NCBI GenBank assembly: GCA_003676145.1 | Contig: NAUB01000015.1 | Coordinates: 62,001-126,000, forward strand | Direction of reading: 5' to 3' | DNA: 64,000 bases | Origin: a gamma proteobacterium symbiont of Stewartia floridana | Lineage (GTDB): Bacteria; Pseudomonadota; Gammaproteobacteria; Chromatiales; Chromatiaceae | Part shown: piece by piece, positions 1 through 64,000 of the stretch | Numbering within the stretch: position 1 is the first letter of the stretch | How the letters are laid out: each line of letters begins with the position of its first letter | The notes under the pieces: generated by a model | What the model was told of the DNA's origin: nothing | What the model saw: the letters and a program-made list of their open reading frames with translations, nothing else | The model's database searches: none | Program-made: the position numbers and the translations under genes

Positions 1-646
1 TGAACGTTCGGCTCACCGTCTCGCGCGCCAAACCAAGATAACTGGCAATATCACTCCTGGACATGCTGAGACCGAGTTGATACTGGGACAAGCCGCGCAT
101 TCCACTTCGGGCTGAAAGATTCAGGATGAAGGCGGCCAATCGCTGCTCTGCGTTCTGTTGTATCAAAGAGCTGGTGACCAGATGGTTGATGCTGACCTCC
201 TCACCGAGCATGCGGATCAGGGCGCCTTGCAACATCTCGTTGCCCCGGCCGGATTGGGGCATCTGATCCAGATCCATCCTGCAAATAGCGCTCTCTTCCA
301 GTGCTCTGACCGTGAATGAGTGGACCCTGCTGGCGATCCCTTCAGCACCGATCAGATCCCCTGGTAGATAGAACCCCACCACCCTTTCCTTGCCGGACAG
401 ATCAACACTGATCGCTTTGAATGATCCGGATTTGACCGCAAACAGAGCAGAAAAAGGCTGTTTTGCAGAGAACAGCAACTCCCCGCGCTGCATCGGCTGA
501 CGGCGCCTCAAAACCAGCTTCGAGTCGGCCGGATCGCTTGCGCCGTAATCAACCACCTGACAGAGCGGATCCAAACCGCAATCACAACAGGCCACCTCCT
601 GCCGGGAAGGATCATCCACCTCAGGTTGTTGGCAACAGGTCTCCAT
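1..646 (-). CDS. Crp/Fnr-family oxygen-type regulator (3' end cut by window edge)
   Basis: An Fnr-type transcription factor running off the left edge. The N-terminus has the C-x2-C-x5-C cysteine pattern of Fnr (CCDCGLDPLC), and a fourth cysteine lies in the cAMP-like domain (ALEESAICRMD), matching the four ligands of the oxygen-sensing [4Fe-4S] cluster. A cyclic-nucleotide-type beta roll follows (GDLIGAEGI), then the start of the HTH (SMSRSDIASYLGLARETVSR), which is typical of Fnr DNA recognition. The ATG lies 11 nt after the rpoS stop on the same strand, so the two are probably co-transcribed. A second, complete Fnr paralogue lies at 58053-58811. The domain calls are firm; oxygen sensing is inferred from the cysteines. 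Confidence 0.9.
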   Translation of the reverse strand, partial: METCCQQPEVDDPSRQEVACCDCGLDPLCQVVDYGASDPADSKLVLRRRQPMQRGELLFSAKQPFSALFAVKSGSFKAISVDLSGKERVVGFYLPGDLIGAEGIASRVHSFTVRALEESAICRMDLDQMPQSGRGNEMLQGALIRMLGEEVSINHLVTSSLIQQNAEQRLAAFILNLSARSGMRGLSQYQLGLSMSRSDIASYLGLARETVSRTF

Positions 647-657
647 CACACCCCATT

Positions 658-1659
658 CTATTTAAAGATCGATTCCACAGAGAATCCATCCCGCTCGAGT
701 ATATCCCTCAGTCGGCGTAGCGCATCCATCTGTATCTGTCTTACCCGCTCCCTGGTCACACCCAGCTCATTCGCAACCTGTTCCAGTGTGGAGTTCTCAT
801 AGCCGTGCAGACCAAAACGTCGCTCCACCACTTCTCTCTGTTTGTCGTTCAGTTTGCTCAACCAACGGTCCAGATTGGCATTCAGACCATCGTTCTGAAT
901 GTCCACCGTCGGGTCCTGGTTCTTCTCATCCGCAATGGTATCCAACAGCGGTTTGTCCGCATCCTTGCCGAATGGCGTATCCACCGAGGTGACACGCTCA
1001 TTCAGACCAAGCATGCGTTTGACTTCGTCGATCGGACGATCGAGCAGATCGGCTATCTCTTCGGAGCTGGGTTCATGGTCCAGGGTTTGAGCCAGCTTAC
1101 GGGCTGCTCTGAGGTAGACATTGATCTCCTTCACCACATGAATCGGTAGGCGAATTGTCCTGGTCTGATTCATGATCGCCCGTTCGATGGTCTGCCGAAT
1201 CCACCAGGTGGCGTAGGTTGAAAAGCGGAAGCCACGTTCAGGATCGAATTTCTCCACCGCCCTGATCAGACCGAGATTACCCTCTTCGATCAAATCGAGC
1301 AGTGCCAGCCCCCGATTCATATAGCGCCTGGCGATTTTTACCACCAGACGCAAGTTACTCTCAATCATCCGCTGCCTGGCCGACTGGTCCCCTTTCTGAG
1401 CCAGCCTGGCAAAATGAACCTCCTCCTCTGCTGTCAGCAGTTTGGAGATACCAATCTCATTGAGATAGAGCCGGGTTGCATCCATTTGTGCATCCCCAGC
1501 CTCAGCCGTCTTGGGTTTCAGGGTCTCTGTGACTTCGGGTTTTTCCAGTACTGCTTCACCCTCAGGCTGGTCCTCATTCAGACTCAGATCCTGATCATCC
1601 AGATCTTCGAGAACGGCGTCGCTATCTGTCTCTGCCGATTCATCAGGATTGTTACTCAT
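658..1659 (-). CDS. rpoS: RNA polymerase sigma factor RpoS (sigma-38)
   Basis: Stationary-phase and stress sigma factor, 333 aa, near the usual length. An acidic N-terminal extension of about 60 residues precedes region 1.2 ([11 protein letters not shown]). Region 2 follows with the core-binding and -10 recognition segment ([52 protein letters not shown]), then region 3, and region 4 with its HTH ([20 protein letters not shown]). I chose the ATG at 1659 because GGAG sits 7 nt upstream; a GTG one codon earlier is a worse fit. It lies downstream of nlpD, as in most gammaproteobacteria, where the rpoS promoter lies inside nlpD. Here it is followed by an Fnr-type gene. Confidence 0.97.
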
Positions 1660-1755
1660 CACTCATCTCCATTGGTCGAACCGTGCCAGGCGTTATCGAT
1701 CTGTCATGTCACTCCCAAATCCGAACGCTAAAGCCAGTCCAGCTATCGTAATTAT

Positions 1756-2658
1756 CTATTTTCTTGGTAGCAGCGGCAGGGGATTGATCGGCTTCCCCTG
1801 TTTTCTGATCTCAAAATGCAGTACCGGTTGACCACCGCTGTGTGGCGAACCCATGTGCGCCACTATATCGCCTTTGGCGAGATTATCACCCTCTTTTACC
1901 AGCAGTTTTCGATTGTATCCATAGGCACTCAGGTAATTCTTGTCATGCTTGATGATGACCAGATTGCCGTAACCGACCAATCCACCGCCAGCGTAAACCA
2001 CTCGGCCAGCCTCAGCGGCCTTGATTGGCTGGCCGATCTGTCCGCCGATCCGAACGCCTTTGCGATTCTGATCAGAGGATGAAAAAGTCTGCACCACTCT
2101 TCCTTTGGTCGGCCAACTCCAGGCTAACTTAATGCGCTTTTTCTGATTTGCGGCGACACTTTTTTTGACCGGGACGGCTTTAGCCGGTGTTGGCTTAGGC
2201 AGCGGTTTGGTCACCTGTCTGGCAACCGGTGTTGTGGGTTGAGGCTTTTTTACCACTTTTTTTGCCGGAGTGGGAACAGTTGGTTGCCGCTGCCTGGTTT
2301 TACGCACCTCCGGCGGTTTCAGGCGCAGTCGCTGTCCCGGGTAGATCGAATAGTTGGGCGCTTTGATGCCATTCCAGGCAGCCAGATGCTCATGTTCCAG
2401 GTAGTGGCGCCAGGCAATCGCATAGAGCGTATCCCCAGGTTGCACCAGATAGTATGTCCTGGACGATTTATACCTGTTTGCAGACGGGCTGACCGGTTTG
2501 TTGGACGGTGTTGTTGCCCCCTGTTGGGAAGGGCTGAGTGCACGGTTGTAGACCGGCGCACTGCCTTTGGTGGAACAGGCACTGACACCAATCAGCAGAC
2601 AGAGCAACATCACAGGGAGCACTAGGGATAGGCCAGTCGAACTGCTGCTCTCTCTCAT
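1756..2658 (-). CDS. nlpD: NlpD-type lipoprotein with LysM and degenerate LytM domain
   Basis: Envelope lipoprotein that activates cell-division amidases (AmiC in E. coli). From the ATG at 2658 (AGGA upstream) it is 300 aa: a signal peptide with lipobox ending VSAC, a LysM domain (YLVQPGDTLYAIAWRHY) for peptidoglycan binding, a Pro/Lys-rich linker, and a C-terminal M23/LytM domain. The LytM zinc site is degenerate: GVRIGGQ replaces the HxxxD region, and the final motif is VLHFEIR rather than HLHFEIR. This is as expected of amidase activators rather than peptidases. The open frame extends upstream into the YqaA gene but lacks a signal sequence there. It sits between the yqaA-type gene and rpoS, the standard position. 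Confidence 0.95.
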   Translation of the reverse strand: MRESSSSTGLSLVLPVMLLCLLIGVSACSTKGSAPVYNRALSPSQQGATTPSNKPVSPSANRYKSSRTYYLVQPGDTLYAIAWRHYLEHEHLAAWNGIKAPNYSIYPGQRLRLKPPEVRKTRQRQPTVPTPAKKVVKKPQPTTPVARQVTKPLPKPTPAKAVPVKKSVAANQKKRIKLAWSWPTKGRVVQTFSSSDQNRKGVRIGGQIGQPIKAAEAGRVVYAGGGLVGYGNLVIIKHDKNYLSAYGYNRKLLVKEGDNLAKGDIVAHMGSPHSGGQPVLHFEIRKQGKPINPLPLLPRK

Positions 2659-2705
2659 AGGCAATCCTGGTTCCGTTTTGTTCTGCTCACACTCAGGCTC
2701 TCCGG

Positions 2706-3281
2706 TTATTTCAGGAATATGAACAACAACACAAATGCCACCACCATGATCCAGCCGAGCCGATCCACGTAGCGATGCAAAGCCCTCTCCATACGGGCCC
2801 CACCCCAGGCCATCAATGCGGCCACCAGGAAAAACCGGGCTCCCCTGCCGATCAGCGAAGCAATCACAAAAGGGATGAACGACATCGCCACAACGCCTGC
2901 AGTGATGGTAAAAATCTTGTAGGGAATCGGTGAGAAGCCCGCCAGAAAAACCGCCCAGAATCCCCAACGGCCAAACCAATCCTTAGCGGCGAGATAGCCC
3001 TCCCAATAGCCCCAATCCCTGAGTAGCGGTTCAATCAGGTCGAAGGCAAACAGACCGATCAAATAGCCCAGAATGCCGCCGACAACGGAGGCCACCGTGG
3101 TCAAAGCGGCATAAAACCAGGCCCTCGAGGGTTCCGCCATGCTCATCGGCGCCAGCATCACATCGGGAGGAATCGGAAAAAAAGAGGACTCGGCAAAACT
3201 CAGCCCGGCAAGATAGCGAGGCGCATGGGGGTGTCTGGACCATTTCATCGTACGCGCATACAAGGATGAAAAGAGTCTCAC
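2706..3281 (-). CDS. YqaA-type DedA/VTT-superfamily membrane protein
   Basis: Small polytopic inner-membrane protein, 191 aa, of the YqaA group of the DedA/SNARE-associated (VTT) superfamily. It has the two family landmarks, an ESSFFPIPPD motif near residue 32 and a GFSPIPYKIFTI motif near residue 116. Several hydrophobic helices and a single C-terminal membrane segment follow. DedA proteins act in lipid or proton-dependent membrane homeostasis; the exact substrate of YqaA is unknown. The GTG start overlaps the pcm stop by one base (TAGTG), implying translational coupling within surE-pcm-yqaA-nlpD-rpoS. Confidence 0.88.
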   Translation of the reverse strand: MRLFSSLYARTMKWSRHPHAPRYLAGLSFAESSFFPIPPDVMLAPMSMAEPSRAWFYAALTTVASVVGGILGYLIGLFAFDLIEPLLRDWGYWEGYLAAKDWFGRWGFWAVFLAGFSPIPYKIFTITAGVVAMSFIPFVIASLIGRGARFFLVAALMAWGGARMERALHRYVDRLGWIMVVAFVLLFIFLK

Positions 3282-3946
3282 TAAATCATCCCTCCAACCA
3301 ACGGTACGAAATTCGCGGACTCCAATGTCTGCTGTTGAAAACCATCTTCGGTCCGGGTAATACGTAACATCACTTGTCCCTGATTACTCTTTACCGGCAG
3401 AATCAAACGCCCACCCACGGCCAATTGTTGCAGCAGGCTTTGAGGCAAGGCCTCTGCGGCAGCCGTCACGAGTATGCCGTCATAGGGCGCATACTCGGGA
3501 AGCCCAACGCCACCATCACTATGCTTGAGACGGATATTGCGCAGTCCAAGTTCCCGAAATCTGGCACGTGCCTGATCGAGCAGTGCAGAGATTCGTTCAA
3601 CACTGTGAACCCGTCGCACCAGTTGGGCGAGAATGGCGCACTGATAGCCCGATCCGGTACCGATCTCCAACACGCTCTCCGGCCTGCCCCCTTCCAGCAG
3701 CGCCTCGGTCATGCGTGCCACTGTATAGGGCTGTGAAATGGTCTGGCCATGGCCGATCGGCAGAGCCGTCTCCTCGTAGGCACGGCTCGCCAGCGCTTCA
3801 TCGACAAAGATATGTCGCGGTGTGTTACGCAACGCCTCCAGTACCGCCAGATTACGGATCCCTTTACTGCGCAAACGCTCCACCAGCCGTTCCCGGGTTC
3901 GCCGGGAGGTCATACCGATACCCTGATGATCGCCACCGAGAATCAT
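3281..3946 (-). CDS. pcm: Protein-L-isoaspartate O-methyltransferase
   Basis: Cytosolic repair enzyme that methylates isoaspartyl residues in aged proteins using S-adenosylmethionine. Family signatures are clear: [17 protein letters not shown], the substrate loop [14 protein letters not shown], the SAM-binding glycine loop [11 protein letters not shown], and [13 protein letters not shown]. From the ATG at 3946 it is 221 aa and its ATGA overlaps the surE stop, so I prefer this start; the ATG at 3913 (210 aa, [10 protein letters not shown]) is the alternative and matches many shorter homologues. It is part of the surE-pcm-nlpD-rpoS block. Confidence 0.95.
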
Positions 3947-4686
3947 TCTTTCAACCACCCATCCAGGACCGGCAGCGCACTGTGACGGGTCAGATCCGCA
4001 TGCAGGGGGGTCACCGAGACATATCCCTGCCTGACCGCATGAAAATCTGTGCCGGGTCCCGCATCCTGCTCGGCTCCGGCAGGACCCACCCAATAGATGG
4101 TGTTACCCCTCGGGTCATGGCTTTTGACCACCGGCTCCGCTTTATGCCGATGCCCAAGCCGGGTGGAGACGATACCCTGCAGCTCCGAATAGGGAATATC
4201 GGGCACGTTCACATTCAGTATCACGCTCTCACTCAACGGCGCCTCGATCAATCGTCTGACCAGAATCTCGGCAACCTGAGCACCGGTCTCGAAATGTTGA
4301 GGATTGTGGGAGTTCATTGAGATGGCGACTGCTGGCAGGCCAAGGAAGCGGCCTTCAGTAGCCGCAGCAACCGTTCCCGAGTAGAGCACATCATCCCCCA
4401 TATTCGGCCCGGCATTGATGCCGGAAACCACCAGGTCCGGCTCCTGCTCGAGTAGCCCGGTGATCGCCAGATGGACACAATCCGTCGGCGTACCGTCCAC
4501 CCGGATGAAGCCATTCTCCATGGTCCGGGCGCGCAACGGATTAACCAGAGTCAGGGAGTTGCTGGCGCCACTGCGGTCCTGCTCAGGGGCCACAACCACA
4601 ATATCGCCGACTTCGGACAGCTGCTCGGCCAGCATCATCAGCCCAGTAGCCTGATAGCCGTCATCATTACTCAGAAGGATGTTCAT
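3943..4686 (-). CDS. surE: 5'/3'-nucleotidase SurE
   Basis: Stationary-phase survival nucleotidase hydrolysing nucleoside monophosphates, metal dependent. The start [15 protein letters not shown] holds the diagnostic metal-binding Asp-Asp (DD) at residues 8-9, followed by [14 protein letters not shown] and [22 protein letters not shown]. It is 247 aa from the ATG at 4686, close to the family norm; a longer in-frame start 15 codons upstream has no conserved residues. It is the first gene of the minus-strand block surE-pcm-yqaA-nlpD-rpoS. Its usual upstream partner, truD, lies 44 kb away in this window (48958-50019). Confidence 0.97.
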
Positions 4687-4780
4687 AGGGGGCACAATAT
4701 ACTGTAAATAGTGATCAGTCTCACCCTCCAAATCCCCAGCGGGTGACGCGAGGGATTGAGATTCTTCTCAACCGCTCACG

Positions 4781-4793
4781 GGGCCTGTTAACA
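4781..4793. repeat. 13-mer GGGCCTGTTAACA, copy 1
   Basis: Exact 13-base word also found at 46362-46374 and 48844-48856. All three lie just upstream of minus-strand genes (surE here). It could be a regulatory site or a relic of a small dispersed element; I have no functional evidence. Confidence 0.4.
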
Positions 4794-4827
4794 TTAAGTG
4801 ACGAGACACAGAATCCTCAGCCTGACG

Positions 4828-5376
4828 ATGAGCAAAAAGAGCGACAAATCCGATGACAATGCACTCTTCCACGAACAACTCGGGGATGCGGTGCCACTCA
4901 ATGAGTCACGTGCGGAGCCCTATCGCCGCCGTCTGGCCCCCAGACCGCTGAATCTGCCGGTCGGGGATGAGGAGGAGTCCTCACAGGACCACTATTCGGA
5001 TCACGAGATCGAAACCGGCGAGGTACTCTATTTTGCCAGACCGGGCGTTCAAAAACGCCTGATGCACGACCTGCAACGGGGCTATCTGGAGATTGGTGGG
5101 GAACTGGACCTGCATGGCCTGACGGTTCGCTATGCCAGGGCTGACCTGGATGAGTTTCTAAAGCAGTGCCATCAGCGACGGATCCGCTGCGTGCGGATCA
5201 TACACGGCAAGGGTTATGGCTCGGAAAGCAGACAACCCATCCTCAAGCACAAGCTCAACATCTGGTTGCGCCAGAGAGAGGATGTCCTGGCCTTCACTTC
5301 CGCGCCCAGTCGGGATGGCGGAACGGGCGCCGCCTATGTTCTACTGCGCAATCCGGATAAAAGCAGCCGCCGTTAG
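4828..5376 (+). CDS. Smr-domain protein (SmrA/YdaL/YfcN type)
   Basis: Stand-alone Smr (small MutS-related) protein, 182 aa. The C-terminal half carries the Smr hallmarks LDLHGLTVRYARADLDEF and IIHGKGYGS, followed by FTSAPSRDGGTGAAYVLL. Family members have nuclease or nicking activity, or act on ribosomes (SmrB). The N-terminal 80 residues are a charged linker with DNALFHEQLGDAVPL, like the YfcN/SmrB N-terminus. I chose the ATG at 4828 because its MSKKSDKSDDNALF start resembles the family; an in-frame GTG at 4798 would add ten residues. It is divergent from surE. Precise substrate unknown. Confidence 0.9.
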   Translation: MSKKSDKSDDNALFHEQLGDAVPLNESRAEPYRRRLAPRPLNLPVGDEEESSQDHYSDHEIETGEVLYFARPGVQKRLMHDLQRGYLEIGGELDLHGLTVRYARADLDEFLKQCHQRRIRCVRIIHGKGYGSESRQPILKHKLNIWLRQREDVLAFTSAPSRDGGTGAAYVLLRNPDKSSRR

Positions 5377-5580
5377 CCACTCAAAAGCAGCCAGATGAGG
5401 CGATTTGAGTGTGCATACTCAACAGGCATTGAAATTCAGCTTAATCCGAGTAAAATACTGGGTTATTATAAAGCAGTACAAGTAACATCACGATCCGATG
5501 ACGCCTCCCCTCAGACCCGCGACTTGACTGCCGACTCCGGTAAACACCGGACCGATAGAGATCTATAGGAGAATTTGAAC

Positions 5581-6138
5581 TTGGCAATCAGAATCAAGAG
5601 TCAATGGCACGATGAGGATGCCACACGTTCTGCTGATGAGATTGGTGGCGCGATTGCATTCATTGCCTGGCGTATCGCACTCGACAAGGCGATCACCCTG
5701 CATGGAGAGAACTTTGTCTATCACAATGATCAACAGCGCCTGGCGGTGATTGCCGAATATCTGATCTACGAGGTACAGATCGCTGACCGTCTGATCCACC
5801 CAATGGGAGACGATGAAAACCGGGTGGCAATCATTACGGCCCTGGTGATGAAGCTGGCCGATCACTACCGGGACAATGCCGTCGAGTTGCTCGGTGACGG
5901 TGACCACGCCAACCATCTGATCGGACTCTACAATGAGCGCTCCGCAGAGTATGCCGAGTTCAACTTCAGCGACCAGGGACCCAGCTACCCGTTTCTGCGC
6001 CACCTGGGTTATGAGATACAGCAGGTGATGGCAGGCGATGAACACGACAACCGCTGGGTGATCGATCAGGTCATGGACGTGGATGGGCCGGAGGTCTATA
6101 AACAGCTCTCCCGTGCGATCAGAAACCTTTTCGATTAG
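5581..6138 (+). CDS. Conserved-looking hypothetical, first gene of MoxR/DUF2201 triad
   Basis: I do not recognise this 185-aa protein. It is soluble, with no signal peptide or membrane segment. It appears helical, and is rich in His and Asp (GENFVYHNDQQRL, MGDDENR, ADHYRDNAVELLGDGDHANH). Two TTG starts are possible, at 5575 and 5581; the strong AGGAG at 5567-5571 is 9 nt from the second and only 3 nt from the first, so I use 5581. It ends 9 nt before the MoxR ATPase, so the three genes at 5581-8459 form one operon and probably one complex. Confidence 0.75.
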   Translation: MAIRIKSQWHDEDATRSADEIGGAIAFIAWRIALDKAITLHGENFVYHNDQQRLAVIAEYLIYEVQIADRLIHPMGDDENRVAIITALVMKLADHYRDNAVELLGDGDHANHLIGLYNERSAEYAEFNFSDQGPSYPFLRHLGYEIQQVMAGDEHDNRWVIDQVMDVDGPEVYKQLSRAIRNLFD

Positions 6139-6147
6139 GAAGTACCT

Positions 6148-7191
6148 ATGCGTCCCATCCAGCTACTCACCATTCTCGAGCAAGAGTTCATCAGCACCCG
6201 CGCCGGCCACCACACCCCGGTGATGCTCTGGGGTCCACCCGGCGTGGGTAAATCGGACATGGTTCGAGAGGTCGCGCAGAAGCATCAGGCCCCGGTGATC
6301 GACATCCGACTGTCACAGATGGAGCCCAGCGATCTGCGCGGAATACCCTTCCGAACCAACGGCAGCGTCGAATGGGCAATCCCCTCGCTTCTGCCCAATC
6401 AAGAGCGTCATGGCAGCCAGGGCATCCTGTTTCTCGATGAGATCACTTCCGCACCACCCACGGTTTCGGCCGCAGCCTACCAGCTGATACTGGATCGACG
6501 CCTGGGCGAATATCAGGTACCTGAGGGCTGGGCCATCTTTGCCGCAGGCAACCGTCAGGGTGACCGGGGGGTTACCTACAGTATGCCTGCACCTCTGGCA
6601 AACCGCTTCTCCCATTTCGAGGTAGAGACCAACCTGGATGACTGGGTCGCCTGGGCCTACCGCAATCAGATTGACGAACGGATCATCGCTTTTCTGCGTT
6701 TTCGACCTGAACTGCTGTTCGATTTCGATCCGGCACATAACCCGGTGGCATTCCCTTCGCCGCGCTCCTGGGAGTTTGCCCATCGGGCGCTGCAGAAATT
6801 CATCGACCACCCTCAACTGCTGCAAGGTGCTTTGCAAGCCTGTGTCGGGCCGGCAGCCGGGGTGGAGCTTCATGCCTTCGTCAGCAGTCTGGACAAGATG
6901 CCCGATCTGGATGCGATCTTACGCGGTGAAGAGGTCTCTGTACCCAGTGAGATCGATCTGCAGTATGCGGTTGCCTCTGCGCTTGTGGGGCGTGCGATCC
7001 GGGCGAATGAGTCGGGTAACGGAGTCGAGGTGCATGGTCGCATACTCGAATATGCCGGCCGCTTCCCACAACGGGAGATGGGTGTGATGCTGGTTTCCGA
7101 TATGCACCGGGCGATTGGTGAAACCCTGTTCAGCGTTCCACAGTTCAATGATTGGGCGCAGGCGGTATCCGATGTGATGCTGTATGAATAA
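6148..7191 (+). CDS. MoxR-type AAA+ ATPase
   Basis: AAA+ ATPase of the MoxR/AAA_5 group, 347 aa. Walker A is LWGPPGVGKSDM near residue 28, Walker B is GILFLDEITSAPP near residue 92, and sensor-1 is FAAGNRQGDRG, followed by the NRFSHFEV arginine-finger region. MoxR ATPases act as chaperone-like partners that activate or assemble a protein complex, usually with a von Willebrand A protein. Here that partner is the gene 35 bp downstream. The target is unknown. Confidence 0.92.
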   Translation: MRPIQLLTILEQEFISTRAGHHTPVMLWGPPGVGKSDMVREVAQKHQAPVIDIRLSQMEPSDLRGIPFRTNGSVEWAIPSLLPNQERHGSQGILFLDEITSAPPTVSAAAYQLILDRRLGEYQVPEGWAIFAAGNRQGDRGVTYSMPAPLANRFSHFEVETNLDDWVAWAYRNQIDERIIAFLRFRPELLFDFDPAHNPVAFPSPRSWEFAHRALQKFIDHPQLLQGALQACVGPAAGVELHAFVSSLDKMPDLDAILRGEEVSVPSEIDLQYAVASALVGRAIRANESGNGVEVHGRILEYAGRFPQREMGVMLVSDMHRAIGETLFSVPQFNDWAQAVSDVMLYE

Positions 7192-7226
7192 AAAACTGCT
7201 GCCAAGCCTGTTAACCGGGAGTAGCG

Positions 7227-8459
7227 ATGGATCAAGATGAGATCGAGACCAAACTGGCCGCCGCGCGGACCAAGCTGATTCTTGATAAGCCTTTCCTCGG
7301 TGCACTGGTGATGCGACTACCGATGCAGGAAGCCAATCCAGACTGGTGTCCAACCACGGCCACTGACGCCAAATCCTTCTATTACAATCCTGAATACATC
7401 GATCAGCTGAGTCTCGATGAGACCCAGTTCATGCTGGCCCATGAGGCCCTGCACTGCGCCCTCTCCCACTTCGCCCGACGACAGCATCGAACCAAGCTGC
7501 ATTGGGATATGGCCTGTGACTATGCGATCAACCCTCTGCTCACCGAAGATGGCCTGAAGCCACCACCGGGCTCATTGATGCTGCCCCAATTCAGCGGCAT
7601 GACCGCTGAAGAGATCTACCCCTGCCTGGATGAGAAGAGTGACGACGAACCGCTGGACAATCATGTCTATGACCAAGACAACACGAAAGGCTCAGGCAGC
7701 GGCAAATCGGAAAAGGATATGGCCAACAGCCAGCAGCAGAACAATAACGAACAAGAGGGTGACGAGGAGAGCAATCCCCAGAGCGGTTCAGGCAACGCCG
7801 CCTCTCAACCACCTCCCCTCTCCCCGGATGAGGCTGAGACCCTGAATATCCAGTGGCAACAACGCATGGCCGGGGCGGCCCAACAGGCGATGCAGGCAGG
7901 AAAACTGGATGGCGCTATCGCCCGAATGGTCGACCATCTGTTGCAGCCCCAGCTGCCCTGGCGACTGCTGCTGGCAAGGTATATGACCGCGTTGGCAAGG
8001 GATGACTTCAGCTATCAAAGACCCTCCCGTCGAGAGGGGGAGTTCATTCTACCGAGTCTGCGCAGCAATCAGTTGGAACTGGTGGTTGCCCTGGATACCA
8101 GCGGCTCGATACAGGACCAGGAGATGGGGGAGTTTCTGGCTGAGGTCAATGCACTCAAAGGCCAGATGCGGGCCCGGGTCACCCTGCTCGCCTGCGATTC
8201 GGCCATCGCGGAAGAGGCGCCCTGGATCTATGAATCCTGGGAGGAGTTCGAGCTGCCTGAAAAAATCACCGGCGGTGGTGGTACCAGCTTCAAACCGGTT
8301 TTCGAGTGGATCGCTGAGCAGGACCTGAGCCCGGACCTGGTGGTCTATTTCACCGATGCGGAGGGGGCTTTCCCCCCCCATGAACCCCACTACCCGGTTA
8401 TCTGGCTGGTCAAAGGCAAGCACAAGACACCCTGGGGTCAGCGCATCCAGCTCAACTGA
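7227..8459 (+). CDS. DUF2201-type putative metallopeptidase with VWA-like domain
   Basis: 410-aa cytosolic protein. The N-terminal domain has a zinc-peptidase motif, HEALHCALSHFARR (HExxH) near residue 72, and CDYAINPLL. The middle is a low-complexity Gln/Asn/Ser/Glu linker (about residues 140-200). The C-terminus is VWA-like with an altered MIDAS (VVALDTSGSIQ), then GGGGTSFKPVF and VYFTDAEGAFP. This domain order is that of DUF2201/VWA-like proteins paired with MoxR ATPases. A cut or folded target is unknown. An SD-like GGGAG lies 7 nt before the ATG. Confidence 0.9.
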   Translation: MDQDEIETKLAAARTKLILDKPFLGALVMRLPMQEANPDWCPTTATDAKSFYYNPEYIDQLSLDETQFMLAHEALHCALSHFARRQHRTKLHWDMACDYAINPLLTEDGLKPPPGSLMLPQFSGMTAEEIYPCLDEKSDDEPLDNHVYDQDNTKGSGSGKSEKDMANSQQQNNNEQEGDEESNPQSGSGNAASQPPPLSPDEAETLNIQWQQRMAGAAQQAMQAGKLDGAIARMVDHLLQPQLPWRLLLARYMTALARDDFSYQRPSRREGEFILPSLRSNQLELVVALDTSGSIQDQEMGEFLAEVNALKGQMRARVTLLACDSAIAEEAPWIYESWEEFELPEKITGGGGTSFKPVFEWIAEQDLSPDLVVYFTDAEGAFPPHEPHYPVIWLVKGKHKTPWGQRIQLN

Positions 8460-8510
8460 TGTTTGCTGGAAACTGTCGCGCAGCGAACCCGGGGCGATCA
8501 GTGGATAGGC

Positions 8511-9080
8511 TTACAGCGCTTTCTTCAGTGTGAAGGCGCCCCGTAGATCACCAGGCTTGTAACCACGCGCCTCATCAGCGGGATAGAGCTCATTGAGTTT
8601 GGCGCTGACCGGCTCGGCTAATTCAGTACCATGACACTTGGTGCAGACTTCGGCAGTCGGAATCGCCTTCATCATACGGAACACTTTACGGCCGTTTTCC
8701 TCAACCACTTCCGCTTTGATCATCTTCATGGGATCTTCACCGTTGCTCTTACGGCTTTCAAATTCATTCAGTACCGCAGTCTCCCAGGCGTCGGCCCGGT
8801 TTTCAGGATTCCGCAGCTTGAGGCTGGTCCGACCCACACTCCAACCGCTCATCTGAGAATGAGCTTCAGTGAGACTGGGGGCAACGGTATTACAGGTTGA
8901 AATGGTTGCGACCGGGCCATTCGCCTTCATACCCTTTTGCAGTTCACCTTTGAGGTCGCCGAAATAGGCTTTGATCACCCCTTTGCCCTCTTTGATATTG
9001 GCCTGCATGGCCTGATCTGCCTGAACGCCTCCGCTCAGGACAATGGATGCGAGAAACAAAACTACGCTCTTCTTCATCAT
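8511..9080 (-). CDS. Periplasmic c-type heme protein, DUF3365/Tll0287-like
   Basis: Exported 189-aa protein with a cleavable signal peptide (KKSVVLFLASIVLSGGVQA) and one c-heme motif, CTKCH, near the C-terminus. The fold signature (ISTCNTVAPSLTEAHSQ, WSVGRTSLKLRNPENRAD, WE, VFRMMKAIPT) is that of DUF3365, a PAS-like heme c domain that serves as a sensor or small electron carrier. I chose the start at 9080 for the signal peptide and the GGAG in front. It is convergent with the DUF2201 gene and divergent from the BepA-like gene. Role in sulfur metabolism is possible but not shown. Confidence 0.88.
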   Translation of the reverse strand: MMKKSVVLFLASIVLSGGVQADQAMQANIKEGKGVIKAYFGDLKGELQKGMKANGPVATISTCNTVAPSLTEAHSQMSGWSVGRTSLKLRNPENRADAWETAVLNEFESRKSNGEDPMKMIKAEVVEENGRKVFRMMKAIPTAEVCTKCHGTELAEPVSAKLNELYPADEARGYKPGDLRGAFTLKKAL

Positions 9081-9459
9081 GGAACTCCGTTGATTGATAG
9101 CCAATGTGAACCGGTTGGGATCAAACTGCACACCGCTCCCAGCCGGACGGTTGGTCGTGAGGCGCTAGATTAAAGCAAATAGTGAAAAAGACAACCTGTT
9201 AATTCTTAAAGATTTATTGAGTATTCGGTAAAACCGAACAATGTCCCTTTAAGCATCAAAAGAGACCAATGATTCAAGCTACTCTTGGGCTATAAACCCT
9301 TGCCGCAATCGCCTGCCGACTATCGCCCGTAAAGATATGGCGCTAAGATGCCACAGACTCGTTATCCCGATACAATGGGACTGTCCCCATAACAGGCACT
9401 TCCTATTTAAGAGTTCTGATTCAGGAACTATTCTGCATCAACAGGTATCAGTTATTGGC
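9081..9459. other. Divergent intergenic region
   Basis: About 380 bases between the heme-protein gene (minus) and the BepA-like gene (plus). It should hold both promoters. An A/T-rich stretch at 9165-9240 is the likeliest promoter DNA, but I see no convincing paired -35/-10 boxes, hairpin or repeat. Confidence 0.4.
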
Positions 9460-10920
9460 ATGACAAAAACACCTCTGAATATCCGCATCACGCTGCTCCT
9501 GCTGGCACTGATACTACCCACGGCCAGCGCCGTAACAGAAGAAGAGAACATCAAACTGCCTGAACTGGGTTCCCCATCAGACCAATACCTGACACCGGCG
9601 GATGAGATCAGGCTTGGCCGTGAATTCATGCAGAGCGTCAGAAAGACAAGCCCGGTAATGGATGACCCGTTGATCGCGGAATACATCCAGACCCTGGGTG
9701 AGAAGCTGCTCAAGCAGAGTGAAGCGATCGGCCAGGAGTTTAACTTTTTTGTCATCGAACTCCCTGAAGTCAATGCTTTTGCCGGCCCCGGTGGTCATAT
9801 CGGCATCTACAGCGGACTGATTCTGGCGACCCAAAGCGAGAGTGAACTGGCCTCGGTAATCGCTCACGAAATTGCTCATGTCACTCAAAAACATCTGCTG
9901 CGGGCCTTTGATGCGGCAAATCAGATGAGTGGTAAGACAGCCGCCCTGCTACTCGCCTCCATCCTGGTTGGCGCCGCCACTTCACCGGATGCCGGGATTG
10001 CCCTGGCCACCGGCGTTCAGGCCAGCGCCGTGCAGGAGCAGATCAACTTCACCCGCAGCAATGAGGAAGAGGCTGACACGGTGGGTATCAGGATACTGGC
10101 CAAATCCAACTTCGACCCCCGCGCCATGCCGATATTTTTCGAACGCCTGACCCATGCCAGCCGCCTCTATGATTCGGGGATACCGGAGATTCTGCGTACC
10201 CATCCGGTTACCACCAACCGCATTGCTGACGCCCTCGGAAGAGCTGAGACCTACCCCTACAAACAGTACCCGGGGAAATTGAGCTATTTTCTCACCCGCG
10301 AAACGCTAAGGGTCAGATCCTTTAAGGATACGAAAGCCGCCGTGAAGCATTTTGCCAGCGGGCTGGAGGAGGGCCGGCACCTGAATCAGGAGGCACATCA
10401 GTACGGCTACGCTTTGGCATTGAAGGCCGACCATCAGTATGAAAAGGCTGAAAAGCTGGTTGAGAAACTGTTGAAGAGTGCACCGCAGCAAGCGGAGTAT
10501 GTCCTACTCTCCGCAGACATCGCCAAGCAGCAGGATGAGGCTGGAAAATCCCTGAAAATGCTTGAGACCTACTATCAACTGATGCCTGAAAGTTACCCGA
10601 TCTCAATCGCATATATTGAAGATCTGACGGAAAACAAGCGCCTCGAAGAGGCCAAATCCGTAGCCCAGCAGACCCTGACGCTGCATGACAGGGATCCGAG
10701 ACTCTATCGCTTGCTCAGCAAGATTGAGCAAAAGGCCGGACGGAAAGCCGAATCTCACCGCATGCTGGCAGAGTCCTATGTGGCCAGGGGAGAGTATCAC
10801 CCGGCCATCCGGCAGCTGGAGATTGCATTGAAAGAGGCGGAAACAACCGATTTCTATCAGACATCCAGAATCGAATCCCGCTTACAAAAACTTCGTGATC
10901 TGGTCAAAAAGGAGCAGTAA
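9460..10920 (+). CDS. bepA: BepA-like periplasmic M48 metalloprotease with TPR domain
   Basis: Outer-membrane-protein quality-control protease and chaperone. From the ATG at 9460 it is 486 aa, almost the size of E. coli BepA. It has a signal peptide (LLLLALILPTASA), an M48 protease domain with ESELASVIAHEIAHVTQKH (HExxH) near residue 135, a third zinc ligand region (NEEEADTVGIRILAK), and a C-terminal tetratricopeptide region from about residue 300. In BepA the TPR pocket contacts BamA and LptD. The in-frame extension to 9337 has no signal-like sequence, so I rejected it. Confidence 0.93.
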   Translation: MTKTPLNIRITLLLLALILPTASAVTEEENIKLPELGSPSDQYLTPADEIRLGREFMQSVRKTSPVMDDPLIAEYIQTLGEKLLKQSEAIGQEFNFFVIELPEVNAFAGPGGHIGIYSGLILATQSESELASVIAHEIAHVTQKHLLRAFDAANQMSGKTAALLLASILVGAATSPDAGIALATGVQASAVQEQINFTRSNEEEADTVGIRILAKSNFDPRAMPIFFERLTHASRLYDSGIPEILRTHPVTTNRIADALGRAETYPYKQYPGKLSYFLTRETLRVRSFKDTKAAVKHFASGLEEGRHLNQEAHQYGYALALKADHQYEKAEKLVEKLLKSAPQQAEYVLLSADIAKQQDEAGKSLKMLETYYQLMPESYPISIAYIEDLTENKRLEEAKSVAQQTLTLHDRDPRLYRLLSKIEQKAGRKAESHRMLAESYVARGEYHPAIRQLEIALKEAETTDFYQTSRIESRLQKLRDLVKKEQ

Positions 10921-11273
10921 ACCGTCGAGGATCTGACAGCACCTGTTGAATAGGCCCTGACAGCAGGCCTGTCGATGAGGATTTCCCTTATGCCACGCCA
11001 GATCCGGCGAAGATCTCACTCCGCCCTGCCGCTGTCTCATTTCATGGCCTGAACAGGCCTGATTCATCCCCAAACCGGTCATTTGGCAATCTTCAGACCA
11101 GATAGGCCCGGTTTTTAGCGGTCAGCCAAGCCATACCCCGCAAAACCGCCGGTTGGGATAGCATATAACTCTAATTCAGGAAAACCCCTACCCGAAGCGG
11201 AACAAACCCAAGCCTTTCATAAGGGTGCCATGCTGCTAACATCACAAAGCACTAATATTTCAAAATTTTTTGC

Positions 11274-11301
11274 TTGATATCGCTCTCTGATTCGGTATTC
11301 T
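11274..11301 (+). promoter_or_regulatory. Candidate sigma-70 promoter ahead of soxYZ
   Basis: TTGATA (11274-11279), a 16-bp spacer, then TATTCT (11296-11301), in an A/T-rich stretch. It would give a leader of roughly 420 nt before soxY. Seen directly, but the function is inferred. Confidence 0.35.
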
Positions 11302-11475
11302 TACGATCTACCTGTAAAGGTATTGTTTATCGGCAAACCCGTTTAAATAAGAAGAAGCCGGTAAGAACGCATCCTCGATAACGAAATAAACACTGGAGGA
11401 CATGGTGCACAGCTGTCGCAACTTTTTACTGTAAAAGTTGTTCTAAGCCACTGACAAACATGAGTGACCGTGAGT

Positions 11476-11622
11476 GATCCCGATACCCAACCGGTATTTG
11501 ATGGTGATCCGGTTGATTGTTCATAGCGGGAACAACATGTCTTGCAAGGCACAATAATTCAAGACGACAGCTTTATTAATGCCAATGACCCGGCAAATGT
11601 GATCGCAACGGTCAAGGGATAA
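11476..11622 (+). pseudogene. Possible decayed coding fragment upstream of soxY
   Basis: One frame reads as plausible protein on both sides of a single in-frame TAG at 11524-11526: SDPDTQPVFDGDPVDC before it and GTIIQDDSFINANDPANVIA after it, ending with TAA at 11620-11622. The Asp/Asn/Pro content looks like the edge of an exported beta-sheet protein. I cannot name a family. It may equally be chance, since no start codon with an SD is evident. Confidence 0.25.
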
Positions 11623-11730
11623 ATCCCGACCAAATTTTGTCACAGAGAACTGGGCAATGAAATTGACCAACCCATTCAGTTTCATAAAACAAACGTTAAT
11701 CACTAACCTTTCTCAGTCTGGAGAGAATGA

Positions 11731-12207
11731 ATGAGCAATGAAATGAAACGCAGGATCTTCCTCAAAAGATCACTCGCAGCTGGCTCGGTAGGTGTCGCTG
11801 CCGCTACCGGACTTTTGGCGCCTCAGCAGGTTCTGGCTGCCTGGAACAAGGCCGCTTTTGAAGCTAAGGAGCTCTCTGGTGCACTGGACGCACTGTTGGG
11901 CAGTTCTGACGTGTCAGAATCTGCAGACATTAAAGTCAAAGCACCGGATATCGCAGAAAATGGTGCCGTAGTACCAATCACAGTTGATGCCAGCATTGAT
12001 GGCGTCGAATCAATCGCAATCATTGCTTCCAATAATCCAGTGCCTCTGGTTGCCAATTTCGTCATGGGACCAGGTGCAACCGGTTTTGTCTCTACCCGTA
12101 TCAAAATGGGTAAAACTGGCGATGTTGTTGGTGTTGTCAAAGCGGGCGGCAAGCTCTACAGCGCCAAGAAAGAAGTCAAAGTCACCATTGGTGGTTGCGG
12201 CGGCTGA
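11731..12207 (+). CDS. soxY: Thiosulfate oxidation carrier protein SoxY
   Basis: Periplasmic sulfur carrier subunit, 158 aa. It has a Tat signal with twin arginines (KRRIFLKRSLAAG) and ends in the swinging-arm motif GGCGG, whose cysteine binds the sulfane and sulfonate intermediates of the Sox cycle. The middle is a beta-rich domain. A good SD (GGAGAG) precedes the ATG. soxZ follows 46 bp downstream. The soxXA, soxB and soxCD genes are not in this window, the usual split arrangement in globule-forming gammaproteobacteria. Confidence 0.97.
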   Translation: MSNEMKRRIFLKRSLAAGSVGVAAATGLLAPQQVLAAWNKAAFEAKELSGALDALLGSSDVSESADIKVKAPDIAENGAVVPITVDASIDGVESIAIIASNNPVPLVANFVMGPGATGFVSTRIKMGKTGDVVGVVKAGGKLYSAKKEVKVTIGGCGG

Positions 12208-12253
12208 TCGCAGCTGATTCCGTCAACCACATAACGAATACGAGGTATAGAGC

Positions 12254-12568
12254 ATGGCTAAATCGATCAAGATCCGCGCCAAAGAGAAAGGTGGCGTAAC
12301 CACTGTTAAGGCCCTGATGACCCATCCAATGGAGACAGGTGGCCGTAAAGACAAAAAGACCGGAAAAACCATTCCGGCTCACTTCATCCAGGAAGTGGTC
12401 TGTAAGCACAAAGGCAATACTGTGATGATGGCTGAATGGAGTGGCGGTGTTTCCAAAAACCCCTACATCTCCTTCAAGTTCTCCGGTGCCGCCAAAGGAG
12501 ATGATCTCGAACTCTCCTGGACTGACAATACCGGTAAGAGCGACAGCATGACCAGCAAGATCAAATAA
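12254..12568 (+). CDS. soxZ: Thiosulfate oxidation carrier protein SoxZ
   Basis: 104-aa partner of SoxY with no signal of its own; it is exported as a complex with SoxY through the Tat route. Family markers are VTTVKALMTHPMETG near the N-terminus, PAHFIQEVVCKHKG and MMAEWSGGVSKNPYISF. It is the last gene of the soxYZ operon, followed by a strong terminator at 12622-12648. Confidence 0.97.
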   Translation: MAKSIKIRAKEKGGVTTVKALMTHPMETGGRKDKKTGKTIPAHFIQEVVCKHKGNTVMMAEWSGGVSKNPYISFKFSGAAKGDDLELSWTDNTGKSDSMTSKIK

Positions 12569-12621
12569 TGATCCGCTGCAGCAACTGCTGTTGAGTTCGA
12601 GTCGTAACGATTCGACAAAAT

Positions 12622-12648
12622 AAAAAGGGCGCGTAATGCGCCCTTTTT
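12622..12648. terminator. Bidirectional intrinsic terminator after soxZ
   Basis: AAAAA, stem GGGCGC (12627-12632), 5-base loop GTAAT, stem GCGCCC (12638-12643), TTTTT. The flanking A and T runs make it usable from both strands, which suits the convergent genes on either side. Confidence 0.9.
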
Positions 12649-12727
12649 ATTTGCAGCTCTGCCAACCATCAGAAAACCCTTGGAGCGAATGACATTTACT
12701 TAAGTCATAGTCACCCTAAGAGATTAA

Positions 12728-12832
12728 TCGTAAATGATCGCGAATCACCGCGAAACTACGCTAACAAACTTCGCTGAGTGAGAGATTGTCGCGGCATTTT
12801 GCGCTGATTGGCGTTCATTTGCGGTTTACTCT
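12728..12832. repeat. Dispersed GCG-rich intergenic repeat, copy 1
   Basis: Two opposed degenerate units: one near 12728-12755 (AATCGTAAATGATCGCGAAT, then CACCGCG) and one at 12800-12826 (GCGCTGATTGGCGTTCATTTGCGG). The unit recurs at 19496, 21412, 28411-28592 and 45189. It lies between convergent genes. Confidence 0.6.
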
Positions 12833-12841
12833 CTTAACCCG

Positions 12842-14109
12842 CTAACTCTCTTTTTTCTCCTCGTCTGAAGACTCCTCTTCCAGCAGCTTCGCCCACTCCT
12901 CTTCAAGTGAGCCTGGTTCAAACTCCGCTTGTTCCACTTCCGAGCTGTCCATTTCAGGTATTTCGATATCGATGGCGTTAAGATCATCCACCATCGATTC
13001 GCCACTCTGCTCGGCCACCTCGTTGGCATCATCGGAAGCTTCAGCTTCGGTATCTGATGCTGCGTCAGCGGACGATTGACTCTCGGCTTCAGCGGTCTCA
13101 TGCATCATGTCATCTGCAATCTCCATCACTTCATCGATGATCTCTGAAACCTCTTCATCCACACCCGTCGAACCCGCGGTCAGTGATTCCACATCTGGTA
13201 TCTCTACTTCTGGTATCTCTACGTCTGGAACTGCAACTTCTGCTATCTCAGCTTCAGTGCGATCGGCAGCGGAAGCTTCCACATCCGGAGTCTCGATATC
13301 CGTAACATCCCCGGCTGGAGTCTCTGAGTCAGCTACAGCTTCAACTGCTTCTTCAATCTCTGTCTCTACACTCTCCTCTTCCAGCTCTGATAGGGAGGAT
13401 TCCGTCAACTCCTCCTCGGTCATATCCGGGATCACCATATCATCATCGCTGTCGATTTCTGTGGCGACTGCTGCGGCTTCAGCCGGCGCAGGCTCTGCAG
13501 TCGCTTCGGCAACCGCGGATTGAGCCTGATCAGACGGCGCGCTGGCTTCCTGACCGGCAACCGCCGTTGCTTCTGCCGGAAAACCGGAATCACCATCGGC
13601 AAACATTGTCGAGTATTCGTTCAGCATACGACCCATGGTATCCATGGTCACTTTGAGCTCTTCCGCCAATCGCTCATTTTCTGCTTTCAGTGCTTCAACC
13701 TCGTCGCTGCTGACATCATCTGATCCACCGGCTCCACTGACATTGCCCGCCAGAGCCTGATAGGCCAGTACCAGGTTCTCCACGTCCACATCGATCTGTT
13801 GCAAATAGACCTGATCGTCTTTGAGAAATCCGTTCAGCATATTCTGATAGAGAGTCATCTCCGTCTGCACGATGCCATGCAACGTCTGATCGAGCTGGGG
13901 ACTCTGCAATTGATACTGTTCCGCCAAGAGTTTTTTCAACCGTTCTGAACGTTTCTCCTTATCAGACTGCACACGCTCTGCCAGATGGTGTGCCGCTTTC
14001 CGAATCCGTTGTTTGCGAAGCAGTGTAAACAGCAGTAGAAGTCCACTCAGAATCACCAGCCCGAGCATCACCTCGGCAATGATCATTGCACTCAATGAAC
14101 TGATTTCGA

Positions 14110-14113
<4 letters not shown>
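12842..14113 (-). CDS. Membrane-anchored acidic repeat protein, unknown function
   Basis: 423 aa. It has one N-terminal transmembrane helix (AMIIAEVMLGLVILSGLLLLF), then a basic stretch and a helical segment predicted as coiled coil (about residues 35-180). A long Asp/Glu/Ala/Val-rich disordered tail holds near-repeats of the type VPDVEIPEVEIPDVE. No enzymatic motif is visible. Its start overlaps the stop of the VWA gene upstream (ATGA at 14110-14113), so both are made together. A spacer or scaffold at the inner membrane is a guess. Confidence 0.7.
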
Positions 14114-15990
<1,877 letters not shown>

Positions 15991-16160
15991 TCTGGAGAAA
16001 CCCCGACTCTATTACCCGTCGTTCAGAGAACAAAATGGCTGTTGAGACTCAATTCAGCCCTATCACTTTAACGGCTAACCAGGGTAGCTCTTTAATTCCT
16101 AACCATCCAGCAAGATGAAATCCCGATGCATCAAAGTGTTTAATCGGCAGGATGGATGAT

Positions 16161-17048
16161 TCAGGGCTGTTTTTTATAGGGTGAGGGGACCCCATCGGGT
16201 TGCTTGGAAAAACGCTTGTAGGACCATTGATATTGGCTCGGGAACATGTTGATCAGGGTCTCCACACCCTGGTTCAAGGCTCTGGCGGCCCGTTGCGGAT
16301 CAGCATCCGCAATCCCGTCAGGGGCTGGCAGATAGTGAATGTCGTAACCTCGACCGCCCGCCAGACGCTCAGCACAGGCAAGTATCACCTTTGCGCCGGT
16401 CTTTCTGGCAAGTTTGTTGGTCAGCATCATGGTCAGTGCCGGGCGGCCAAAAAATGGCGCGAACTCCGCACCCCCGTCAGATTTCGGTTGCTGATCGGGC
16501 AGAATGCCGGTCATACCCCCCGTTTTCAGGGTCTGCAGAATACGCTTCACACCACGATTGTCGGTAGGCACGAGTTCAGCCCCACCCCGCTCACGGGCCT
16601 GCTTGATCAGATCCCCGAAAGACTCCTTTCTCGGTGGACGGTAGAGGTTGGTCAACCTGCCCCGACGCTGCAGTTCCACGCCGACGATCTCCCAGCAGCC
16701 AATATGGGGTGCAAGAATGATCAACCCCTGTCCTTCGTCCCGAACCAGGTGCTCTTCCCCGTGAATCGCATGAATCATCGTCAACACATCGTCCAGGGGC
16801 CGAAACCAGATAGCACTCATCTCCATCAGGGTACAGCCGATCTGCTGCATGGTCTGGTCACGCAATTGACGTCGCTCCACCTCACCTAGCTCGGGGTAGC
16901 AGAGAGCCAGATTGATTTCAGTAATGCGCAGCTCCCGATTGGGAATGAGGGTATAGAGTCTGCCCAGCACCCGACCCAAAGCATGCAACCAGGAGAGAGG
17001 CAGACGATGCAGGGAGTACCAGAGTTTGAAAAGAATCCGCTCTAACAT
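16161..17048 (-). CDS. Lipid A-type lysophospholipid acyltransferase (LpxL/HtrB family)
   Basis: Inner-membrane acyltransferase adding a secondary acyl chain to lipid A precursors. 295 aa, with the catalytic H-x4-E motif HIGCWEIVG near residue 117, an ITEINLALCYPEL N-terminal motif, ILPDQQPKSDGGAEFAPFFG (substrate region) and YQWSYKRFSKQP at the C-terminus, all typical of LpxL/LpxM. Which chain it adds cannot be told. It stands alone, divergent from a rhodanese gene. Confidence 0.92.
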   Translation of the reverse strand: MLERILFKLWYSLHRLPLSWLHALGRVLGRLYTLIPNRELRITEINLALCYPELGEVERRQLRDQTMQQIGCTLMEMSAIWFRPLDDVLTMIHAIHGEEHLVRDEGQGLIILAPHIGCWEIVGVELQRRGRLTNLYRPPRKESFGDLIKQARERGGAELVPTDNRGVKRILQTLKTGGMTGILPDQQPKSDGGAEFAPFFGRPALTMMLTNKLARKTGAKVILACAERLAGGRGYDIHYLPAPDGIADADPQRAARALNQGVETLINMFPSQYQWSYKRFSKQPDGVPSPYKKQP

Positions 17049-17255
17049 GACCGTGGATTGTACACAAAATCTCAGATTTAGCTTATCAATAATACTCCAA
17101 TGCGTGGGCGTAGCGTGTTACAACCCGAGCAGCGGGAAAACTTCCCTTTTCAATCGCCCAGTAAACCTCATAGATTGTTTTCATCCATAAAGCATCTAAC
17201 ATATTTACTATCACCCAGGTTACAAGAATTAAGATATACCACAGAGGAGGCTCTC

Positions 17256-17684
17256 ATGAGCGACCAAAAACTACAAAATCTGACGCCACAACAGGCTTGG
17301 CAGATGATACAGGACGACTCCAGGTCGGTACTGGTGGACATTCGATCCACCATGGAGTTTCTGTTTGTCGGACATCCCAAAGGTGCGGTACATGTACCCT
17401 GGATCGATGAACCGGAGTGGACTGTCAATCCCCACTTCGTAACCGAGATAAGGAAGTTGCTGCTAGGGGGTAGCATCTGCACCATTGATGAGGGCTGCGC
17501 ACCGGTGATCCTGATCTGCCGTAGTGGCAAGCGCTCCCTGGAGGCTGGCAAAGCGCTGCTGGATGCAGGCTTTATTCGGGTCTTCCATATCGATGAAGGT
17601 TTTGAAGGTGATCTTGATGAGGAGCATCGACGCAGCACCCTGGGAGGATGGCGCTTTCACGGTCTACCCTGGGAGCAGTGTTGA
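17256..17684 (+). CDS. Single-domain rhodanese
   Basis: 142-aa cytosolic sulfurtransferase-type protein. The rhodanese domain runs the whole length: LTPQQAWQMIQDD, LVDIRSTMEFLFVGHPKGAVHVPW, the active-site loop LICRSGKRS with the persulfide cysteine, and GFEGDLDEEHRR. The ATG at 17256 has a strong AGAGGAGG SD. Such proteins can hand sulfane sulfur to TusA or DsrE-type carriers; this role here is inferred from the sulfur-oxidising context. There is a second cysteine near residue 75 and one at the C-terminal end. Confidence 0.92.
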   Translation: MSDQKLQNLTPQQAWQMIQDDSRSVLVDIRSTMEFLFVGHPKGAVHVPWIDEPEWTVNPHFVTEIRKLLLGGSICTIDEGCAPVILICRSGKRSLEAGKALLDAGFIRVFHIDEGFEGDLDEEHRRSTLGGWRFHGLPWEQC

Positions 17685-18057
17685 GACGATCAGGCGGATT
17701 CTGTATGCCGGGTGTGGAACCACCCGGTACAGGCCATCCGGATCGTGTCATGAACACCTTTTGCATGTAACAATCTCCCGCTCAATTATAAATCGTATCG
17801 AACTGGATACATTGAACATGGATCAGTAACAACGGTTACTCGAATGGTATTTAATCAAAAGACGGGATTTTCCTGCATCGATGTGGTAAATATCACTCAG
17901 CAGTGATCAACAGTGTTGCAACAGGGAAGAGCAAGCTGCTCGATCAACAGATTATGGACAGCATCGTAAAAGCAGAGGATGTTTTGTTAATCAACAGACC
18001 GCTCATCGGACGACAAGCAATCGGAAGGCTTTGCAATGAAACACAGGGAGGTATTCC
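17685..18057. other. Intergenic region between rhodanese and secreted-protein genes
   Basis: About 370 bases. A 7-bp hairpin (CCGGGTG/CACCCGG, 17708-17727) lies just after the rhodanese stop and may help end its transcript, though no T-run follows. The rest is A/T-rich and probably carries the promoter of the next gene; I see no clear boxes. Confidence 0.4.
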
Positions 18058-18459
18058 ATGCGACAGATAAAACTCAAACAGTCTCTATTCCTACTTTCAC
18101 TTTTGAGCAGCCTATCCATAGGCAATCAGCTGGATGCCGCGGAGAACGGTTATCTGGATGCGATTAAAGCGGATTATAACGAGTTCAACAGCGGAACATT
18201 TGAACCACCAGCGGAATCAACCTGGATCGGCTCACTCAGCACAGACACCGATAACACCAGACTCAGCCATGATGGCCTGCAAGACTTTTCCCTGTTTTTG
18301 AAGCAAGCCTCTCCAGGCAGCTTCATCTTCTACAACAAATTACCGGACCGATATAAGGATCAGCTGCATCAGCAGTATCTTAAGTCGGGCAACCTGGATG
18401 AGATCAAAAAGGATATTTTCAACTATTCGCGTGAAGTCAAAAAGCAGAACCTCAATTAA
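18058..18459 (+). CDS. Secreted protein of unknown function
   Basis: 133 aa with a signal peptide (SLFLLSLLSSLSIGNQLDA) and a mature part of about 105 residues, rich in charged residues, with no cysteine. I do not recognise a family. A GGGAGG SD precedes the ATG. It lies 35 bp ahead of the LolA-like gene and is probably co-transcribed with it; perhaps both act on outer-membrane lipid or lipoprotein handling. Confidence 0.7.
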   Translation: MRQIKLKQSLFLLSLLSSLSIGNQLDAAENGYLDAIKADYNEFNSGTFEPPAESTWIGSLSTDTDNTRLSHDGLQDFSLFLKQASPGSFIFYNKLPDRYKDQLHQQYLKSGNLDEIKKDIFNYSREVKKQNLN

Positions 18460-18494
18460 GCCTCTGCCCATCCATTTAGCTGAAACGAAACTCT

Positions 18495-19481
18495 ATGAAC
18501 ACTCATTTTAAGTCAGCCAGTTGGCTAAGCCGCCTATCCCTTTTATTGATCTCTTGTGTGGCATCTACAACCTTTGCAGGCGTCGATAGCACACTGGCGC
18601 TGCCTGCTGAAGATCAAAACCTCAGCGCTGAAGAGATCGCCAGACAGGTCTATTTTGCCAATCACTTCTACGCTTTCAAGAACTTCTCCATAGAGCGCCG
18701 TGGCCGCACAATGACCGTACTGATCAATCGCTCCTCCAGCGGTAAAGTCTCCACCACCGCATTGGAACGTCATTTGAACAACAATTACCAATTGGCTGAG
18801 GAGGAATCAATTCAATCACGCGACCTGGCAATCTTCCATTCCGGCAAGTTACGGGGCACCGGAATGTTGATTACCGAATACCAAGACGAGGAGAAAAACA
18901 AAGACTATATGGTCTGGTTACCCGCACTGAGAAAGATCAGAAGATTCGCCCAACCTCAACACGACGATGCCTGGGGAGGCAGCGTCTTCACATTCGGTGA
19001 TGTCACCCTGAGAAAACCTGATGACGAGGAGCATGAACTGATTGGCAAGAAAAAGCTCCGCACCTGTCTGGGCGCCATCGATGATCTCGAAAACAAACAC
19101 TATCGCTATGTTGGTGAACTTCCAGAGCGCAGCTGCCGTCACATCAACAAACAGGTCTACGGCTTGAAAAGCACCACCAAGTTCGACTACTGGTGGTATG
19201 ACTATCGGATCAGTTACATCGATACCACAAGCTTTGCCGACTATCGCACCCTCTACTTCAAGGATGACGAATTGATCAAAGTCATCGACCGGGACTGGGG
19301 ACTGGTGGACGGTGACAGGGAGAGTGATCCACGGGCCCTGTTCTGGAAATACTGGTATGGTCTCGACCTGCGAACAGGCCAGGAGAGTTGGGCGGTGATT
19401 CCGAAAAAAGTGGTCAGTTACAATAAAAATCGCAGAAAGTCATTCTGGACTGAAAAGACTTTGCGCAAGATAAAGCGTTGA
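18495..19481 (+). CDS. LolA-like outer membrane lipoprotein-sorting-type protein
   Basis: 328 aa, exported (signal peptide ending CVASTTFA). The beta-rich body matches the LolA-like family often annotated as outer-membrane lipoprotein-sorting protein. Markers are DYMVWLPALRKIRRFAQPQ, WGGSVFTFGDV, YYW-type aromatic strands (KFDYWWYDYRISYID) and TLYFKDDELIKVIDRDW. These proteins often accompany lipid exporters; none is adjacent except the ABC-2 exporter on the other strand. Binding of a lipid or lipoprotein in a hydrophobic cavity is inferred from the family. Confidence 0.8.
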   Translation: MNTHFKSASWLSRLSLLLISCVASTTFAGVDSTLALPAEDQNLSAEEIARQVYFANHFYAFKNFSIERRGRTMTVLINRSSSGKVSTTALERHLNNNYQLAEEESIQSRDLAIFHSGKLRGTGMLITEYQDEEKNKDYMVWLPALRKIRRFAQPQHDDAWGGSVFTFGDVTLRKPDDEEHELIGKKKLRTCLGAIDDLENKHYRYVGELPERSCRHINKQVYGLKSTTKFDYWWYDYRISYIDTTSFADYRTLYFKDDELIKVIDRDWGLVDGDRESDPRALFWKYWYGLDLRTGQESWAVIPKKVVSYNKNRRKSFWTEKTLRKIKR

Positions 19482-19495
19482 GATGGTTTCAGTCC

Positions 19496-19530
19496 GCAAA
19501 TGAACGCTAGCAAACGTAAATCTTAAGTAT
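19496..19530. repeat. Dispersed GCG-rich intergenic repeat, copy 2
   Basis: One unit, TCCGCAAATGAACG then CTAGCAAACGTAAATC, in the 76-bp gap between convergent genes. Same family as at 28465 (CCGCAAATGAACGCGAATAA). Confidence 0.6.
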
Positions 19531-19557
19531 CGGATCGATTTACCTTGTAAGCTATCG

Positions 19558-20334
19558 TCACTCCTTGATACCTACGCCTCTGGAGAGAAGTCTCAAACTG
19601 TACCATGTCAGCACGGCGATGAAGCCAAAGATAATGACCAGTGCGATTCGCACATCGATATCCGATACCCCCAGCAGTCCATAGCGGAAGGTGTTGACCA
19701 TGTAGAGAACCGGATTGGCCAGGGAGACCTGTTGCCAGAATTCTGGCAGAAGTTGTATCGAATAGAACACGCCCCCAAGATAGGTCAGCGGCGTCAATAC
19801 AAAGGTGGGGACGATGGCGATATCATCAAAACTTTTGGCATACACCGCATTGATGAATCCGGCCAGGGAGAAGAGGATTGAAGTCAGCACAAATACCAGC
19901 AGGGTCAGGCTGTAGCTGTTGATCGTCAAGTCGGTGAAAAACAGCGATATCCCGGTTACCACCGTACCGACGATCAGCCCCCTCGCCATGCCTCCGGTTA
20001 CATAACCGGCCAGTACAATCCAGTTCGGTACCGGTGCGATCAACAGCTCTTCAATATAGTGCTGAAGCTTGGTACTGAAAAACGAGGAGACCACATTGGC
20101 ATAGGAGTTCTGTATCACCGACATCAGGATCAGCCCGGGAACAATGAACTCGATATAGCTGTAGCCTTCCATCATGCCGATGCGCTCACCGATCAATTTA
20201 CCGAAAATTATAAAGTAGAGCGTGGTGGTAATGGCCGGCGGCAGAATGGTCTGCACCCAGATCCGGGCAAACCTCAACACCTCTTTGGTGACAATGGTCT
20301 GATAGGCGATAAGTTTTACATTGCCTGCGCTCAT
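19558..20334 (-). CDS. ABC-2 type transporter permease (YadH-like)
   Basis: Inner-membrane permease, 258 aa, six predicted helices. Its signatures are those of the YadH/ABC-2 group: VQTILPPAITTTLYFIIFGKLIG, FIVPGLILMSVIQNSYANV, and FVLTPLTYLGGVFYSI. It pairs with the ATPase directly upstream (ATGA overlap, 20331-20334) to form an exporter. Substrate unknown; E. coli YadGH is likewise unassigned. Confidence 0.92.
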   Translation of the reverse strand: MSAGNVKLIAYQTIVTKEVLRFARIWVQTILPPAITTTLYFIIFGKLIGERIGMMEGYSYIEFIVPGLILMSVIQNSYANVVSSFFSTKLQHYIEELLIAPVPNWIVLAGYVTGGMARGLIVGTVVTGISLFFTDLTINSYSLTLLVFVLTSILFSLAGFINAVYAKSFDDIAIVPTFVLTPLTYLGGVFYSIQLLPEFWQQVSLANPVLYMVNTFRYGLLGVSDIDVRIALVIIFGFIAVLTWYSLRLLSRGVGIKE

Positions 20335-21263
20335 GAGGTCTGCTCCTCACTTTTTGATTGCGCCACCAGGTCGATAAACAACTGCTCAAGTCGGTTCTGT
20401 TTATTGCGCATACTCATTACCGCAATACCTTGCTGAGTCAGGGATTCGAACAGGCTGTTCATACTCTGTTCACGCTGTACCGTTACCTCAACGGTCTTGT
20501 CACCGACCAGCTGCAGGTTATAGCCAGGTAACTCCGGTGCCGTCGTCAGGGGCTTGCTGATATCAAGTACGAAATGCTCCGTATTCAGCTGACTGAGCAG
20601 ATGGGACATGCTGGTCTGTTCGACAATCCTGCCATGATCGATGATGGCAATGTTGCGGCACAGGCTTTCCGCCTCTTCCAGGTAGTGGGTGGTGAGAATA
20701 ATGGTTGTGCCCTGGCTGTTGATCTGCTTCATGAATTGCCACATGGCACGGCGGATCTCGATATCGACACCGGCCGTCGGCTCATCCAGAATCAGCAGCT
20801 TGGGTCGATGCACCAGCGCCCTGGCAATCATCAGGCGACGTTTCATTCCACCAGACAACCAGCGTGCCTGGGTATGTCGTTTATCCCACAGATCGAGCTG
20901 ACGCAAACTCTCTTCAGCCCGCTGAAAGGCCGCTTTTCTGGGAATGCCATAGTAACCGGCCTGATTCACCAGAATCTCAACCACCGGCTCCCACATATTG
21001 AAGTTGAACTCCTGGGGAACCAGCCCAATCATCGATTTGGCTTGGTTCTTTTGCCGGTCCAGGTCCTTGCCATAGATACTGACCTGTCCGGCTGTTTTGT
21101 TGGTCAGCGAAGCGATAATACTGATGGCCGTGGATTTACCTGCCCCGTTGGGGCCCAGCAGGGCGAAAAAATCCCCTTCAGCCACATTCAGGTTGATACC
21201 TTTCAAGGCCTCGAAACCGTTACGGTAGGTCTTGTGAAGATTTTCGATTACCAGTGCAGACAA
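20331..21263 (-). CDS. ABC transporter ATP-binding protein (YadG-like)
   Basis: 310-aa ATPase. Walker A is LLGPNGAGKSTAIS, the Q-loop is LVPQEFNF, the signature is WLSGGMKRRLMIARAL, Walker B is LLILDEPTAGVD, and the H-loop is IILTTHYLEEAE. The C-terminal 80 residues are a typical accessory domain. Translationally coupled to the permease gene. The pair sits between the LolA-like gene and the ParA-CHAD operon. Confidence 0.94.
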   Translation of the reverse strand: MSALVIENLHKTYRNGFEALKGINLNVAEGDFFALLGPNGAGKSTAISIIASLTNKTAGQVSIYGKDLDRQKNQAKSMIGLVPQEFNFNMWEPVVEILVNQAGYYGIPRKAAFQRAEESLRQLDLWDKRHTQARWLSGGMKRRLMIARALVHRPKLLILDEPTAGVDIEIRRAMWQFMKQINSQGTTIILTTHYLEEAESLCRNIAIIDHGRIVEQTSMSHLLSQLNTEHFVLDISKPLTTAPELPGYNLQLVGDKTVEVTVQREQSMNSLFESLTQQGIAVMSMRNKQNRLEQLFIDLVAQSKSEEQTS

Positions 21264-21476
21264 TGTTTACGGTCCTACAGACTTAGAGCGCCAAGCGGAG
21301 GAGTATCATACTCCTTTTCGTCCAGCTTTAATGGGGGCAGTCGCAGTAAATTGCAACCTTATTAACCTGGGCGGTTTAAAAAACCAAGCAATCTGAAGCA
21401 GGGATCGATTTGCGAATTTTAGCGGTGATTAGCGTCCATTTGCGGCTGTCAACGTCACAACACAGCCACAACGGGT
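21264..21476. other. Intergenic region with repeat upstream of the ABC operon
   Basis: About 210 bases between the parA stop and the ATPase start, both minus strand. It contains the repeat unit at 21412-21446 and A/T-rich DNA near 21340-21400 likely to hold the exporter promoter. Confidence 0.4.
21412..21446. repeat. Dispersed GCG-rich intergenic repeat, copy 3
   Basis: TTTGCGAATTTTAGCGGTGA then TTAGCGTCCATTTGCGG. It shares GTGATT-GCGTCCATT-GCGG with the copy at 28560-28588. Confidence 0.6.
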
Positions 21477-22220
21477 TTAACCCAGGCGACGCTGCATCTC
21501 CAGCCACAGGGCCTGATAACAGCTGGCAGCAACGCTTTTTGGCGCAAATGCCTGCACCGGCATGCGGTGGATACCCATTTTTTCCACATCACTGGCATAG
21601 GGTATCTGTGCCTTCAACAGCTCTCCATGGGTGTCAGGCAGGTTTTTCATCACATCCAGATGCATTCGTTTGCGTCGGTCGACCATGGAGAAAAAAGGCA
21701 TCAGTTCCAATCCGGTAATCCGATGTCCTTCCAGGAAGTCGAGCAGTTGCCGGTAGGTACGCAGCGACAGGGTTGTGGGAATCAGGGGTAACAGCAAACC
21801 CTCTGCAGCACGAAAGATATTCTCTGATACCAGAGAGATACTCGGCGGACAGTCGAGAAAAACGTAGTCGTAGGCTTGCGACAGTGGTCGCAGCAGTTTC
21901 AGCAACTGCTTGGTCGGATTCTTCGCCTCTTCCAGTCGCAGATCCATATTCCGATAGGAGAAGTCTGCCGGCAGCATGTCCAGGTTTTCGAAATCGGTCG
22001 CCTTGACCACCTCATCGAGATCCAGCTTGCCTTTGATCAGACGTTTATTGCTGCCCTTGACCTTGGGTTTGATGCGAAAATAGTAAGTGGCTGCCGCCTG
22101 AGGATCCAGATCCCAGATCAAAGTACGGTAGCCTTCGGTCGCAGCCAGATGGGCCAGATTGACAGCGGTGGCCGTCTTGCCCACGCCCCCTTTGATATTG
22201 TAAACACCGAGAATATGCAT
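21477..22220 (-). CDS. ParA/MinD-type ATPase
   Basis: 247-aa deviant Walker ATPase. The P-loop KGGVGKTATAVNLA near residue 11 has the signature lysine; Walker A' is LIWDLDPQAAATYYF, and the Walker B region is YVFLDCPPSISLV. Start ATG at 22220 with GGAGG 6 nt upstream; it overlaps the CHAD stop by one base (TGATG). There is no parB beside it. This and its coupling to CHAD suggest positioning of a cellular structure other than the chromosome. Confidence 0.93.
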   Translation of the reverse strand: MHILGVYNIKGGVGKTATAVNLAHLAATEGYRTLIWDLDPQAAATYYFRIKPKVKGSNKRLIKGKLDLDEVVKATDFENLDMLPADFSYRNMDLRLEEAKNPTKQLLKLLRPLSQAYDYVFLDCPPSISLVSENIFRAAEGLLLPLIPTTLSLRTYRQLLDFLEGHRITGLELMPFFSMVDRRKRMHLDVMKNLPDTHGELLKAQIPYASDVEKMGIHRMPVQAFAPKSVAASCYQALWLEMQRRLG

Positions 22221-23773
22221 CACGCCCCTCCAAACAGTTTACGAAAGGCCTTTTGATTCCCTTCGCTGCTGAAGGCGGCAAACAGATTGGCAAACTCCTC
22301 TCGAGCTTTTAGCTGCCTTTCGAACAGGCGCCCCACCAGTACCCCCATTGCCATCAATGCACTGGCCGGCGCCCCCTCTTTGAGCATTTCGCTGCCGATA
22401 TCCTCGAGTGACTGCGCCTGGACTTCCAGATCCTGAAACTCTCCCAGATTATCGAGGATCACCTTCAGCGCCTTGATCAACTCCCGAATCGCCGGCTTGG
22501 GATAGAGACTCTGAAAAAACTCCATCATATAGCGCAGCTTCTTACAATCCTTGCGCAGGTCATGCAGCATTTCGGCCGGTGAGTCCGGCCCAATCGCCAA
22601 GCCATCATTCAAGACCCGTGCATAGAGTTTACTGATCCGCTTGTCTGCCAATTTGGCAGTGGCCTTATTGGCGTTGGGGGCATTCTCCTGATCGGCTTTG
22701 CTCTCTTCGAGCCACTGCCGCCAGGTTTTGATCAGTTTACGGAAATGGGGCGAATTGAGCTTCTTGACCAGTTTTGCCTGCTCTGTCTTATGGTGGTTCA
22801 AAAGATAGCGGTAGAAAGGATCGAGATCTCCCTGCAACGCTTCCGGCAGGCTGGCACGATACTGTTCATACTTCAACAGATAGACATCCAGATCCCGGGT
22901 CGGCCCGGTCACCTGGCCAATCCAGCCAAATCCCCGCTTGAAGGGTTCAAGCTGCTGGGGATCGAAAACCCCTTTGATCTGGGTCATCGCTGAGCGGGTA
23001 CGCCGGGTCGCAACCCGGAGGTCGTGCAGAAATTCACTGTCGAGATCCGCTTTGGTGCCGGCAACGTTGGCCTCCAGGGTATTCAGCAGATCCAGCATGA
23101 TCTGTCTGGCGGTACTGTCTGCACTGGCATAAGGATCCAGTCGATAGTTCAACTTGGAGCTGTAGTCTCCCGGTTTGATCGCGGCACCCTGCAGCGCATC
23201 CTGGTAGAGGCTCTGCCCACAGTTACGCAGCTTCATTGCCTTGAGGTATGCAACGATCTTCTCGAAATAGCTCTGATATCCCTTCAGCGGCTTCAACACA
23301 ATGCGCCCCTCCAACGGGCCTGATTGCTTACCGTCGATGGAGGCATAGCTGTTCTGCTCCAGTACCACTCTCACCACGGTCTTCTCTTCACTATCAAGCA
23401 GTGCCAGAGTCTGCTGCTGCTGAATTACATGGACCTTGGGTTGCAAGACCCGCATTTCAAGTACCGATGACAGCAGATCGGCCAGAGCACCCGCAGGCAG
23501 GTCTTTTGCGAACCCGGGAGGTTGATCGATTATCTGGCTGAGTGGTTCCCTACGGCCCTTTATCGAGTGCCAGCAGAGCCGATTGTGGGTGCCCTGCTCC
23601 TGATATAGCTCACCACCCGCATTCCAGACTCTCCAGTCAAAACTGTCGTAGTAAGTCAGTTTTACTTTGGAGGGCACCTCTTCCCGTAAACCGTGGGACT
23701 CCTTGAAGCTACTCTTCAACTGCTGAAGATCAAAATCGTCCGGTAACAGGTAGGATATCGGGTGTAAGGGCAT
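22220..23773 (-). CDS. CHAD domain protein with CYTH-like N-terminal part
   Basis: 517 aa. The N-terminal 200 residues look like a degenerate CYTH/triphosphate-tunnel fold (beta strands with Lys/Arg/Glu such as KVKLTYYDSFDWRVWNAGG). From about residue 225 a CHAD domain follows, with its histidine/arginine helices: FLHDLRVATRRTRSAM, GWIGQVTGPTRDLDVYLLKYEQYR, and MLHDLRKDCKKLRYMMEFF. CHAD domains bind polyphosphate and can localise to polyphosphate granules. Coupled to parA. I read this as a granule-associated protein; not demonstrated. Confidence 0.9.
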   Translation of the reverse strand: MPLHPISYLLPDDFDLQQLKSSFKESHGLREEVPSKVKLTYYDSFDWRVWNAGGELYQEQGTHNRLCWHSIKGRREPLSQIIDQPPGFAKDLPAGALADLLSSVLEMRVLQPKVHVIQQQQTLALLDSEEKTVVRVVLEQNSYASIDGKQSGPLEGRIVLKPLKGYQSYFEKIVAYLKAMKLRNCGQSLYQDALQGAAIKPGDYSSKLNYRLDPYASADSTARQIMLDLLNTLEANVAGTKADLDSEFLHDLRVATRRTRSAMTQIKGVFDPQQLEPFKRGFGWIGQVTGPTRDLDVYLLKYEQYRASLPEALQGDLDPFYRYLLNHHKTEQAKLVKKLNSPHFRKLIKTWRQWLEESKADQENAPNANKATAKLADKRISKLYARVLNDGLAIGPDSPAEMLHDLRKDCKKLRYMMEFFQSLYPKPAIRELIKALKVILDNLGEFQDLEVQAQSLEDIGSEMLKEGAPASALMAMGVLVGRLFERQLKAREEFANLFAAFSSEGNQKAFRKLFGGA

Positions 23774-24071
23774 ATTATTGTCTCTATTGCCAAACCATAA
23801 AGATTAACTGACCTGCCCTTGCGAAACAAATGGCAGATCAGCTATAGGGTTGATCATAGACGAGAAATTCCAGATTGGTATTGATATTGAGCAATCAAAC
23901 AGGCTGGCGAAAGCCGGCTCAACAGGGGCCTGCCCAACCACAAAAGGGCAAACTGCAGCCATACCGACAGACGCTCACCTGACTGATTGGCTGCTAACGG
24001 CTTGCTCGGCAGTGACTCAATCCATGCCCTAAGAGCGCAGCTGAGCCGAATTCCTTGAGGTGCGGTTGTGG

Positions 24072-26720
24072 CTACTCATCGGCAACACTTTTACTCGCGA
24101 TCTCAAACACATCCTTGGAGATATCCGCTTGTGCCAATACCCGCTCAAACGCTTTTCGCATCAGTTGCTGGCGCGACTCATCGTAACGCCGCCAGCGACT
24201 CATGATGCGCAACAGGCGGGCGGCGATCTGCGGATTCAGGGAGTCCAAAGTGATCACCTGATCGGTGAGAAACTCATAACCCGAACCGTCGGCGGCATGA
24301 AAGGCGAACAGGTTGGTTGAGCAGAAGGCGCCGATCAGACTGCGCACCTTGTTGGGATTGCGTATTGAGAAGGCCGGATGCTCCATTAGCGCCTTCACCG
24401 AGGCGAGGGTTCCAGGCAGATTGGAACCGGCCTGGACTGCAAACCACTTGTCCATGACCAGAGGATCCTGCTGCCACTTCGCTTCAAAATCGCTCAGTGC
24501 CCGGTCTCGCTCCGGGATATCACGATTGACCAACCCATCCAGAGCAGCCATCACATCGGTCATGTTATCGGCTGTTTCAAACTGAGCCATGCAGATTCGG
24601 TCGATCTGCGTGTCTTCGAGACTCATCAGATAGCTCAAGGCGAGGTTTTTCAGGCGTCTCTGCCCGATCGATGCGGAGGTAATCTCATACGCCTGCGACT
24701 GATTGCGCTCATAGACAGCGCTAAAATCATCCCGCAGTGCTTCTGCCAGGGCCTGTTTCAACCATTGACGGGCCTGATGTATTGCCTCCACATCCACCTG
24801 TGTCATCTGATCACCGATGGTCGATTCCGAAGGCAGACTCAGCAGTTCGCTCAACAGCGCCTTGTCGGCCTGCTGATCGGTCAGCGCCAAACGGTAGGCC
24901 TCGACAAATCCCCCCGGCAATGCCAGCGACTGCCCCTGTTGACAGGCTTCAACCAGTTTCAACAAGGTACGTCTGGCCAGCGTCTGTGCGGCATCCCAGC
25001 GATTAAAGTCGTCCGACTCTTTCGCCATCAGGAACATCAGCTGATCGTCGCTGTAGTCATACTCCAGTTTCACCGGGGCAGAGAATCCCCGCAGGATCGA
25101 AGGCACCGGCTGTTGCGGCAGATCATGAAAGACGAATGTCTGCGTCGCCTCGGTCAGCTCCAGCACCTGCTCCTTGAACGAGCCCGTTGCTCCCGCGCGG
25201 CTGTTTAGCGGCAGAGACTCTCCCTGACTGTCCAACAGCGCCAGAGCGATGGGGATATGAAAAGGTTTTTTCTGCTTCTGCCCTGGGGTTTCCGGTGTGG
25301 TTTGACTGAATGTGATTTGCAAACGCCCCTGCTGCTCATCATAGTCTGTCGACACTCGTACCTGCGGTGTACCGGATTGGCTGTACCAGAGACGAAACTG
25401 GCTCAGATCCCGCGCGCTCGCATCCTCCATGCATTTGACGAAATCGTCGGTTGTCACCGCCTCTCCGTCGTGCCGCTCAAAATAGAGATCGGTTGCCTTG
25501 CGGTAGGTCTCGGCACCCAATAGGTTGGCCTGCATCCTGACTACTTCCGCACCTTTCTCATAGACAGTAACGGTATAGAAGTTGTTGATCTCGATGTAGC
25601 TCTCCGGGCGCACCGGGTGGGCCATCGGCCCCGCATCCTCGGCAAACTGGTGGCTGCGCAGCAGTCGCACATCCTCGATCCGTTTCACCCCGCGGGAGCC
25701 CATGTCGGCGGAAAACTCCTGATCCCTGAAGACGGTCAAGCCCTCTTTCAAACTGAGTTGGAACCAATCCCGGCAGGTGATGCGGTTACCGGTCCAGTTA
25801 TGAAAATACTCATGCGCAATCACCCCCTCGATATGCTGAAAATCACTGTCGGTGGCCGTATCGGGGCGGGCCAGCACAAATTTGGAATTGAAGATATTCA
25901 GCCCTTTGTTCTCCATCGCCCCCATGTTGAAATCGTTGACCGCGACGATCATGAAGATATCGAGATCGTACTCCCGGCCATAGCGCTCCTCGTCCCAGGC
26001 CATGGCATGTTTTAGGGAAACCATCGCATGGTCGCACTTATCGATATTCTCCGGTTCCACATAGATGCGCAGATCGACCTCGCGGCCGGAACCGGTGGTG
26101 TAGCTGTCCTGCTGAAACCTCAGATCGCCGGCAACCAGGGCAAACAGATAGCAGGGTTTGGGAAAGGGATCCTCCCAACGAACCTGATGACGCCCCTCGG
26201 GCAGATCCTGCTGTTGGACACAGTTACCGTTGGACAGCAGTACCGGGTAGGCCGCTTTATCGGCAATGATGGTTGTATCGAAGCTGGCCATCACATCGGG
26301 TCGGTCGGGAAAATAGGTGATCCGTCTGAATCCTTCCGCCTCACACTGGGTACAGTACATCTTTCCCGACTGATAGAGCCCTTCCAGTGCGGTATTCTCC
26401 TGTGGCCTGATCTCTACCTGGGTCGACAGGGTGAATCGCTGTTTGACGTCAGCAATGGTAAGCCCATGGTCATCCAGCTGATAGGAGGTCTCATCCAACT
26501 CCTGGTCATCAATGGCAAGCTGCAGAAGCTTCAACTTCTCACCATCCAGCACCAGCTCCGGATTCTGCTCGGTCGAGGCAGGATTGCGACGCATCTGCAG
26601 GCGGCTTGTAACCAAGGTCCTATCCTGCTGCAGATCGAACTCCAGGGAGACCTGATCAACCAGAAAATGTGGTGGCTGATAGTCTTTGAGATAGATGGAC
26701 TTGGCGTTATCTGTTCGCAT
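24072..26720 (-). CDS. pepN: Aminopeptidase N
   Basis: M1-family zinc aminopeptidase, 882 aa, normal length for gammaproteobacterial PepN. Exopeptidase motif GAMENKGLNIF near residue 265, zinc motif VIAHEYFHNWTGNR (HExxH, 18 residues to the distal Glu in LKEGLTVFRDQEF), and the YFPDRPDVMASF lobe near residue 130. Cytosolic protein turnover. Monocistronic; the 350-nt region downstream has no T-rich terminator I can identify. Confidence 0.97.
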   Translation of the reverse strand: MRTDNAKSIYLKDYQPPHFLVDQVSLEFDLQQDRTLVTSRLQMRRNPASTEQNPELVLDGEKLKLLQLAIDDQELDETSYQLDDHGLTIADVKQRFTLSTQVEIRPQENTALEGLYQSGKMYCTQCEAEGFRRITYFPDRPDVMASFDTTIIADKAAYPVLLSNGNCVQQQDLPEGRHQVRWEDPFPKPCYLFALVAGDLRFQQDSYTTGSGREVDLRIYVEPENIDKCDHAMVSLKHAMAWDEERYGREYDLDIFMIVAVNDFNMGAMENKGLNIFNSKFVLARPDTATDSDFQHIEGVIAHEYFHNWTGNRITCRDWFQLSLKEGLTVFRDQEFSADMGSRGVKRIEDVRLLRSHQFAEDAGPMAHPVRPESYIEINNFYTVTVYEKGAEVVRMQANLLGAETYRKATDLYFERHDGEAVTTDDFVKCMEDASARDLSQFRLWYSQSGTPQVRVSTDYDEQQGRLQITFSQTTPETPGQKQKKPFHIPIALALLDSQGESLPLNSRAGATGSFKEQVLELTEATQTFVFHDLPQQPVPSILRGFSAPVKLEYDYSDDQLMFLMAKESDDFNRWDAAQTLARRTLLKLVEACQQGQSLALPGGFVEAYRLALTDQQADKALLSELLSLPSESTIGDQMTQVDVEAIHQARQWLKQALAEALRDDFSAVYERNQSQAYEITSASIGQRRLKNLALSYLMSLEDTQIDRICMAQFETADNMTDVMAALDGLVNRDIPERDRALSDFEAKWQQDPLVMDKWFAVQAGSNLPGTLASVKALMEHPAFSIRNPNKVRSLIGAFCSTNLFAFHAADGSGYEFLTDQVITLDSLNPQIAARLLRIMSRWRRYDESRQQLMRKAFERVLAQADISKDVFEIASKSVADE

Positions 26721-27284
26721 CGGTATTCCTGTCTGTTGTACAACAGCCCCGCTGTTGGCTATTGATCGTTTATCCTGAGCAGTCTAAAGCTGCGAGTTGA
26801 AAGCAACAATGGTGTTGCACAATTTTCTTATGCCACTCATCAGGTGACTGATTAAACCCTGCACAGGGCTTAAACCATCACTTGCTTGAGGCGTGACAAA
26901 CCGGGTCTATTCTTTCCAATTAGGGCCTAGGGCGAATGGTACTTACTTAAGCGTTATTTGGTGGGGCATGGCCCCACCCTGCAGTTAAACTCATGGTGTA
27001 GGGTGGAGCCATGCCCCACCAAAACCCTTTGATAGAACTCGATGCAACGAGTTCTGATGCTTATTGCCCGGCGACAAAGTAAACGCCATTCTGGCCTCGG
27101 ACCTGTTATCACTAATCCAATAGCTTGTTGTGACGAACTCAGCAACCCAGCAGATTTCATGGCATATCAACAGATACGGGCTATCCTCCGGTAGAAGTGT
27201 GATCAGCCTGCTGTTAGGATACTACTCCATTATAAAAAACTATTTTTACCGCTATTACAGTTAGTTAGCATGAGGAGCCCATTA
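26721..27284. other. Intergenic region between pepN and grxC
   Basis: About 560 bases between divergent genes. It holds the promoter DNA of pepN on the left, a large imperfect palindrome at 26960-27020 in the middle, and an A/T-rich stretch (27225-27260) likely carrying the grxC promoter. No ORF is convincing. Confidence 0.5.
26960..27020. repeat. 61-bp palindrome with 24-bp arms (MITE-like or hairpin)
   Basis: The left arm at 26960-26983 begins GGTGGGGCATGGC; the right arm at 26997-27020 is its reverse complement with two differences. The spacer is 13 bases. It can fold into a strong stem and looks like a small dispersed element with terminal inverted repeats; no other copy is in this window. 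Confidence 0.7.
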
Positions 27285-27554
27285 ATGCCACAAGTCGTCA
27301 TGTATTCCACCGCGATCTGCCCCTACTGTGTTCGCGCCAAGCATCTGTTGGAAAACAAGGGCGTCACCTATGAGGAGATCCGGATCGATCACGATCGGGA
27401 AATCATGCAGGAAATGATGCGTCGCAGCAATCGTCATACCGTGCCGCAGATCTTCATCGATGACTTTCATGTGGGTGGCTATGACGATCTTGCGTCGATG
27501 GAGATCTCTGGGCAGCTCAACCAGCTGCTGGGAATTGCGGATGACGACCTTTGA
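27285..27554 (+). CDS. grxC: Glutaredoxin 3
   Basis: 89-aa dithiol glutaredoxin with active site CPYC at residues 12-15 and the glutathione-binding TVPQIFIDDFHVGGYDDL. Reduces protein disulfides with glutathione. ATG at 27285 with TGAGGAG upstream; an in-frame ATG five codons earlier is less likely. It overlaps hslR by 14 nt. Confidence 0.96.
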   Translation: MPQVVMYSTAICPYCVRAKHLLENKGVTYEEIRIDHDREIMQEMMRRSNRHTVPQIFIDDFHVGGYDDLASMEISGQLNQLLGIADDDL

Positions 27555-27945
27555 TCTGACAGCAAAGGTGCGGCTCGACAAGTGGCTCTGGGCGGCGCGC
27601 TTCTTCAAGACCCGACAGATCGCTGCAGAAGCGATCAATGGAGGCAAGGTACACCTCAATGGGCAACGTACCAAACCGGGGAAAGAGGTAAAGGCGGGAA
27701 GCCATTTGAGAATCCACAAAGGCTCCCTGGAGTGGGATATCCAGGTGAGTGTTCCCGCAGACCGAAGACGACCTGCGACCGAGGCCCGACTATTCTATGA
27801 AGAGACCCCGGAGAGTGTCGCCAGGCGAGAGAAGGTGATGGAAGCGCAACGGTTGCAGCGCGCCAGCCTGCCACAACCAGCCCACGGCAAACCCTCCAAA
27901 CGGGACCGTCGTATGATTCACCGTTTCACCAATAAATCGGGATAA
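27541..27945 (+). CDS. hslR: Ribosome-associated heat shock protein Hsp15 (S4 domain)
   Basis: 134 aa. An N-terminal S4 RNA-binding domain (VRLDKWLWAARFFKTRQIAAEAINGG) is followed by a basic C-terminal tail (RDRRMIHRFTNK). Hsp15 binds free 50S subunits carrying nascent chains and aids recycling after heat shock. The ATG at 27541 lies inside the end of grxC, indicating coupled translation. Confidence 0.94.
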   Translation: MTTFDLTAKVRLDKWLWAARFFKTRQIAAEAINGGKVHLNGQRTKPGKEVKAGSHLRIHKGSLEWDIQVSVPADRRRPATEARLFYEETPESVARREKVMEAQRLQRASLPQPAHGKPSKRDRRMIHRFTNKSG

Positions 27946-27947
27946 TC

Positions 27948-28397
27948 ATGGACCAGGACGCTTTCCGTCGTACATATCGGGAGATGAATGAGCGTATTTG
28001 CGCCTATGAGAAGAGTCTGCTCTCCCGCCACTGCGATTGCAGCCAGGCAAAAAAGATCTGTATTGCTGAGAGAGAGGGTGTCCACTGCATCTCCGATGAA
28101 GCCAACGCCCAATGTCTCGAACTGCTGGAAAATCTGCGTCACCAGGCCCGTTTTGCGCTGAAATCAAACAACGACAATGAGGTGCTGCCCCACGGCAAGG
28201 CGATGCGTCTCCAGGTGGGTGGTTTGCGTGGGCTCTTCTCCGTACTCTATCCGGATCAGACGACGCCGGAAGTTATCGAGGATGTGTTTCAGTTGATCAG
28301 CCGGGCCAAGGCCGAATTCAACAGTCTGGACAATCTGCCGTTCCAGACCCTGATCCAGCATGTCTCCGCCTATCAGGGGCGTCGCCGGTTGAGATAG
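27948..28397 (+). CDS. Hypothetical protein with N-terminal cysteine cluster
   Basis: 149 aa, soluble. The first 60 residues carry CDCSQAKKIC and GVHC (four cysteines in about 20 residues), which might bind a metal or form disulfides; the rest is helical (GLRGLFSVLYPDQTTPEVIEDVFQLISRAK). I do not recognise a named family. It starts two bases after the hslR stop, so it belongs to the grxC-hslR operon. It faces the dsrS end across a repeat-filled gap. Confidence 0.72.
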   Translation: MDQDAFRRTYREMNERICAYEKSLLSRHCDCSQAKKICIAEREGVHCISDEANAQCLELLENLRHQARFALKSNNDNEVLPHGKAMRLQVGGLRGLFSVLYPDQTTPEVIEDVFQLISRAKAEFNSLDNLPFQTLIQHVSAYQGRRRLR

Positions 28398-28410
28398 TAG
28401 CTTTGCCCGC

Positions 28411-28592
28411 TAATGGACGCCAATCACCGCGATAACTCGCAAATGTAAAAAGAAAAAAGTCCGCAAATGAACGCGAATAAACGCAAATTGCTTGTTGTGA
28501 CTCAGACAAGCCTGGACTGTTAAAAAGTTTATCTGACCCTGTTCCAGAATTGGCAATTATTTGCGGTGATTGGCGTCCATTCGCGGCCAATG
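28411..28592. repeat. Dispersed GCG-rich intergenic repeat, three units (copy 4)
   Basis: Three units in one 250-bp convergent gap: 28411-28446 (TAATGGACGCCAATCACCGC), 28463-28491 (CCGCAAATGAACGCGAATAA) and 28558-28588 (TTTGCGGTGATTGGCGTCCA, then TTCGCGG). The first and third are inverted with respect to each other, so the transcript could fold. Confidence 0.7.
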
Positions 28593-28650
28593 AAACTCAG
28601 TTTCCGACGATGCTACGCCACTGGATCCGATCTTGAAAACGACTCTCGAT

Positions 28651-29751
28651 TCAGAGAAAGCGTTGCAAGTGCTGTTTCAACGGATCGAAAACCGGCGCGA
28701 GTTTTTTTCGCATCAGGCTGCCGATCGCGTCCGTTTTGCAAAACACCGGACGAACCACACCGTAACCCATGCCGGAGAGAAGATAGAGGGTGCGCAGTTC
28801 CTGCTCCCGGCCCTCTGTTTCAGTAACGCAGGCGTCCAGTTGCTGATCAACCAACTCGTCGGCCTCCTGCTGTAACTGTTGCAGGGTCAGATCCGGATCC
28901 CCATCCGGACGCAGTGCTGAGAAATAGTCCTGCAGAACATCCAGCAGCAGGGTCACCACATCCTGATTGGCCGGCTTCTCCATCACCTTCAGAACCGTTG
29001 CTAAAAAACCCTGACCCTGGGGGCTGTTGATGCGTAACATGAGGTCTGCATAGGGATTGCCACGTTCAGCCAGATTCTGCCAGGCTGAGCTCTCGCCTTC
29101 AGCGAGCGCCCTGGGTGCCGGCAACTGGGGCAGATCATCCGGCAGGCTGGCGAGGAATCCCAGGTAGTAGGTGGGCTTTCGACCGCAACGACGCCACAGT
29201 TCCTGCCGCTCATCATCGCTGATCAGTCCGGGCTGCAACACCAGCCGAAGGCTCTCGACGATACTCAGGGGTTCTGTCTCGAAAGGCAGGTATTCAATCA
29301 GAAAACGGGCCAGTTCAGGCCCCATCTCGCCGCCGGTGACCTGAGGGTTCTGCAGCATCCTTCTGGCGTTGTCCGGCTCCTGAGAGGTCCACCAGGCACG
29401 TCTGGCAACTTCATTGGTCAAGCCTTTGGCGGAGGTGATGGCAACCACCGCTTCCGGTTCCCCGAGTAACAGCAGTTGTTCCAGGTTGTCATCCCGGGTC
29501 TGCCCCATGCGGCTCCAGCGTTTGAGATAGACCGGATAGCCTCCGGGTGAACCCAGCACATGACCTGACAGGCTCTCCCTCACCATGCGAAGGTAGAGGT
29601 CTTCCCGGCAGGTGGGATTCAGCGACAGGGAGCTTTCACCTTTTTCCGTCAAGGCATGCAGGGTCATGGATGATTCATCGATGCGGATGGCCTGTGGCTT
29701 ATTCGCCAACAGAACATTCAGACGCAGGGCATCTTCGCTTGAAAGATCCAT
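28651..29751 (-). CDS. dsrS: DsrS, accessory protein of the dsr locus
   Basis: 366-aa cytosolic protein with no known domain, occupying the DsrS position at the end of dsrN-R-S as in Allochromatium. Helix-rich, with VNLLLANKPQAIRID-like start and the segments EARRAWWTS-type (VARRAWWTSQEPDNARRML) and PTYYLGFLASLPDDLPQLPAP. In A. vinosum DsrS is dispensable but its loss lowers Dsr protein levels and sulfur oxidation. Name assigned mainly on synteny and length. Confidence 0.85.
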   Translation of the reverse strand: MDLSSEDALRLNVLLANKPQAIRIDESSMTLHALTEKGESSLSLNPTCREDLYLRMVRESLSGHVLGSPGGYPVYLKRWSRMGQTRDDNLEQLLLLGEPEAVVAITSAKGLTNEVARRAWWTSQEPDNARRMLQNPQVTGGEMGPELARFLIEYLPFETEPLSIVESLRLVLQPGLISDDERQELWRRCGRKPTYYLGFLASLPDDLPQLPAPRALAEGESSAWQNLAERGNPYADLMLRINSPQGQGFLATVLKVMEKPANQDVVTLLLDVLQDYFSALRPDGDPDLTLQQLQQEADELVDQQLDACVTETEGREQELRTLYLLSGMGYGVVRPVFCKTDAIGSLMRKKLAPVFDPLKQHLQRFL

Positions 29752-29777
29752 ATCAGCAGATGACAGCGGGTTGTGAC

Positions 29778-30098
29778 CTACTGTACTGGCTCTTTGGGTG
29801 GTGTGTAGTTGCTATCCTTGGGATTGATAAAGATGAATTCGCTTTCGCCATCATCCAGCTCGGCAAAATCCATCGTCGTCTCATCCAGCAATGAATAGTA
29901 CTCAGGCGTCATGATGATACTGATCCCTTCCGAGTCGAACTGAATATCCTCTTCGCTGGCGTCATCAAATCCCATCAGATAATCAAAGCTGCCGTCTTCC
30001 TTCTGCTGTGCGGCGAAGCGTAACGCCATACCTTCCGTACCGCCCATTTTCGCGGCCTGCACAATCTGCTCAGCTGCTCGAGGTGTAATTTTAAACAT
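29778..30098 (-). CDS. dsrR: DsrR, IscA-fold protein lacking cluster cysteines
   Basis: 106-aa A-type (IscA/ErpA) fold: FKITPRAAEQIVQAAKMGG, then ALRFAAQQKEDGS, YLMGFDDA, and GISIIMTPEYYSLLDETTMDF. The three cysteines that bind Fe-S in IscA are absent, as in Allochromatium DsrR, where the protein is thought to act after transcription on dsr expression. Located between dsrN and dsrS. Confidence 0.93.
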   Translation of the reverse strand: MFKITPRAAEQIVQAAKMGGTEGMALRFAAQQKEDGSFDYLMGFDDASEEDIQFDSEGISIIMTPEYYSLLDETTMDFAELDDGESEFIFINPKDSNYTPPKEPVQ

Positions 30099-30118
30099 CG
30101 CTCACCTGTTGTTTGCTC

Positions 30119-31504
30119 TCAAACGTTTTTCACTGACGCTACCAGCGCCAGAAAACGCGCCACCCAGTTGTTACCGCCTACGCTGCGTCTGTGGGTATAA
30201 CTTGCCAGCAGATTCTTATAGACGTAACCATCATTTTTACCGTCGATACCAAAGCCCCGCTCCACCCGGTAGGCGTAGTCATCCTGTTGCGCCTTCAAAC
30301 CAACCAGGGATGAGTAGTGAAACTCATGGGCAAAAATCTCCTGGTGCCCCTCACCGAGGGTTGGCCATGGACTCCTGCCGGTTTCACTCAGCCGCACGTA
30401 ACCTCTGCCCTGGGGCTTTTCGTGCATCACCGTATCGGCCGGTATCACACCTGCCATTCTACATTTTTTCCCTTGCCAGGACAGACTCCGGGTCAAATAG
30501 ATCAAGCCGCCACATTCCGCATAAACAGGCCCACCCCGCTCGATGAATCCGACGATCGCCTGTTGCATATGCGGATTGCTCTCGATCTGTTGCATGGTCG
30601 TTTCCGGGAAACCACCACCGAGAAAAATACCATCCACATCAGGCAGTTCCCGGTCTTTCAGGGTATTGAATTCAAGCAGCTCCGCACCCGATTCCCGGAA
30701 CCTGTCCAGATCGTCCGGGTAGTAGAAGCCGAACGCCTCATCCCTCGCCAGACCGATTTTCAGCCCGGCATAAGGCCGCTCTGAATTCAATGGATTTTGT
30801 GTGGATGCCGTGCCAATCGGCTCAGCACCATTGGCAATTTCGAGAAAACGCTCAAGATCCACATTGGTTTTGGCGGTTTCCGCCAACTTGTTGATGAGCT
30901 TTTCAGAGCTCTGCTCCTCATTGCTCGGAATCAGACCCAGATGGCGTTCGACGATCTGCAGTTCCGGATCCGCCTGTACGGCGCCCAATACCGGAATGTC
31001 CGTGTAGTGCTCAACCACCTGAATCAACTTCGACTGATGGCGACTGCCGCCAACCTGATTGAGAATCACCCCATTGATCCGGATATCCGGGTCGAATGCC
31101 TGATAGCCAAGCAACAGGGGCGCAATGCCCCGGGTCATACCCCGACAGTTGATGACCAGTACGACCGGAGTCCCGAGATGAACGGCCATCGCCGCATTAC
31201 TGTTTGAACCGGCCACATCGATGCCGTCATACAATCCCTTGTTTCCCTCGATCAGCGCCAGATCGCTATCCTGCTGCTGATTGATATAGCGCTGACTGAT
31301 CTCATCCCGGCTCTGAGTGTAGAAATCCAGGTTGTAGCAAGCTCTGCCTGCCGCAGCGCTCAACCAGAGGGGATCGATATAGTCCGGTCCCTTTTTGAAG
31401 GGTTGCACCCGTACACCCCGCTCCACCAGTGCGCGCACAAGTCCAATCGAGAGCGTGGTCTTGCCGGAGGATTTATGGGCGGCTGATATGTAGATTGATG
31501 GCAC
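30119..31504 (-). CDS. dsrN: DsrN, siroheme amidase (CobB-like glutamine amidotransferase)
   Basis: 461 aa. It resembles cobyrinate a,c-diamide synthase: P-loop SAAHKSSGKTTLSIGL at the start, GLYDGIDVAGSNSN, VLVINCRGMTRG, and a C-terminal class I glutaminase domain with GGGFPE and YAECGGLIYLTRSL (catalytic Cys). In Dsr systems it amidates siroheme to the siroamide used by DsrAB. It follows dsrP but an intrinsic terminator lies between them. Confidence 0.95.
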   Translation of the reverse strand: MPSIYISAAHKSSGKTTLSIGLVRALVERGVRVQPFKKGPDYIDPLWLSAAAGRACYNLDFYTQSRDEISQRYINQQQDSDLALIEGNKGLYDGIDVAGSNSNAAMAVHLGTPVVLVINCRGMTRGIAPLLLGYQAFDPDIRINGVILNQVGGSRHQSKLIQVVEHYTDIPVLGAVQADPELQIVERHLGLIPSNEEQSSEKLINKLAETAKTNVDLERFLEIANGAEPIGTASTQNPLNSERPYAGLKIGLARDEAFGFYYPDDLDRFRESGAELLEFNTLKDRELPDVDGIFLGGGFPETTMQQIESNPHMQQAIVGFIERGGPVYAECGGLIYLTRSLSWQGKKCRMAGVIPADTVMHEKPQGRGYVRLSETGRSPWPTLGEGHQEIFAHEFHYSSLVGLKAQQDDYAYRVERGFGIDGKNDGYVYKNLLASYTHRRSVGGNNWVARFLALVASVKNV

Positions 31505-31556
31505 GGCTGGTGGGGTTGGTTTATTAAGTAAACTGACTACATCCTACGCTGTAAAC

Positions 31557-31588
31557 AAAAAATCCACCACCGCAAAGCGGTGATGGAT
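31557..31588 (-). terminator. Intrinsic terminator between dsrP and dsrN
   Basis: Read on the minus strand: a 12-bp stem (one mismatch, G-U capable) with arms 31577-31588 and 31562-31573, a 3-base loop, then six T. This is downstream of the dsrP stop (31626) and 53 nt before the dsrN start, so dsrNRS may need their own promoter or read-through. Confidence 0.75.
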
Positions 31589-31625
31589 CTTAGGGTTTGT
31601 TCGACTGTCGAGGACAGAAGATCGA

Positions 31626-32813
31626 TTAATCTTCCAGAGTCTCCGGGAAGACCTTGAATACCCTGGCGCCAACCGCAACCATGGTCAGTGCGACAGCGAT
31701 GCCAGCTACACCAAGCGCCGCTTCAGGCAGGGTAGGCACATAATTCATCACCTGTCCGTCGTAGAAACCACTCTCCACAACCTCTTTACCCGGGAACAGA
31801 TTCATTGGGTAGGCCTGACCACCGATGACAATCACATAGATCTGGAAGAAGCCACCGATCAGCACCGCAACGGATGCCGCGGCAATCGCCCAGCGGGACT
31901 TTTCAAATGCCGGGGAGTAGATCAAAAACAGCGGAATGATGCTGCCGATGAAGATCTGACCGATCCAGAACATCTGGGTATAGACACCACCATCGAGCAG
32001 GATGAAGCGCTCGATACCATGATGCTGGGTAATGTAGAGATTGGTCAGATGATAAGCCAGGGTGAAGTAGAACACCGCACCAACGAAAACCCCCAACAGG
32101 TTTTTCAGCTTGGTCAGACGGAAATCGCCCAACTCACGATCACCCCAGATGTAGGCGGCAATCAGGGTGATGATGAAGAAAGCCAGCCCATAACTGAACG
32201 ACATGATAACGAACATCGGCGCCATCACCGCTGCATCGTAAGCTTCCCGGGCGACCAGAAAACCGAAGATGGAACCGGTACCGGTGGTCAGCGCAATACG
32301 CCAGAAGAAAGCGGCAAAACCGACGGTGCGATTATATTTGTTTACGCTACGGTCGATCATGGTCCAAAGATAGATACCAACGATCGCGAAGAATCCGGTG
32401 TAGAGTATGACGTTCCAGGCGAAGATTGACTTGAAGTTATATTCCGTCATGGCGACGATCAGACGGTCGGGACGTCCCAGATCGAGAACCAATACCATCA
32501 GACCACCGGCCAGCAGACCGATAGCCAGCAAGCCGGAGTAGCGGCCCAGAGGTTTATACAGCGGCCCACCGAAGACTGAACCAATGGAAGCGACATTCAG
32601 CGCCCCGGAAGCAGCGACAATCAGAAAGATGGCGAATACATGAGGCAGCCCCCAGACAATCTGGTTGGTCATGCCGGTAACCCAGTGGCCATTGTGCTCC
32701 ATGTAGTAGGCGGCACCCAGACCGATCGCGATGATCACACCCAACAGGGCCAGCCCGGACCAGTATCTTGCCGGCGTGCCACAGTAGAGTTCGCGGTAAT
32801 ACATCTTACTCAT
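31626..32813 (-). CDS. dsrP: DsrP, NrfD-family quinone-interacting membrane subunit
   Basis: 395 aa, about ten transmembrane helices, NrfD/PsrC type. Subunit of the DsrMKJOP complex; with DsrO and DsrJ it forms a module exchanging electrons between the quinone pool and the periplasm. Follows dsrO by 23 bp. Confidence 0.95.
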   Translation of the reverse strand: MSKMYYRELYCGTPARYWSGLALLGVIIAIGLGAAYYMEHNGHWVTGMTNQIVWGLPHVFAIFLIVAASGALNVASIGSVFGGPLYKPLGRYSGLLAIGLLAGGLMVLVLDLGRPDRLIVAMTEYNFKSIFAWNVILYTGFFAIVGIYLWTMIDRSVNKYNRTVGFAAFFWRIALTTGTGSIFGFLVAREAYDAAVMAPMFVIMSFSYGLAFFIITLIAAYIWGDRELGDFRLTKLKNLLGVFVGAVFYFTLAYHLTNLYITQHHGIERFILLDGGVYTQMFWIGQIFIGSIIPLFLIYSPAFEKSRWAIAAASVAVLIGGFFQIYVIVIGGQAYPMNLFPGKEVVESGFYDGQVMNYVPTLPEAALGVAGIAVALTMVAVGARVFKVFPETLED

Positions 32814-32836
32814 TTTGAATCCTAGCTCCCCTCAGA

Positions 32837-33589
32837 TTACAGGTTGAGATAGCGCACGCCGGTATTCAACTCAAGGTCGGCCCGGATCTGTACTGAGTTG
32901 GTGGATTTAAGTGTCTTGCTGATCTCACTGTTCGGATCATTCAAGTCACCGAAAAGGATGGCGTCATGGCCCTCTTTGCTGCAGGCTTCCTGGCAGGCCG
33001 TCTGCATAACCCCATCGTCGACACGATGCACACAGAGTGTGCAGGACTCAACGCAACCTTTACCACGTGGTGCATTGACCGACTGTTCAGTCAGTGCTTC
33101 ATGGATGAAGGATCTGGCTTTATAGGGACAGGCCATCATGCAGTAACGGCAACCGATGCAGCGGTGGCGATCCACCAATACTATGCCGTCTACTCGCTTG
33201 AATGAGGCATTGGTCGGACAGACATCGACACAGGGCGGATGCTCACAATGCTGACACATCATGACCAGACGGTTTTCGCGGCCAGTCTGCTTGTCTTTCA
33301 GTTTTACCGGACGAATCCAGACAGCGTCGGTTGCCGGTCTGCCATGGCCTTTCAGACCATGTTCCGTATTACAGGCGTCAACACAGGCACTACAACCGTC
33401 AGCACATTTGTTACTGTCGATCAGCATACCCCAACGATGTTTTGCATCGGCTCCAGCAGAAGCCTCATCACTGACAGAAGCAGCATGCAGAATCACGCCG
33501 GGTGCGATGGTCATGGCACCGGTTGCAGCAATGGCACCGCCAATCATCTTGCGGCGATCCATATTCGGCTGGTCACTCTTATTACTCAT
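32837..33589 (-). CDS. dsrO: DsrO, periplasmic iron-sulfur subunit
   Basis: 250 aa with a Tat signal (MDRRKMIGGAIAATG). Ferredoxin-type cysteine sets: CADGCSACVDACN, CQHCEHPPCVDVCP, HRCIGCRYCMMACPYKA, and a fourth set CVESCTLC plus later cysteines. These carry several [4Fe-4S] clusters linking DsrJ to DsrP. It lies two bases before dsrJ's end, tightly packed in the operon. Confidence 0.95.
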   Translation of the reverse strand: MSNKSDQPNMDRRKMIGGAIAATGAMTIAPGVILHAASVSDEASAGADAKHRWGMLIDSNKCADGCSACVDACNTEHGLKGHGRPATDAVWIRPVKLKDKQTGRENRLVMMCQHCEHPPCVDVCPTNASFKRVDGIVLVDRHRCIGCRYCMMACPYKARSFIHEALTEQSVNAPRGKGCVESCTLCVHRVDDGVMQTACQEACSKEGHDAILFGDLNDPNSEISKTLKSTNSVQIRADLELNTGVRYLNL

Positions 33590-33591
33590 CT

Positions 33592-34068
33592 TCAGTCTCT
33601 CTGAATCCCAGCTGGCAGTTGAATATCAAGGCCTTCATGCGGATCGGAGTCACCACTATGATGTCCTAATTTGGCAGCTCCGGCCTGTGTGTCGGGCGTT
33701 GTTCTGTGGCACTGAAAACAGGCAGGGCTCACCGCAACATACTCGTGACAAGCCTGACAAAACTGACCCTCATCGGTTACAGAGACCGCCTGACCTTGTT
33801 GATCCTTCGAGGCATGGCAGTCGATACATTCCGACAGACTGTAATCGATACCACGAATACCATCGATTACAGTGTCATCTCTGCCATGCTGCAGGTAGTC
33901 CATATGGTTCCTGCGCATCTGATCCGTCGGTGCCACGCAACTCTTAAGCGAAGCGGCTTTCGAATTTTCGGTCACAAAGCGACTCTCAGCGAACACCTGC
34001 ATGGCAGGCGCCAACAGCGCCGCCAGCAGGATCAAGAGAGTACTGTTGCTGATGAGAGAACTACGCAT
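33592..34068 (-). CDS. dsrJ: DsrJ, triheme cytochrome c
   Basis: 158 aa, N-terminal signal/anchor (LLILLAALLAPAMQVFA), three c-heme motifs CIDCH, CQACH and CFQCH. A conserved extra cysteine (SLKSCVAPTDQM) corresponds to the residue known to ligate an unusual His/Cys heme in the A. vinosum protein. Periplasmic face of DsrMKJOP; probably the site where periplasmic sulfur substrate is oxidised or sensed. Confidence 0.96.
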   Translation of the reverse strand: MRSSLISNSTLLILLAALLAPAMQVFAESRFVTENSKAASLKSCVAPTDQMRRNHMDYLQHGRDDTVIDGIRGIDYSLSECIDCHASKDQQGQAVSVTDEGQFCQACHEYVAVSPACFQCHRTTPDTQAGAAKLGHHSGDSDPHEGLDIQLPAGIQRD

Positions 34069-34076
34069 CTCAGCTC

Positions 34077-36023
34077 CTATTCACCTAACCCCATTTGGAT
34101 ATAACCAGTTGGGCAGACATCGGTACAAACATGACAACCGATACACTTGTTGTAGTCTGTGTCCACATAGCGGCCAGTGGTGGTCTCATTGCGCTTGACG
34201 CGGAAGACCGCATCCTGAGGACAGAAGACCACACAGTTGTCACACTCGAAACACATGCCGCAGCTCATGCAGCGTTTGGCCTCTTCCTGCACCTGTTCCT
34301 GGTTCAGACCACTCATACGCTCTTTGAAGTGGTGTAATACTTCATCAGCGGTGGGAACATCTTCTGAACGCAGCAGACGCGGTGTGAATTCGAAGTGGCC
34401 GAGGAACAGATCGTTGGCAGGAATAACCTCCTGACGGGAACGGTCCTCATAGTTGTGGACAGCGTATTTGGCAGAGTTGGTACCACGCAGATCACCTTCA
34501 TTCTTATCGAAGGCTTCGGGCTCCATATCGGCCTCTTTCAGCTTATCCAGCAGGTCGAAGTGATGTACATCCACCTTGGGACGCTTGGCCATCGTTTTCT
34601 TATTGATGTAGGCATCGATGCTTTCGCAGGCAATGGATGCCTGACCAATCGCGGTGGTCAGCAGATGAGGCCGAACGATATCACCAGCGACGAAGTGACC
34701 CTCTTTACCGGGTACCTGATAGAACTTGTCCGCATCGATCAGGTTGCGATCGTTGGCCATATCCTCCAGGCCGTCCATATCTGCGCTCTGACCAATCGCG
34801 GAGACGATCAGATCAGCTTCCAGTACACGCTCGGTACCTTCGGTTGGAATCGGAGTCATGCCGTCCATTGTACAATCACAAACTTTCAATCCGGTTGCAC
34901 GACCGTCGTCACCGATAATCACTTCCAGTGGCATTACGCCGTCCAGAATCTCGCAACCTTCGTGCAGTGCATCGTGAATCTCGTGCTGTGCGGCAAACAT
35001 CTTGTCCTTGGTGAACAAGGAAGTCAGAGTCGCAGCGGCAGGTGCAGCACCGTCGGCCAGCGCATCATCCTGATTCATGTTGATATCCAGTACCACATCT
35101 TCAGGATTGCCAGCGGCATCATTGGTACCGAGACGACGGGCGACTGAAATCACGTCGATGGAGGTATCACCACCACCGATGCAGACCACGTTCTTCGCGG
35201 TGACCTTCATGCGGCCCTCGTTGAAGGCCTTGAGGAAGGCGACACCGGAGACACAGTTAGGTGTGCCTACCCAGCCGTCAACCGGCAGATCGCGACCATT
35301 CTGGCAACCCAGTGCCCAGAGAATGGCATCGTACTCTTTTTCGAGATCGGCAACCGGCACATCGGAACCGACCTTGACACCGGTACGGGTCTCAACGCCC
35401 ATATCCAGAATACGCTGAATCTCGGCCTGCAGTTTATCGCGAGGAATACGATAGTTGGGGATGCCGTAACGCATCATACCGCCGAGCTCAGGATCCTTTT
35501 CGAATACGGTAACCCCGTGACCCAGTTTACGCAGTTGGAAGGCAGCCGCCATACCAGCCGGTCCACCACCGATTACCGCGACTTTTTTACCGGTATCGGC
35601 GCCAGGGGTGAATTTGAAACCTTTCTCGATGGCGGTATCACCGATGTACTGCTCAACTGAGTTGATGCCGACGAAGTCTTCAACCTCGTTACGGTTACAG
35701 CCATCCTGACAAGGTGCCGGGCAGACACGGCCCATCATGGAAGGGAAAGGGTTAGCCTCGACAGCACGCTCGAAGGCATACTGCTCCCACTCCATACCTT
35801 CGGAAGGTTTTTCCTGCTCACGTACGATCGCCAGCCAGCCACGGATATCGTGACCGGACGGACAGCCACCCTGACAGGGAGGTGTACGGTTGATATAGGT
35901 AGGGCACTTGTAGGATGTATCTTCCTGGAAGATCTTATCACCCCAATCATCCCACTCATTGTCGCCGTCTTCAAAACGACGCCAAGTAACGTCTTTTTTC
36001 ATCTCTTCGCTAGGAGTTGCCAT
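34077..36023 (-). CDS. dsrL: DsrL, NAD(P)H:acceptor oxidoreductase of oxidative Dsr
   Basis: 648-aa iron-sulfur flavoprotein like the GltD subunit of glutamate synthase. An N-terminal cysteine domain (CPTYINRTPPCQGGCPSG, CPAPCQDGCNR) precedes the FAD fold (VAVIGGGPAGMAAAFQL) and an NAD(P) fold (VVCIGGGDTSIDVISVARRLG). The C-terminus has two ferredoxin-like sets (CMSCGMCFECDNC, CIGCHVCTDVCP). Associates with DsrAB and takes the electrons released by sulfite formation. The presence of dsrL is a marker of the sulfur-oxidising Dsr pathway. Confidence 0.96.
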   Translation of the reverse strand: MATPSEEMKKDVTWRRFEDGDNEWDDWGDKIFQEDTSYKCPTYINRTPPCQGGCPSGHDIRGWLAIVREQEKPSEGMEWEQYAFERAVEANPFPSMMGRVCPAPCQDGCNRNEVEDFVGINSVEQYIGDTAIEKGFKFTPGADTGKKVAVIGGGPAGMAAAFQLRKLGHGVTVFEKDPELGGMMRYGIPNYRIPRDKLQAEIQRILDMGVETRTGVKVGSDVPVADLEKEYDAILWALGCQNGRDLPVDGWVGTPNCVSGVAFLKAFNEGRMKVTAKNVVCIGGGDTSIDVISVARRLGTNDAAGNPEDVVLDINMNQDDALADGAAPAAATLTSLFTKDKMFAAQHEIHDALHEGCEILDGVMPLEVIIGDDGRATGLKVCDCTMDGMTPIPTEGTERVLEADLIVSAIGQSADMDGLEDMANDRNLIDADKFYQVPGKEGHFVAGDIVRPHLLTTAIGQASIACESIDAYINKKTMAKRPKVDVHHFDLLDKLKEADMEPEAFDKNEGDLRGTNSAKYAVHNYEDRSRQEVIPANDLFLGHFEFTPRLLRSEDVPTADEVLHHFKERMSGLNQEQVQEEAKRCMSCGMCFECDNCVVFCPQDAVFRVKRNETTTGRYVDTDYNKCIGCHVCTDVCPTGYIQMGLGE

Positions 36024-36102
36024 ATTCAGTCTCCTTATAGAACTTATCTTGGTCGTGCCCTACACAGGGTAGGAATCTATGTTGCGCTAGTTAATCGTAT
36101 CT

Positions 36103-37635
36103 CTAATCATCATCGCCATAGTCCGGGGCTTCCTCGGGTGGCGTTTTTCTGTTCAACACAATGGCATTGCTGACCAATTGGTGAACACTGACGATCTGGA
36201 ACATATCCATACCGTAGTAAGGTAATACCTTGGTGAACTGACTCTTGCAGATGGCGCAGATCGCAGCTAAATGGGTAACACCTTTCTCTTCCATGACATT
36301 CTTGAAGGCGCTCATCCGAGGCTTCGCCCCTTTGACGCGCACTTCCATCAAATCATCGGTCAGCAGACCACCACCACCGCCACAGCAGAAGGTGCGCTCA
36401 TGGATGGTGTCCCACTCCATGTCGTGGTAGTTGTTGACGACTGCCTTGATGACTTTACGGGGAATCTCAAACTGGCCACCCGGGGTATCACCCATGCGGG
36501 AGGCGCGGGCCACGTTGCATGAGTCGTGGAAGGTGATCGACATATCGTCATTTTCCGACTTGTCGAACTCCAGAGTGCCCTTCTCGATCTCGTTCAAGGT
36601 GAACTCGCAGATATGCTGCGGTACCGGATAGTCCGGATCGAGGAAATCGAAAGGACCGGCCAGGGTGTTGAGGAAACTGTAGGCAATACGCCAGGCGTGT
36701 CCACACTCACCAAAGACAATGCGTTTAACACCAAGCTCCAAGGCCGCTTGACGGATTCTCAATGATACCCGGCGCATATTTTCATAGCTGCCGATGAACA
36801 TGCCGAAGTTACCGGCTTCCGAGGCGGTGGTGCTCAATGTCCAGCTGACACCGGCTTCATGAAAGACCTTGCCATAACCGATCAAGCCATCCACGTGAGG
36901 CTCGGCAAAGAAATCCGCTGAAGGGGTAACCAGCAGAATGTCAGCCCCTTTTACATCGAGAGGATATTTGACGGCGACTTCATCTTCGTCCCAAACATCT
37001 TCTTCCAGACCCTCAAGGGTATCAGCGATGGCAGGACCAGGCAGACCCAGATTGTTTCCGATCTTGTGGACCTTGCCGATGATCTCGTTACAGTACTTCT
37101 GGCCGACACCGATGGAGTCAAGAATCTCTCTGGCTGCCATGGAGATCTCTGCGGTATCGATGCCGTATGGGCAGAACACAGAGCAGCGTCGGCATTGTGA
37201 ACACTGGTGAAAATAGCTGTACCAGTCGTCAATGATCTCTTCACTCAGATCGACCGCGCCGACCAGTTTCGGAAAGTATTTTCCGGCGAAAGTGAAATAG
37301 CGACGATAGACTTTACGCAGCAGGTCCTGACGACCCACAGGCATATTCTTGGGATCCTGGGTACCGAGAAAATAGTGGCATTTATCCGTGCAGGAACCAC
37401 ATTTCACACAGGCATCCATGAAAACCTGGAATGAGCGATAGCGGCTCAGCAGATCGCCCATCTTGTCGATCGCGACCTCTTTCCAGTTCTCTACTTTCTC
37501 ACCGGGAAATCCCAAATCTTCCTGATGATTGGGTTTAGCCACAAAGCAAGTGATATGCTCCATGGTACCTTCAACCAACTCAGGAACTTCGATGTGTTCA
37601 CTCAGTTCCGGTGTTTCGAATTCAGCTCCAGCCAT
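36103..37635 (-). CDS. dsrK: DsrK, catalytic HdrD-like iron-sulfur subunit
   Basis: 510 aa, cytoplasmic. Two ferredoxin sets (CVKCGSCTDKCH and CSQCRRCSVFCP) and two CCG-type domains like heterodisulfide reductase HdrD (FHDSCNVARASRMG; FCCGGGGGLL), which hold a special [4Fe-4S] cluster. It is thought to exchange electrons with the DsrC trisulfide or disulfide and pass them through DsrM. Confidence 0.96.
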   Translation of the reverse strand: MAGAEFETPELSEHIEVPELVEGTMEHITCFVAKPNHQEDLGFPGEKVENWKEVAIDKMGDLLSRYRSFQVFMDACVKCGSCTDKCHYFLGTQDPKNMPVGRQDLLRKVYRRYFTFAGKYFPKLVGAVDLSEEIIDDWYSYFHQCSQCRRCSVFCPYGIDTAEISMAAREILDSIGVGQKYCNEIIGKVHKIGNNLGLPGPAIADTLEGLEEDVWDEDEVAVKYPLDVKGADILLVTPSADFFAEPHVDGLIGYGKVFHEAGVSWTLSTTASEAGNFGMFIGSYENMRRVSLRIRQAALELGVKRIVFGECGHAWRIAYSFLNTLAGPFDFLDPDYPVPQHICEFTLNEIEKGTLEFDKSENDDMSITFHDSCNVARASRMGDTPGGQFEIPRKVIKAVVNNYHDMEWDTIHERTFCCGGGGGLLTDDLMEVRVKGAKPRMSAFKNVMEEKGVTHLAAICAICKSQFTKVLPYYGMDMFQIVSVHQLVSNAIVLNRKTPPEEAPDYGDDD

Positions 37636-37663
37636 TTGTAACCCTCATCGGCCAAGCGTGGAC

Positions 37664-38386
37664 TTAAGACTCTTCAAACTTTCTGGCCCAATCGACCAAG
37701 TGACGACGCTCACGCGGATTGTCCACTTGATTACGGGTTGGGCTGAAGAAGACCCCGGGGATGTGCAGCAGTTTGCTGAATGGCAGCAAAATCATCAGCA
37801 CAGCGACCAGAGTCAGGTGTATCAACAGGATCGGATCCATCGGTAGCTCGCCACCGCTTAAGGTCCAGAATCCGGTAAAAAACTGCTTCACTGCCACCAC
37901 ATCGGTGTGAATGACAAAGGTCATCATGGCGCCGCTCATGCCGATCATCAGCAGAATCAGCAGCCAGAGGTAATCGGATGGTGCAGAGATATAACGGACC
38001 CGGTCGACGAAAATACGTCGAACCAACAGACCCGCCAGACCCGCAACCATGGCAAAGGCAGCATACTTACCGAAGGGCTGTATCAACTGGATAGGCAGCC
38101 ACACAGGATCGATGAAGTAGCGCACATGTCTCAACAGGACCAGGAAAAGCCCCATGTGGAACAACCAGGAAAAGATCCAGGTCCACTTGGTACTCTTGAA
38201 CAGACTTTCAAAGAGTACAACTTCGCGAAACAGTCTGAAAACAACCCCGGTCTGAGTCACAGGCGCCGGAGTCGTGGGAATCTTTAGTGGTGCAGGTGTC
38301 TTGGCATACTGGACGATTTTTCTCGCCAAGCCAATTACCAGAACGATGGTCGCTACGATAAACAGCAACGCGTAGACAGATGACAT
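37664..38386 (-). CDS. dsrM: DsrM, membrane cytochrome b subunit
   Basis: 240 aa with about five to six transmembrane helices, related to the nitrate reductase gamma subunit (HMGLFLVLLRHVRYF and ILLIHLTLVAVLMILLPFSKLLHIPGVFF carry histidines expected for hemes b). Membrane partner of DsrK. Confidence 0.95.
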   Translation of the reverse strand: MSSVYALLFIVATIVLVIGLARKIVQYAKTPAPLKIPTTPAPVTQTGVVFRLFREVVLFESLFKSTKWTWIFSWLFHMGLFLVLLRHVRYFIDPVWLPIQLIQPFGKYAAFAMVAGLAGLLVRRIFVDRVRYISAPSDYLWLLILLMIGMSGAMMTFVIHTDVVAVKQFFTGFWTLSGGELPMDPILLIHLTLVAVLMILLPFSKLLHIPGVFFSPTRNQVDNPRERRHLVDWARKFEES

Positions 38387-38421
38387 GTTCCTGCGTTCCT
38401 CAAGTGTTGGTCTGATTCACC

Positions 38422-38449
38422 GGCGGGTGAATGTCAGCATTCACCCGCC
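38422..38449. promoter_or_regulatory. Perfect 12-bp hairpin between dsrC and dsrM
   Basis: Arms GGCGGGTGAATG (38422-38433) and CATTCACCCGCC (38438-38449), 4-base loop. No T-run follows in the transcript direction, so it is more likely an RNA-stabilising or processing stem 3' of dsrC than a full terminator. Confidence 0.75.
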
Positions 38450-38464
38450 CAGTGTATGGGTCTC

Positions 38465-38797
38465 TTAGATACAGCCAGTAGGCTTAGGCAGACCGGCGAA
38501 ACGGCAAGCCTGCTTACCAGGACCGTATGGGAAAAGGGCATACAGATATTTAGAGTTGCCTTTCTCTTTACCCAGCTTCTTACCAACAGCTTTGGTCAGA
38601 ACGCGTACGGCTGGAGCAATCTGGTACTCTTCATAGTACTCACGCAGGAAGTTGATGATCTCCCAGTGCTCGTCGGTCAGCTCGAGGTCATCCTCTGCCG
38701 CCATAACTTCAGCAACAGCAGGTTCCCATTCACCCAGGTTGGTCAGGTAACCCTCTTCATCAGTTTCGAAGGTTTTACCATTTGCTTCGATAGCCAT
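38465..38797 (-). CDS. dsrC: DsrC, sulfur carrier with two C-terminal cysteines
   Basis: 110 aa. The flexible C-terminal arm ends GKQACRFAGLPKPTGCI, with both conserved cysteines (CysB at the KQAC position, CysA second to last). DsrC carries sulfane sulfur from DsrEFH to DsrAB, and its trisulfide links to DsrMKJOP. Own hairpin follows it; dsrC products are usually in excess over the rest of the operon. Confidence 0.98.
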   Translation of the reverse strand: MAIEANGKTFETDEEGYLTNLGEWEPAVAEVMAAEDDLELTDEHWEIINFLREYYEEYQIAPAVRVLTKAVGKKLGKEKGNSKYLYALFPYGPGKQACRFAGLPKPTGCI

Positions 38798-38840
38798 ATT
38801 TTCTCTCCAAATTACGTTACAGAGTTGTTCAGTAAACTAA

Positions 38841-39146
38841 TCAGACCCAAGCCTGTACTTTGTCGTTCTCAGCAGCGAGGGCGACAAACTTGGCATAGTC
38901 CACGATTTCGATACCATCAACGACCTTATCTTCAGCGACACCGCGCGCTTTCAGGTCGGGGCCCAGTACATAGAAGCTGACACCGCTGGCTGCGGCAATC
39001 TTGTCAGCAATCGCTGTGCCTTTGATCGCACCATAGATACCATCTTCATACATCAGCACGGCACTGCCCTGTTTGGCATAGGCCAGACAGCTGTCCATAG
39101 AAGACTTCTCGAAAGGTGATTTATTGACTGTGTGTAGCGTGCTCAT
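38841..39146 (-). CDS. dsrH: DsrH, sulfurtransferase subunit
   Basis: 101 aa from the ATG at 39146 (an in-frame TTG lies two codons earlier). TusB/DsrH fold with a conserved cysteine near residue 20 (MDSCLAYAKQGSAVLMYEDG). Part of the DsrE2F2H2 hexamer that passes sulfur to DsrC. Confidence 0.95.
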   Translation of the reverse strand: MSTLHTVNKSPFEKSSMDSCLAYAKQGSAVLMYEDGIYGAIKGTAIADKIAAASGVSFYVLGPDLKARGVAEDKVVDGIEIVDYAKFVALAAENDKVQAWV

Positions 39147-39161
39147 TATCAATACCCCAAA

Positions 39162-39572
39162 TTAGAAGCTAAACATGACATCTTGTTCTTCCATGATGTC
39201 TGCCAATTCAGCACGACTCACAACTTTGATTGAATCCTTCTCGGCCCAATCATCGTCTTCGTCTTCATAGGTGAGCGGCATCAGGTCATCAAGCGTCAGA
39301 CCACGCTCTTCGAGAGACTCTTTCTCGACGAACAGCTTGGTCACATCGTAATCACCCAGTGCCTGGTATGTTGGGGAGAAGTTCTTCATGTCCACCTCAG
39401 CGGTGTCCTGCCCCTTTACCAACTGATATACACCGTCATCCAGGAAAGCCAGACTTACGTCCTGGTCAAACGCTGCCCCAATCAATACAACTTCCAGTGA
39501 CTCCCAGGCATAGATGGTGCCATAGGGTGCACGGCGGTTGAGATACATGAATTTTTTTATCTGTTCAGACAT
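39162..39572 (-). CDS. dsrF: DsrF, sulfurtransferase subunit
   Basis: 136 aa, TusC/DsrF type: NRRAPYGTIYAWESLEVVLIG, VSLAFLDDGVYQLVKGQDT. It lacks the active cysteine of DsrE, as expected, and forms the structural part of DsrEFH. 16 bp from dsrE, 9 bp from dsrH's end. Confidence 0.95.
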   Translation of the reverse strand: MSEQIKKFMYLNRRAPYGTIYAWESLEVVLIGAAFDQDVSLAFLDDGVYQLVKGQDTAEVDMKNFSPTYQALGDYDVTKLFVEKESLEERGLTLDDLMPLTYEDEDDDWAEKDSIKVVSRAELADIMEEQDVMFSF

Positions 39573-39587
39573 ATCAACCTCTATCGT

Positions 39588-39980
39588 TTAGTCACCGAAA
39601 ACCACCAGTCGCTCAGACTGGATGCCCGCTTCGATCAACTGACCGAGACCGGAGATGCGAAAGTTGTCAGCGATGTTTTCAGCGTCTTTTCCGTTGCGCT
39701 GCATCTCGCCTTCATCCACGATGCCGCGACGCTGGGCTGCAGCCACGCAGACCACCATATCGAGGTCGTATTTCTTCGCCAGCTCCGTCCACCGATTGAC
39801 GATATTACGATCGTCCTGTGGCGGGGTTGTGAGTTTGGTACCGTTGTTCACACCGTCGTGATAGAAGAAGACACGCATCACTTCGTGTCCCGCTTCCAGT
39901 GCGGCCTTGGTGAACTGGTATGCTGAGTCCGTTGCCTGGTGTTGGTACGGACCTTCGTTAACCTGAATCGCAAATTTCAT
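39588..39980 (-). CDS. dsrE: DsrE, catalytic sulfurtransferase subunit
   Basis: 130 aa, TusD/DsrE type: FAIQVNEGPYQHQATDSAY, VFFYHDGV, and VVCVAAAQRRGIVDEGE holding the conserved active-site cysteine that forms the persulfide handed to DsrC. Confidence 0.96.
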   Translation of the reverse strand: MKFAIQVNEGPYQHQATDSAYQFTKAALEAGHEVMRVFFYHDGVNNGTKLTTPPQDDRNIVNRWTELAKKYDLDMVVCVAAAQRRGIVDEGEMQRNGKDAENIADNFRISGLGQLIEAGIQSERLVVFGD

Positions 39981-40025
39981 CAGTATGACCTTCCTGTTAA
40001 TTGCCTATACGACTACTAACCGCTA

Positions 40026-41096
40026 TTAGAAACGGATGTGAGCAGAGGCATTCAGGTTGCTACGACCGCCACGCCAGTTATCGATGTGATACTTGGTGAA
40101 AGGCAGACCGGTCTTCTCGAAGAATTTCGGCCAACCGATACGATCAGCCCACTCACCGATGCGCTCCCAATCCTTGGCGTCTTCTTTATAAGCGCTGAGG
40201 ATCTGCTTGACGATGGTGGAAACTTCAGGCCAACGTGGTGGGTTGTTCGGTACGCCGGCAGCGACCAGTTTGTGGAAGGTCGGCTTGGAACGGGCATTGG
40301 AGTTTTTACCACCCACCCAGATTGCGAACTTGGAGTGCTCTGGATCGTTGATCTGCATCGGCGGACAAGGCGGAAAGCAGGCGCCGCAGCAGATACATTT
40401 CTTTTCGTCGACTTCCAGAGAAGGCTTACCGTTAACCATCGCAGGACGGATAGCAGCAACCGGACAACGGGCAACTACCGAAGGACGCTCACAAACATTG
40501 GCCACCTGGCTGTGGTCAATCTTCGGCGGCTTGGTGTGCTGGATGTTGATCGCGATATCACCCTGGCCACCACAGTTGATCTGGCAGCAAGAGGTGGTGA
40601 TACGTACGCGGTTGGGCATCTCTTCCTTTACGAAATCGTCGTAGAGGTCATCCATCAGCGCTTTAACAGCACCGGATGCGTCGGTACCCGGGATGTCGCA
40701 GTGCAACCAACCCTGGGTGTGAGAGATCATGGAGACCGAAGGACCGGTACCACCGATCGGGAAGCCTTCCGCGTTCAGCTTGTCGATCAGCGGCTGAACC
40801 TTGGATTCATCACCGACCATGTACTCGATGTTGGAACGGATGGTGAAGCGAACGTAGCCTTCCGCATACTCATCTGCAATATCCATCAGCTTACGAATGG
40901 TGTAGAGATCCATCTGACGCTGAGTACCGGCACGCACTGTCCAGATGCTGTCGCCACTCTTGGCAACGTGACGCAGAACACCAGGACGCAGGCGCTCATG
41001 CCAGGCCCATTCGCCATAGTTTTTCTTCAGGACGGGGTGCAAGTAGGGCTCCATCTCCGGGACGCCACTCTCGATCGGCATACGAGGTTCCGACAT
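40026..41096 (-). CDS. dsrB: Dissimilatory sulfite reductase beta subunit
   Basis: 356 aa from the ATG at 41096, which has a GGAGG SD 5 nt upstream. Siroheme/[4Fe-4S] cysteines occur in TSCCQINCGGQGD and VCERPSVVARCP, and an inserted ferredoxin domain has CICCGACFPPCPPM. With DsrA forms the alpha2beta2 enzyme that in these organisms oxidises sulfane sulfur on DsrC to sulfite in the cytoplasm. Confidence 0.98.
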   Translation of the reverse strand: MSEPRMPIESGVPEMEPYLHPVLKKNYGEWAWHERLRPGVLRHVAKSGDSIWTVRAGTQRQMDLYTIRKLMDIADEYAEGYVRFTIRSNIEYMVGDESKVQPLIDKLNAEGFPIGGTGPSVSMISHTQGWLHCDIPGTDASGAVKALMDDLYDDFVKEEMPNRVRITTSCCQINCGGQGDIAINIQHTKPPKIDHSQVANVCERPSVVARCPVAAIRPAMVNGKPSLEVDEKKCICCGACFPPCPPMQINDPEHSKFAIWVGGKNSNARSKPTFHKLVAAGVPNNPPRWPEVSTIVKQILSAYKEDAKDWERIGEWADRIGWPKFFEKTGLPFTKYHIDNWRGGRSNLNASAHIRF

Positions 41097-41135
41097 ACCT
41101 ACCTCCAAAAAAATAGGGTAATTGATTCGTTTTTA

Positions 41136-41163
41136 GGGGCATCCGGGCTATCCCGGTGCCCCC
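41136..41163. promoter_or_regulatory. Hairpin in the dsrA-dsrB gap
   Basis: GC-rich inverted repeat (GGGGCA, CCGGG against CCCGG, TGCCCC; one bulged T) in the 104-bp gap between dsrA and dsrB. On the transcript strand it is followed by A-rich, not T-rich, sequence, so I read it as a stability or processing stem. Confidence 0.6.
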
Positions 41164-41200
41164 ATTGAAAACTGCTGCTGTCAGTCAGCAGAAGACAAAT

Positions 41201-42442
41201 TTATTGAGCTTTACGCTCAGCCCATTTGCCCGCTTCTTCATCCCAACCATCCATGCGGACATAAGGATTCATACGCGGACGTTCGATCATATTAGGATCG
41301 ATCTCCAGGCCGACGCCTTCGAGGAAGTTGACCAAGCCGATACGCTCGATCATCTCACCGGTACGCTCATGCTCCAGCGCATTCTCTGCGAAGAAGTCGA
41401 GGATCTCGGTGGCCAGCTCTTCCAGGGTTTCAAAGTCCTCATCAGACTCAAGCTTCATGAAAGGCACGATAACCGTACCCATCAGGTCGCCGATCTTCAG
41501 AGTACGCTTACCGCCGCACAGCAGGGTAACGCCTTTGTCGTCGCCGGGAGAGAGCGCTTTGTTCATCACGTTGATGCAGTGCATGCAACGGACGCAGGAG
41601 GGGTTGTCCACTGCCAGGGTATCGTCATCATTCAATGACAGGGCCTGGGTTGGGCAACGGGTGATCACATTGTCGATGACATATTTGCGACCTTTCTCGC
41701 CGACGAATTTTTTCACTTCGTCCTGATCGACTTTCATGTCATCGCGCCAGGTACCAATGGTAGCCAGGTCAGCACGCTGTACAGAGTTCATGCAGTCATT
41801 CGGGCAACCGGAGACTTTATATTTGAACTTGTAAGGCAGTGCTGGGCGGTGCATATCGTCAAGGGCGTTGTTGACCAGCATGCGCATGGTACGACCCTCG
41901 TCGAAGCATGAGTTTTCGCAGCGTGCTGCACCAACACAGGACATTCCGGTACGTACCGCAGGACCGGCACCACCGAGATCAAAACCCATTTCGTTGATCT
42001 CATCGAATGCAGGCTGAACGTTGTCAGTGGTACAACCCTGGAACATGATGTCGCCAGACTGACCATGGAACGCAATCAAACCGGAACCGTACTTTTCCCA
42101 GATATCGCAGAATTTGCGAATGGTGTCGGTGTCGTAGTGCATACCTGGAGGCGGCATGACACGCAGGGTGTGGAATTCTGCAGCGGCAGGGAACAGAGCC
42201 TGGCCGTCATCACCTTTCAATTCGGTAAAACGGGGAATGATACCACCGCCGTAGCCGATAACGCCCACAGTACCACCTTTCCAGTAGCCTTTGCGGGTTT
42301 CGTAAGAAGTCTCCAGCTGACCAAGCAGGTCAACCATCATATCGTTGTCTTTGGCGAGGCGCTTGAGGCCGGTAACGAATGAGGGCCAAGGGCCACTCTC
42401 CAGCTGATCAAGCATGGGGGTATCATGCATCTGTTTTGCCAT
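41201..42442 (-). CDS. dsrA: Dissimilatory sulfite reductase alpha subunit
   Basis: 413 aa from the ATG at 42442 (GGGAG 8 nt upstream; the longer in-frame ATG at 42457 lacks an SD). Cluster ligands in SCVGAARCENSC and SGCPNDCMNS, ferredoxin domain CVRCMHCINVMNKAL. First gene of the dsr operon dsrABEFHCMKLJOP. The presence of dsrL, dsrEFH and dsrN and the host genes place it in the oxidative, bacterial-type group. Confidence 0.98.
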   Translation of the reverse strand: MAKQMHDTPMLDQLESGPWPSFVTGLKRLAKDNDMMVDLLGQLETSYETRKGYWKGGTVGVIGYGGGIIPRFTELKGDDGQALFPAAAEFHTLRVMPPPGMHYDTDTIRKFCDIWEKYGSGLIAFHGQSGDIMFQGCTTDNVQPAFDEINEMGFDLGGAGPAVRTGMSCVGAARCENSCFDEGRTMRMLVNNALDDMHRPALPYKFKYKVSGCPNDCMNSVQRADLATIGTWRDDMKVDQDEVKKFVGEKGRKYVIDNVITRCPTQALSLNDDDTLAVDNPSCVRCMHCINVMNKALSPGDDKGVTLLCGGKRTLKIGDLMGTVIVPFMKLESDEDFETLEELATEILDFFAENALEHERTGEMIERIGLVNFLEGVGLEIDPNMIERPRMNPYVRMDGWDEEAGKWAERKAQ

Positions 42443-42893
42443 CACTGTTTCTCCCAATGGTCGTTTATCGAGGTCGTCAGCATTTTCTACATCCTAATTT
42501 TTCTTGGCTGAGAACCAAGTTGTAGAATCTGGCCACCGACCCGCAATCTTAACCTCACAGGCAGGGCCTGTTTCTACTGGCCGACAAGTTTAGAGTTTCC
42601 TAATGCTCACCCATATCCTTCCGATGGGAGAGACAGGGATAGAAACATCTATCCCAAATGGGATAGAAAATCGATGTTCAATTGCCATGTTTTAAACACC
42701 ATTACCTACATAACCACTGCAATCACAGCGAGTTATAAATCATTCCCAACTTATTCAATTAAGTGAATATCCCTTTTTTCTTTAGGGGAGAGAATTGTAA
42801 GCTTTAACGGCAGATAGGACTTGAACCCAACTTAAGCATATTGTTCAATAGTAATATCCTAGCGTTTTACTAAGTATTTAAACGGATAAAAGT
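42443..42893. promoter_or_regulatory. dsrA upstream region (divergent)
   Basis: About 450 bases between dsrA (minus) and the 58-codon ORF (plus). Contents I can see: an alternating triple repeat at 42636-42667; a palindrome ATTCA-6-TGAAT at 42753-42768; a candidate minus-strand promoter TTGAAT-15-TATAAC (plus-strand 42758-42753 and 42737-42732), which would start transcription near 42725; and TTGAAC/GTTCAA inverted half sites at 42821-42826 and 42843-42848. Promoter assignment is weak. Confidence 0.5.
42636..42667. promoter_or_regulatory. Three alternating 8-bp inverted arms upstream of dsrA
   Basis: GGGATAGA (42636-42643), TCTATCCC (42648-42655) and GGGATAGA (42660-42667), each separated by 4 bases, so the arms repeat every 12 bp. 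Any neighbouring pair forms a perfect hairpin. The same 8-mer occurs at 44617-44624, 30 bp before the RspA-type gene. Confidence 0.8.
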
Positions 42894-43070
42894 ATGCTGT
42901 ACCTGAGCGAGATCATGATGCAACATCCAGAGGTTGAGAATTTTGAGCAACTTCTGAATGTCGTAAAAGAACGATCGAAAACGGAGGTATTCTTCCGTAT
43001 CGACGTCAAACCACCCTTTGCGGATACCCCTGAGAATTGGGAAGACCGCCTGGAAGCGGCCTTTACCTAG
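42894..43070 (+). CDS. 58-aa small protein, divergent from dsrA
   Basis: ATG at 42894 to TAG at 43068-43070. The protein (MLYLSEIMMQHPEVENFEQL... ending DTPENWEDRLEAAFT) has a mixed helical character, normal codon use and no membrane segment. The SD is weak (GGAT). It lies 53 bp before the next plus-strand gene and shares its direction, so it may be the first gene of that operon. I recognise no family. Confidence 0.55.
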   Translation: MLYLSEIMMQHPEVENFEQLLNVVKERSKTEVFFRIDVKPPFADTPENWEDRLEAAFT

Positions 43071-43123
43071 GCTCCAGGATAAACAAGGGCAAGACAAAAA
43101 ATATTATTTAAGGGCAGAGATCT

Positions 43124-43834
43124 GTGAAGTATTTGGAATCAGAAACCTTTCTCGGAGACAGCGAAAGCGCTGAAGATGCTGTCAAATCAAGCAAGCTTCT
43201 CGAGGTTAAGCTGCAGGAGATCCGCCAACAACTGGAGGCGCTCGATACAGACAGCGTCTCTGCACAACGCCTCTCACTGGAGATTGAGAGCTGCTATATC
43301 CTGCTCGATCTGGATCGCAACGATGAAGCCTGGCAGATCGCCAAGCGCGTGTTTGAGAGAGCGCTCGCATCTGAACTGTGGCTGGCTGCGGTGGAGGCGT
43401 GTGACGTGCTCTACCAGGCGGAGAAGGAAGACGGTCCCAAAGCGCTGGCTCACGGTATCTGGCTGGGGGTCACCTTTCCCATCGATCCTGAACTCAGCGT
43501 TGCCATGTTGCAGCATCTGATCGACGAAACACCGGATAAATCGGATGGTGCTGCGGTGGCGGCGGCAACCGCCTGCTACATCGTCGATCTGCGTGCCGAG
43601 GGGCAGACCCAGGAAGACCTCAGGTTTTTCACCAACCAGCTGATGGGCCAGGTTGCCAGACGCCACAGCCAGGTGGAAGAACAGGAGATCTTCGATTTCT
43701 GGGTGGAGCGCATGGAACTGGACGATCCGGCCAAATTTCTCCCCCGGCTGGCCACTGTGCTGGATGTGATCATCGATGGAGACTGGTGGTATGACCGGGA
43801 TGAATTGCGCAGTAAAATACCGGCAGAAGCCTGA
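43124..43834 (+). CDS. Helical (TPR-like) protein next to the Cas6-like gene
   Basis: 236 aa, GTG start. The whole chain is amphipathic helices: LQEIRQQLEALDTDSVSAQ, SYCILLDL-type repeats (RNDEAWQIAKRVFERALA, ELWLAAVEACDVLYQAEKE) resembling tetratricopeptide or HEAT solenoid units. I recognise no named family. It ends 12 nt before the Cas6/Cmx6-like ORF and is probably a partner of it. Confidence 0.75.
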   Translation: MKYLESETFLGDSESAEDAVKSSKLLEVKLQEIRQQLEALDTDSVSAQRLSLEIESCYILLDLDRNDEAWQIAKRVFERALASELWLAAVEACDVLYQAEKEDGPKALAHGIWLGVTFPIDPELSVAMLQHLIDETPDKSDGAAVAAATACYIVDLRAEGQTQEDLRFFTNQLMGQVARRHSQVEEQEIFDFWVERMELDDPAKFLPRLATVLDVIIDGDWWYDRDELRSKIPAEA

Positions 43835-43846
43835 TTGGAGTTGAAT

Positions 43847-44506
43847 ATGTTCTGGCAGGAAGAGCAGGATGAGGAGCGGTTTGTGGTCCCGGACAATGTC
43901 CTGGATCTGCTGTTCAAGATCAACTGCCCCACCCTTCCCATCGATCACGCCTGGGCGCTGTCACAGGCAATCCAGCAGGCCCTGCCCTGGTTTGCCGATG
44001 AACCGAATGCGGGTCTGCATCTGATCTACGGGGCGGATTCGGGTAACGGCTGGGAGCGTCCATCCGGCGGCGACCAACTGCTCTATCTGTCGAGACGCAC
44101 GCCACTGACACTGCGCCTGCCCAACAGTCGCATCGAGGATGCGCAGGTACTCAGCGGACAGACCCTGGATATCGATGGCCACACCTTGGAGATCGGTAAA
44201 TCCCATACCCGTCTGCTTGGTATGACCACGACCCTCTATTGCCGCCATCTGCTTGCCTCGGAGAATCAGTCGGAAGATGAATTTCTGCAGCAATCGGTGA
44301 ATCAGCTGAAAGCCCTTAATCTGAGTTTCAAAAAGGTGCTTTGCGGCAAAGGGGAACAGTTTGAGACGCCGGAGGGGCCGCTGATTACGCAAAGCCTGAT
44401 GGTGGCAGGCCTACCCCTGGATGATGCCGTCACACTCCAGGAGGAGGGATTGGGGCCATTACGAACTCGCGGCTTTGGCTTGTTTAATCCACACAAGACT
44501 GTTTAA
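43847..44506 (+). CDS. Cas6/Cmx6-like (type I-MYXAN) RAMP-fold protein, no CRISPR array nearby
   Basis: 219 aa. It matches my memory of the Cmx6 family: FVVPDNVLDLLFKINCPTLPIDHAWALSQAI, LPWFADEPNAGLHLIY, SGNGWERPSG, LLYLSRRTPLTLRLP, and a C-terminal glycine-rich loop GLGPLRTRGFGLFNPHK, a Cas6/RAMP hallmark. Cas6 proteins bind or cut CRISPR precursor RNA. No repeats, cas1, cas2 or effector genes are present in the window, so a non-CRISPR RNA role is plausible. GGAG lies 6 nt before the ATG. Next to dsr and rspA-like genes. Confidence 0.75.
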   Translation: MFWQEEQDEERFVVPDNVLDLLFKINCPTLPIDHAWALSQAIQQALPWFADEPNAGLHLIYGADSGNGWERPSGGDQLLYLSRRTPLTLRLPNSRIEDAQVLSGQTLDIDGHTLEIGKSHTRLLGMTTTLYCRHLLASENQSEDEFLQQSVNQLKALNLSFKKVLCGKGEQFETPEGPLITQSLMVAGLPLDDAVTLQEEGLGPLRTRGFGLFNPHKTV

Positions 44507-44616
44507 GATTACAGGCTGCAAATTCACCGCTTGGCCGGATTTGTCTCCAACAGAGGGAGAGAAAATCCTGGTGCTGAGCGGAACAGAGAATTCCAAAATT
44601 AAAATTTGAGTTTAAC

Positions 44617-44624
44617 GGGATAGA
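44617..44624. promoter_or_regulatory. GGGATAGA 8-mer ahead of the RspA-type gene
   Basis: Same 8-base word as the dsrA upstream arms, 29 nt before the ATG at 44654. An 8-mer is expected about twice in 64 kb on both strands, so the link is only suggestive. Confidence 0.3.
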
Positions 44625-44653
44625 GTGTCTCGTGATTTAGTTAGGAGAGATCA

Positions 44654-44998
44654 ATGTCATATGAAGTAAACGGTAATACAATCGAAGCTGATGCAAACGG
44701 CTATCTGGTCAATTTGACCGATTGGAGTGAAGATGTGGCCAAGGCCATTGCTGAGCAGGAAGGTGTAAACCTGTCTGAAAAGGCATGGGAAATCATCAAC
44801 TTTCTGCGCGATGAGTATATTAACAATGGCGGCAATCAGCCTAACGAGCGTAATATGGTCAAGCACTTCAAAGGTGTCTGGACCGATGAGGGCAAAGTGG
44901 ATGCGAAAGCACTCTACATCCACTTCCCCAAAGGCCCGGCCAAGCAGGCAAGTAAGATTGCCGGCCTGCCTGAAACCAAACGCAAAGGTGGTTACTAA
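44654..44998 (+). CDS. DsrC/TusE-family protein without C-terminal cysteines (RspA type)
   Basis: 114 aa, homologous over its full length to DsrC: YEVNGNTIEADANGYLVNLTDWSEDVA, EKAWEIINFLRDEY, and ALYIHFPKGPAKQAS. Where DsrC has KQAC the sequence has KQAS, and the terminal Cys is replaced by a KRKGGY tail. Proteins of this family lacking both cysteines have been named RspA (regulatory sulfur-related protein A); they cannot carry a persulfide on the arm and are proposed to regulate. It has a good AGGAGAG SD. Confidence 0.92.
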   Translation: MSYEVNGNTIEADANGYLVNLTDWSEDVAKAIAEQEGVNLSEKAWEIINFLRDEYINNGGNQPNERNMVKHFKGVWTDEGKVDAKALYIHFPKGPAKQASKIAGLPETKRKGGY

Positions 44999-45025
44999 GC
45001 CGCTCGGTCCGAGTTGAAAAGCGAT

Positions 45026-45049
45026 GGGGTGTGGGACCTCTCACACCCC
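45026..45049. terminator. GC-rich hairpin after the RspA-type gene
   Basis: Stem GGGGTGTG (45026-45033), 8-base loop, CACACCCC (45042-45049). It follows the gene by 27 nt but lacks a T-run, so it may be a weak or Rho-aided terminator. Confidence 0.45.
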
Positions 45050-45188
45050 CCTATTCCCACCATTGCTCATCCTCCGACTCGACTTTCGCAACTCAGGGCC
45101 CAGTTAGGGCCGCTTGCGTGGACCCGGCTTTCCGGATCGTCATTTGAAATCCGAAATTTGAGTTCCAAGCTGGGCCTAAGCTATCGAA

Positions 45189-45222
45189 TCATTTGCGTTA
45201 ATTCGCGTTCATTTGCGGACAA
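45189..45222. repeat. Dispersed GCG-rich intergenic repeat, copy 5
   Basis: ATTTGCGTTAATTCGCGTTC then ATTTGCGGACAA, between convergent genes; matches the units at 28463 and 19496 (reverse complement). Confidence 0.65.
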
Positions 45223-45251
45223 GCCTTTTCCACCCCTACTCCCGGCCAGTA

Positions 45252-45926
45252 TTAGACATCACTCCACATCCGCAGCAGATTGGCATAGGACTTATCCACC
45301 AATCCGGTAGTCGATTCATCAGGCCGATTCATCAACAGATCCTCCCTCGCCTGATCAAGTTCGTAGAGCAGCTCTCGCCGTGCCGGATCACGTACATAGC
45401 TCTGTATCCAGGCCAAAGCCACCAACCTTTCACCCCGGGTCACCTCGGCAACATGGTGCAGGCTCGACGAGGGATAGATCACTGCACTGCCCGCCGCCAG
45501 CTTGACCCTCTTTTCGCCGAAGGTAGTACGAATCACCAGTTCGCCCCCTTCATATGTATCCGGTTCCCTGAGGAAAATGGTCATCGAGATATCACTGCGA
45601 AAGCGCTGACCGCTCAGCCCCATGATGGGATCATCCACATGGTCGCCATAGGTCATCCCCGAATGGTATCGGGCAAAGATCGGATCGGCCATACGATAAG
45701 GCAGAACCGCTGAACGAAAGCTACCATTCTGCCCCATGGCGCTGGTCAGAATCCGAATCAACAACTCCGTCTGTTTCGGCGAACCTTTCAGCTCCTGATT
45801 GTTTTTGACTTTCTGTGCGGCCATGCCGGCCGTCAGCTTGCCATCGACAAACTCTGCATCGGCCAGTATCTGATCGATCTTCTGTAGCAGAGCCGAATCG
45901 AGTAGACCATCAATTTCCAACAACAT
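45252..45926 (-). CDS. Fe(II)/2-oxoglutarate dioxygenase, PiuC/PKHD type
   Basis: 224 aa. The prolyl-hydroxylase-like fold has an iron site H-x-D (YGDHVDDPIM), a distal histidine region (SSLHHVAEVTRGERLVALAW) with the 2-oxoglutarate arginine, and the PiuC N-terminal DGLLDSALLQKIDQIL. Family members hydroxylate small molecules or proteins; some are regulated by iron. Two genes downstream on the same strand form a small group with the 45936-46343 gene. Confidence 0.93.
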   Translation of the reverse strand: MLLEIDGLLDSALLQKIDQILADAEFVDGKLTAGMAAQKVKNNQELKGSPKQTELLIRILTSAMGQNGSFRSAVLPYRMADPIFARYHSGMTYGDHVDDPIMGLSGQRFRSDISMTIFLREPDTYEGGELVIRTTFGEKRVKLAAGSAVIYPSSSLHHVAEVTRGERLVALAWIQSYVRDPARRELLYELDQAREDLLMNRPDESTTGLVDKSYANLLRMWSDV

Positions 45927-45935
45927 CAGAAACTC

Positions 45936-46343
45936 CTATATTGATTCCAGGGCAGATTGCATCGCTTGTTCGTCAACCGGAAATGTCACCACCGCATGCA
46001 CGGCGTAACGGGATTTTACCTCTTCCAGACGCTGCAGGTATTTCGCGTCGATCAGCACAACGATCCCGGCTTCGATATCGTAGCGTTGCAGAGTTGCCAA
46101 CAGGGATTCCAGATTACTCATACGATCCCGGAACTGGGGATCGGAGTAGAACTCCGCAACAACCACCTGAGGACGATGCTTCTTCAGCCAGGACTGGGCC
46201 TTGCGCACCGAATTGACCATCTCCACCTTGAAATTGAGACGCTGATAGAGGGGTATGAAATTTGGGTAACCACCCAATTCAACCACCGCGAGTAATTCCT
46301 GATCTTCCATACGCTTGATTTTACCTTTAGGAGACCCGATCAT
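45936..46343 (-). CDS. Degenerate receiver-like protein
   Basis: 135 aa (124 from an ATG at 46310). Alternating alpha/beta pattern like a CheY receiver: a strand ELLAVVELGG, helix, strand VVVAEFYSDP at the phosphoacceptor position (Asp not clearly placed), VVVLIDAKYL, and AVVTFPVDEQAMQSAL at the end. The acidic pocket and the lysine are not conserved. So a phosphorylation-independent receiver is my reading, with low certainty. It lies 9 nt upstream of the dioxygenase gene. Confidence 0.6.
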   Translation of the reverse strand: MIGSPKGKIKRMEDQELLAVVELGGYPNFIPLYQRLNFKVEMVNSVRKAQSWLKKHRPQVVVAEFYSDPQFRDRMSNLESLLATLQRYDIEAGIVVLIDAKYLQRLEEVKSRYAVHAVVTFPVDEQAMQSALESI

Positions 46344-46361
46344 AATCCCTCGGAAATTCCA

Positions 46362-46374
46362 GGGCCTGTTAACA
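46362..46374. repeat. 13-mer GGGCCTGTTAACA, copy 2
   Basis: Exact copy of the word at 4781; just upstream of the minus-strand start at 46343. Confidence 0.4.
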
Positions 46375-46423
46375 GAGCCTGAAACCGAGCTTATTTATTT
46401 GAGTCTTAAATTCAGTCAGTACC

Positions 46424-46741
46424 ATGCAACTAAATCTTATTATCGATGACTGGTCAATGAACCTTGAAATACCGGATGGCTATATCGATGCCATGAATGA
46501 GTCTTTCGAGAAAATGGATCAGGATATGAACAAGGGCTGGCAAATCGGCCAGAGATGGGTGAAAAACCCAGATAAAATGCAGCGCTGCCAATTGGTTGCA
46601 GGTAAACTGCTGACCGCCCTGGAGACCGACAATGAACAGTTGGCATTGATGATGGGCGGTTATATCGTCTCCCGAATGCAGGGCGTCAAACAGGTGGTTA
46701 TCGATAACACCGGTGAGCCGGAAGAGACCTCATTTCAGTAA
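46424..46741 (+). CDS. Hypothetical protein, 105 aa
   Basis: Short acidic, soluble protein (LNLIIDDWSMNLEIPDGYIDAMNESFEKMDQDM, RCQLVAGKLLTALETDNEQ, MMGGYIVSRMQGVKQVVID). No recognised domain; the regular composition and start at a divergent promoter suggest a real gene. Divergent from the receiver-like gene, convergent with the ankyrin gene. Confidence 0.7.
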   Translation: MQLNLIIDDWSMNLEIPDGYIDAMNESFEKMDQDMNKGWQIGQRWVKNPDKMQRCQLVAGKLLTALETDNEQLALMMGGYIVSRMQGVKQVVIDNTGEPEETSFQ

Positions 46742-47005
46742 TCCTTGAAACTCCCGATCCGGGACAACTGCCGAATTGACCGTTGATACATTTTCCCACC
46801 GGGTTCACCGCACCAATTTGCAGATGCCCAGTGGATAAAACCTTAGTGTCGTTAAGCGTCGTATCGGCCAAACCGGCTCAGCCTCTTCCCGCCAGTTGCC
46901 GGGTTTGATCAACGCTTCCCCTGAAGCAACCGTGATCATAAATGAAAACCTTTTTGCGTGATCACTGCTATCTACGCACTCAATGACCAGCTGCAAACCA
47001 TACCG

Positions 47006-47584
47006 CTAACCACCCTGCGCCATTTTCTCGGAATGGGCCTGAAATACCTTGATGGCCGGTTGATTGTTGTTTTTTCTCGCCAGATCCTCAGCACTCATGC
47101 CACGACTGTTTTTCCTCTCGGTGTCAGCGCCATGGTGGATCAACCGTTCAACGACAGGCCCGTGATGGTTATATTGCGCCGCAATCATCAGCGCATCCTC
47201 AGCGTTGTTCACCAGCTGATTGATATCCGCACCCAGTTCGATCAGTTTGTCGATGACCGCCGGATTCGAGCTGAAACCCGCCGCACCGGTCAATGGAGTC
47301 CCTTTAAAAATTGTATCGGCCTCATTGATCTCAGCACCCCGCGCCACCAAAGCCTCGATGATCAGCGGATCCTTCACAGCCATTGCCGCCCACATCAGGA
47401 CACCACCATTCTTGTTACCCGGCTGCAAGGCCTCATCGGGCACCTCGGCAACGGACTGAAGCGTTGCATCGGTCCAGTACTCCTGGGTACTGAATTTTCG
47501 ATGTGGATTGGAGATTTTAAGATAGATCGCAAACAGAACGACGACTGCCAATACGATCAGTAGTTTTGGATTGACCTGACTCAT
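47006..47584 (-). CDS. Membrane-anchored ankyrin repeat protein
   Basis: 192 aa from the ATG at 47584 (GGGAG SD). One N-terminal transmembrane helix (LLIVLAVVVLFAIYLKI), then a periplasmic part with about four ankyrin repeats: VLMWAAMAVKDPLIIEALVARGAEINEADT, PLTGAAGFSSNPAVIDKLIELGADIN, DALMIAAQYNHHGPVVERLIHHGADTE. Protein binding is likely; partner unknown. Confidence 0.88.
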   Translation of the reverse strand: MSQVNPKLLIVLAVVVLFAIYLKISNPHRKFSTQEYWTDATLQSVAEVPDEALQPGNKNGGVLMWAAMAVKDPLIIEALVARGAEINEADTIFKGTPLTGAAGFSSNPAVIDKLIELGADINQLVNNAEDALMIAAQYNHHGPVVERLIHHGADTERKNSRGMSAEDLARKNNNQPAIKVFQAHSEKMAQGG

Positions 47585-47784
47585 GCTGCTCCCTTTTAAC
47601 ACTAGCCTGCTTAATTAAAGCCCTGTGAACACTCATCCAATATGGCCATCAATGATTGAAACAAAATGGTCAATAGAGGGTTACTCTCCAGGCAGTACCG
47701 TTATATACAATAAAAATCGCTTCGACTTGGGAATTTAACACCTCAACCAGCACCATCTATTGGATTAGTGTTAACAGCTCCAGA

Positions 47785-48828
47785 TTAGAAGGTACTCGCT
47801 TCCACCATCTGCTTGATTGCCGAGCGGCTATCGACTGGCCGATTCCGGTAACAGTCGAGCAGCCGGGTCGCCAATCCGGACCAGTGGGCCTCGCCATCAG
47901 ATACCAGTTTGGAAAACCGTTGCCAGTCTTTGTCCCGATACCAGGCTTCATAGGCTGAGATCAGCGCCGGGAAGAGGGATTTACGCATCCCGCTCAAGCC
48001 ACCGATGTAGAAATGCAGAGAGGCTTCATCCTCATCTTCCAGTAACTGAGGCAGTGTCACCTGACAATCAGCCCAATGATCCCTGACTGCACGAACCATC
48101 AGCTCGGCAGCGGAATGGCCGAGCTCCAGAACCATCTGATTCCATTGATCTCCGAGTATCCGTCCCGCCTGATACTCTCCCTTCTCATGCAGCAGAACCG
48201 CTGCCAGCTCTTTCTCCACCATCAGATCGAGGGAGTCTTGCAGCTGATTATCGAAATCATAGTGAGAAAAGGCTCGCCCCAGGGCATTATCGGCCCGTTG
48301 CCATCGCCAGTTCTCAAACTTCTCCCACAACAACCGGCGAAAGGACTCCCGCCGTATATAGATGCGTCCACCCTGATTCATCGCTGCTGGTGCGGAGAGG
48401 TCTCTGGCGAGTTCACGTCCGGCAACCCATACCGAGATACCCTCCGGTTCCTCACGACGTTCCAGGTGACCTAGAAAGAACAGTGGTTTGTTTTTCGCAC
48501 CATAGCCGGCGCTATAGACCAGCCCTAAGGGTTCCAGTGATTGGTTGATGGCTTCCACATCGAAGGGATCATAGTTCTGGCCATCGATCGGCAGGGAGTC
48601 GAAGTTGTCATCCACCAGGGATTCCCACAGCGCTTCCCGGGCGGTCAGCCAATCACCGACCGACTCATTGGTCAGGGAGGCCTCGTAGTCGAGACCATTC
48701 TCCCAGCGGTAGTACTCCCGCATCTTTAAAAGGTAGGTACAAAGACCATAATCGGTGCCATGACGGGCATCCGAGATATGGCAATTGCGTTGTACCGTGC
48801 AACAGAGTTGCCTGAGTGTACCTTTCAT
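47785..48828 (-). CDS. Sfum_1244-family protein
   Basis: 347 aa, soluble. The N-terminus LCCTVQRNCHISDARHGTDYGLCTYLLKMREYYRWE is the recognisable signature of this uncharacterised family, with Cys and His residues that could bind iron or heme. The C-terminal half is helical. Some members occur in anaerobic or sulfur-cycling bacteria. Function unknown. Confidence 0.78.
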   Translation of the reverse strand: MKGTLRQLCCTVQRNCHISDARHGTDYGLCTYLLKMREYYRWENGLDYEASLTNESVGDWLTAREALWESLVDDNFDSLPIDGQNYDPFDVEAINQSLEPLGLVYSAGYGAKNKPLFFLGHLERREEPEGISVWVAGRELARDLSAPAAMNQGGRIYIRRESFRRLLWEKFENWRWQRADNALGRAFSHYDFDNQLQDSLDLMVEKELAAVLLHEKGEYQAGRILGDQWNQMVLELGHSAAELMVRAVRDHWADCQVTLPQLLEDEDEASLHFYIGGLSGMRKSLFPALISAYEAWYRDKDWQRFSKLVSDGEAHWSGLATRLLDCYRNRPVDSRSAIKQMVEASTF

Positions 48829-48843
48829 CGAGTCACCTTCTTA

Positions 48844-48856
48844 GGGCCTGTTAACA
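48844..48856. repeat. 13-mer GGGCCTGTTAACA, copy 3
   Basis: Exact copy, 15 nt upstream of the Sfum_1244-type start at 48828. Confidence 0.4.
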
Positions 48857-48957
48857 ATCCTATATTTTAGAATCTCTTTTACCAACCCCAATTATTCAGG
48901 GTAATACAGACTTGCAGAATAACTGTAACCAATTGTTTTTATATATAAAAAAAGAAA

Positions 48958-50019
48958 CTACTCCTGCACTGCCGGAAGTTCATAGACAAGCAGCTCCCGC
49001 AACATGGCAGTGGCATAACAACCGGCTGGCAGAAAAAACCTCAGCTGCAGATCCCCCTCCTCGAGAAACTGCCACTGCAGCCCTTTCAGGGCAACCCTCA
49101 AGGCTCTGCGCTCCTGTTGCAATCCCACATGTTCCAGCCCATTGCGCCACAGTTCAAAGGGGCTTAGCAGCTGCCTCTCCAGACTCTCTGTAGCCTCTTT
49201 GACCAGGCTCCGGCCACGCCCCCAGAGTGGACCGGTAGGATGAATGTCCAGTGATGCGCAGCGACTGAGCAGCCGCTCGGGCTGCTCTTCATGGTCTGCA
49301 AAACAGCCCCGACTGCCATCCAGCTGAAAATAGTCACCGGCTAGCGGACGGTTCCAGTTTCCCTGTTCGATTCGGGCGGCCAGAACCTGATTGAACAACT
49401 GGGATCTGGCGGCTGAGATAATCAATCCCCGCAAGGACCGATTGAGTCGCGGCCTGGATGGGGAGAAGAGTCGATCCGCCTGATCCAGGTTGCTGTAATC
49501 ATGGCCAAAGCGCTGCTCACCAAAGTAGTTGGGCATGCCGGCTTCCTGCAACTGCTGGAGACGCGTTTCAATAGCCTGTTGCTGTGCGTCGAGCTGTCGG
49601 ACTCTGAGCACGAAATGGTTACCCCGCAGGGTACCCCGACGCAGCTTCTTTTTGTGCCGGTGGACCGCCAGCACCTCGATCAGATCCTCATCCAGGGCCT
49701 GCCAGTCCGGCTCAGGTCGACCCGCCATACCAAGAGAGAACCATTGAGTGGTCACCGCGTGGCGGTCTTTCAAACCGGCGAAACCCACATCCTTCCGGTC
49801 GATCCCGGCGAGACGCGCCAGCTGCCCGGCAAGCCACTGGGTATTGGTCTCTCTTTTTCTGATCTGGACCAGCAGGTGTTCCCCCTCCTCATCCGGCAGG
49901 AAACCGAGCTCTTCATCCACCTGAAAATCATCCACGCAGGATCGGATCACACCACGGCCTACAGGCGTGCCATGGGCGTAGGGCATCTGCGCCAGGGTAA
50001 CCCAGGGCTGATCACTCAC
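48958..50019 (-). CDS. truD: tRNA pseudouridine(13) synthase
   Basis: 353 aa. Signatures: [50 protein letters not shown] (the GLKDRxA motif with catalytic Asp), [12 protein letters not shown], and the long TruD insertion. Modifies U13 of tRNA-Glu. It overlaps ispF by 8 nt. In most gammaproteobacteria surE follows directly; here it is 44 kb away. Confidence 0.97.
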
Positions 50020-50494
50020 TGGCTTTATCCACCAGCAGCACGATAGCCAGTGCGGCTATGCCCTCCCCCCGACCGGTAAAGCCCATACCCTCGGTGGTGG
50101 TGGCCTTGATATTGACCCGATCAAAATTGGTTTGCAGATCCCCGGCCAACAGGGATCTCATCTCATCGATATAGGGAGCCAGCTTGGGTTTCTGGGCGAT
50201 AATCGTCATATCTGCATTGGCAAGCTTGAGGCCCAACTCCTGCAGCTGCTGCATGACCTGACGAAGCAGTTCCCGACTGTCAATGCCCGCATAGGCCGGG
50301 TCGTTATCGGGAAAGTGATGTCCGATGTCACCCAGGGCAGCAGCGCCAAGCAGTGCATCGCAAAGCGCATGAATCAGCACATCCCCATCGGAATGGGCCT
50401 TCAGGCCCTGATCATGCGGCACCTCGACACCGCCAAGTATCAACGGGGAGCCGAACTCGAAACAGTGAGCATCATAGCCCTGTCCAATACGCAT
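50012..50494 (-). CDS. ispF: 2-C-methyl-D-erythritol 2,4-cyclodiphosphate synthase
   Basis: 160 aa from the ATG at 50494. Zinc site in DAHCF and [34 protein letters not shown]. Makes MEcPP in the non-mevalonate isoprenoid pathway. Normal length; the longer frame to 50569 is not family-like. Confidence 0.97.
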
Positions 50495-50697
50495 AAATAT
50501 TTCACCCTGGTTGCTTAAGAGTTGCCCGATCAGGTCGCTAAATAAACAGCATTGTACGCTTTGTCGCAAGATTAAACTCGGCGACTGAAAATATCGGCCT
50601 GAAGCCGGTAGGATTCCCAGCCTTTCGGGTCAATATCGAATCTGCGGTTAAAGCCAACCGCTAGGGATAAAGTTCAAATAGATCGAGCAACCAGCAG

Positions 50698-51951
50698 ATG
50701 ATTCAACGTGTAACCGCCGTGACTCAGAACAGGGTCAAGAAGATCGAGATCCTGAGGCACCTGCCGAAACGGGTGCGCAACTATGTGCTCTCCGAAACCC
50801 ATATCGAACATTGTAATGCCGATAGCCGGATTGCGGTTGCCGGTGAGGCCAGCGAACAGGTCTTCTACCTGATGGCGGGAGATGTCAGGGTCAGTTTCGA
50901 TGACGGCAAGCAGATCGTCTGCAAGGCGGAGCAACCCTGCAGCCTGGTTGCACTGGCGGAAAAGAACCCGAGTGAAGTCTCCATAGACAGCCTGACTGCG
51001 GTTGACCTGTTGAGTATTCCACGAGAGCTCTACGATGCGATCAAACGGCTGCCGCCGGTGGTCAATCAACGCTCGAACAACACCATCGAGTTGCAGGACA
51101 GTGAAGGGCCGGAAGATGAACTCTACTGGGAGTTCCATGAAGCGGTGCAGAACAACTCCCTGGAACTGCCGAGCATGCCCGATATCACCATGCGCATCGC
51201 CAAGGTGATCAACGACAGCAACTCCGACAGCGAAGATATCGGCCATGTGGTACAGGCGGATCCCACCGTGGCCGCCCGGGTGATCAGCGTGGTCAACAGC
51301 GCTGCCTATCGGGGTAAGCAACCGATCGACAGCCTACCCGATGCGGTTACCCGACTGGGAAGATCGGTGACCCATAACCTGGTAATCAGTTTTGCCCTGG
51401 GGAAACTGTTTCAAAGCCGCTCAAAGGTGCTCAGGCAACGGATGCTGAGACTCTGGAAACATGTCAGCTATGTGGCACCGATCTGCCATGAACTGGCCAA
51501 TGTCACGCCGGGGCTCGCCCCTGACCAGGCGCTGCTGTGTGGACTGCTCCACGACATCGGTGCACTCGCCATCATCGGCGCCGCACGCAGCAAACCGGAA
51601 CTTGCTGAGAATCCGGAAGTGCTCGATCGGGTATTGAGCAATCTGAAAGGCGAAGTCGGTGCGATGGTATTGAGGAAATGGGAGTTTCCGGACTACTTCG
51701 TCCAGTCCGCGCTGCATGCAGAGGATTGGATGGAGGATATCAGTCACGAACCGGACTATGTGGATCTGGTGGTGGTAGCCCAGCTGCACGCCTTTGTCGG
51801 TACGCCGGCGATGGCCAGATTACCCCGTCTCGACCTGGTACCTGCGTTTCATAAACTGGCGCTGGGCAAACTCACCCCAAGACACTCGATCGGTATCCTG
51901 GAAAATGCCCGGGAGCAGATCCGTGAACTGCGTGATCTGCTGGCACTGTAA
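50698..51951 (+). CDS. Cyclic-nucleotide-binding plus HDOD signalling protein
   Basis: 417 aa. N-terminal Crp-like cNMP-binding fold (RIAVAGEASEQVFYLMAGDVRVSF, SLVALAEKNPS), then an HDOD domain from about residue 155 (LELPSMPDITMRIAKVIN, VVQADPTVAARVISVVNSAAYRG, LCGLLHDIGALAI, the HD relic). HDOD proteins regulate motility, cell cycle or stress; here the domain pair suggests a second-messenger switch. It is on the plus strand and lies between ispF and ispD, breaking a normally contiguous operon. Confidence 0.9.
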   Translation: MIQRVTAVTQNRVKKIEILRHLPKRVRNYVLSETHIEHCNADSRIAVAGEASEQVFYLMAGDVRVSFDDGKQIVCKAEQPCSLVALAEKNPSEVSIDSLTAVDLLSIPRELYDAIKRLPPVVNQRSNNTIELQDSEGPEDELYWEFHEAVQNNSLELPSMPDITMRIAKVINDSNSDSEDIGHVVQADPTVAARVISVVNSAAYRGKQPIDSLPDAVTRLGRSVTHNLVISFALGKLFQSRSKVLRQRMLRLWKHVSYVAPICHELANVTPGLAPDQALLCGLLHDIGALAIIGAARSKPELAENPEVLDRVLSNLKGEVGAMVLRKWEFPDYFVQSALHAEDWMEDISHEPDYVDLVVVAQLHAFVGTPAMARLPRLDLVPAFHKLALGKLTPRHSIGILENAREQIRELRDLLAL

Positions 51952-51956
51952 GCAGC

Positions 51957-52661
51957 TCACTCCTGCGAACTGAGCAGCTTGAGATAGTGCTCGGCCAGCA
52001 GCAGATCGTGCTGATGGGTGATTTTAATGTTCATGCCGTCACCCTCCACCATCAAGGGCCGATGGCCTGACAACTCCACGGCACTCGCCTCATCGGTAAC
52101 CGCCGCACCCTTCTCGATCGCCTGCTCCAGACAGCGCTGCAACAGCCCAAGACGAAACATCTGAGGGGTAAAGGCGCGCCACAGACGCTCCCGGGAGACC
52201 GTGGCGTCGACCTGGTTCGCAGCATCGACCCGTTTCAGGGTGTCGGCGACCGGGATACCCAGCAACCCGCCGACCGGATGGCTCTGCAGTGTCTCGATCA
52301 AGCGGTCCAGATCGACGCTGGAGAGACAGGGACGGGCGGCGTCATGCACCAGCACCCAATCATCCTGGTCGGCCGATTCAGCAAGCGTTACCAGAGCATT
52401 TCGCACCGAGTGGTAGCGCTCCGCCCCACCGGCGGCCCGAATCACACTCGGGTGATTGTGATATTCGCAGCTATCCCAGTAGCCATCCTCGGCCGACAGG
52501 GCCACACAGACCCCGCAGATGCGCGGGTGATTCAACAATCTCTCCAGGGTGTGGTCGATAATTCTGCGACCACACAGATCCAGATACTGTTTCGGTACCG
52601 CCCCGCCCATTCGTCGGCCGACACCGGCGGCCGGCACGATCGCCCAGCATCTATCGCTCAT
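51957..52661 (-). CDS. ispD: 2-C-methyl-D-erythritol 4-phosphate cytidylyltransferase
   Basis: 234 aa. Cytidylyltransferase start IVPAAGVGRRMGGAVPKQYL, then VLVHDAARPCLS and TDEASAVELSG. Makes CDP-ME in isoprenoid synthesis. Overlaps ftsB by 11 nt. Confidence 0.96.
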   Translation of the reverse strand: MSDRCWAIVPAAGVGRRMGGAVPKQYLDLCGRRIIDHTLERLLNHPRICGVCVALSAEDGYWDSCEYHNHPSVIRAAGGAERYHSVRNALVTLAESADQDDWVLVHDAARPCLSSVDLDRLIETLQSHPVGGLLGIPVADTLKRVDAANQVDATVSRERLWRAFTPQMFRLGLLQRCLEQAIEKGAAVTDEASAVELSGHRPLMVEGDGMNIKITHQHDLLLAEHYLKLLSSQE

Positions 52662-52947
52662 TGTTGTCAGTCCCTGAGGGTGTGATGACCTGATAGAAGG
52701 TCTCCCCCTCTTTGATCATCCCGAGCTCACTGCGGGCCCGCTCCTCGATGGCAGCCTGGCCACTACGCAAATCCTCCACCTCGGCCTGCAGGGCATGGTT
52801 GCGTTTACGCAATCCGATCAACTCCTGCTGCAGCGTAGCAATTTCATCTTTCAGATTGTTCACCTCGGCAAGACTCCCCTCGCCCACCCAGAGGCGATAT
52901 TGGAGAAACAGCAGCAAGGCAACCAAAATGGCAATTATGATGCGCAT
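52651..52947 (-). CDS. ftsB: Cell division protein FtsB
   Basis: 98 aa bitopic protein: a short N-terminal membrane helix (MRIIIAILVALLLFLQYRLW), then a coiled coil (VNNLKDEIATLQQELIGLRKRNHALQAEVEDL) and a conserved SELGMIKEGETFYQVI tail. Bridges FtsL and FtsQ in the divisome. Confidence 0.95.
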   Translation of the reverse strand: MRIIIAILVALLLFLQYRLWVGEGSLAEVNNLKDEIATLQQELIGLRKRNHALQAEVEDLRSGQAAIEERARSELGMIKEGETFYQVITPSGTDNNER

Positions 52948-53127
52948 CGATCAATCAAGGATGTGAAAGTGTATGGAATCAGGGCAGCCCTGAATCGAAA
53001 TCGATTCAGAGTGACGGAGGGCCAACCCTCCCTCCCCGGTCCGGGATCGCTCCCGGCGCCCTGAGCACAACCTATAGCATACCCAGTGACGCCTTGCCCA
53101 ACCAGGGAGGATGGGATGTGCGTCAGA

Positions 53128-54450
<1,323 letters not shown>

Positions 54451-54493
54451 CTATTGTCATCGCTGCATTTTACATGAAGATGACAGGGCAGGC

Positions 54494-56961
<2,468 letters not shown>

Positions 56962-57097
56962 CTACTTACCAGGGTTAGAGTGCTGGGAATGGGATATAGG
57001 ACGGGGGTAAACAGTACCAGATTGGCCCTCTTCACTCAATCTCGAAGGGCCTGTCGGTGATAGATTCGTCATAACCCCCGAGGGGGGAAGAATTCGT

Positions 57098-57125
57098 TTG
57101 CATATCACCGCTCTAGGTCTATAAT
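57098..57125 (+). promoter_or_regulatory. Candidate sigma-70 promoter for the sulfur globule gene
   Basis: TTGCAT (57098-57103), 16-bp spacer, TATAAT (57120-57125). It is about 180 bp before the globule protein ATG. It faces away from pyrG. Confidence 0.5.
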
Positions 57126-57306
57126 CGATTGGCGTGTTTCGCAAATAACAACTACTGAGGCAAGTAGTACTTTACCCGAAAGTCCAAGCCATTTTTTGGC
57201 TGACCTCGTTGTGAAGTCCTCAAGCATCGTATGATGGAGGCTTACGAAGCCACTTTTATACATCACCGATGGTAGTATCAAAACAATCATTTGAGAGGAA
57301 GAAAGC

Positions 57307-57657
57307 ATGACTAAATTTGCTAAAGTTCTGAGCATCGCTGCTCTTGTAGCTGCGTCTACCAGCGCCTCTGCCTGGTGGGGCGGTCCTGGCTATGGTAACC
57401 GCGGCTGGAACAATGACGGTTGGGGCGATGGTTGGGGTGATGGCTCCGGTGATTTCAGCTTCGGCATGAGCGGTAACGCCCGTGGTTCCGGCTATGGCCG
57501 TGGTAACAACTACTACCGTGACTACTATGGCTACGGTCCTTATGGCTATGGCGCTCCTTACGGCTACGGTGCTCCTTATGGTGCTCCTTACGGCGCTCCA
57601 TATGGCTATCCTGCGCCTCCAGCTGCAGCACCTGCACCAGCTGCACCGGCTCAATAA
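57307..57657 (+). CDS. Sulfur globule protein (Sgp type)
   Basis: 116 aa. A signal peptide ([16 protein letters not shown]) precedes a mature protein made almost entirely of Gly, Tyr, Pro, Ala, Asn and Trp, with repeats of the [11 protein letters not shown] type and a Pro-Ala tail. This is the composition of sulfur globule envelope proteins CV1-CV3 of Chromatiaceae, which coat periplasmic sulfur. A GAGAGGAA SD is present. A strong terminator follows. Exact paralogue (A, B or C) not assigned. Confidence 0.9.
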
Positions 57658-57674
57658 GCCTACCCATGTGCAGA

Positions 57675-57704
57675 AAAGCCGGCCTTTTGGCCGGCTTTTT
57701 TTTT
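57675..57704 (+). terminator. Intrinsic terminator of the sulfur globule gene
   Basis: AAGCCGGCC (57676-57684), 4-base loop TTTT, GGCCGGCTT (57689-57697), then a T-run to 57704. Strong and complete. Confidence 0.93.
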
Positions 57705-57724
57705 CTCACAAGGGCCCGGGATAG

Positions 57725-58052
57725 GGTTCCTGCAATGACCCAAAGTAATAAAAAAACTAAAACGACTTGATCAACATCAAGAATTTCTGGAAAAATAGGC
57801 CGGGTGCTGGTTCACAAAAAATAGAGAGACACGGATGTGGTCGTAGGATGGGGAGACAAGCTATCCGCTCCGACAGGCTGTATGTCGGGATGAGCGGTAG
57901 AAGTGGGCCCGGCGGTTAAAACATCAACCTCTGGGAGCTGTAACGCCATCGAGGAAAATGAGGTCATCTTGGAAAGGAAATGATACCCCTTACGCGTAAA
58001 CCGTCTTTACCAAGCATTGACATCAAAGCACCCTGCATGCTGGAGCGATTAC
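57725..58052. promoter_or_regulatory. Upstream region of fnr
   Basis: About 330 bases. It has the perfect Fnr box at 57767-57780, A/T-rich promoter-like DNA around it, and an upstream ORF at 57980-58060 with GGAAAGGAA before its ATG. Confidence 0.5.
57767..57780. promoter_or_regulatory. Perfect Fnr-type box upstream of fnr
   Basis: TTGATCAACATCAA fits TTGAT-N4-ATCAA exactly. It lies 286 nt before the fnr start and suggests autoregulation. Confidence 0.75.
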
Positions 58053-58060
58053 TTGACTAG
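57980..58060 (+). CDS. 26-aa upstream ORF overlapping the start of fnr
   Basis: ATG at 57980 with GGAAAGGAA, stop TAG at 58058-58060 inside the first codons of fnr. Codes for MIPLTRKPSLPSIDIKAPCM and a few more. Either a regulatory leader peptide or a chance ORF. Confidence 0.35.
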   Translation: MIPLTRKPSLPSIDIKAPCMLERLLD

Positions 58061-58811
58061 CAGAAAAGTTGTCTCATTTGAAAATATCAAGGTAGCCTGC
58101 AAGAACTGCAGTCTGGCCACCCTCTGTCTACCGATGGGACTGACACCGGACGACGTGGAGCGTCTCGACAGCATCATCAAACGTGGGCGACCCTATCATC
58201 GTGGGGATCATCTCTACCGTGGCGGTGACAAGTTCCACAGCCTGCGGGTGATCACCAGCGGCTCGGTAAAAACCTACAGCCCCAATGAAGATGGTGGAGA
58301 ACAGGTCCTGGGCTTCCACCTTCCCGGTGAGCTGATCGGCCTGGATGCCATTCAGGATGATTGCCACACCTGCTCGGCGATTGCCCTTGAGACCACCGCA
58401 GTGTGCGAGATCCCCTTCTCCCAGCTGGAGTCCCTGAGCGCCATCATGCCCAGCCTGCAGCATCAGATGTACCGCCTGCTGAGCCGGGAGATCGGCCAGG
58501 ATACGGAAATGCTGACCTTGCTGGGTAAAAAGAGTGCCGAAGAGCGCCTGGCCACCTTTCTGCTCAGTTTCTCGGAGCGATTCAAGCAACGGGGATTTTC
58601 AGCCAGCGACTTCTTTCTCAGTATGTCCCGCCATGAAATCGGCAACTATCTTGGCCTGGCCGTTGAAACAGTCAGCCGGCTGTTTACCCGTTTTCAGGAT
58701 GAAAATCTGCTGAGGGTTGAGCGCAAACATGTTCAGCTGCTCGACATCCCCAGACTCTACGATATCGTGCAGGGCTGCGACAGCGCCAAATCGAGTCAAT
58801 CCAGGGGCTGA
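58053..58811 (+). CDS. fnr: Oxygen-responsive regulator Fnr
   Basis: 252 aa from a TTG at 58053, chosen because GGAG lies 7 nt upstream; a TTG at 58017 would add twelve residues. Four cluster cysteines: CKNCSLATLC (C-x2-C-x5-C) and TTAVCEIPF. Then a Crp-type fold, a dimerisation helix, and the HTH (SMSRHEIGNYLGLAVETVSRLF). Under low oxygen the [4Fe-4S] form binds TTGAT-N4-ATCAA sites; one such box lies upstream and another at 62949-62962. Confidence 0.95.
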   Translation: MTSRKVVSFENIKVACKNCSLATLCLPMGLTPDDVERLDSIIKRGRPYHRGDHLYRGGDKFHSLRVITSGSVKTYSPNEDGGEQVLGFHLPGELIGLDAIQDDCHTCSAIALETTAVCEIPFSQLESLSAIMPSLQHQMYRLLSREIGQDTEMLTLLGKKSAEERLATFLLSFSERFKQRGFSASDFFLSMSRHEIGNYLGLAVETVSRLFTRFQDENLLRVERKHVQLLDIPRLYDIVQGCDSAKSSQSRG

Positions 58812-58823
58812 TCCATTATCACG

Positions 58824-58842
58824 AACAGCCGTTACGGCTGTT
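58824..58842. terminator. Hairpin between convergent fnr and dnaQ
   Basis: AACAGCCG (58824-58831), loop TTA, CGGCTGTT (58835-58842). The loop is the dnaQ stop codon (read on the minus strand). Only a weak T-run on the plus side (GTTTGTG). Confidence 0.6.
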
Positions 58843-59539
58843 TGTGCCAGATACAGGCTTCGCCCATCGCTTCAAGCTGCCGCTGATGGGCTTCCAACTC
58901 GGACTCAACCGCCTGGATCACTTTGAGAGGCGGACGATCGGCGGCCAGACGACGGATGTTGTCAGCCGCACTCTCCTCACCACCCTGCCGACCAAGCTCA
59001 TCATCCAACACCAGCGCCCCCTGGCCGCCGGTCATCATCAGATAGACATCCGCAAGAATCTCCGCATCGAGTAGCGCTCCATGGAGCTCACGATGGGAGT
59101 TGTCGATATCGTAGCGTTTACACAGGGCATCGAGGCTGTTGCGCTGCCCGGGATGCATCTTCTTGGCCATCACCAGGGTATCGGTAACCGCGCAAAGGGT
59201 GTCGATACGTTGGGGATCCTGCATCAGTTTCAACTCATGATCGAGGAATCCCACATCAAACGGGGCGTTGTGGATGATCAGCTCGGCACCGCGCACATAC
59301 GCCACGAAATCCTGGGCCACATCACAAAATTTCGGTTTATCGGCAAGAAACTCGTTGGTGATGCCATGCACCTCGATGGCCCCGGCATCGATCTCCCGCT
59401 CCGGCTGCAGAAACTGATGAAAATTGTTACCGGTCAGCCGCCTGTCCACCAGTTCGACACAGCCGATCTCAATGATCCTGTGGCCCTGTTCAGGTTCCAG
59501 ACCGGTGGTTTCAGTATCGAGTACGATCTGACGCATCAT
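58832..59539 (-). CDS. dnaQ: DNA polymerase III epsilon subunit (proofreading exonuclease)
   Basis: 235 aa. DEDDh exonuclease: VLDTETTGLEP (ExoI, with the DE pair), HNAPFDVGFLDHEL (ExoII), and HRELHGALLDAEIL (ExoIIIepsilon). 3'-5' proofreading of the replicative polymerase. Starts 2 nt after the rnhA stop, the usual dnaQ/rnhA pairing but co-oriented. Confidence 0.95.
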   Translation of the reverse strand: MMRQIVLDTETTGLEPEQGHRIIEIGCVELVDRRLTGNNFHQFLQPEREIDAGAIEVHGITNEFLADKPKFCDVAQDFVAYVRGAELIIHNAPFDVGFLDHELKLMQDPQRIDTLCAVTDTLVMAKKMHPGQRNSLDALCKRYDIDNSHRELHGALLDAEILADVYLMMTGGQGALVLDDELGRQGGEESAADNIRRLAADRPPLKVIQAVESELEAHQRQLEAMGEACIWHKQP

Positions 59540-59541
59540 GA

Positions 59542-59976
59542 CTACAGCTCCTGAATGCCCTTGTTGGCCAACTGGTCCGCCAGCTCATTGCCGGGATGCC
59601 CCGCATGCCCCTTCACCCAGTGCCAATCCACCTGGTGTTTTTTAACCTCGCTGTCGAGAGCCTGCCACAGATCGGCATTTTTCACCGCCTTCCTGGCGGC
59701 CGTCTTCCAGCCATTCTTTTTCCAGTTGTGAATCCACTGGGTAATGCCGTTTTTGACATATTGGGAGTCGGTGGTCACCGCGACGCGACTGGATCGTTTC
59801 AGCTGCTGCAACCCCTTGATGACCGCCAGCAGTTCCATACGGTTATTGGTGGTGGTGGCCTCTCCCCCATAGAGATGCTTCTCATGATCGCCATAGCGCA
59901 ACACCACGCCCCAACCGCCAGGCCCAGGGTTTCCCTTGCAGGCGCCGTCCGTAAAGAGTTCTACAAGCTGTGTCAT
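59542..59976 (-). CDS. rnhA: Ribonuclease HI
   Basis: 144 aa from the ATG at 59976. Motifs: [44 protein letters not shown] and [18 protein letters not shown], with the DEDD catalytic residues. Degrades RNA in RNA-DNA hybrids. The longer frame to 60072 adds non-family residues. Confidence 0.96.
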
Positions 59977-60008
59977 CGAATTCTGCTGCAATCCATGGTA
60001 GGGGTAAT

Positions 60009-60770
60009 TCAGGTACCGTTTCTGATGGTGGGTTCGGCTGCAGTGGGAATGACCCGCTTCTTGACCGTCCATTTCGGTCGGATCGGGGTGATCGTCACCA
60101 CTCGCTTCACCGCCAGTATGATATACACACCACCAAAATTCGGATAGACCTTGTCACCGATCTGTTCCATAAACTGCAACTTCTGCATCACGCCCTGGCG
60201 CTGGATTGGAGGTCGGTAGTTGAGATACTGGATCTGCAGCAGATCGAAGCCCAGCAGCGCCAACCAATCGAGTACCCGCCGGCTGCTGAAAAAGTGGCCA
60301 CACCAGGGAGGCGTGGAGGAGCGCATCTTGAGCAGCCTCACCCCACCCCACAGACTCCAGGGATTGAAACCACTCAGTAACAGCTTCCCCTCAGGTATCA
60401 GAACCCGCTCAACCTCGCGCAACACCTGATGCGGATCGAGGGAAAAATCGAGGGTGTGTGGCAGCAGCATCCCATCCACACTGTCGGTGGCAAAGGGCAG
60501 ATGACTGGGATCAGCCAGTAATTGGCCCGGCTGCCCGGCGTTGCCGATCCCCATCACCAGCCGGTTGCGGGCCGGGCTCGCCTGCAACAGTTCATCAGCC
60601 ATCCCCAGATGACCGATCTGCACCAGATGGTAGCCGAACATGGCGGAGAGATGGCGCTCAAGCGGGGGCCGCTCCTGGGCGACAAGATTCGCTCCAAGCT
60701 GGGTATCGAACCACTCCTGAATGTGATTCTGTTGGCAAGATCGCAGTTTTAGCCGCCTGTATTCTCTCAT
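60009..60770 (-). CDS. Class I SAM-dependent methyltransferase
   Basis: 253 aa. Methyltransf_11-type: [52 protein letters not shown]. It lies in front of rnhA-dnaQ, where a methyltransferase is commonly found next to gloB. gloB itself is not present; mltD follows on the other strand. Confidence 0.85.
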
Positions 60771-61202
60771 CTGTCAAGCTATCGGCTTTGCTACCGACAC
60801 TACTGTCAGGTAATCTGTGTTTCTTTTTGAGCGCCGCTCTTAAACCTGGCGTGGTGGCATCCGATCCGATTGTCTATCAGTATGACACCACAACGAGGCG
60901 AATAAGCGGCCCTGGTTTGTGCAGGATTCAGGTGTAGCGTCTCATATTGCTAACCGATGTCCCGGTGGCTGCCAGGTACAATAGAGTTCATGGCTGGGCC
61001 TGGATTGAGACAGTGGGCCAGCGGACCTTTATTTGGCAAATCAAGGATTTGCCGTGCAACCAAGCAGCCCCGCCCAGTGATATGTGTTGCCACGCGAAAC
61101 GAGGCCGAAACGATCACAGATTGCAATATGCGGCCGTCTATCAGGAGTTCACTACATGGAAATCATACACGGCTTTGGTTACATTTTCTTACAGTATTCG
61201 GT
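60771..61202. other. Divergent region between the methyltransferase and mltD
   Basis: About 430 bases. An open frame runs from 60957 in front of MltD, but its residues are not conserved-looking and lack a signal peptide; I treat it as noncoding. It should hold both promoters; no clear boxes. Confidence 0.4.
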
Positions 61203-62888
61203 ATGTCAAAGTCACGTAACAGATCGGCAACACTTCTCAGCAAGCCCTACCTGCTCGCAATGAATCTGATATTCACCTGTCTGTTGGCGGCCTGTCAGTC
61301 TCTGCCGAGTGGCAATCAGGAGACGTCACTGAGCGAGGTCCCTCTGGACAACCTCTCCACAGAGACCGTGCAGACCCAACCCCTGGCCGGCAGTGAACAG
61401 GTAAAAGCGGAATCGATGCCGGAGGTGGCGGAACAGCTCTCCGAAGTGGTTGCCTCTCTGCCCGACCCGACCCCTGCGCATGCCTGGGACAGAATGCGGC
61501 AGAATTTCGCCCTCACCATCCCCAGCAACAGCCGCGTCGGCAAGGAATTGAGCTGGTACCAGAAACATCCGAAATATCTGCAACGTATCCAGGAGCGGGC
61601 CGCGCCGTTTCTGTTCTTCATCCTTGAAGAGATCGACAGACGGGATATTCCAGCAGAGATCGCCCTGTTACCGGCCGTTGAGAGCGCCTTTCAACCGTTT
61701 GCCTACTCCCCAGGCCGGGCAGCCGGCATCTGGCAGTTCATCCCCTCCACCGGACGCTATTTCGGCCTGAAACAGAACTGGTGGTACGACGGACGCCGGG
61801 ATGTGGTCAGCTCGACCAACGCCGCACTCGACTACCTGCAGCGCCTCAACAAACAGTTCGACGGTGACTGGGAACTGGCCCTGGCTGCCTATAACTCGGG
61901 TGCCGGCACCGTACGCAGCGCCATCAAGCGCAACCGTAAAAAGGGTAAACCGACCGACTACTGGTCGCTGAAGCTGCCGGATGAGACCAGTGCCTATGTA
62001 CCCCGCCTGCTCGCCCTGGCAAAGATCTTCAAGGACGCGGAAGCCTACGGCATGCCTCTGGACCCGATCGCCGATGAGGCCTACTTCGCCACCGTGGATA
62101 TCAAATCCCAGCTCGATCTGGCGCTGGCCGCCGAGATGGCGGATCTACCCATTCAGGAGCTCTATCTGCTGAATGCGGGCTTCAACCGCTGGGCCACCGA
62201 TCCGGACGGCCCGCATAAGCTGACCCTGCCCCTCGACCGGGTAGAACCGTTCAAACAGAAGCTCGCCGCCCTGCCCCAGGAGAAGCGGCTTACCTGGAAA
62301 CGCTATAAAATCAAGTCGGGCGACTCTCTGAGTGTGATCGCCAGCCGACATGGCACCACCGCCAAACTCATCAGACAGGTCAACAAGCTGCGAGGCAATA
62401 AGATTCGCGCCGGCAAACACCTGCTGATTCCGGTCTCGAGCAAAAAGATCGATCACTATGTCTATGCCCAGGACCAGCGCAAGGCGGCGATTCAAAACCG
62501 CTCCAGAAAAGGGCTCAAGAAACACTATCGGGTTCAATCCGGGGACAGCCTCTGGACCATCGCCAGAGCGCACAATGTGAGTTACAAAAAGCTCGCCGCC
62601 TGGAACGGCATGGCCCCTGGTGACCCGCTTAAAACGGGTCAGACCCTGGTCATCTGGACCGCCCGCAGCCAGACCAGCGCCAGCACCTCCCTGCTGGATC
62701 TGCAACCCAGCGGCACCCAAAGCCGACTGCACTACAAAGTCAGACGGGGAGACTCCCTCTCCAGAATCGCTCAAAGATTCAAGGTCTCGGTTGCGGACCT
62801 GAAGCGCTGGAACACCATAAAGGGTAAATATCTGCAGCCTGGTCAGCGGATCAAGCTCTACGTGGATGTCACCGAACAGACCCTGTAA
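61203..62888 (+). CDS. mltD: Membrane-bound lytic murein transglycosylase D
   Basis: 561 aa from the ATG at 61203. Lipoprotein signal with lipobox LLAAC. An SLT domain (FFILEEIDRRDIPAEIALLPAVESAFQP with catalytic Glu, AAGIWQFIPSTGRYFGLK, AAYNSGAGTVRSAI), then three LysM domains near residues 360, 440 and 510 (YKIKSGDSLSVIASRHG, YRVQSGDSLWTIARAHN, YKVRRGDSLSRIAQRF). Cuts peptidoglycan at the outer membrane. Confidence 0.95.
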   Translation: MSKSRNRSATLLSKPYLLAMNLIFTCLLAACQSLPSGNQETSLSEVPLDNLSTETVQTQPLAGSEQVKAESMPEVAEQLSEVVASLPDPTPAHAWDRMRQNFALTIPSNSRVGKELSWYQKHPKYLQRIQERAAPFLFFILEEIDRRDIPAEIALLPAVESAFQPFAYSPGRAAGIWQFIPSTGRYFGLKQNWWYDGRRDVVSSTNAALDYLQRLNKQFDGDWELALAAYNSGAGTVRSAIKRNRKKGKPTDYWSLKLPDETSAYVPRLLALAKIFKDAEAYGMPLDPIADEAYFATVDIKSQLDLALAAEMADLPIQELYLLNAGFNRWATDPDGPHKLTLPLDRVEPFKQKLAALPQEKRLTWKRYKIKSGDSLSVIASRHGTTAKLIRQVNKLRGNKIRAGKHLLIPVSSKKIDHYVYAQDQRKAAIQNRSRKGLKKHYRVQSGDSLWTIARAHNVSYKKLAAWNGMAPGDPLKTGQTLVIWTARSQTSASTSLLDLQPSGTQSRLHYKVRRGDSLSRIAQRFKVSVADLKRWNTIKGKYLQPGQRIKLYVDVTEQTL

Positions 62889-62948
62889 GCCGGGCTGAAG
62901 CCGATGCGGATTGACCAATAACCCTTGGCAAAAGTGACCAGGGGGATA

Positions 62949-62962
62949 TTGATTCAGATCAA
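62949..62962. promoter_or_regulatory. Perfect Fnr-type box ahead of the 62-aa gene
   Basis: TTGATTCAGATCAA fits TTGAT-N4-ATCAA exactly, 86 nt before the ATG at 63048. No clear -10 box downstream at the class II spacing. Confidence 0.65.
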
Positions 62963-63047
62963 ACAATCGCACTTCTTTTTTGACAGCTTACCGCTCCTGC
63001 CTGACCATCCCAGATTATAAATCCATGTCAGCAAGAGGGTTTTGATC

Positions 63048-63236
63048 ATGAGTGAGGATTGCCGACTGAGAGACGGGGCTGAACTCAATCTACCCGACGT
63101 TGAAAAAATCGCCCTGGCGCTGAAATCCCTATCGGTCTACTCGATGCTGGCCTATGAGCATGACGACGACCCGGAAGAGCTGGATGAGGTGGTACAGGAG
63201 GGATTGGATGCGATCAACCGGTTGTTCAACTGCTGA
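63048..63236 (+). CDS. 62-aa small acidic protein
   Basis: ATG at 63048, AGAGGG upstream. Helical: LPDVEKIALALKSLSVYSMLAYEHDDDPEELDEVVQEGLDAINRLFNC. Downstream of a perfect Fnr box, so plausibly low-oxygen induced. No recognised family. It overlaps the end of the minus-strand small ORF by 11 nt. Confidence 0.65.
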   Translation: MSEDCRLRDGAELNLPDVEKIALALKSLSVYSMLAYEHDDDPEELDEVVQEGLDAINRLFNC

Positions 63237-63381
63237 CCAATCCTCTGAAAAGATTCACCACGCTTCCAAGCAGATCGAAGAGATCATTCGAGCGTAGCTC
63301 GAGTGCCCGATTTTTATAGAACGCCAGATCAATCGAACCATCTTCCAGACGCCGTGGTAACGGATATGGATGGCCAATCAT
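63226..63381 (-). CDS. 51-aa small protein coupled to the tautomerase gene
   Basis: The ATG overlaps the tautomerase stop (ATGA at 63378-63381). Sequence features: HPYPLPRRLEDGSIDLAFYKNRALELRSNDL, then a hydrophobic LLGSVVNLFRGL end. The DGSID-FYK-RA-LR pattern resembles small proteins seen in other proteobacteria, from memory. Coupling and composition favour a real gene. Confidence 0.5.
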   Translation of the reverse strand: MIGHPYPLPRRLEDGSIDLAFYKNRALELRSNDLFDLLGSVVNLFRGLVSS

Positions 63382-63776
63382 GATTGGGCCTTTGTGCGCC
63401 GACGTTGGTCCTGGGTCAGCCCAGCATATCCCCAGTCGGTTGGCTCTATCTCCTGTATGACCACATAGCTTGCCTCCAGCAGAGCACCGAGCGTTGCATC
63501 CAGGAGTGAATAGGCCTCTCTGATCATCTGCTGCTTTTCATCCGCGCTGTTGGTGCCTGAAGTGATGAAGATCTCCATCAATGCCGATCTCTGCTGAGTG
63601 ATGGCGTCACCTCCCACCGACCACTGCTGTGCCGGCAGTGAGCTGATCAGGACCGCTGTTACCGGCAGCGCTTTTCCCAACACCCGATTGATCAGCCCGG
63701 TCACCTGCCTCTGAAGCATGGCGCAGGTATCGTTGGATAGGGGCTCACCGCTGTATTGAATCTTGATCACTGGCAT
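63378..63776 (-). CDS. 4-oxalocrotonate tautomerase/MIF-like protein
   Basis: 132 aa from the ATG at 63776 (AAGGAG 8 nt upstream), so the N-terminal residue after Met removal is Pro-1, the catalytic base of the family (MPVIKIQYSGEP). The length fits the single-chain tautomerase group. Substrate unknown. Divergent from a LysR regulator that may control it. Confidence 0.85.
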   Translation of the reverse strand: MPVIKIQYSGEPLSNDTCAMLQRQVTGLINRVLGKALPVTAVLISSLPAQQWSVGGDAITQQRSALMEIFITSGTNSADEKQQMIREAYSLLDATLGALLEASYVVIQEIEPTDWGYAGLTQDQRRRTKAQS

Positions 63777-63881
63777 GTTGTTTCTCCTTCTGTCCATTTA
63801 CCAGTCAAGATAGCCCGCTCAAATAGATAAATAAATTGAATCTTTTTTATATTATTCATTTAGGATGCTAATCTATTTATT

Positions 63882-64000
63882 ATGCTCAACAACCTCGATA
63901 TCGACCTGCTGAGAACCTTCGTCGCCATTGCGGACCTGGGCGGATTTGCCAAAGCCGGACGGCATCTGCACAAGACCCAGTCGGCCATCAGCCTGCAGAT
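63882..64000 (+). CDS. LysR-family regulator, 5' part only
   Basis: ATG at 63882; the visible 39 residues hold the LysR HTH ([37 protein letters not shown]). The gene runs off the right edge. LysR genes are often divergent from their target, here the tautomerase. Confidence 0.9.

What the first reader, a model, noticed from the sequence alone, without database searches (positions are those of the whole stretch)
4686..48958. Conserved ftsB-ispD-ispF-truD / surE-pcm-nlpD-rpoS run is split by 44 kb holding the sulfur genes
Seen: truD-ispF-ispD-ftsB and rpoS-nlpD-yqaA-pcm-surE lie on the same strand in the standard order, but surE and truD are separated by about 44 kb that contains soxYZ, the dsr locus, ParA-CHAD and the dsr-adjacent cluster. 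Known: in E. coli and many gammaproteobacteria truD and surE are adjacent. Inference: the sulfur gene block entered or accumulated at the truD-surE junction.
Basis: partly seen in the sequence, partly recalled or inferred. Interest (0 to 1): 0.7.

Follow-up and report, generated by a model that had tools for sequence, protein, structure and literature searches.

The report
Old sulfur-gene block moved and rotated
In clam symbionts of the genus Thiodiazotropha an old block of sulfur-oxidation genes appears to have been shifted within the chromosome, opened at a new point and set between two normally neighbouring housekeeping genes; the genes look inherited, not newly acquired.

Summary
In detail: surE (3943-4731) and truD (48958-50019) lie on one strand, 44.2 kb apart, with soxYZ, ParA-CHAD and a dsr cluster between them. 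The window is from a Candidatus Thiodiazotropha genome. The inference that sulfur genes "entered or accumulated" is half right. In six genomes of five other genera of the family the same genes form one block (rhod..u5575 | DUF6866-dsr-pepN) away from an intact truD-smr-surE. In Thiodiazotropha the block sits between truD and smr as an exact rotation of the old order: 27-34 shared genes, strands kept, in 5 of 6 outgroup genomes. Both new junctions are genus-wide (smr|u5575 18 of 18; truD|DUF6866 17 of 18). A PhoX-like gene lying between truD and smr in a sister-genus genome stayed on the smr side in 4 Thiodiazotropha genomes. Gene trees keep the main groups, and the lower GC of dsr is seen equally where dsr lies elsewhere, so foreign origin is not supported. 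In other genera truD and surE are also separated, never with dsrA between (0 of 15). Net event: one relocation in the stem of the genus, by two inversions or an excised ring; unresolved. Ordinary kind of event, unusually readable.

The parts
658..4731 (-). rpoS-nlpD-yqaA-pcm-surE, conserved flank (surE side)
   Evidence: Pfam; collinear with G039 of the sister genus g12
4798..5376 (+). smr, stays with surE; last gene of the old surE flank
   Evidence: Pfam Smr; smr beside surE in the outgroup stretches read (in G039 with about 1.3 kb between)
5377..5574 (.). new junction smr|u5575; about 40 bp upstream of u5575 align with the old DUF6866|u5575 spacer; a PhoX-like gene sits here in 4 of 18 Thiodiazotropha genomes
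5575..17684 (.). module B: u5575, AAA ATPase, DUF2201, Tll0287-like, M48/TPR, soxY, soxZ, u12842, VWA, lipid A acyltransferase, rhodanese (mixed strands)
   Evidence: Pfam; abuts the dsr module in outgroups
17685..19557. inner joint rhodanese|ABC-2, where the former outer ends of the block meet; here with two added genes, u18058 and LolA-like (found only in the window, G006 and G071 among the genomes)
19558..23773 (-). module C: ABC-2 membrane protein, ABC ATPase, ParA, CHAD
   Evidence: Pfam; same four-gene order in G039
24072..28397 (.). pepN (M1 peptidase, minus), S4-domain gene (plus), u27948 (plus)
   Evidence: Pfam; next to dsrS in outgroups
28651..42457 (-). dsr cluster dsrA-B-E-F-H-C-M-K-L-J-O-P-N-R-S
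   Evidence: Pfam, NCBIfam; several dsr letter names assigned from family plus gene order (recalled)
43124..46741 (.). u43124, Cas6-like, DsrC-like dsrC2, 2OG-Fe(II) oxygenase, u45936, u46424: genes upstream of dsrA
   Evidence: Pfam
47006..47602 (-). ankyrin-repeat gene, found in the window, G006 and G015 among the g1 stretches read
   Evidence: Pfam
47785..48828 (-). DUF6866, end of the dsr module; old neighbour of u5575
48829..48957 (.). new junction DUF6866|truD
   Evidence: 17 of 18 Thiodiazotropha genomes
48958..56955 (.). truD-ispF-(HDOD, plus strand)-ispD-ftsB-eno-kdsA-pyrG, otherwise minus: conserved flank (truD side)
   Evidence: Pfam; collinear with G039

Best explanation
A vertically inherited chromosomal block carrying the dsr and soxYZ genes was relocated once, in the stem of Candidatus Thiodiazotropha, into the junction between the convergent genes truD and smr. 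The old linear order was rhod-B-u5575 | DUF6866-dsr-pepN-CHAD-ParA-..-ABC transporter. The new order is smr | u5575-B-rhod | ABC-ParA-CHAD-pepN-dsr-DUF6866 | truD: the same circular order with the same strands, opened at u5575|DUF6866, with the former outer ends joined. Shown: old and new gene orders, both outer junctions, the retained PhoX marker, main groups of the trees, no composition offset beyond that of relatives, no mobile-element signature found. Inferred: that it was one net event, its timing, and its path (two overlapping inversions, or excision as a ring and reintegration; both give this end product). I infer no new metabolic function from the position: internal gene order is unchanged and u5575 keeps about 40 bp of alignable upstream DNA; expression was not tested. 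Later changes are lineage-specific: small gene gains, 8-17 kb insertions between dsrC2 and the 2OG gene, and a 256 kb separation of ParA and ABC in G038.
For: Signed order of the window block is an exact rotation, opened at u5575, of that in G052 (34 of 34 shared genes), G039 (33 of 33), G034 (33 of 33), G068 (30 of 30) and G046 (27 of 27): 5 of 6 outgroup genomes tested. Module B abuts the dsr module in 6 of 6. truD-smr-surE together in those genera (G034 by distance only). smr|(PhoX)|u5575 in 18 of 18 and truD|DUF6866 in 17 of 18 Thiodiazotropha genomes. The PhoX-like gene is between truD and smr in G039 and between smr and u5575 in G029, G038, G056, G069. Flanks collinear and co-oriented between G039 and G008 for about 16 kb on each side. 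Housekeeping, dsr and module-B trees all join g1 with g12. dsr-module GC below truD-side GC in 14 of 14 genomes, 5 of them with dsr elsewhere. No word of 10 or more bases shared between the three joints, no tRNA in the window, no transposase or integrase among the window proteins searched with Pfam (ORFs below about 90 aa were not searched).
Against: G032 (g15) is not a pure rotation: u45936 and u46424 are swapped locally. In g12 the four CHAD-ParA-ABC genes are not beside pepN (in G039 69 kb upstream of truD; in G034 on another contig than pepN and truD), so their old place is inferred from g20 and g21 and they are not in the G039 and G034 counts. In G052 35 kb separate ParA from ABC and soxYZ was not found in the stretch. 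The scar where the block left was not located. dsr and housekeeping trees differ inside g1 and also in the order of g20, g21 and g26, so some dsr recombination is possible. In 8 of 18 Thiodiazotropha genomes truD and surE are on different contigs, so the whole block was not seen in one piece. In G008, G019 and G044 the dsr-module GC equals or exceeds that of the surE side, so GC says little in either direction there.
Confidence: 0.88

Rival explanations
1. Path 1 of the best explanation: two large overlapping inversions. The first has breakpoints at u5575|DUF6866 and truD|PhoX-smr and makes both outer junctions at once; the second joins the two former outer ends of the block.
For: Inversions are common large rearrangements in bacteria (recalled). 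One inversion between the two junctions gives the observed strands at both outer joints (worked out by hand from the orders).
Against: No genome with only the first inversion was seen among 18; the second must bring the two ends of the same block together.
Confidence: 0.5
2. Path 2 of the best explanation: the block was excised as a DNA ring of tens of kilobases and opened at u5575|DUF6866 on reintegration at truD|smr.
For: The order is a rotation with all strands kept; flanks stay collinear and co-oriented.
Against: No integrase and no shared repeat at the joints (Pfam calls); two inversions give the same product.
Confidence: 0.35
3. Horizontal acquisition: the dsr/sox genes entered the Thiodiazotropha ancestor from outside at the truD-surE junction.
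For: Block GC is lower than the flanks in the window; transfer of dsr genes is discussed for SAR324 and other lineages (PMC11406059, passages seen).
Against: Same block in 5 other genera, g1 joined with g12 in dsr and housekeeping trees, same GC offset where the block lies elsewhere.
Confidence: 0.04
4. Stepwise accumulation: sulfur and other genes were added one by one at a permissive truD-surE junction.
For: truD|smr carries other genes in g6 and g10, and a few genes of the window are lineage-specific.
Against: Order and strand of 27-34 genes equal those of the old block up to one rotation.
Confidence: 0.04
5. The Thiodiazotropha order is ancestral and the other genera are derived.
For: None found.
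Against: truD and surE are adjacent in 9 other genera of the order sample and in 28 of 35 other class genomes with both on one contig; five genera share the unrotated block.
Confidence: 0.02

Closest known systems
dsrABEFHCMKLJOPNRS cluster of sulfur oxidisers (Allochromatium vinosum type; gene set recalled)
   Same: Same gene set and order in the window (28651-42457).
   Different: Position between truD and smr, seen only in Thiodiazotropha here; upstream genes u43124, Cas6-like, dsrC2, DUF6866.
Sulfur gene locations in lucinid symbionts (PMC11237559; passages and section 21 seen)
   Same: Reports soxB, soxAX and soxYZ in separate clusters in Thiodiazotropha, and dsrAB beside soxY-S1c.
   Different: The parts I saw do not describe the dsr position, truD-surE or a move; whether its dsrAB beside soxY-S1c is the second dsrAB noted here was not tested.
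Bacterial intrachromosomal transposition or paired inversions (general knowledge, recalled)
   Same: A block changes place and keeps relative strands.
   Different: Here the block is rotated and both junctions persist through a genus.
Genomic island (general knowledge, recalled)
   Same: Large block in a housekeeping junction.
   Different: No integrase, shared repeat, tRNA or foreign composition found; present in every genome of the genus sampled.

Membership tests
Relocated, circularly permuted chromosomal block | Same genes contiguous elsewhere in outgroups | tested here: met
   modules B and dsr abut in 6 of 6 outgroup genomes read, 5 genera
Relocated, circularly permuted chromosomal block | Derived order equals old order up to rotation, strands kept | tested here: met
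   exact in 5 of 6; G032 has a local swap
Relocated, circularly permuted chromosomal block | Recipient junction intact in outgroups | tested here: met
   truD-(PhoX or short insert)-smr-surE in G039, G052, G032, G068, G046; G034 by distance
Relocated, circularly permuted chromosomal block | Scar at the old location | tested here: inconclusive
   178 kb of G039 against 251 kb of G008 gave no scar
Genomic island / mobile element | Integrase or transposase, flanking repeats, tRNA target | tested here: not met
   ORFs below about 90 aa not searched
Genomic island / mobile element | Composition foreign to the host | tested here: not met
   offset also present in 5 outgroups with dsr elsewhere
Oxidative (reverse) dsr cluster | dsrAB with dsrEFH and dsrL (criterion recalled) | tested here: met
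   TIGR02064, TIGR02066, two DsrE-family genes, TusB/DsrH, DsrL-like NAD(P)-binding protein
Oxidative (reverse) dsr cluster | Catalytic direction in the cell | not testable with these tools
   needs enzyme or expression work

The most novel reading that the evidence does not exclude
The block moved as an excised chromosomal ring that was reopened at a divergent gene pair (DUF6866|u5575) and reinserted between two convergent genes (truD|smr), and truD|smr is a recurrent landing site for chromosomal DNA in this family, having separately taken cellulose-synthesis genes in one genus and feoB with signalling genes in another.
Probability: 0.3. Interest if true: 0.5.

Novelty: new member of a known kind. 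Interest (0 to 1): 0.36.

Why it matters
It shows that a large sulfur-gene segment in a housekeeping junction need not mean gene transfer: here a symbiont genus's main sulfur-oxidation block looks inherited and merely relocated. The two junctions are a candidate marker for Thiodiazotropha readable in draft genomes, and the case (old order, new order, retained side marker) suits tests of how blocks of tens of kilobases move within bacterial chromosomes.

Tried and rejected
Foreign composition: not supported. Junction repeats: the repeat finder gave no pair inside the DUF6866|truD and ABC|ParA stretches; around smr|u5575 it gave one 17-nt direct pair and one 19-nt, 89% inverted pair with arms in surE and u5575, which I take as chance; the three joints share no word of 10 or more bases. 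Reading G038 (truD and surE 300 kb apart, part of the g12 flank inside) as the ancestral intermediate: considered, set aside because ParA-ABC adjacency is shared by g12 (G039, G034) and 12 of 18 Thiodiazotropha genomes. A flank marker gave no clear path: it lies about 0.38-0.50 Mb beyond truD in the five Thiodiazotropha genomes where both are on one contig with a compact block, and inside the 300 kb stretch in G038. Scar search: not found. My working label 'g12_Sedimenticola' is unsupported: g12 has no name here; the genus matching a named Sedimenticola locus (L042) in order and identity is g20. Paper searches showed no account of this move in the entries listed; long result lists were shown only in part. 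Of papers I saw: passages of PMC11059160, PMC11406059 and PMC2642828, passages and section 21 of PMC11237559; of the others only listings.
Full report
Observation. Pfam searches place rpoS, nlpD, a VTT-domain yqaA-like gene, pcm and surE at 658-4731 and truD, ispF, ispD, ftsB, eno, kdsA, pyrG at 48958-56955, on the minus strand. Between surE and truD lie 44.2 kb with smr, soxYZ, ParA-CHAD, pepN, the dsr cluster and its upstream genes.

Source. The window is G000:C36:62001-126000 of a 4.55 Mb genome. Its dsrA is 100% identical to that of a Candidatus Thiodiazotropha MAG (L034), and genome G006 has the coordinates and contig length of a Ca. T. endoloripes record (L035).

How general is the split. 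Of 79 genomes in the order sample, the 61 outside g1 divide into 17 with truD and surE within 5 kb (9 genera: g3, g10, g12, g15, g17, g18, g20, g21, g26), 15 with the two further apart on one contig, 20 with them on different contigs and 9 with one not found; in g1 they are apart on one contig in 10 of 18 (41.7-56.9 kb in nine, 300 kb in G038) and on different contigs in 8. In none of the 15 does a dsrA match lie between them. In the class sample of 143 genomes, 36 carry both on one contig: the window's own, 28 others within 5.3 kb (27 within 5 kb) and 7 others further apart. dsrA is matched in 75 of 79 order genomes (G033 only in fragments), including 16 of the 17 with adjacent truD-surE; the seventeenth, G043, has no dsrA match. 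So dsr as such does not predict the split. In g1 the window-type dsrA lies 5.3-22 kb from truD in 16 of 18 genomes; in G013 and G048 they are on different contigs. Among 52 named dsr loci with dsrB after dsrA and over 4 kb held upstream, truD was found in the flank held only in the two Thiodiazotropha loci L034 and L035; L037, also Thiodiazotropha, shows none within its 10 kb.

Old arrangement. In G039 and G034 (g12, which joins g1 in the trees), G068 (g26), G052 (g21), G046 (g20) and G032 (g15) the two halves of the window's block abut: module B (u5575, AAA, DUF2201, M48, soxYZ, VWA, lpxL, rhodanese) against the dsr module (DUF6866 or its neighbours, dsrC2, Cas6-like, u43124, dsrA...dsrS, pepN). 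Gaps in this picture: in G046 AAA and DUF2201 lie elsewhere; soxYZ was not found in the G052 stretch; DUF6866 was not found in the G052 and G046 stretches. In g20 and g21 pepN is followed by CHAD and ParA, and in G052 the old order including the ABC genes lies on one 83 kb stretch, with 35 kb between ParA and ABC. A named locus, Sedimenticola selenatireducens L042, shows the same abutment. truD-smr-surE are together in G039, G052, G032, G068 and G046, with a PhoX-like gene between truD and smr in G039 and about 2 kb there in G032; for G034 only the distance was seen.

New arrangement. Taking the 40 block genes of the window with strands, the order is an exact rotation, opened at u5575, of that in G052 (34 of 34 shared genes), G039 (33 of 33), G034 (33 of 33), G068 (30 of 30) and G046 (27 of 27); G032 (32 shared) fails because u45936 and u46424 are swapped. 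Only the G052 stretch includes the ABC genes, so only it tests the inner joint. smr is followed by u5575, with or without a PhoX-like gene between, in 18 of 18 g1 genomes; truD is followed by DUF6866 in 17 of 18 (in G048 at a contig end), while G013 has a fragment of the 2OG gene there and no DUF6866. The PhoX-like gene is between truD and smr in G039 and between smr and u5575 in G029, G038, G056 and G069, which puts the recipient breakpoint between truD and PhoX. About 40 bp upstream of u5575 align between G039's old DUF6866|u5575 spacer and the new smr|u5575 spacer (82% in G008 and G071, 77% in the window with E 0.002). Flanks are collinear and co-oriented between G039 and G008 for about 16 kb on each side; further out little matches.

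Origin. Trees of 11 housekeeping, 14 dsr and 8 module-B proteins, rooted on G032 by my choice, all join g1 with g12; the housekeeping and dsr trees both group g20, g21 and g26, but with a different order inside that trio, and they also differ inside g1 (G068 is absent from the module-B tree). dsr-module GC is below truD-side GC in 14 of 14 genomes measured, five of them with dsr elsewhere; against the surE side the offset is small or absent in some. No tRNA, no shared word of 10 or more bases between the joints, no integrase or transposase among the window proteins searched. Hence relocation of an inherited block rather than import.

Path. Two overlapping inversions, or excision and reintegration of a ring, give the same final order; no intermediate was found. 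ParA and ABC are adjacent in 12 of 18 g1 genomes and in both g12 genomes examined; they are 256 kb apart in G038, on different contigs in G013, G029, G056 and G069, and ABC is not matched in G048. I take the G038 state as secondary. In G039 the CHAD-ParA-ABC genes lie 69 kb upstream of truD instead of beside pepN; whether the block was once near truD is open.

The junction in other genera. In G012 and G018 (g6) and G021 (g10) truD and surE are 13-22 kb apart with smr still beside surE. Of the ORFs between, 5 were searched in G012 (feoB, an EAL/GGDEF protein, a histidine kinase, an ABC protein, one without match) and 3 in G021 (cellulose-synthesis genes). In G074 (g29) the order is different (surE-rpoS...pyrG-truD), not an insertion. 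The junction is thus broken repeatedly, and not by sulfur genes elsewhere as far as read.

Verdict. Real, derived, genus-wide and well explained; the kind of event is ordinary, the readability is unusual. Interest moderate. The dsr-linked Cas6-type gene, noted in passing, may deserve its own study.

Noticed in passing
window 43835-44506 (+), with 43124-43834 (+): A Cas6-type gene (Pfam Cas6 2e-52; TIGR02807 100.1 against cut-off 98.85; model pLDDT 88.5, best PDB matches Cas6 chains of a type I-B CAST Cascade, E 1e-15, TM about 0.8) is encoded on the opposite strand within 6 kb upstream of dsrA in 41 of 52 named dsr loci, gamma- and betaproteobacterial among them. A helical partner of unknown family, u43124, is there in 24 of 52. 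No array-like repeats in 80 loci or the window (crude exact-word scan) and no other cas gene among the window proteins searched. Possibly a Cas6-like RNA-binding protein tied to sulfur oxidation; two paper searches listed no account of the link.
   Followed up: partly
G000:C13:79553-80779 (L146, L147): A second dsrAB (dsrA 68% identical to the window's); among window proteins only dsrA, dsrB and a distant dsrO match in the 39 kb read. 15 of 18 Thiodiazotropha genomes give two dsrA matches. It may be the dsrAB reported beside soxY-S1c in PMC11237559 (not tested).
   Followed up: partly
between dsrC2 and the 2OG-Fe(II) gene (window 44998-45252); G044, G019, G071: 8-17 kb are inserted here in these three genomes, with Ser/Thr protein kinase genes in all three and, in G044, a LysR regulator and a tail-specific protease: an insertion-prone spot inside the dsr neighbourhood.
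   Followed up: partly
window 44654-44998: A second DsrC/TusE-family gene upstream of dsrA, found on the opposite strand upstream of dsrA in 34 of 52 named dsr loci.
   Followed up: partly
G061:C10 and G061:C83: ParA and the ABC ATPase each match twice in this draft genome: duplication or mixed assembly.
   Followed up: no
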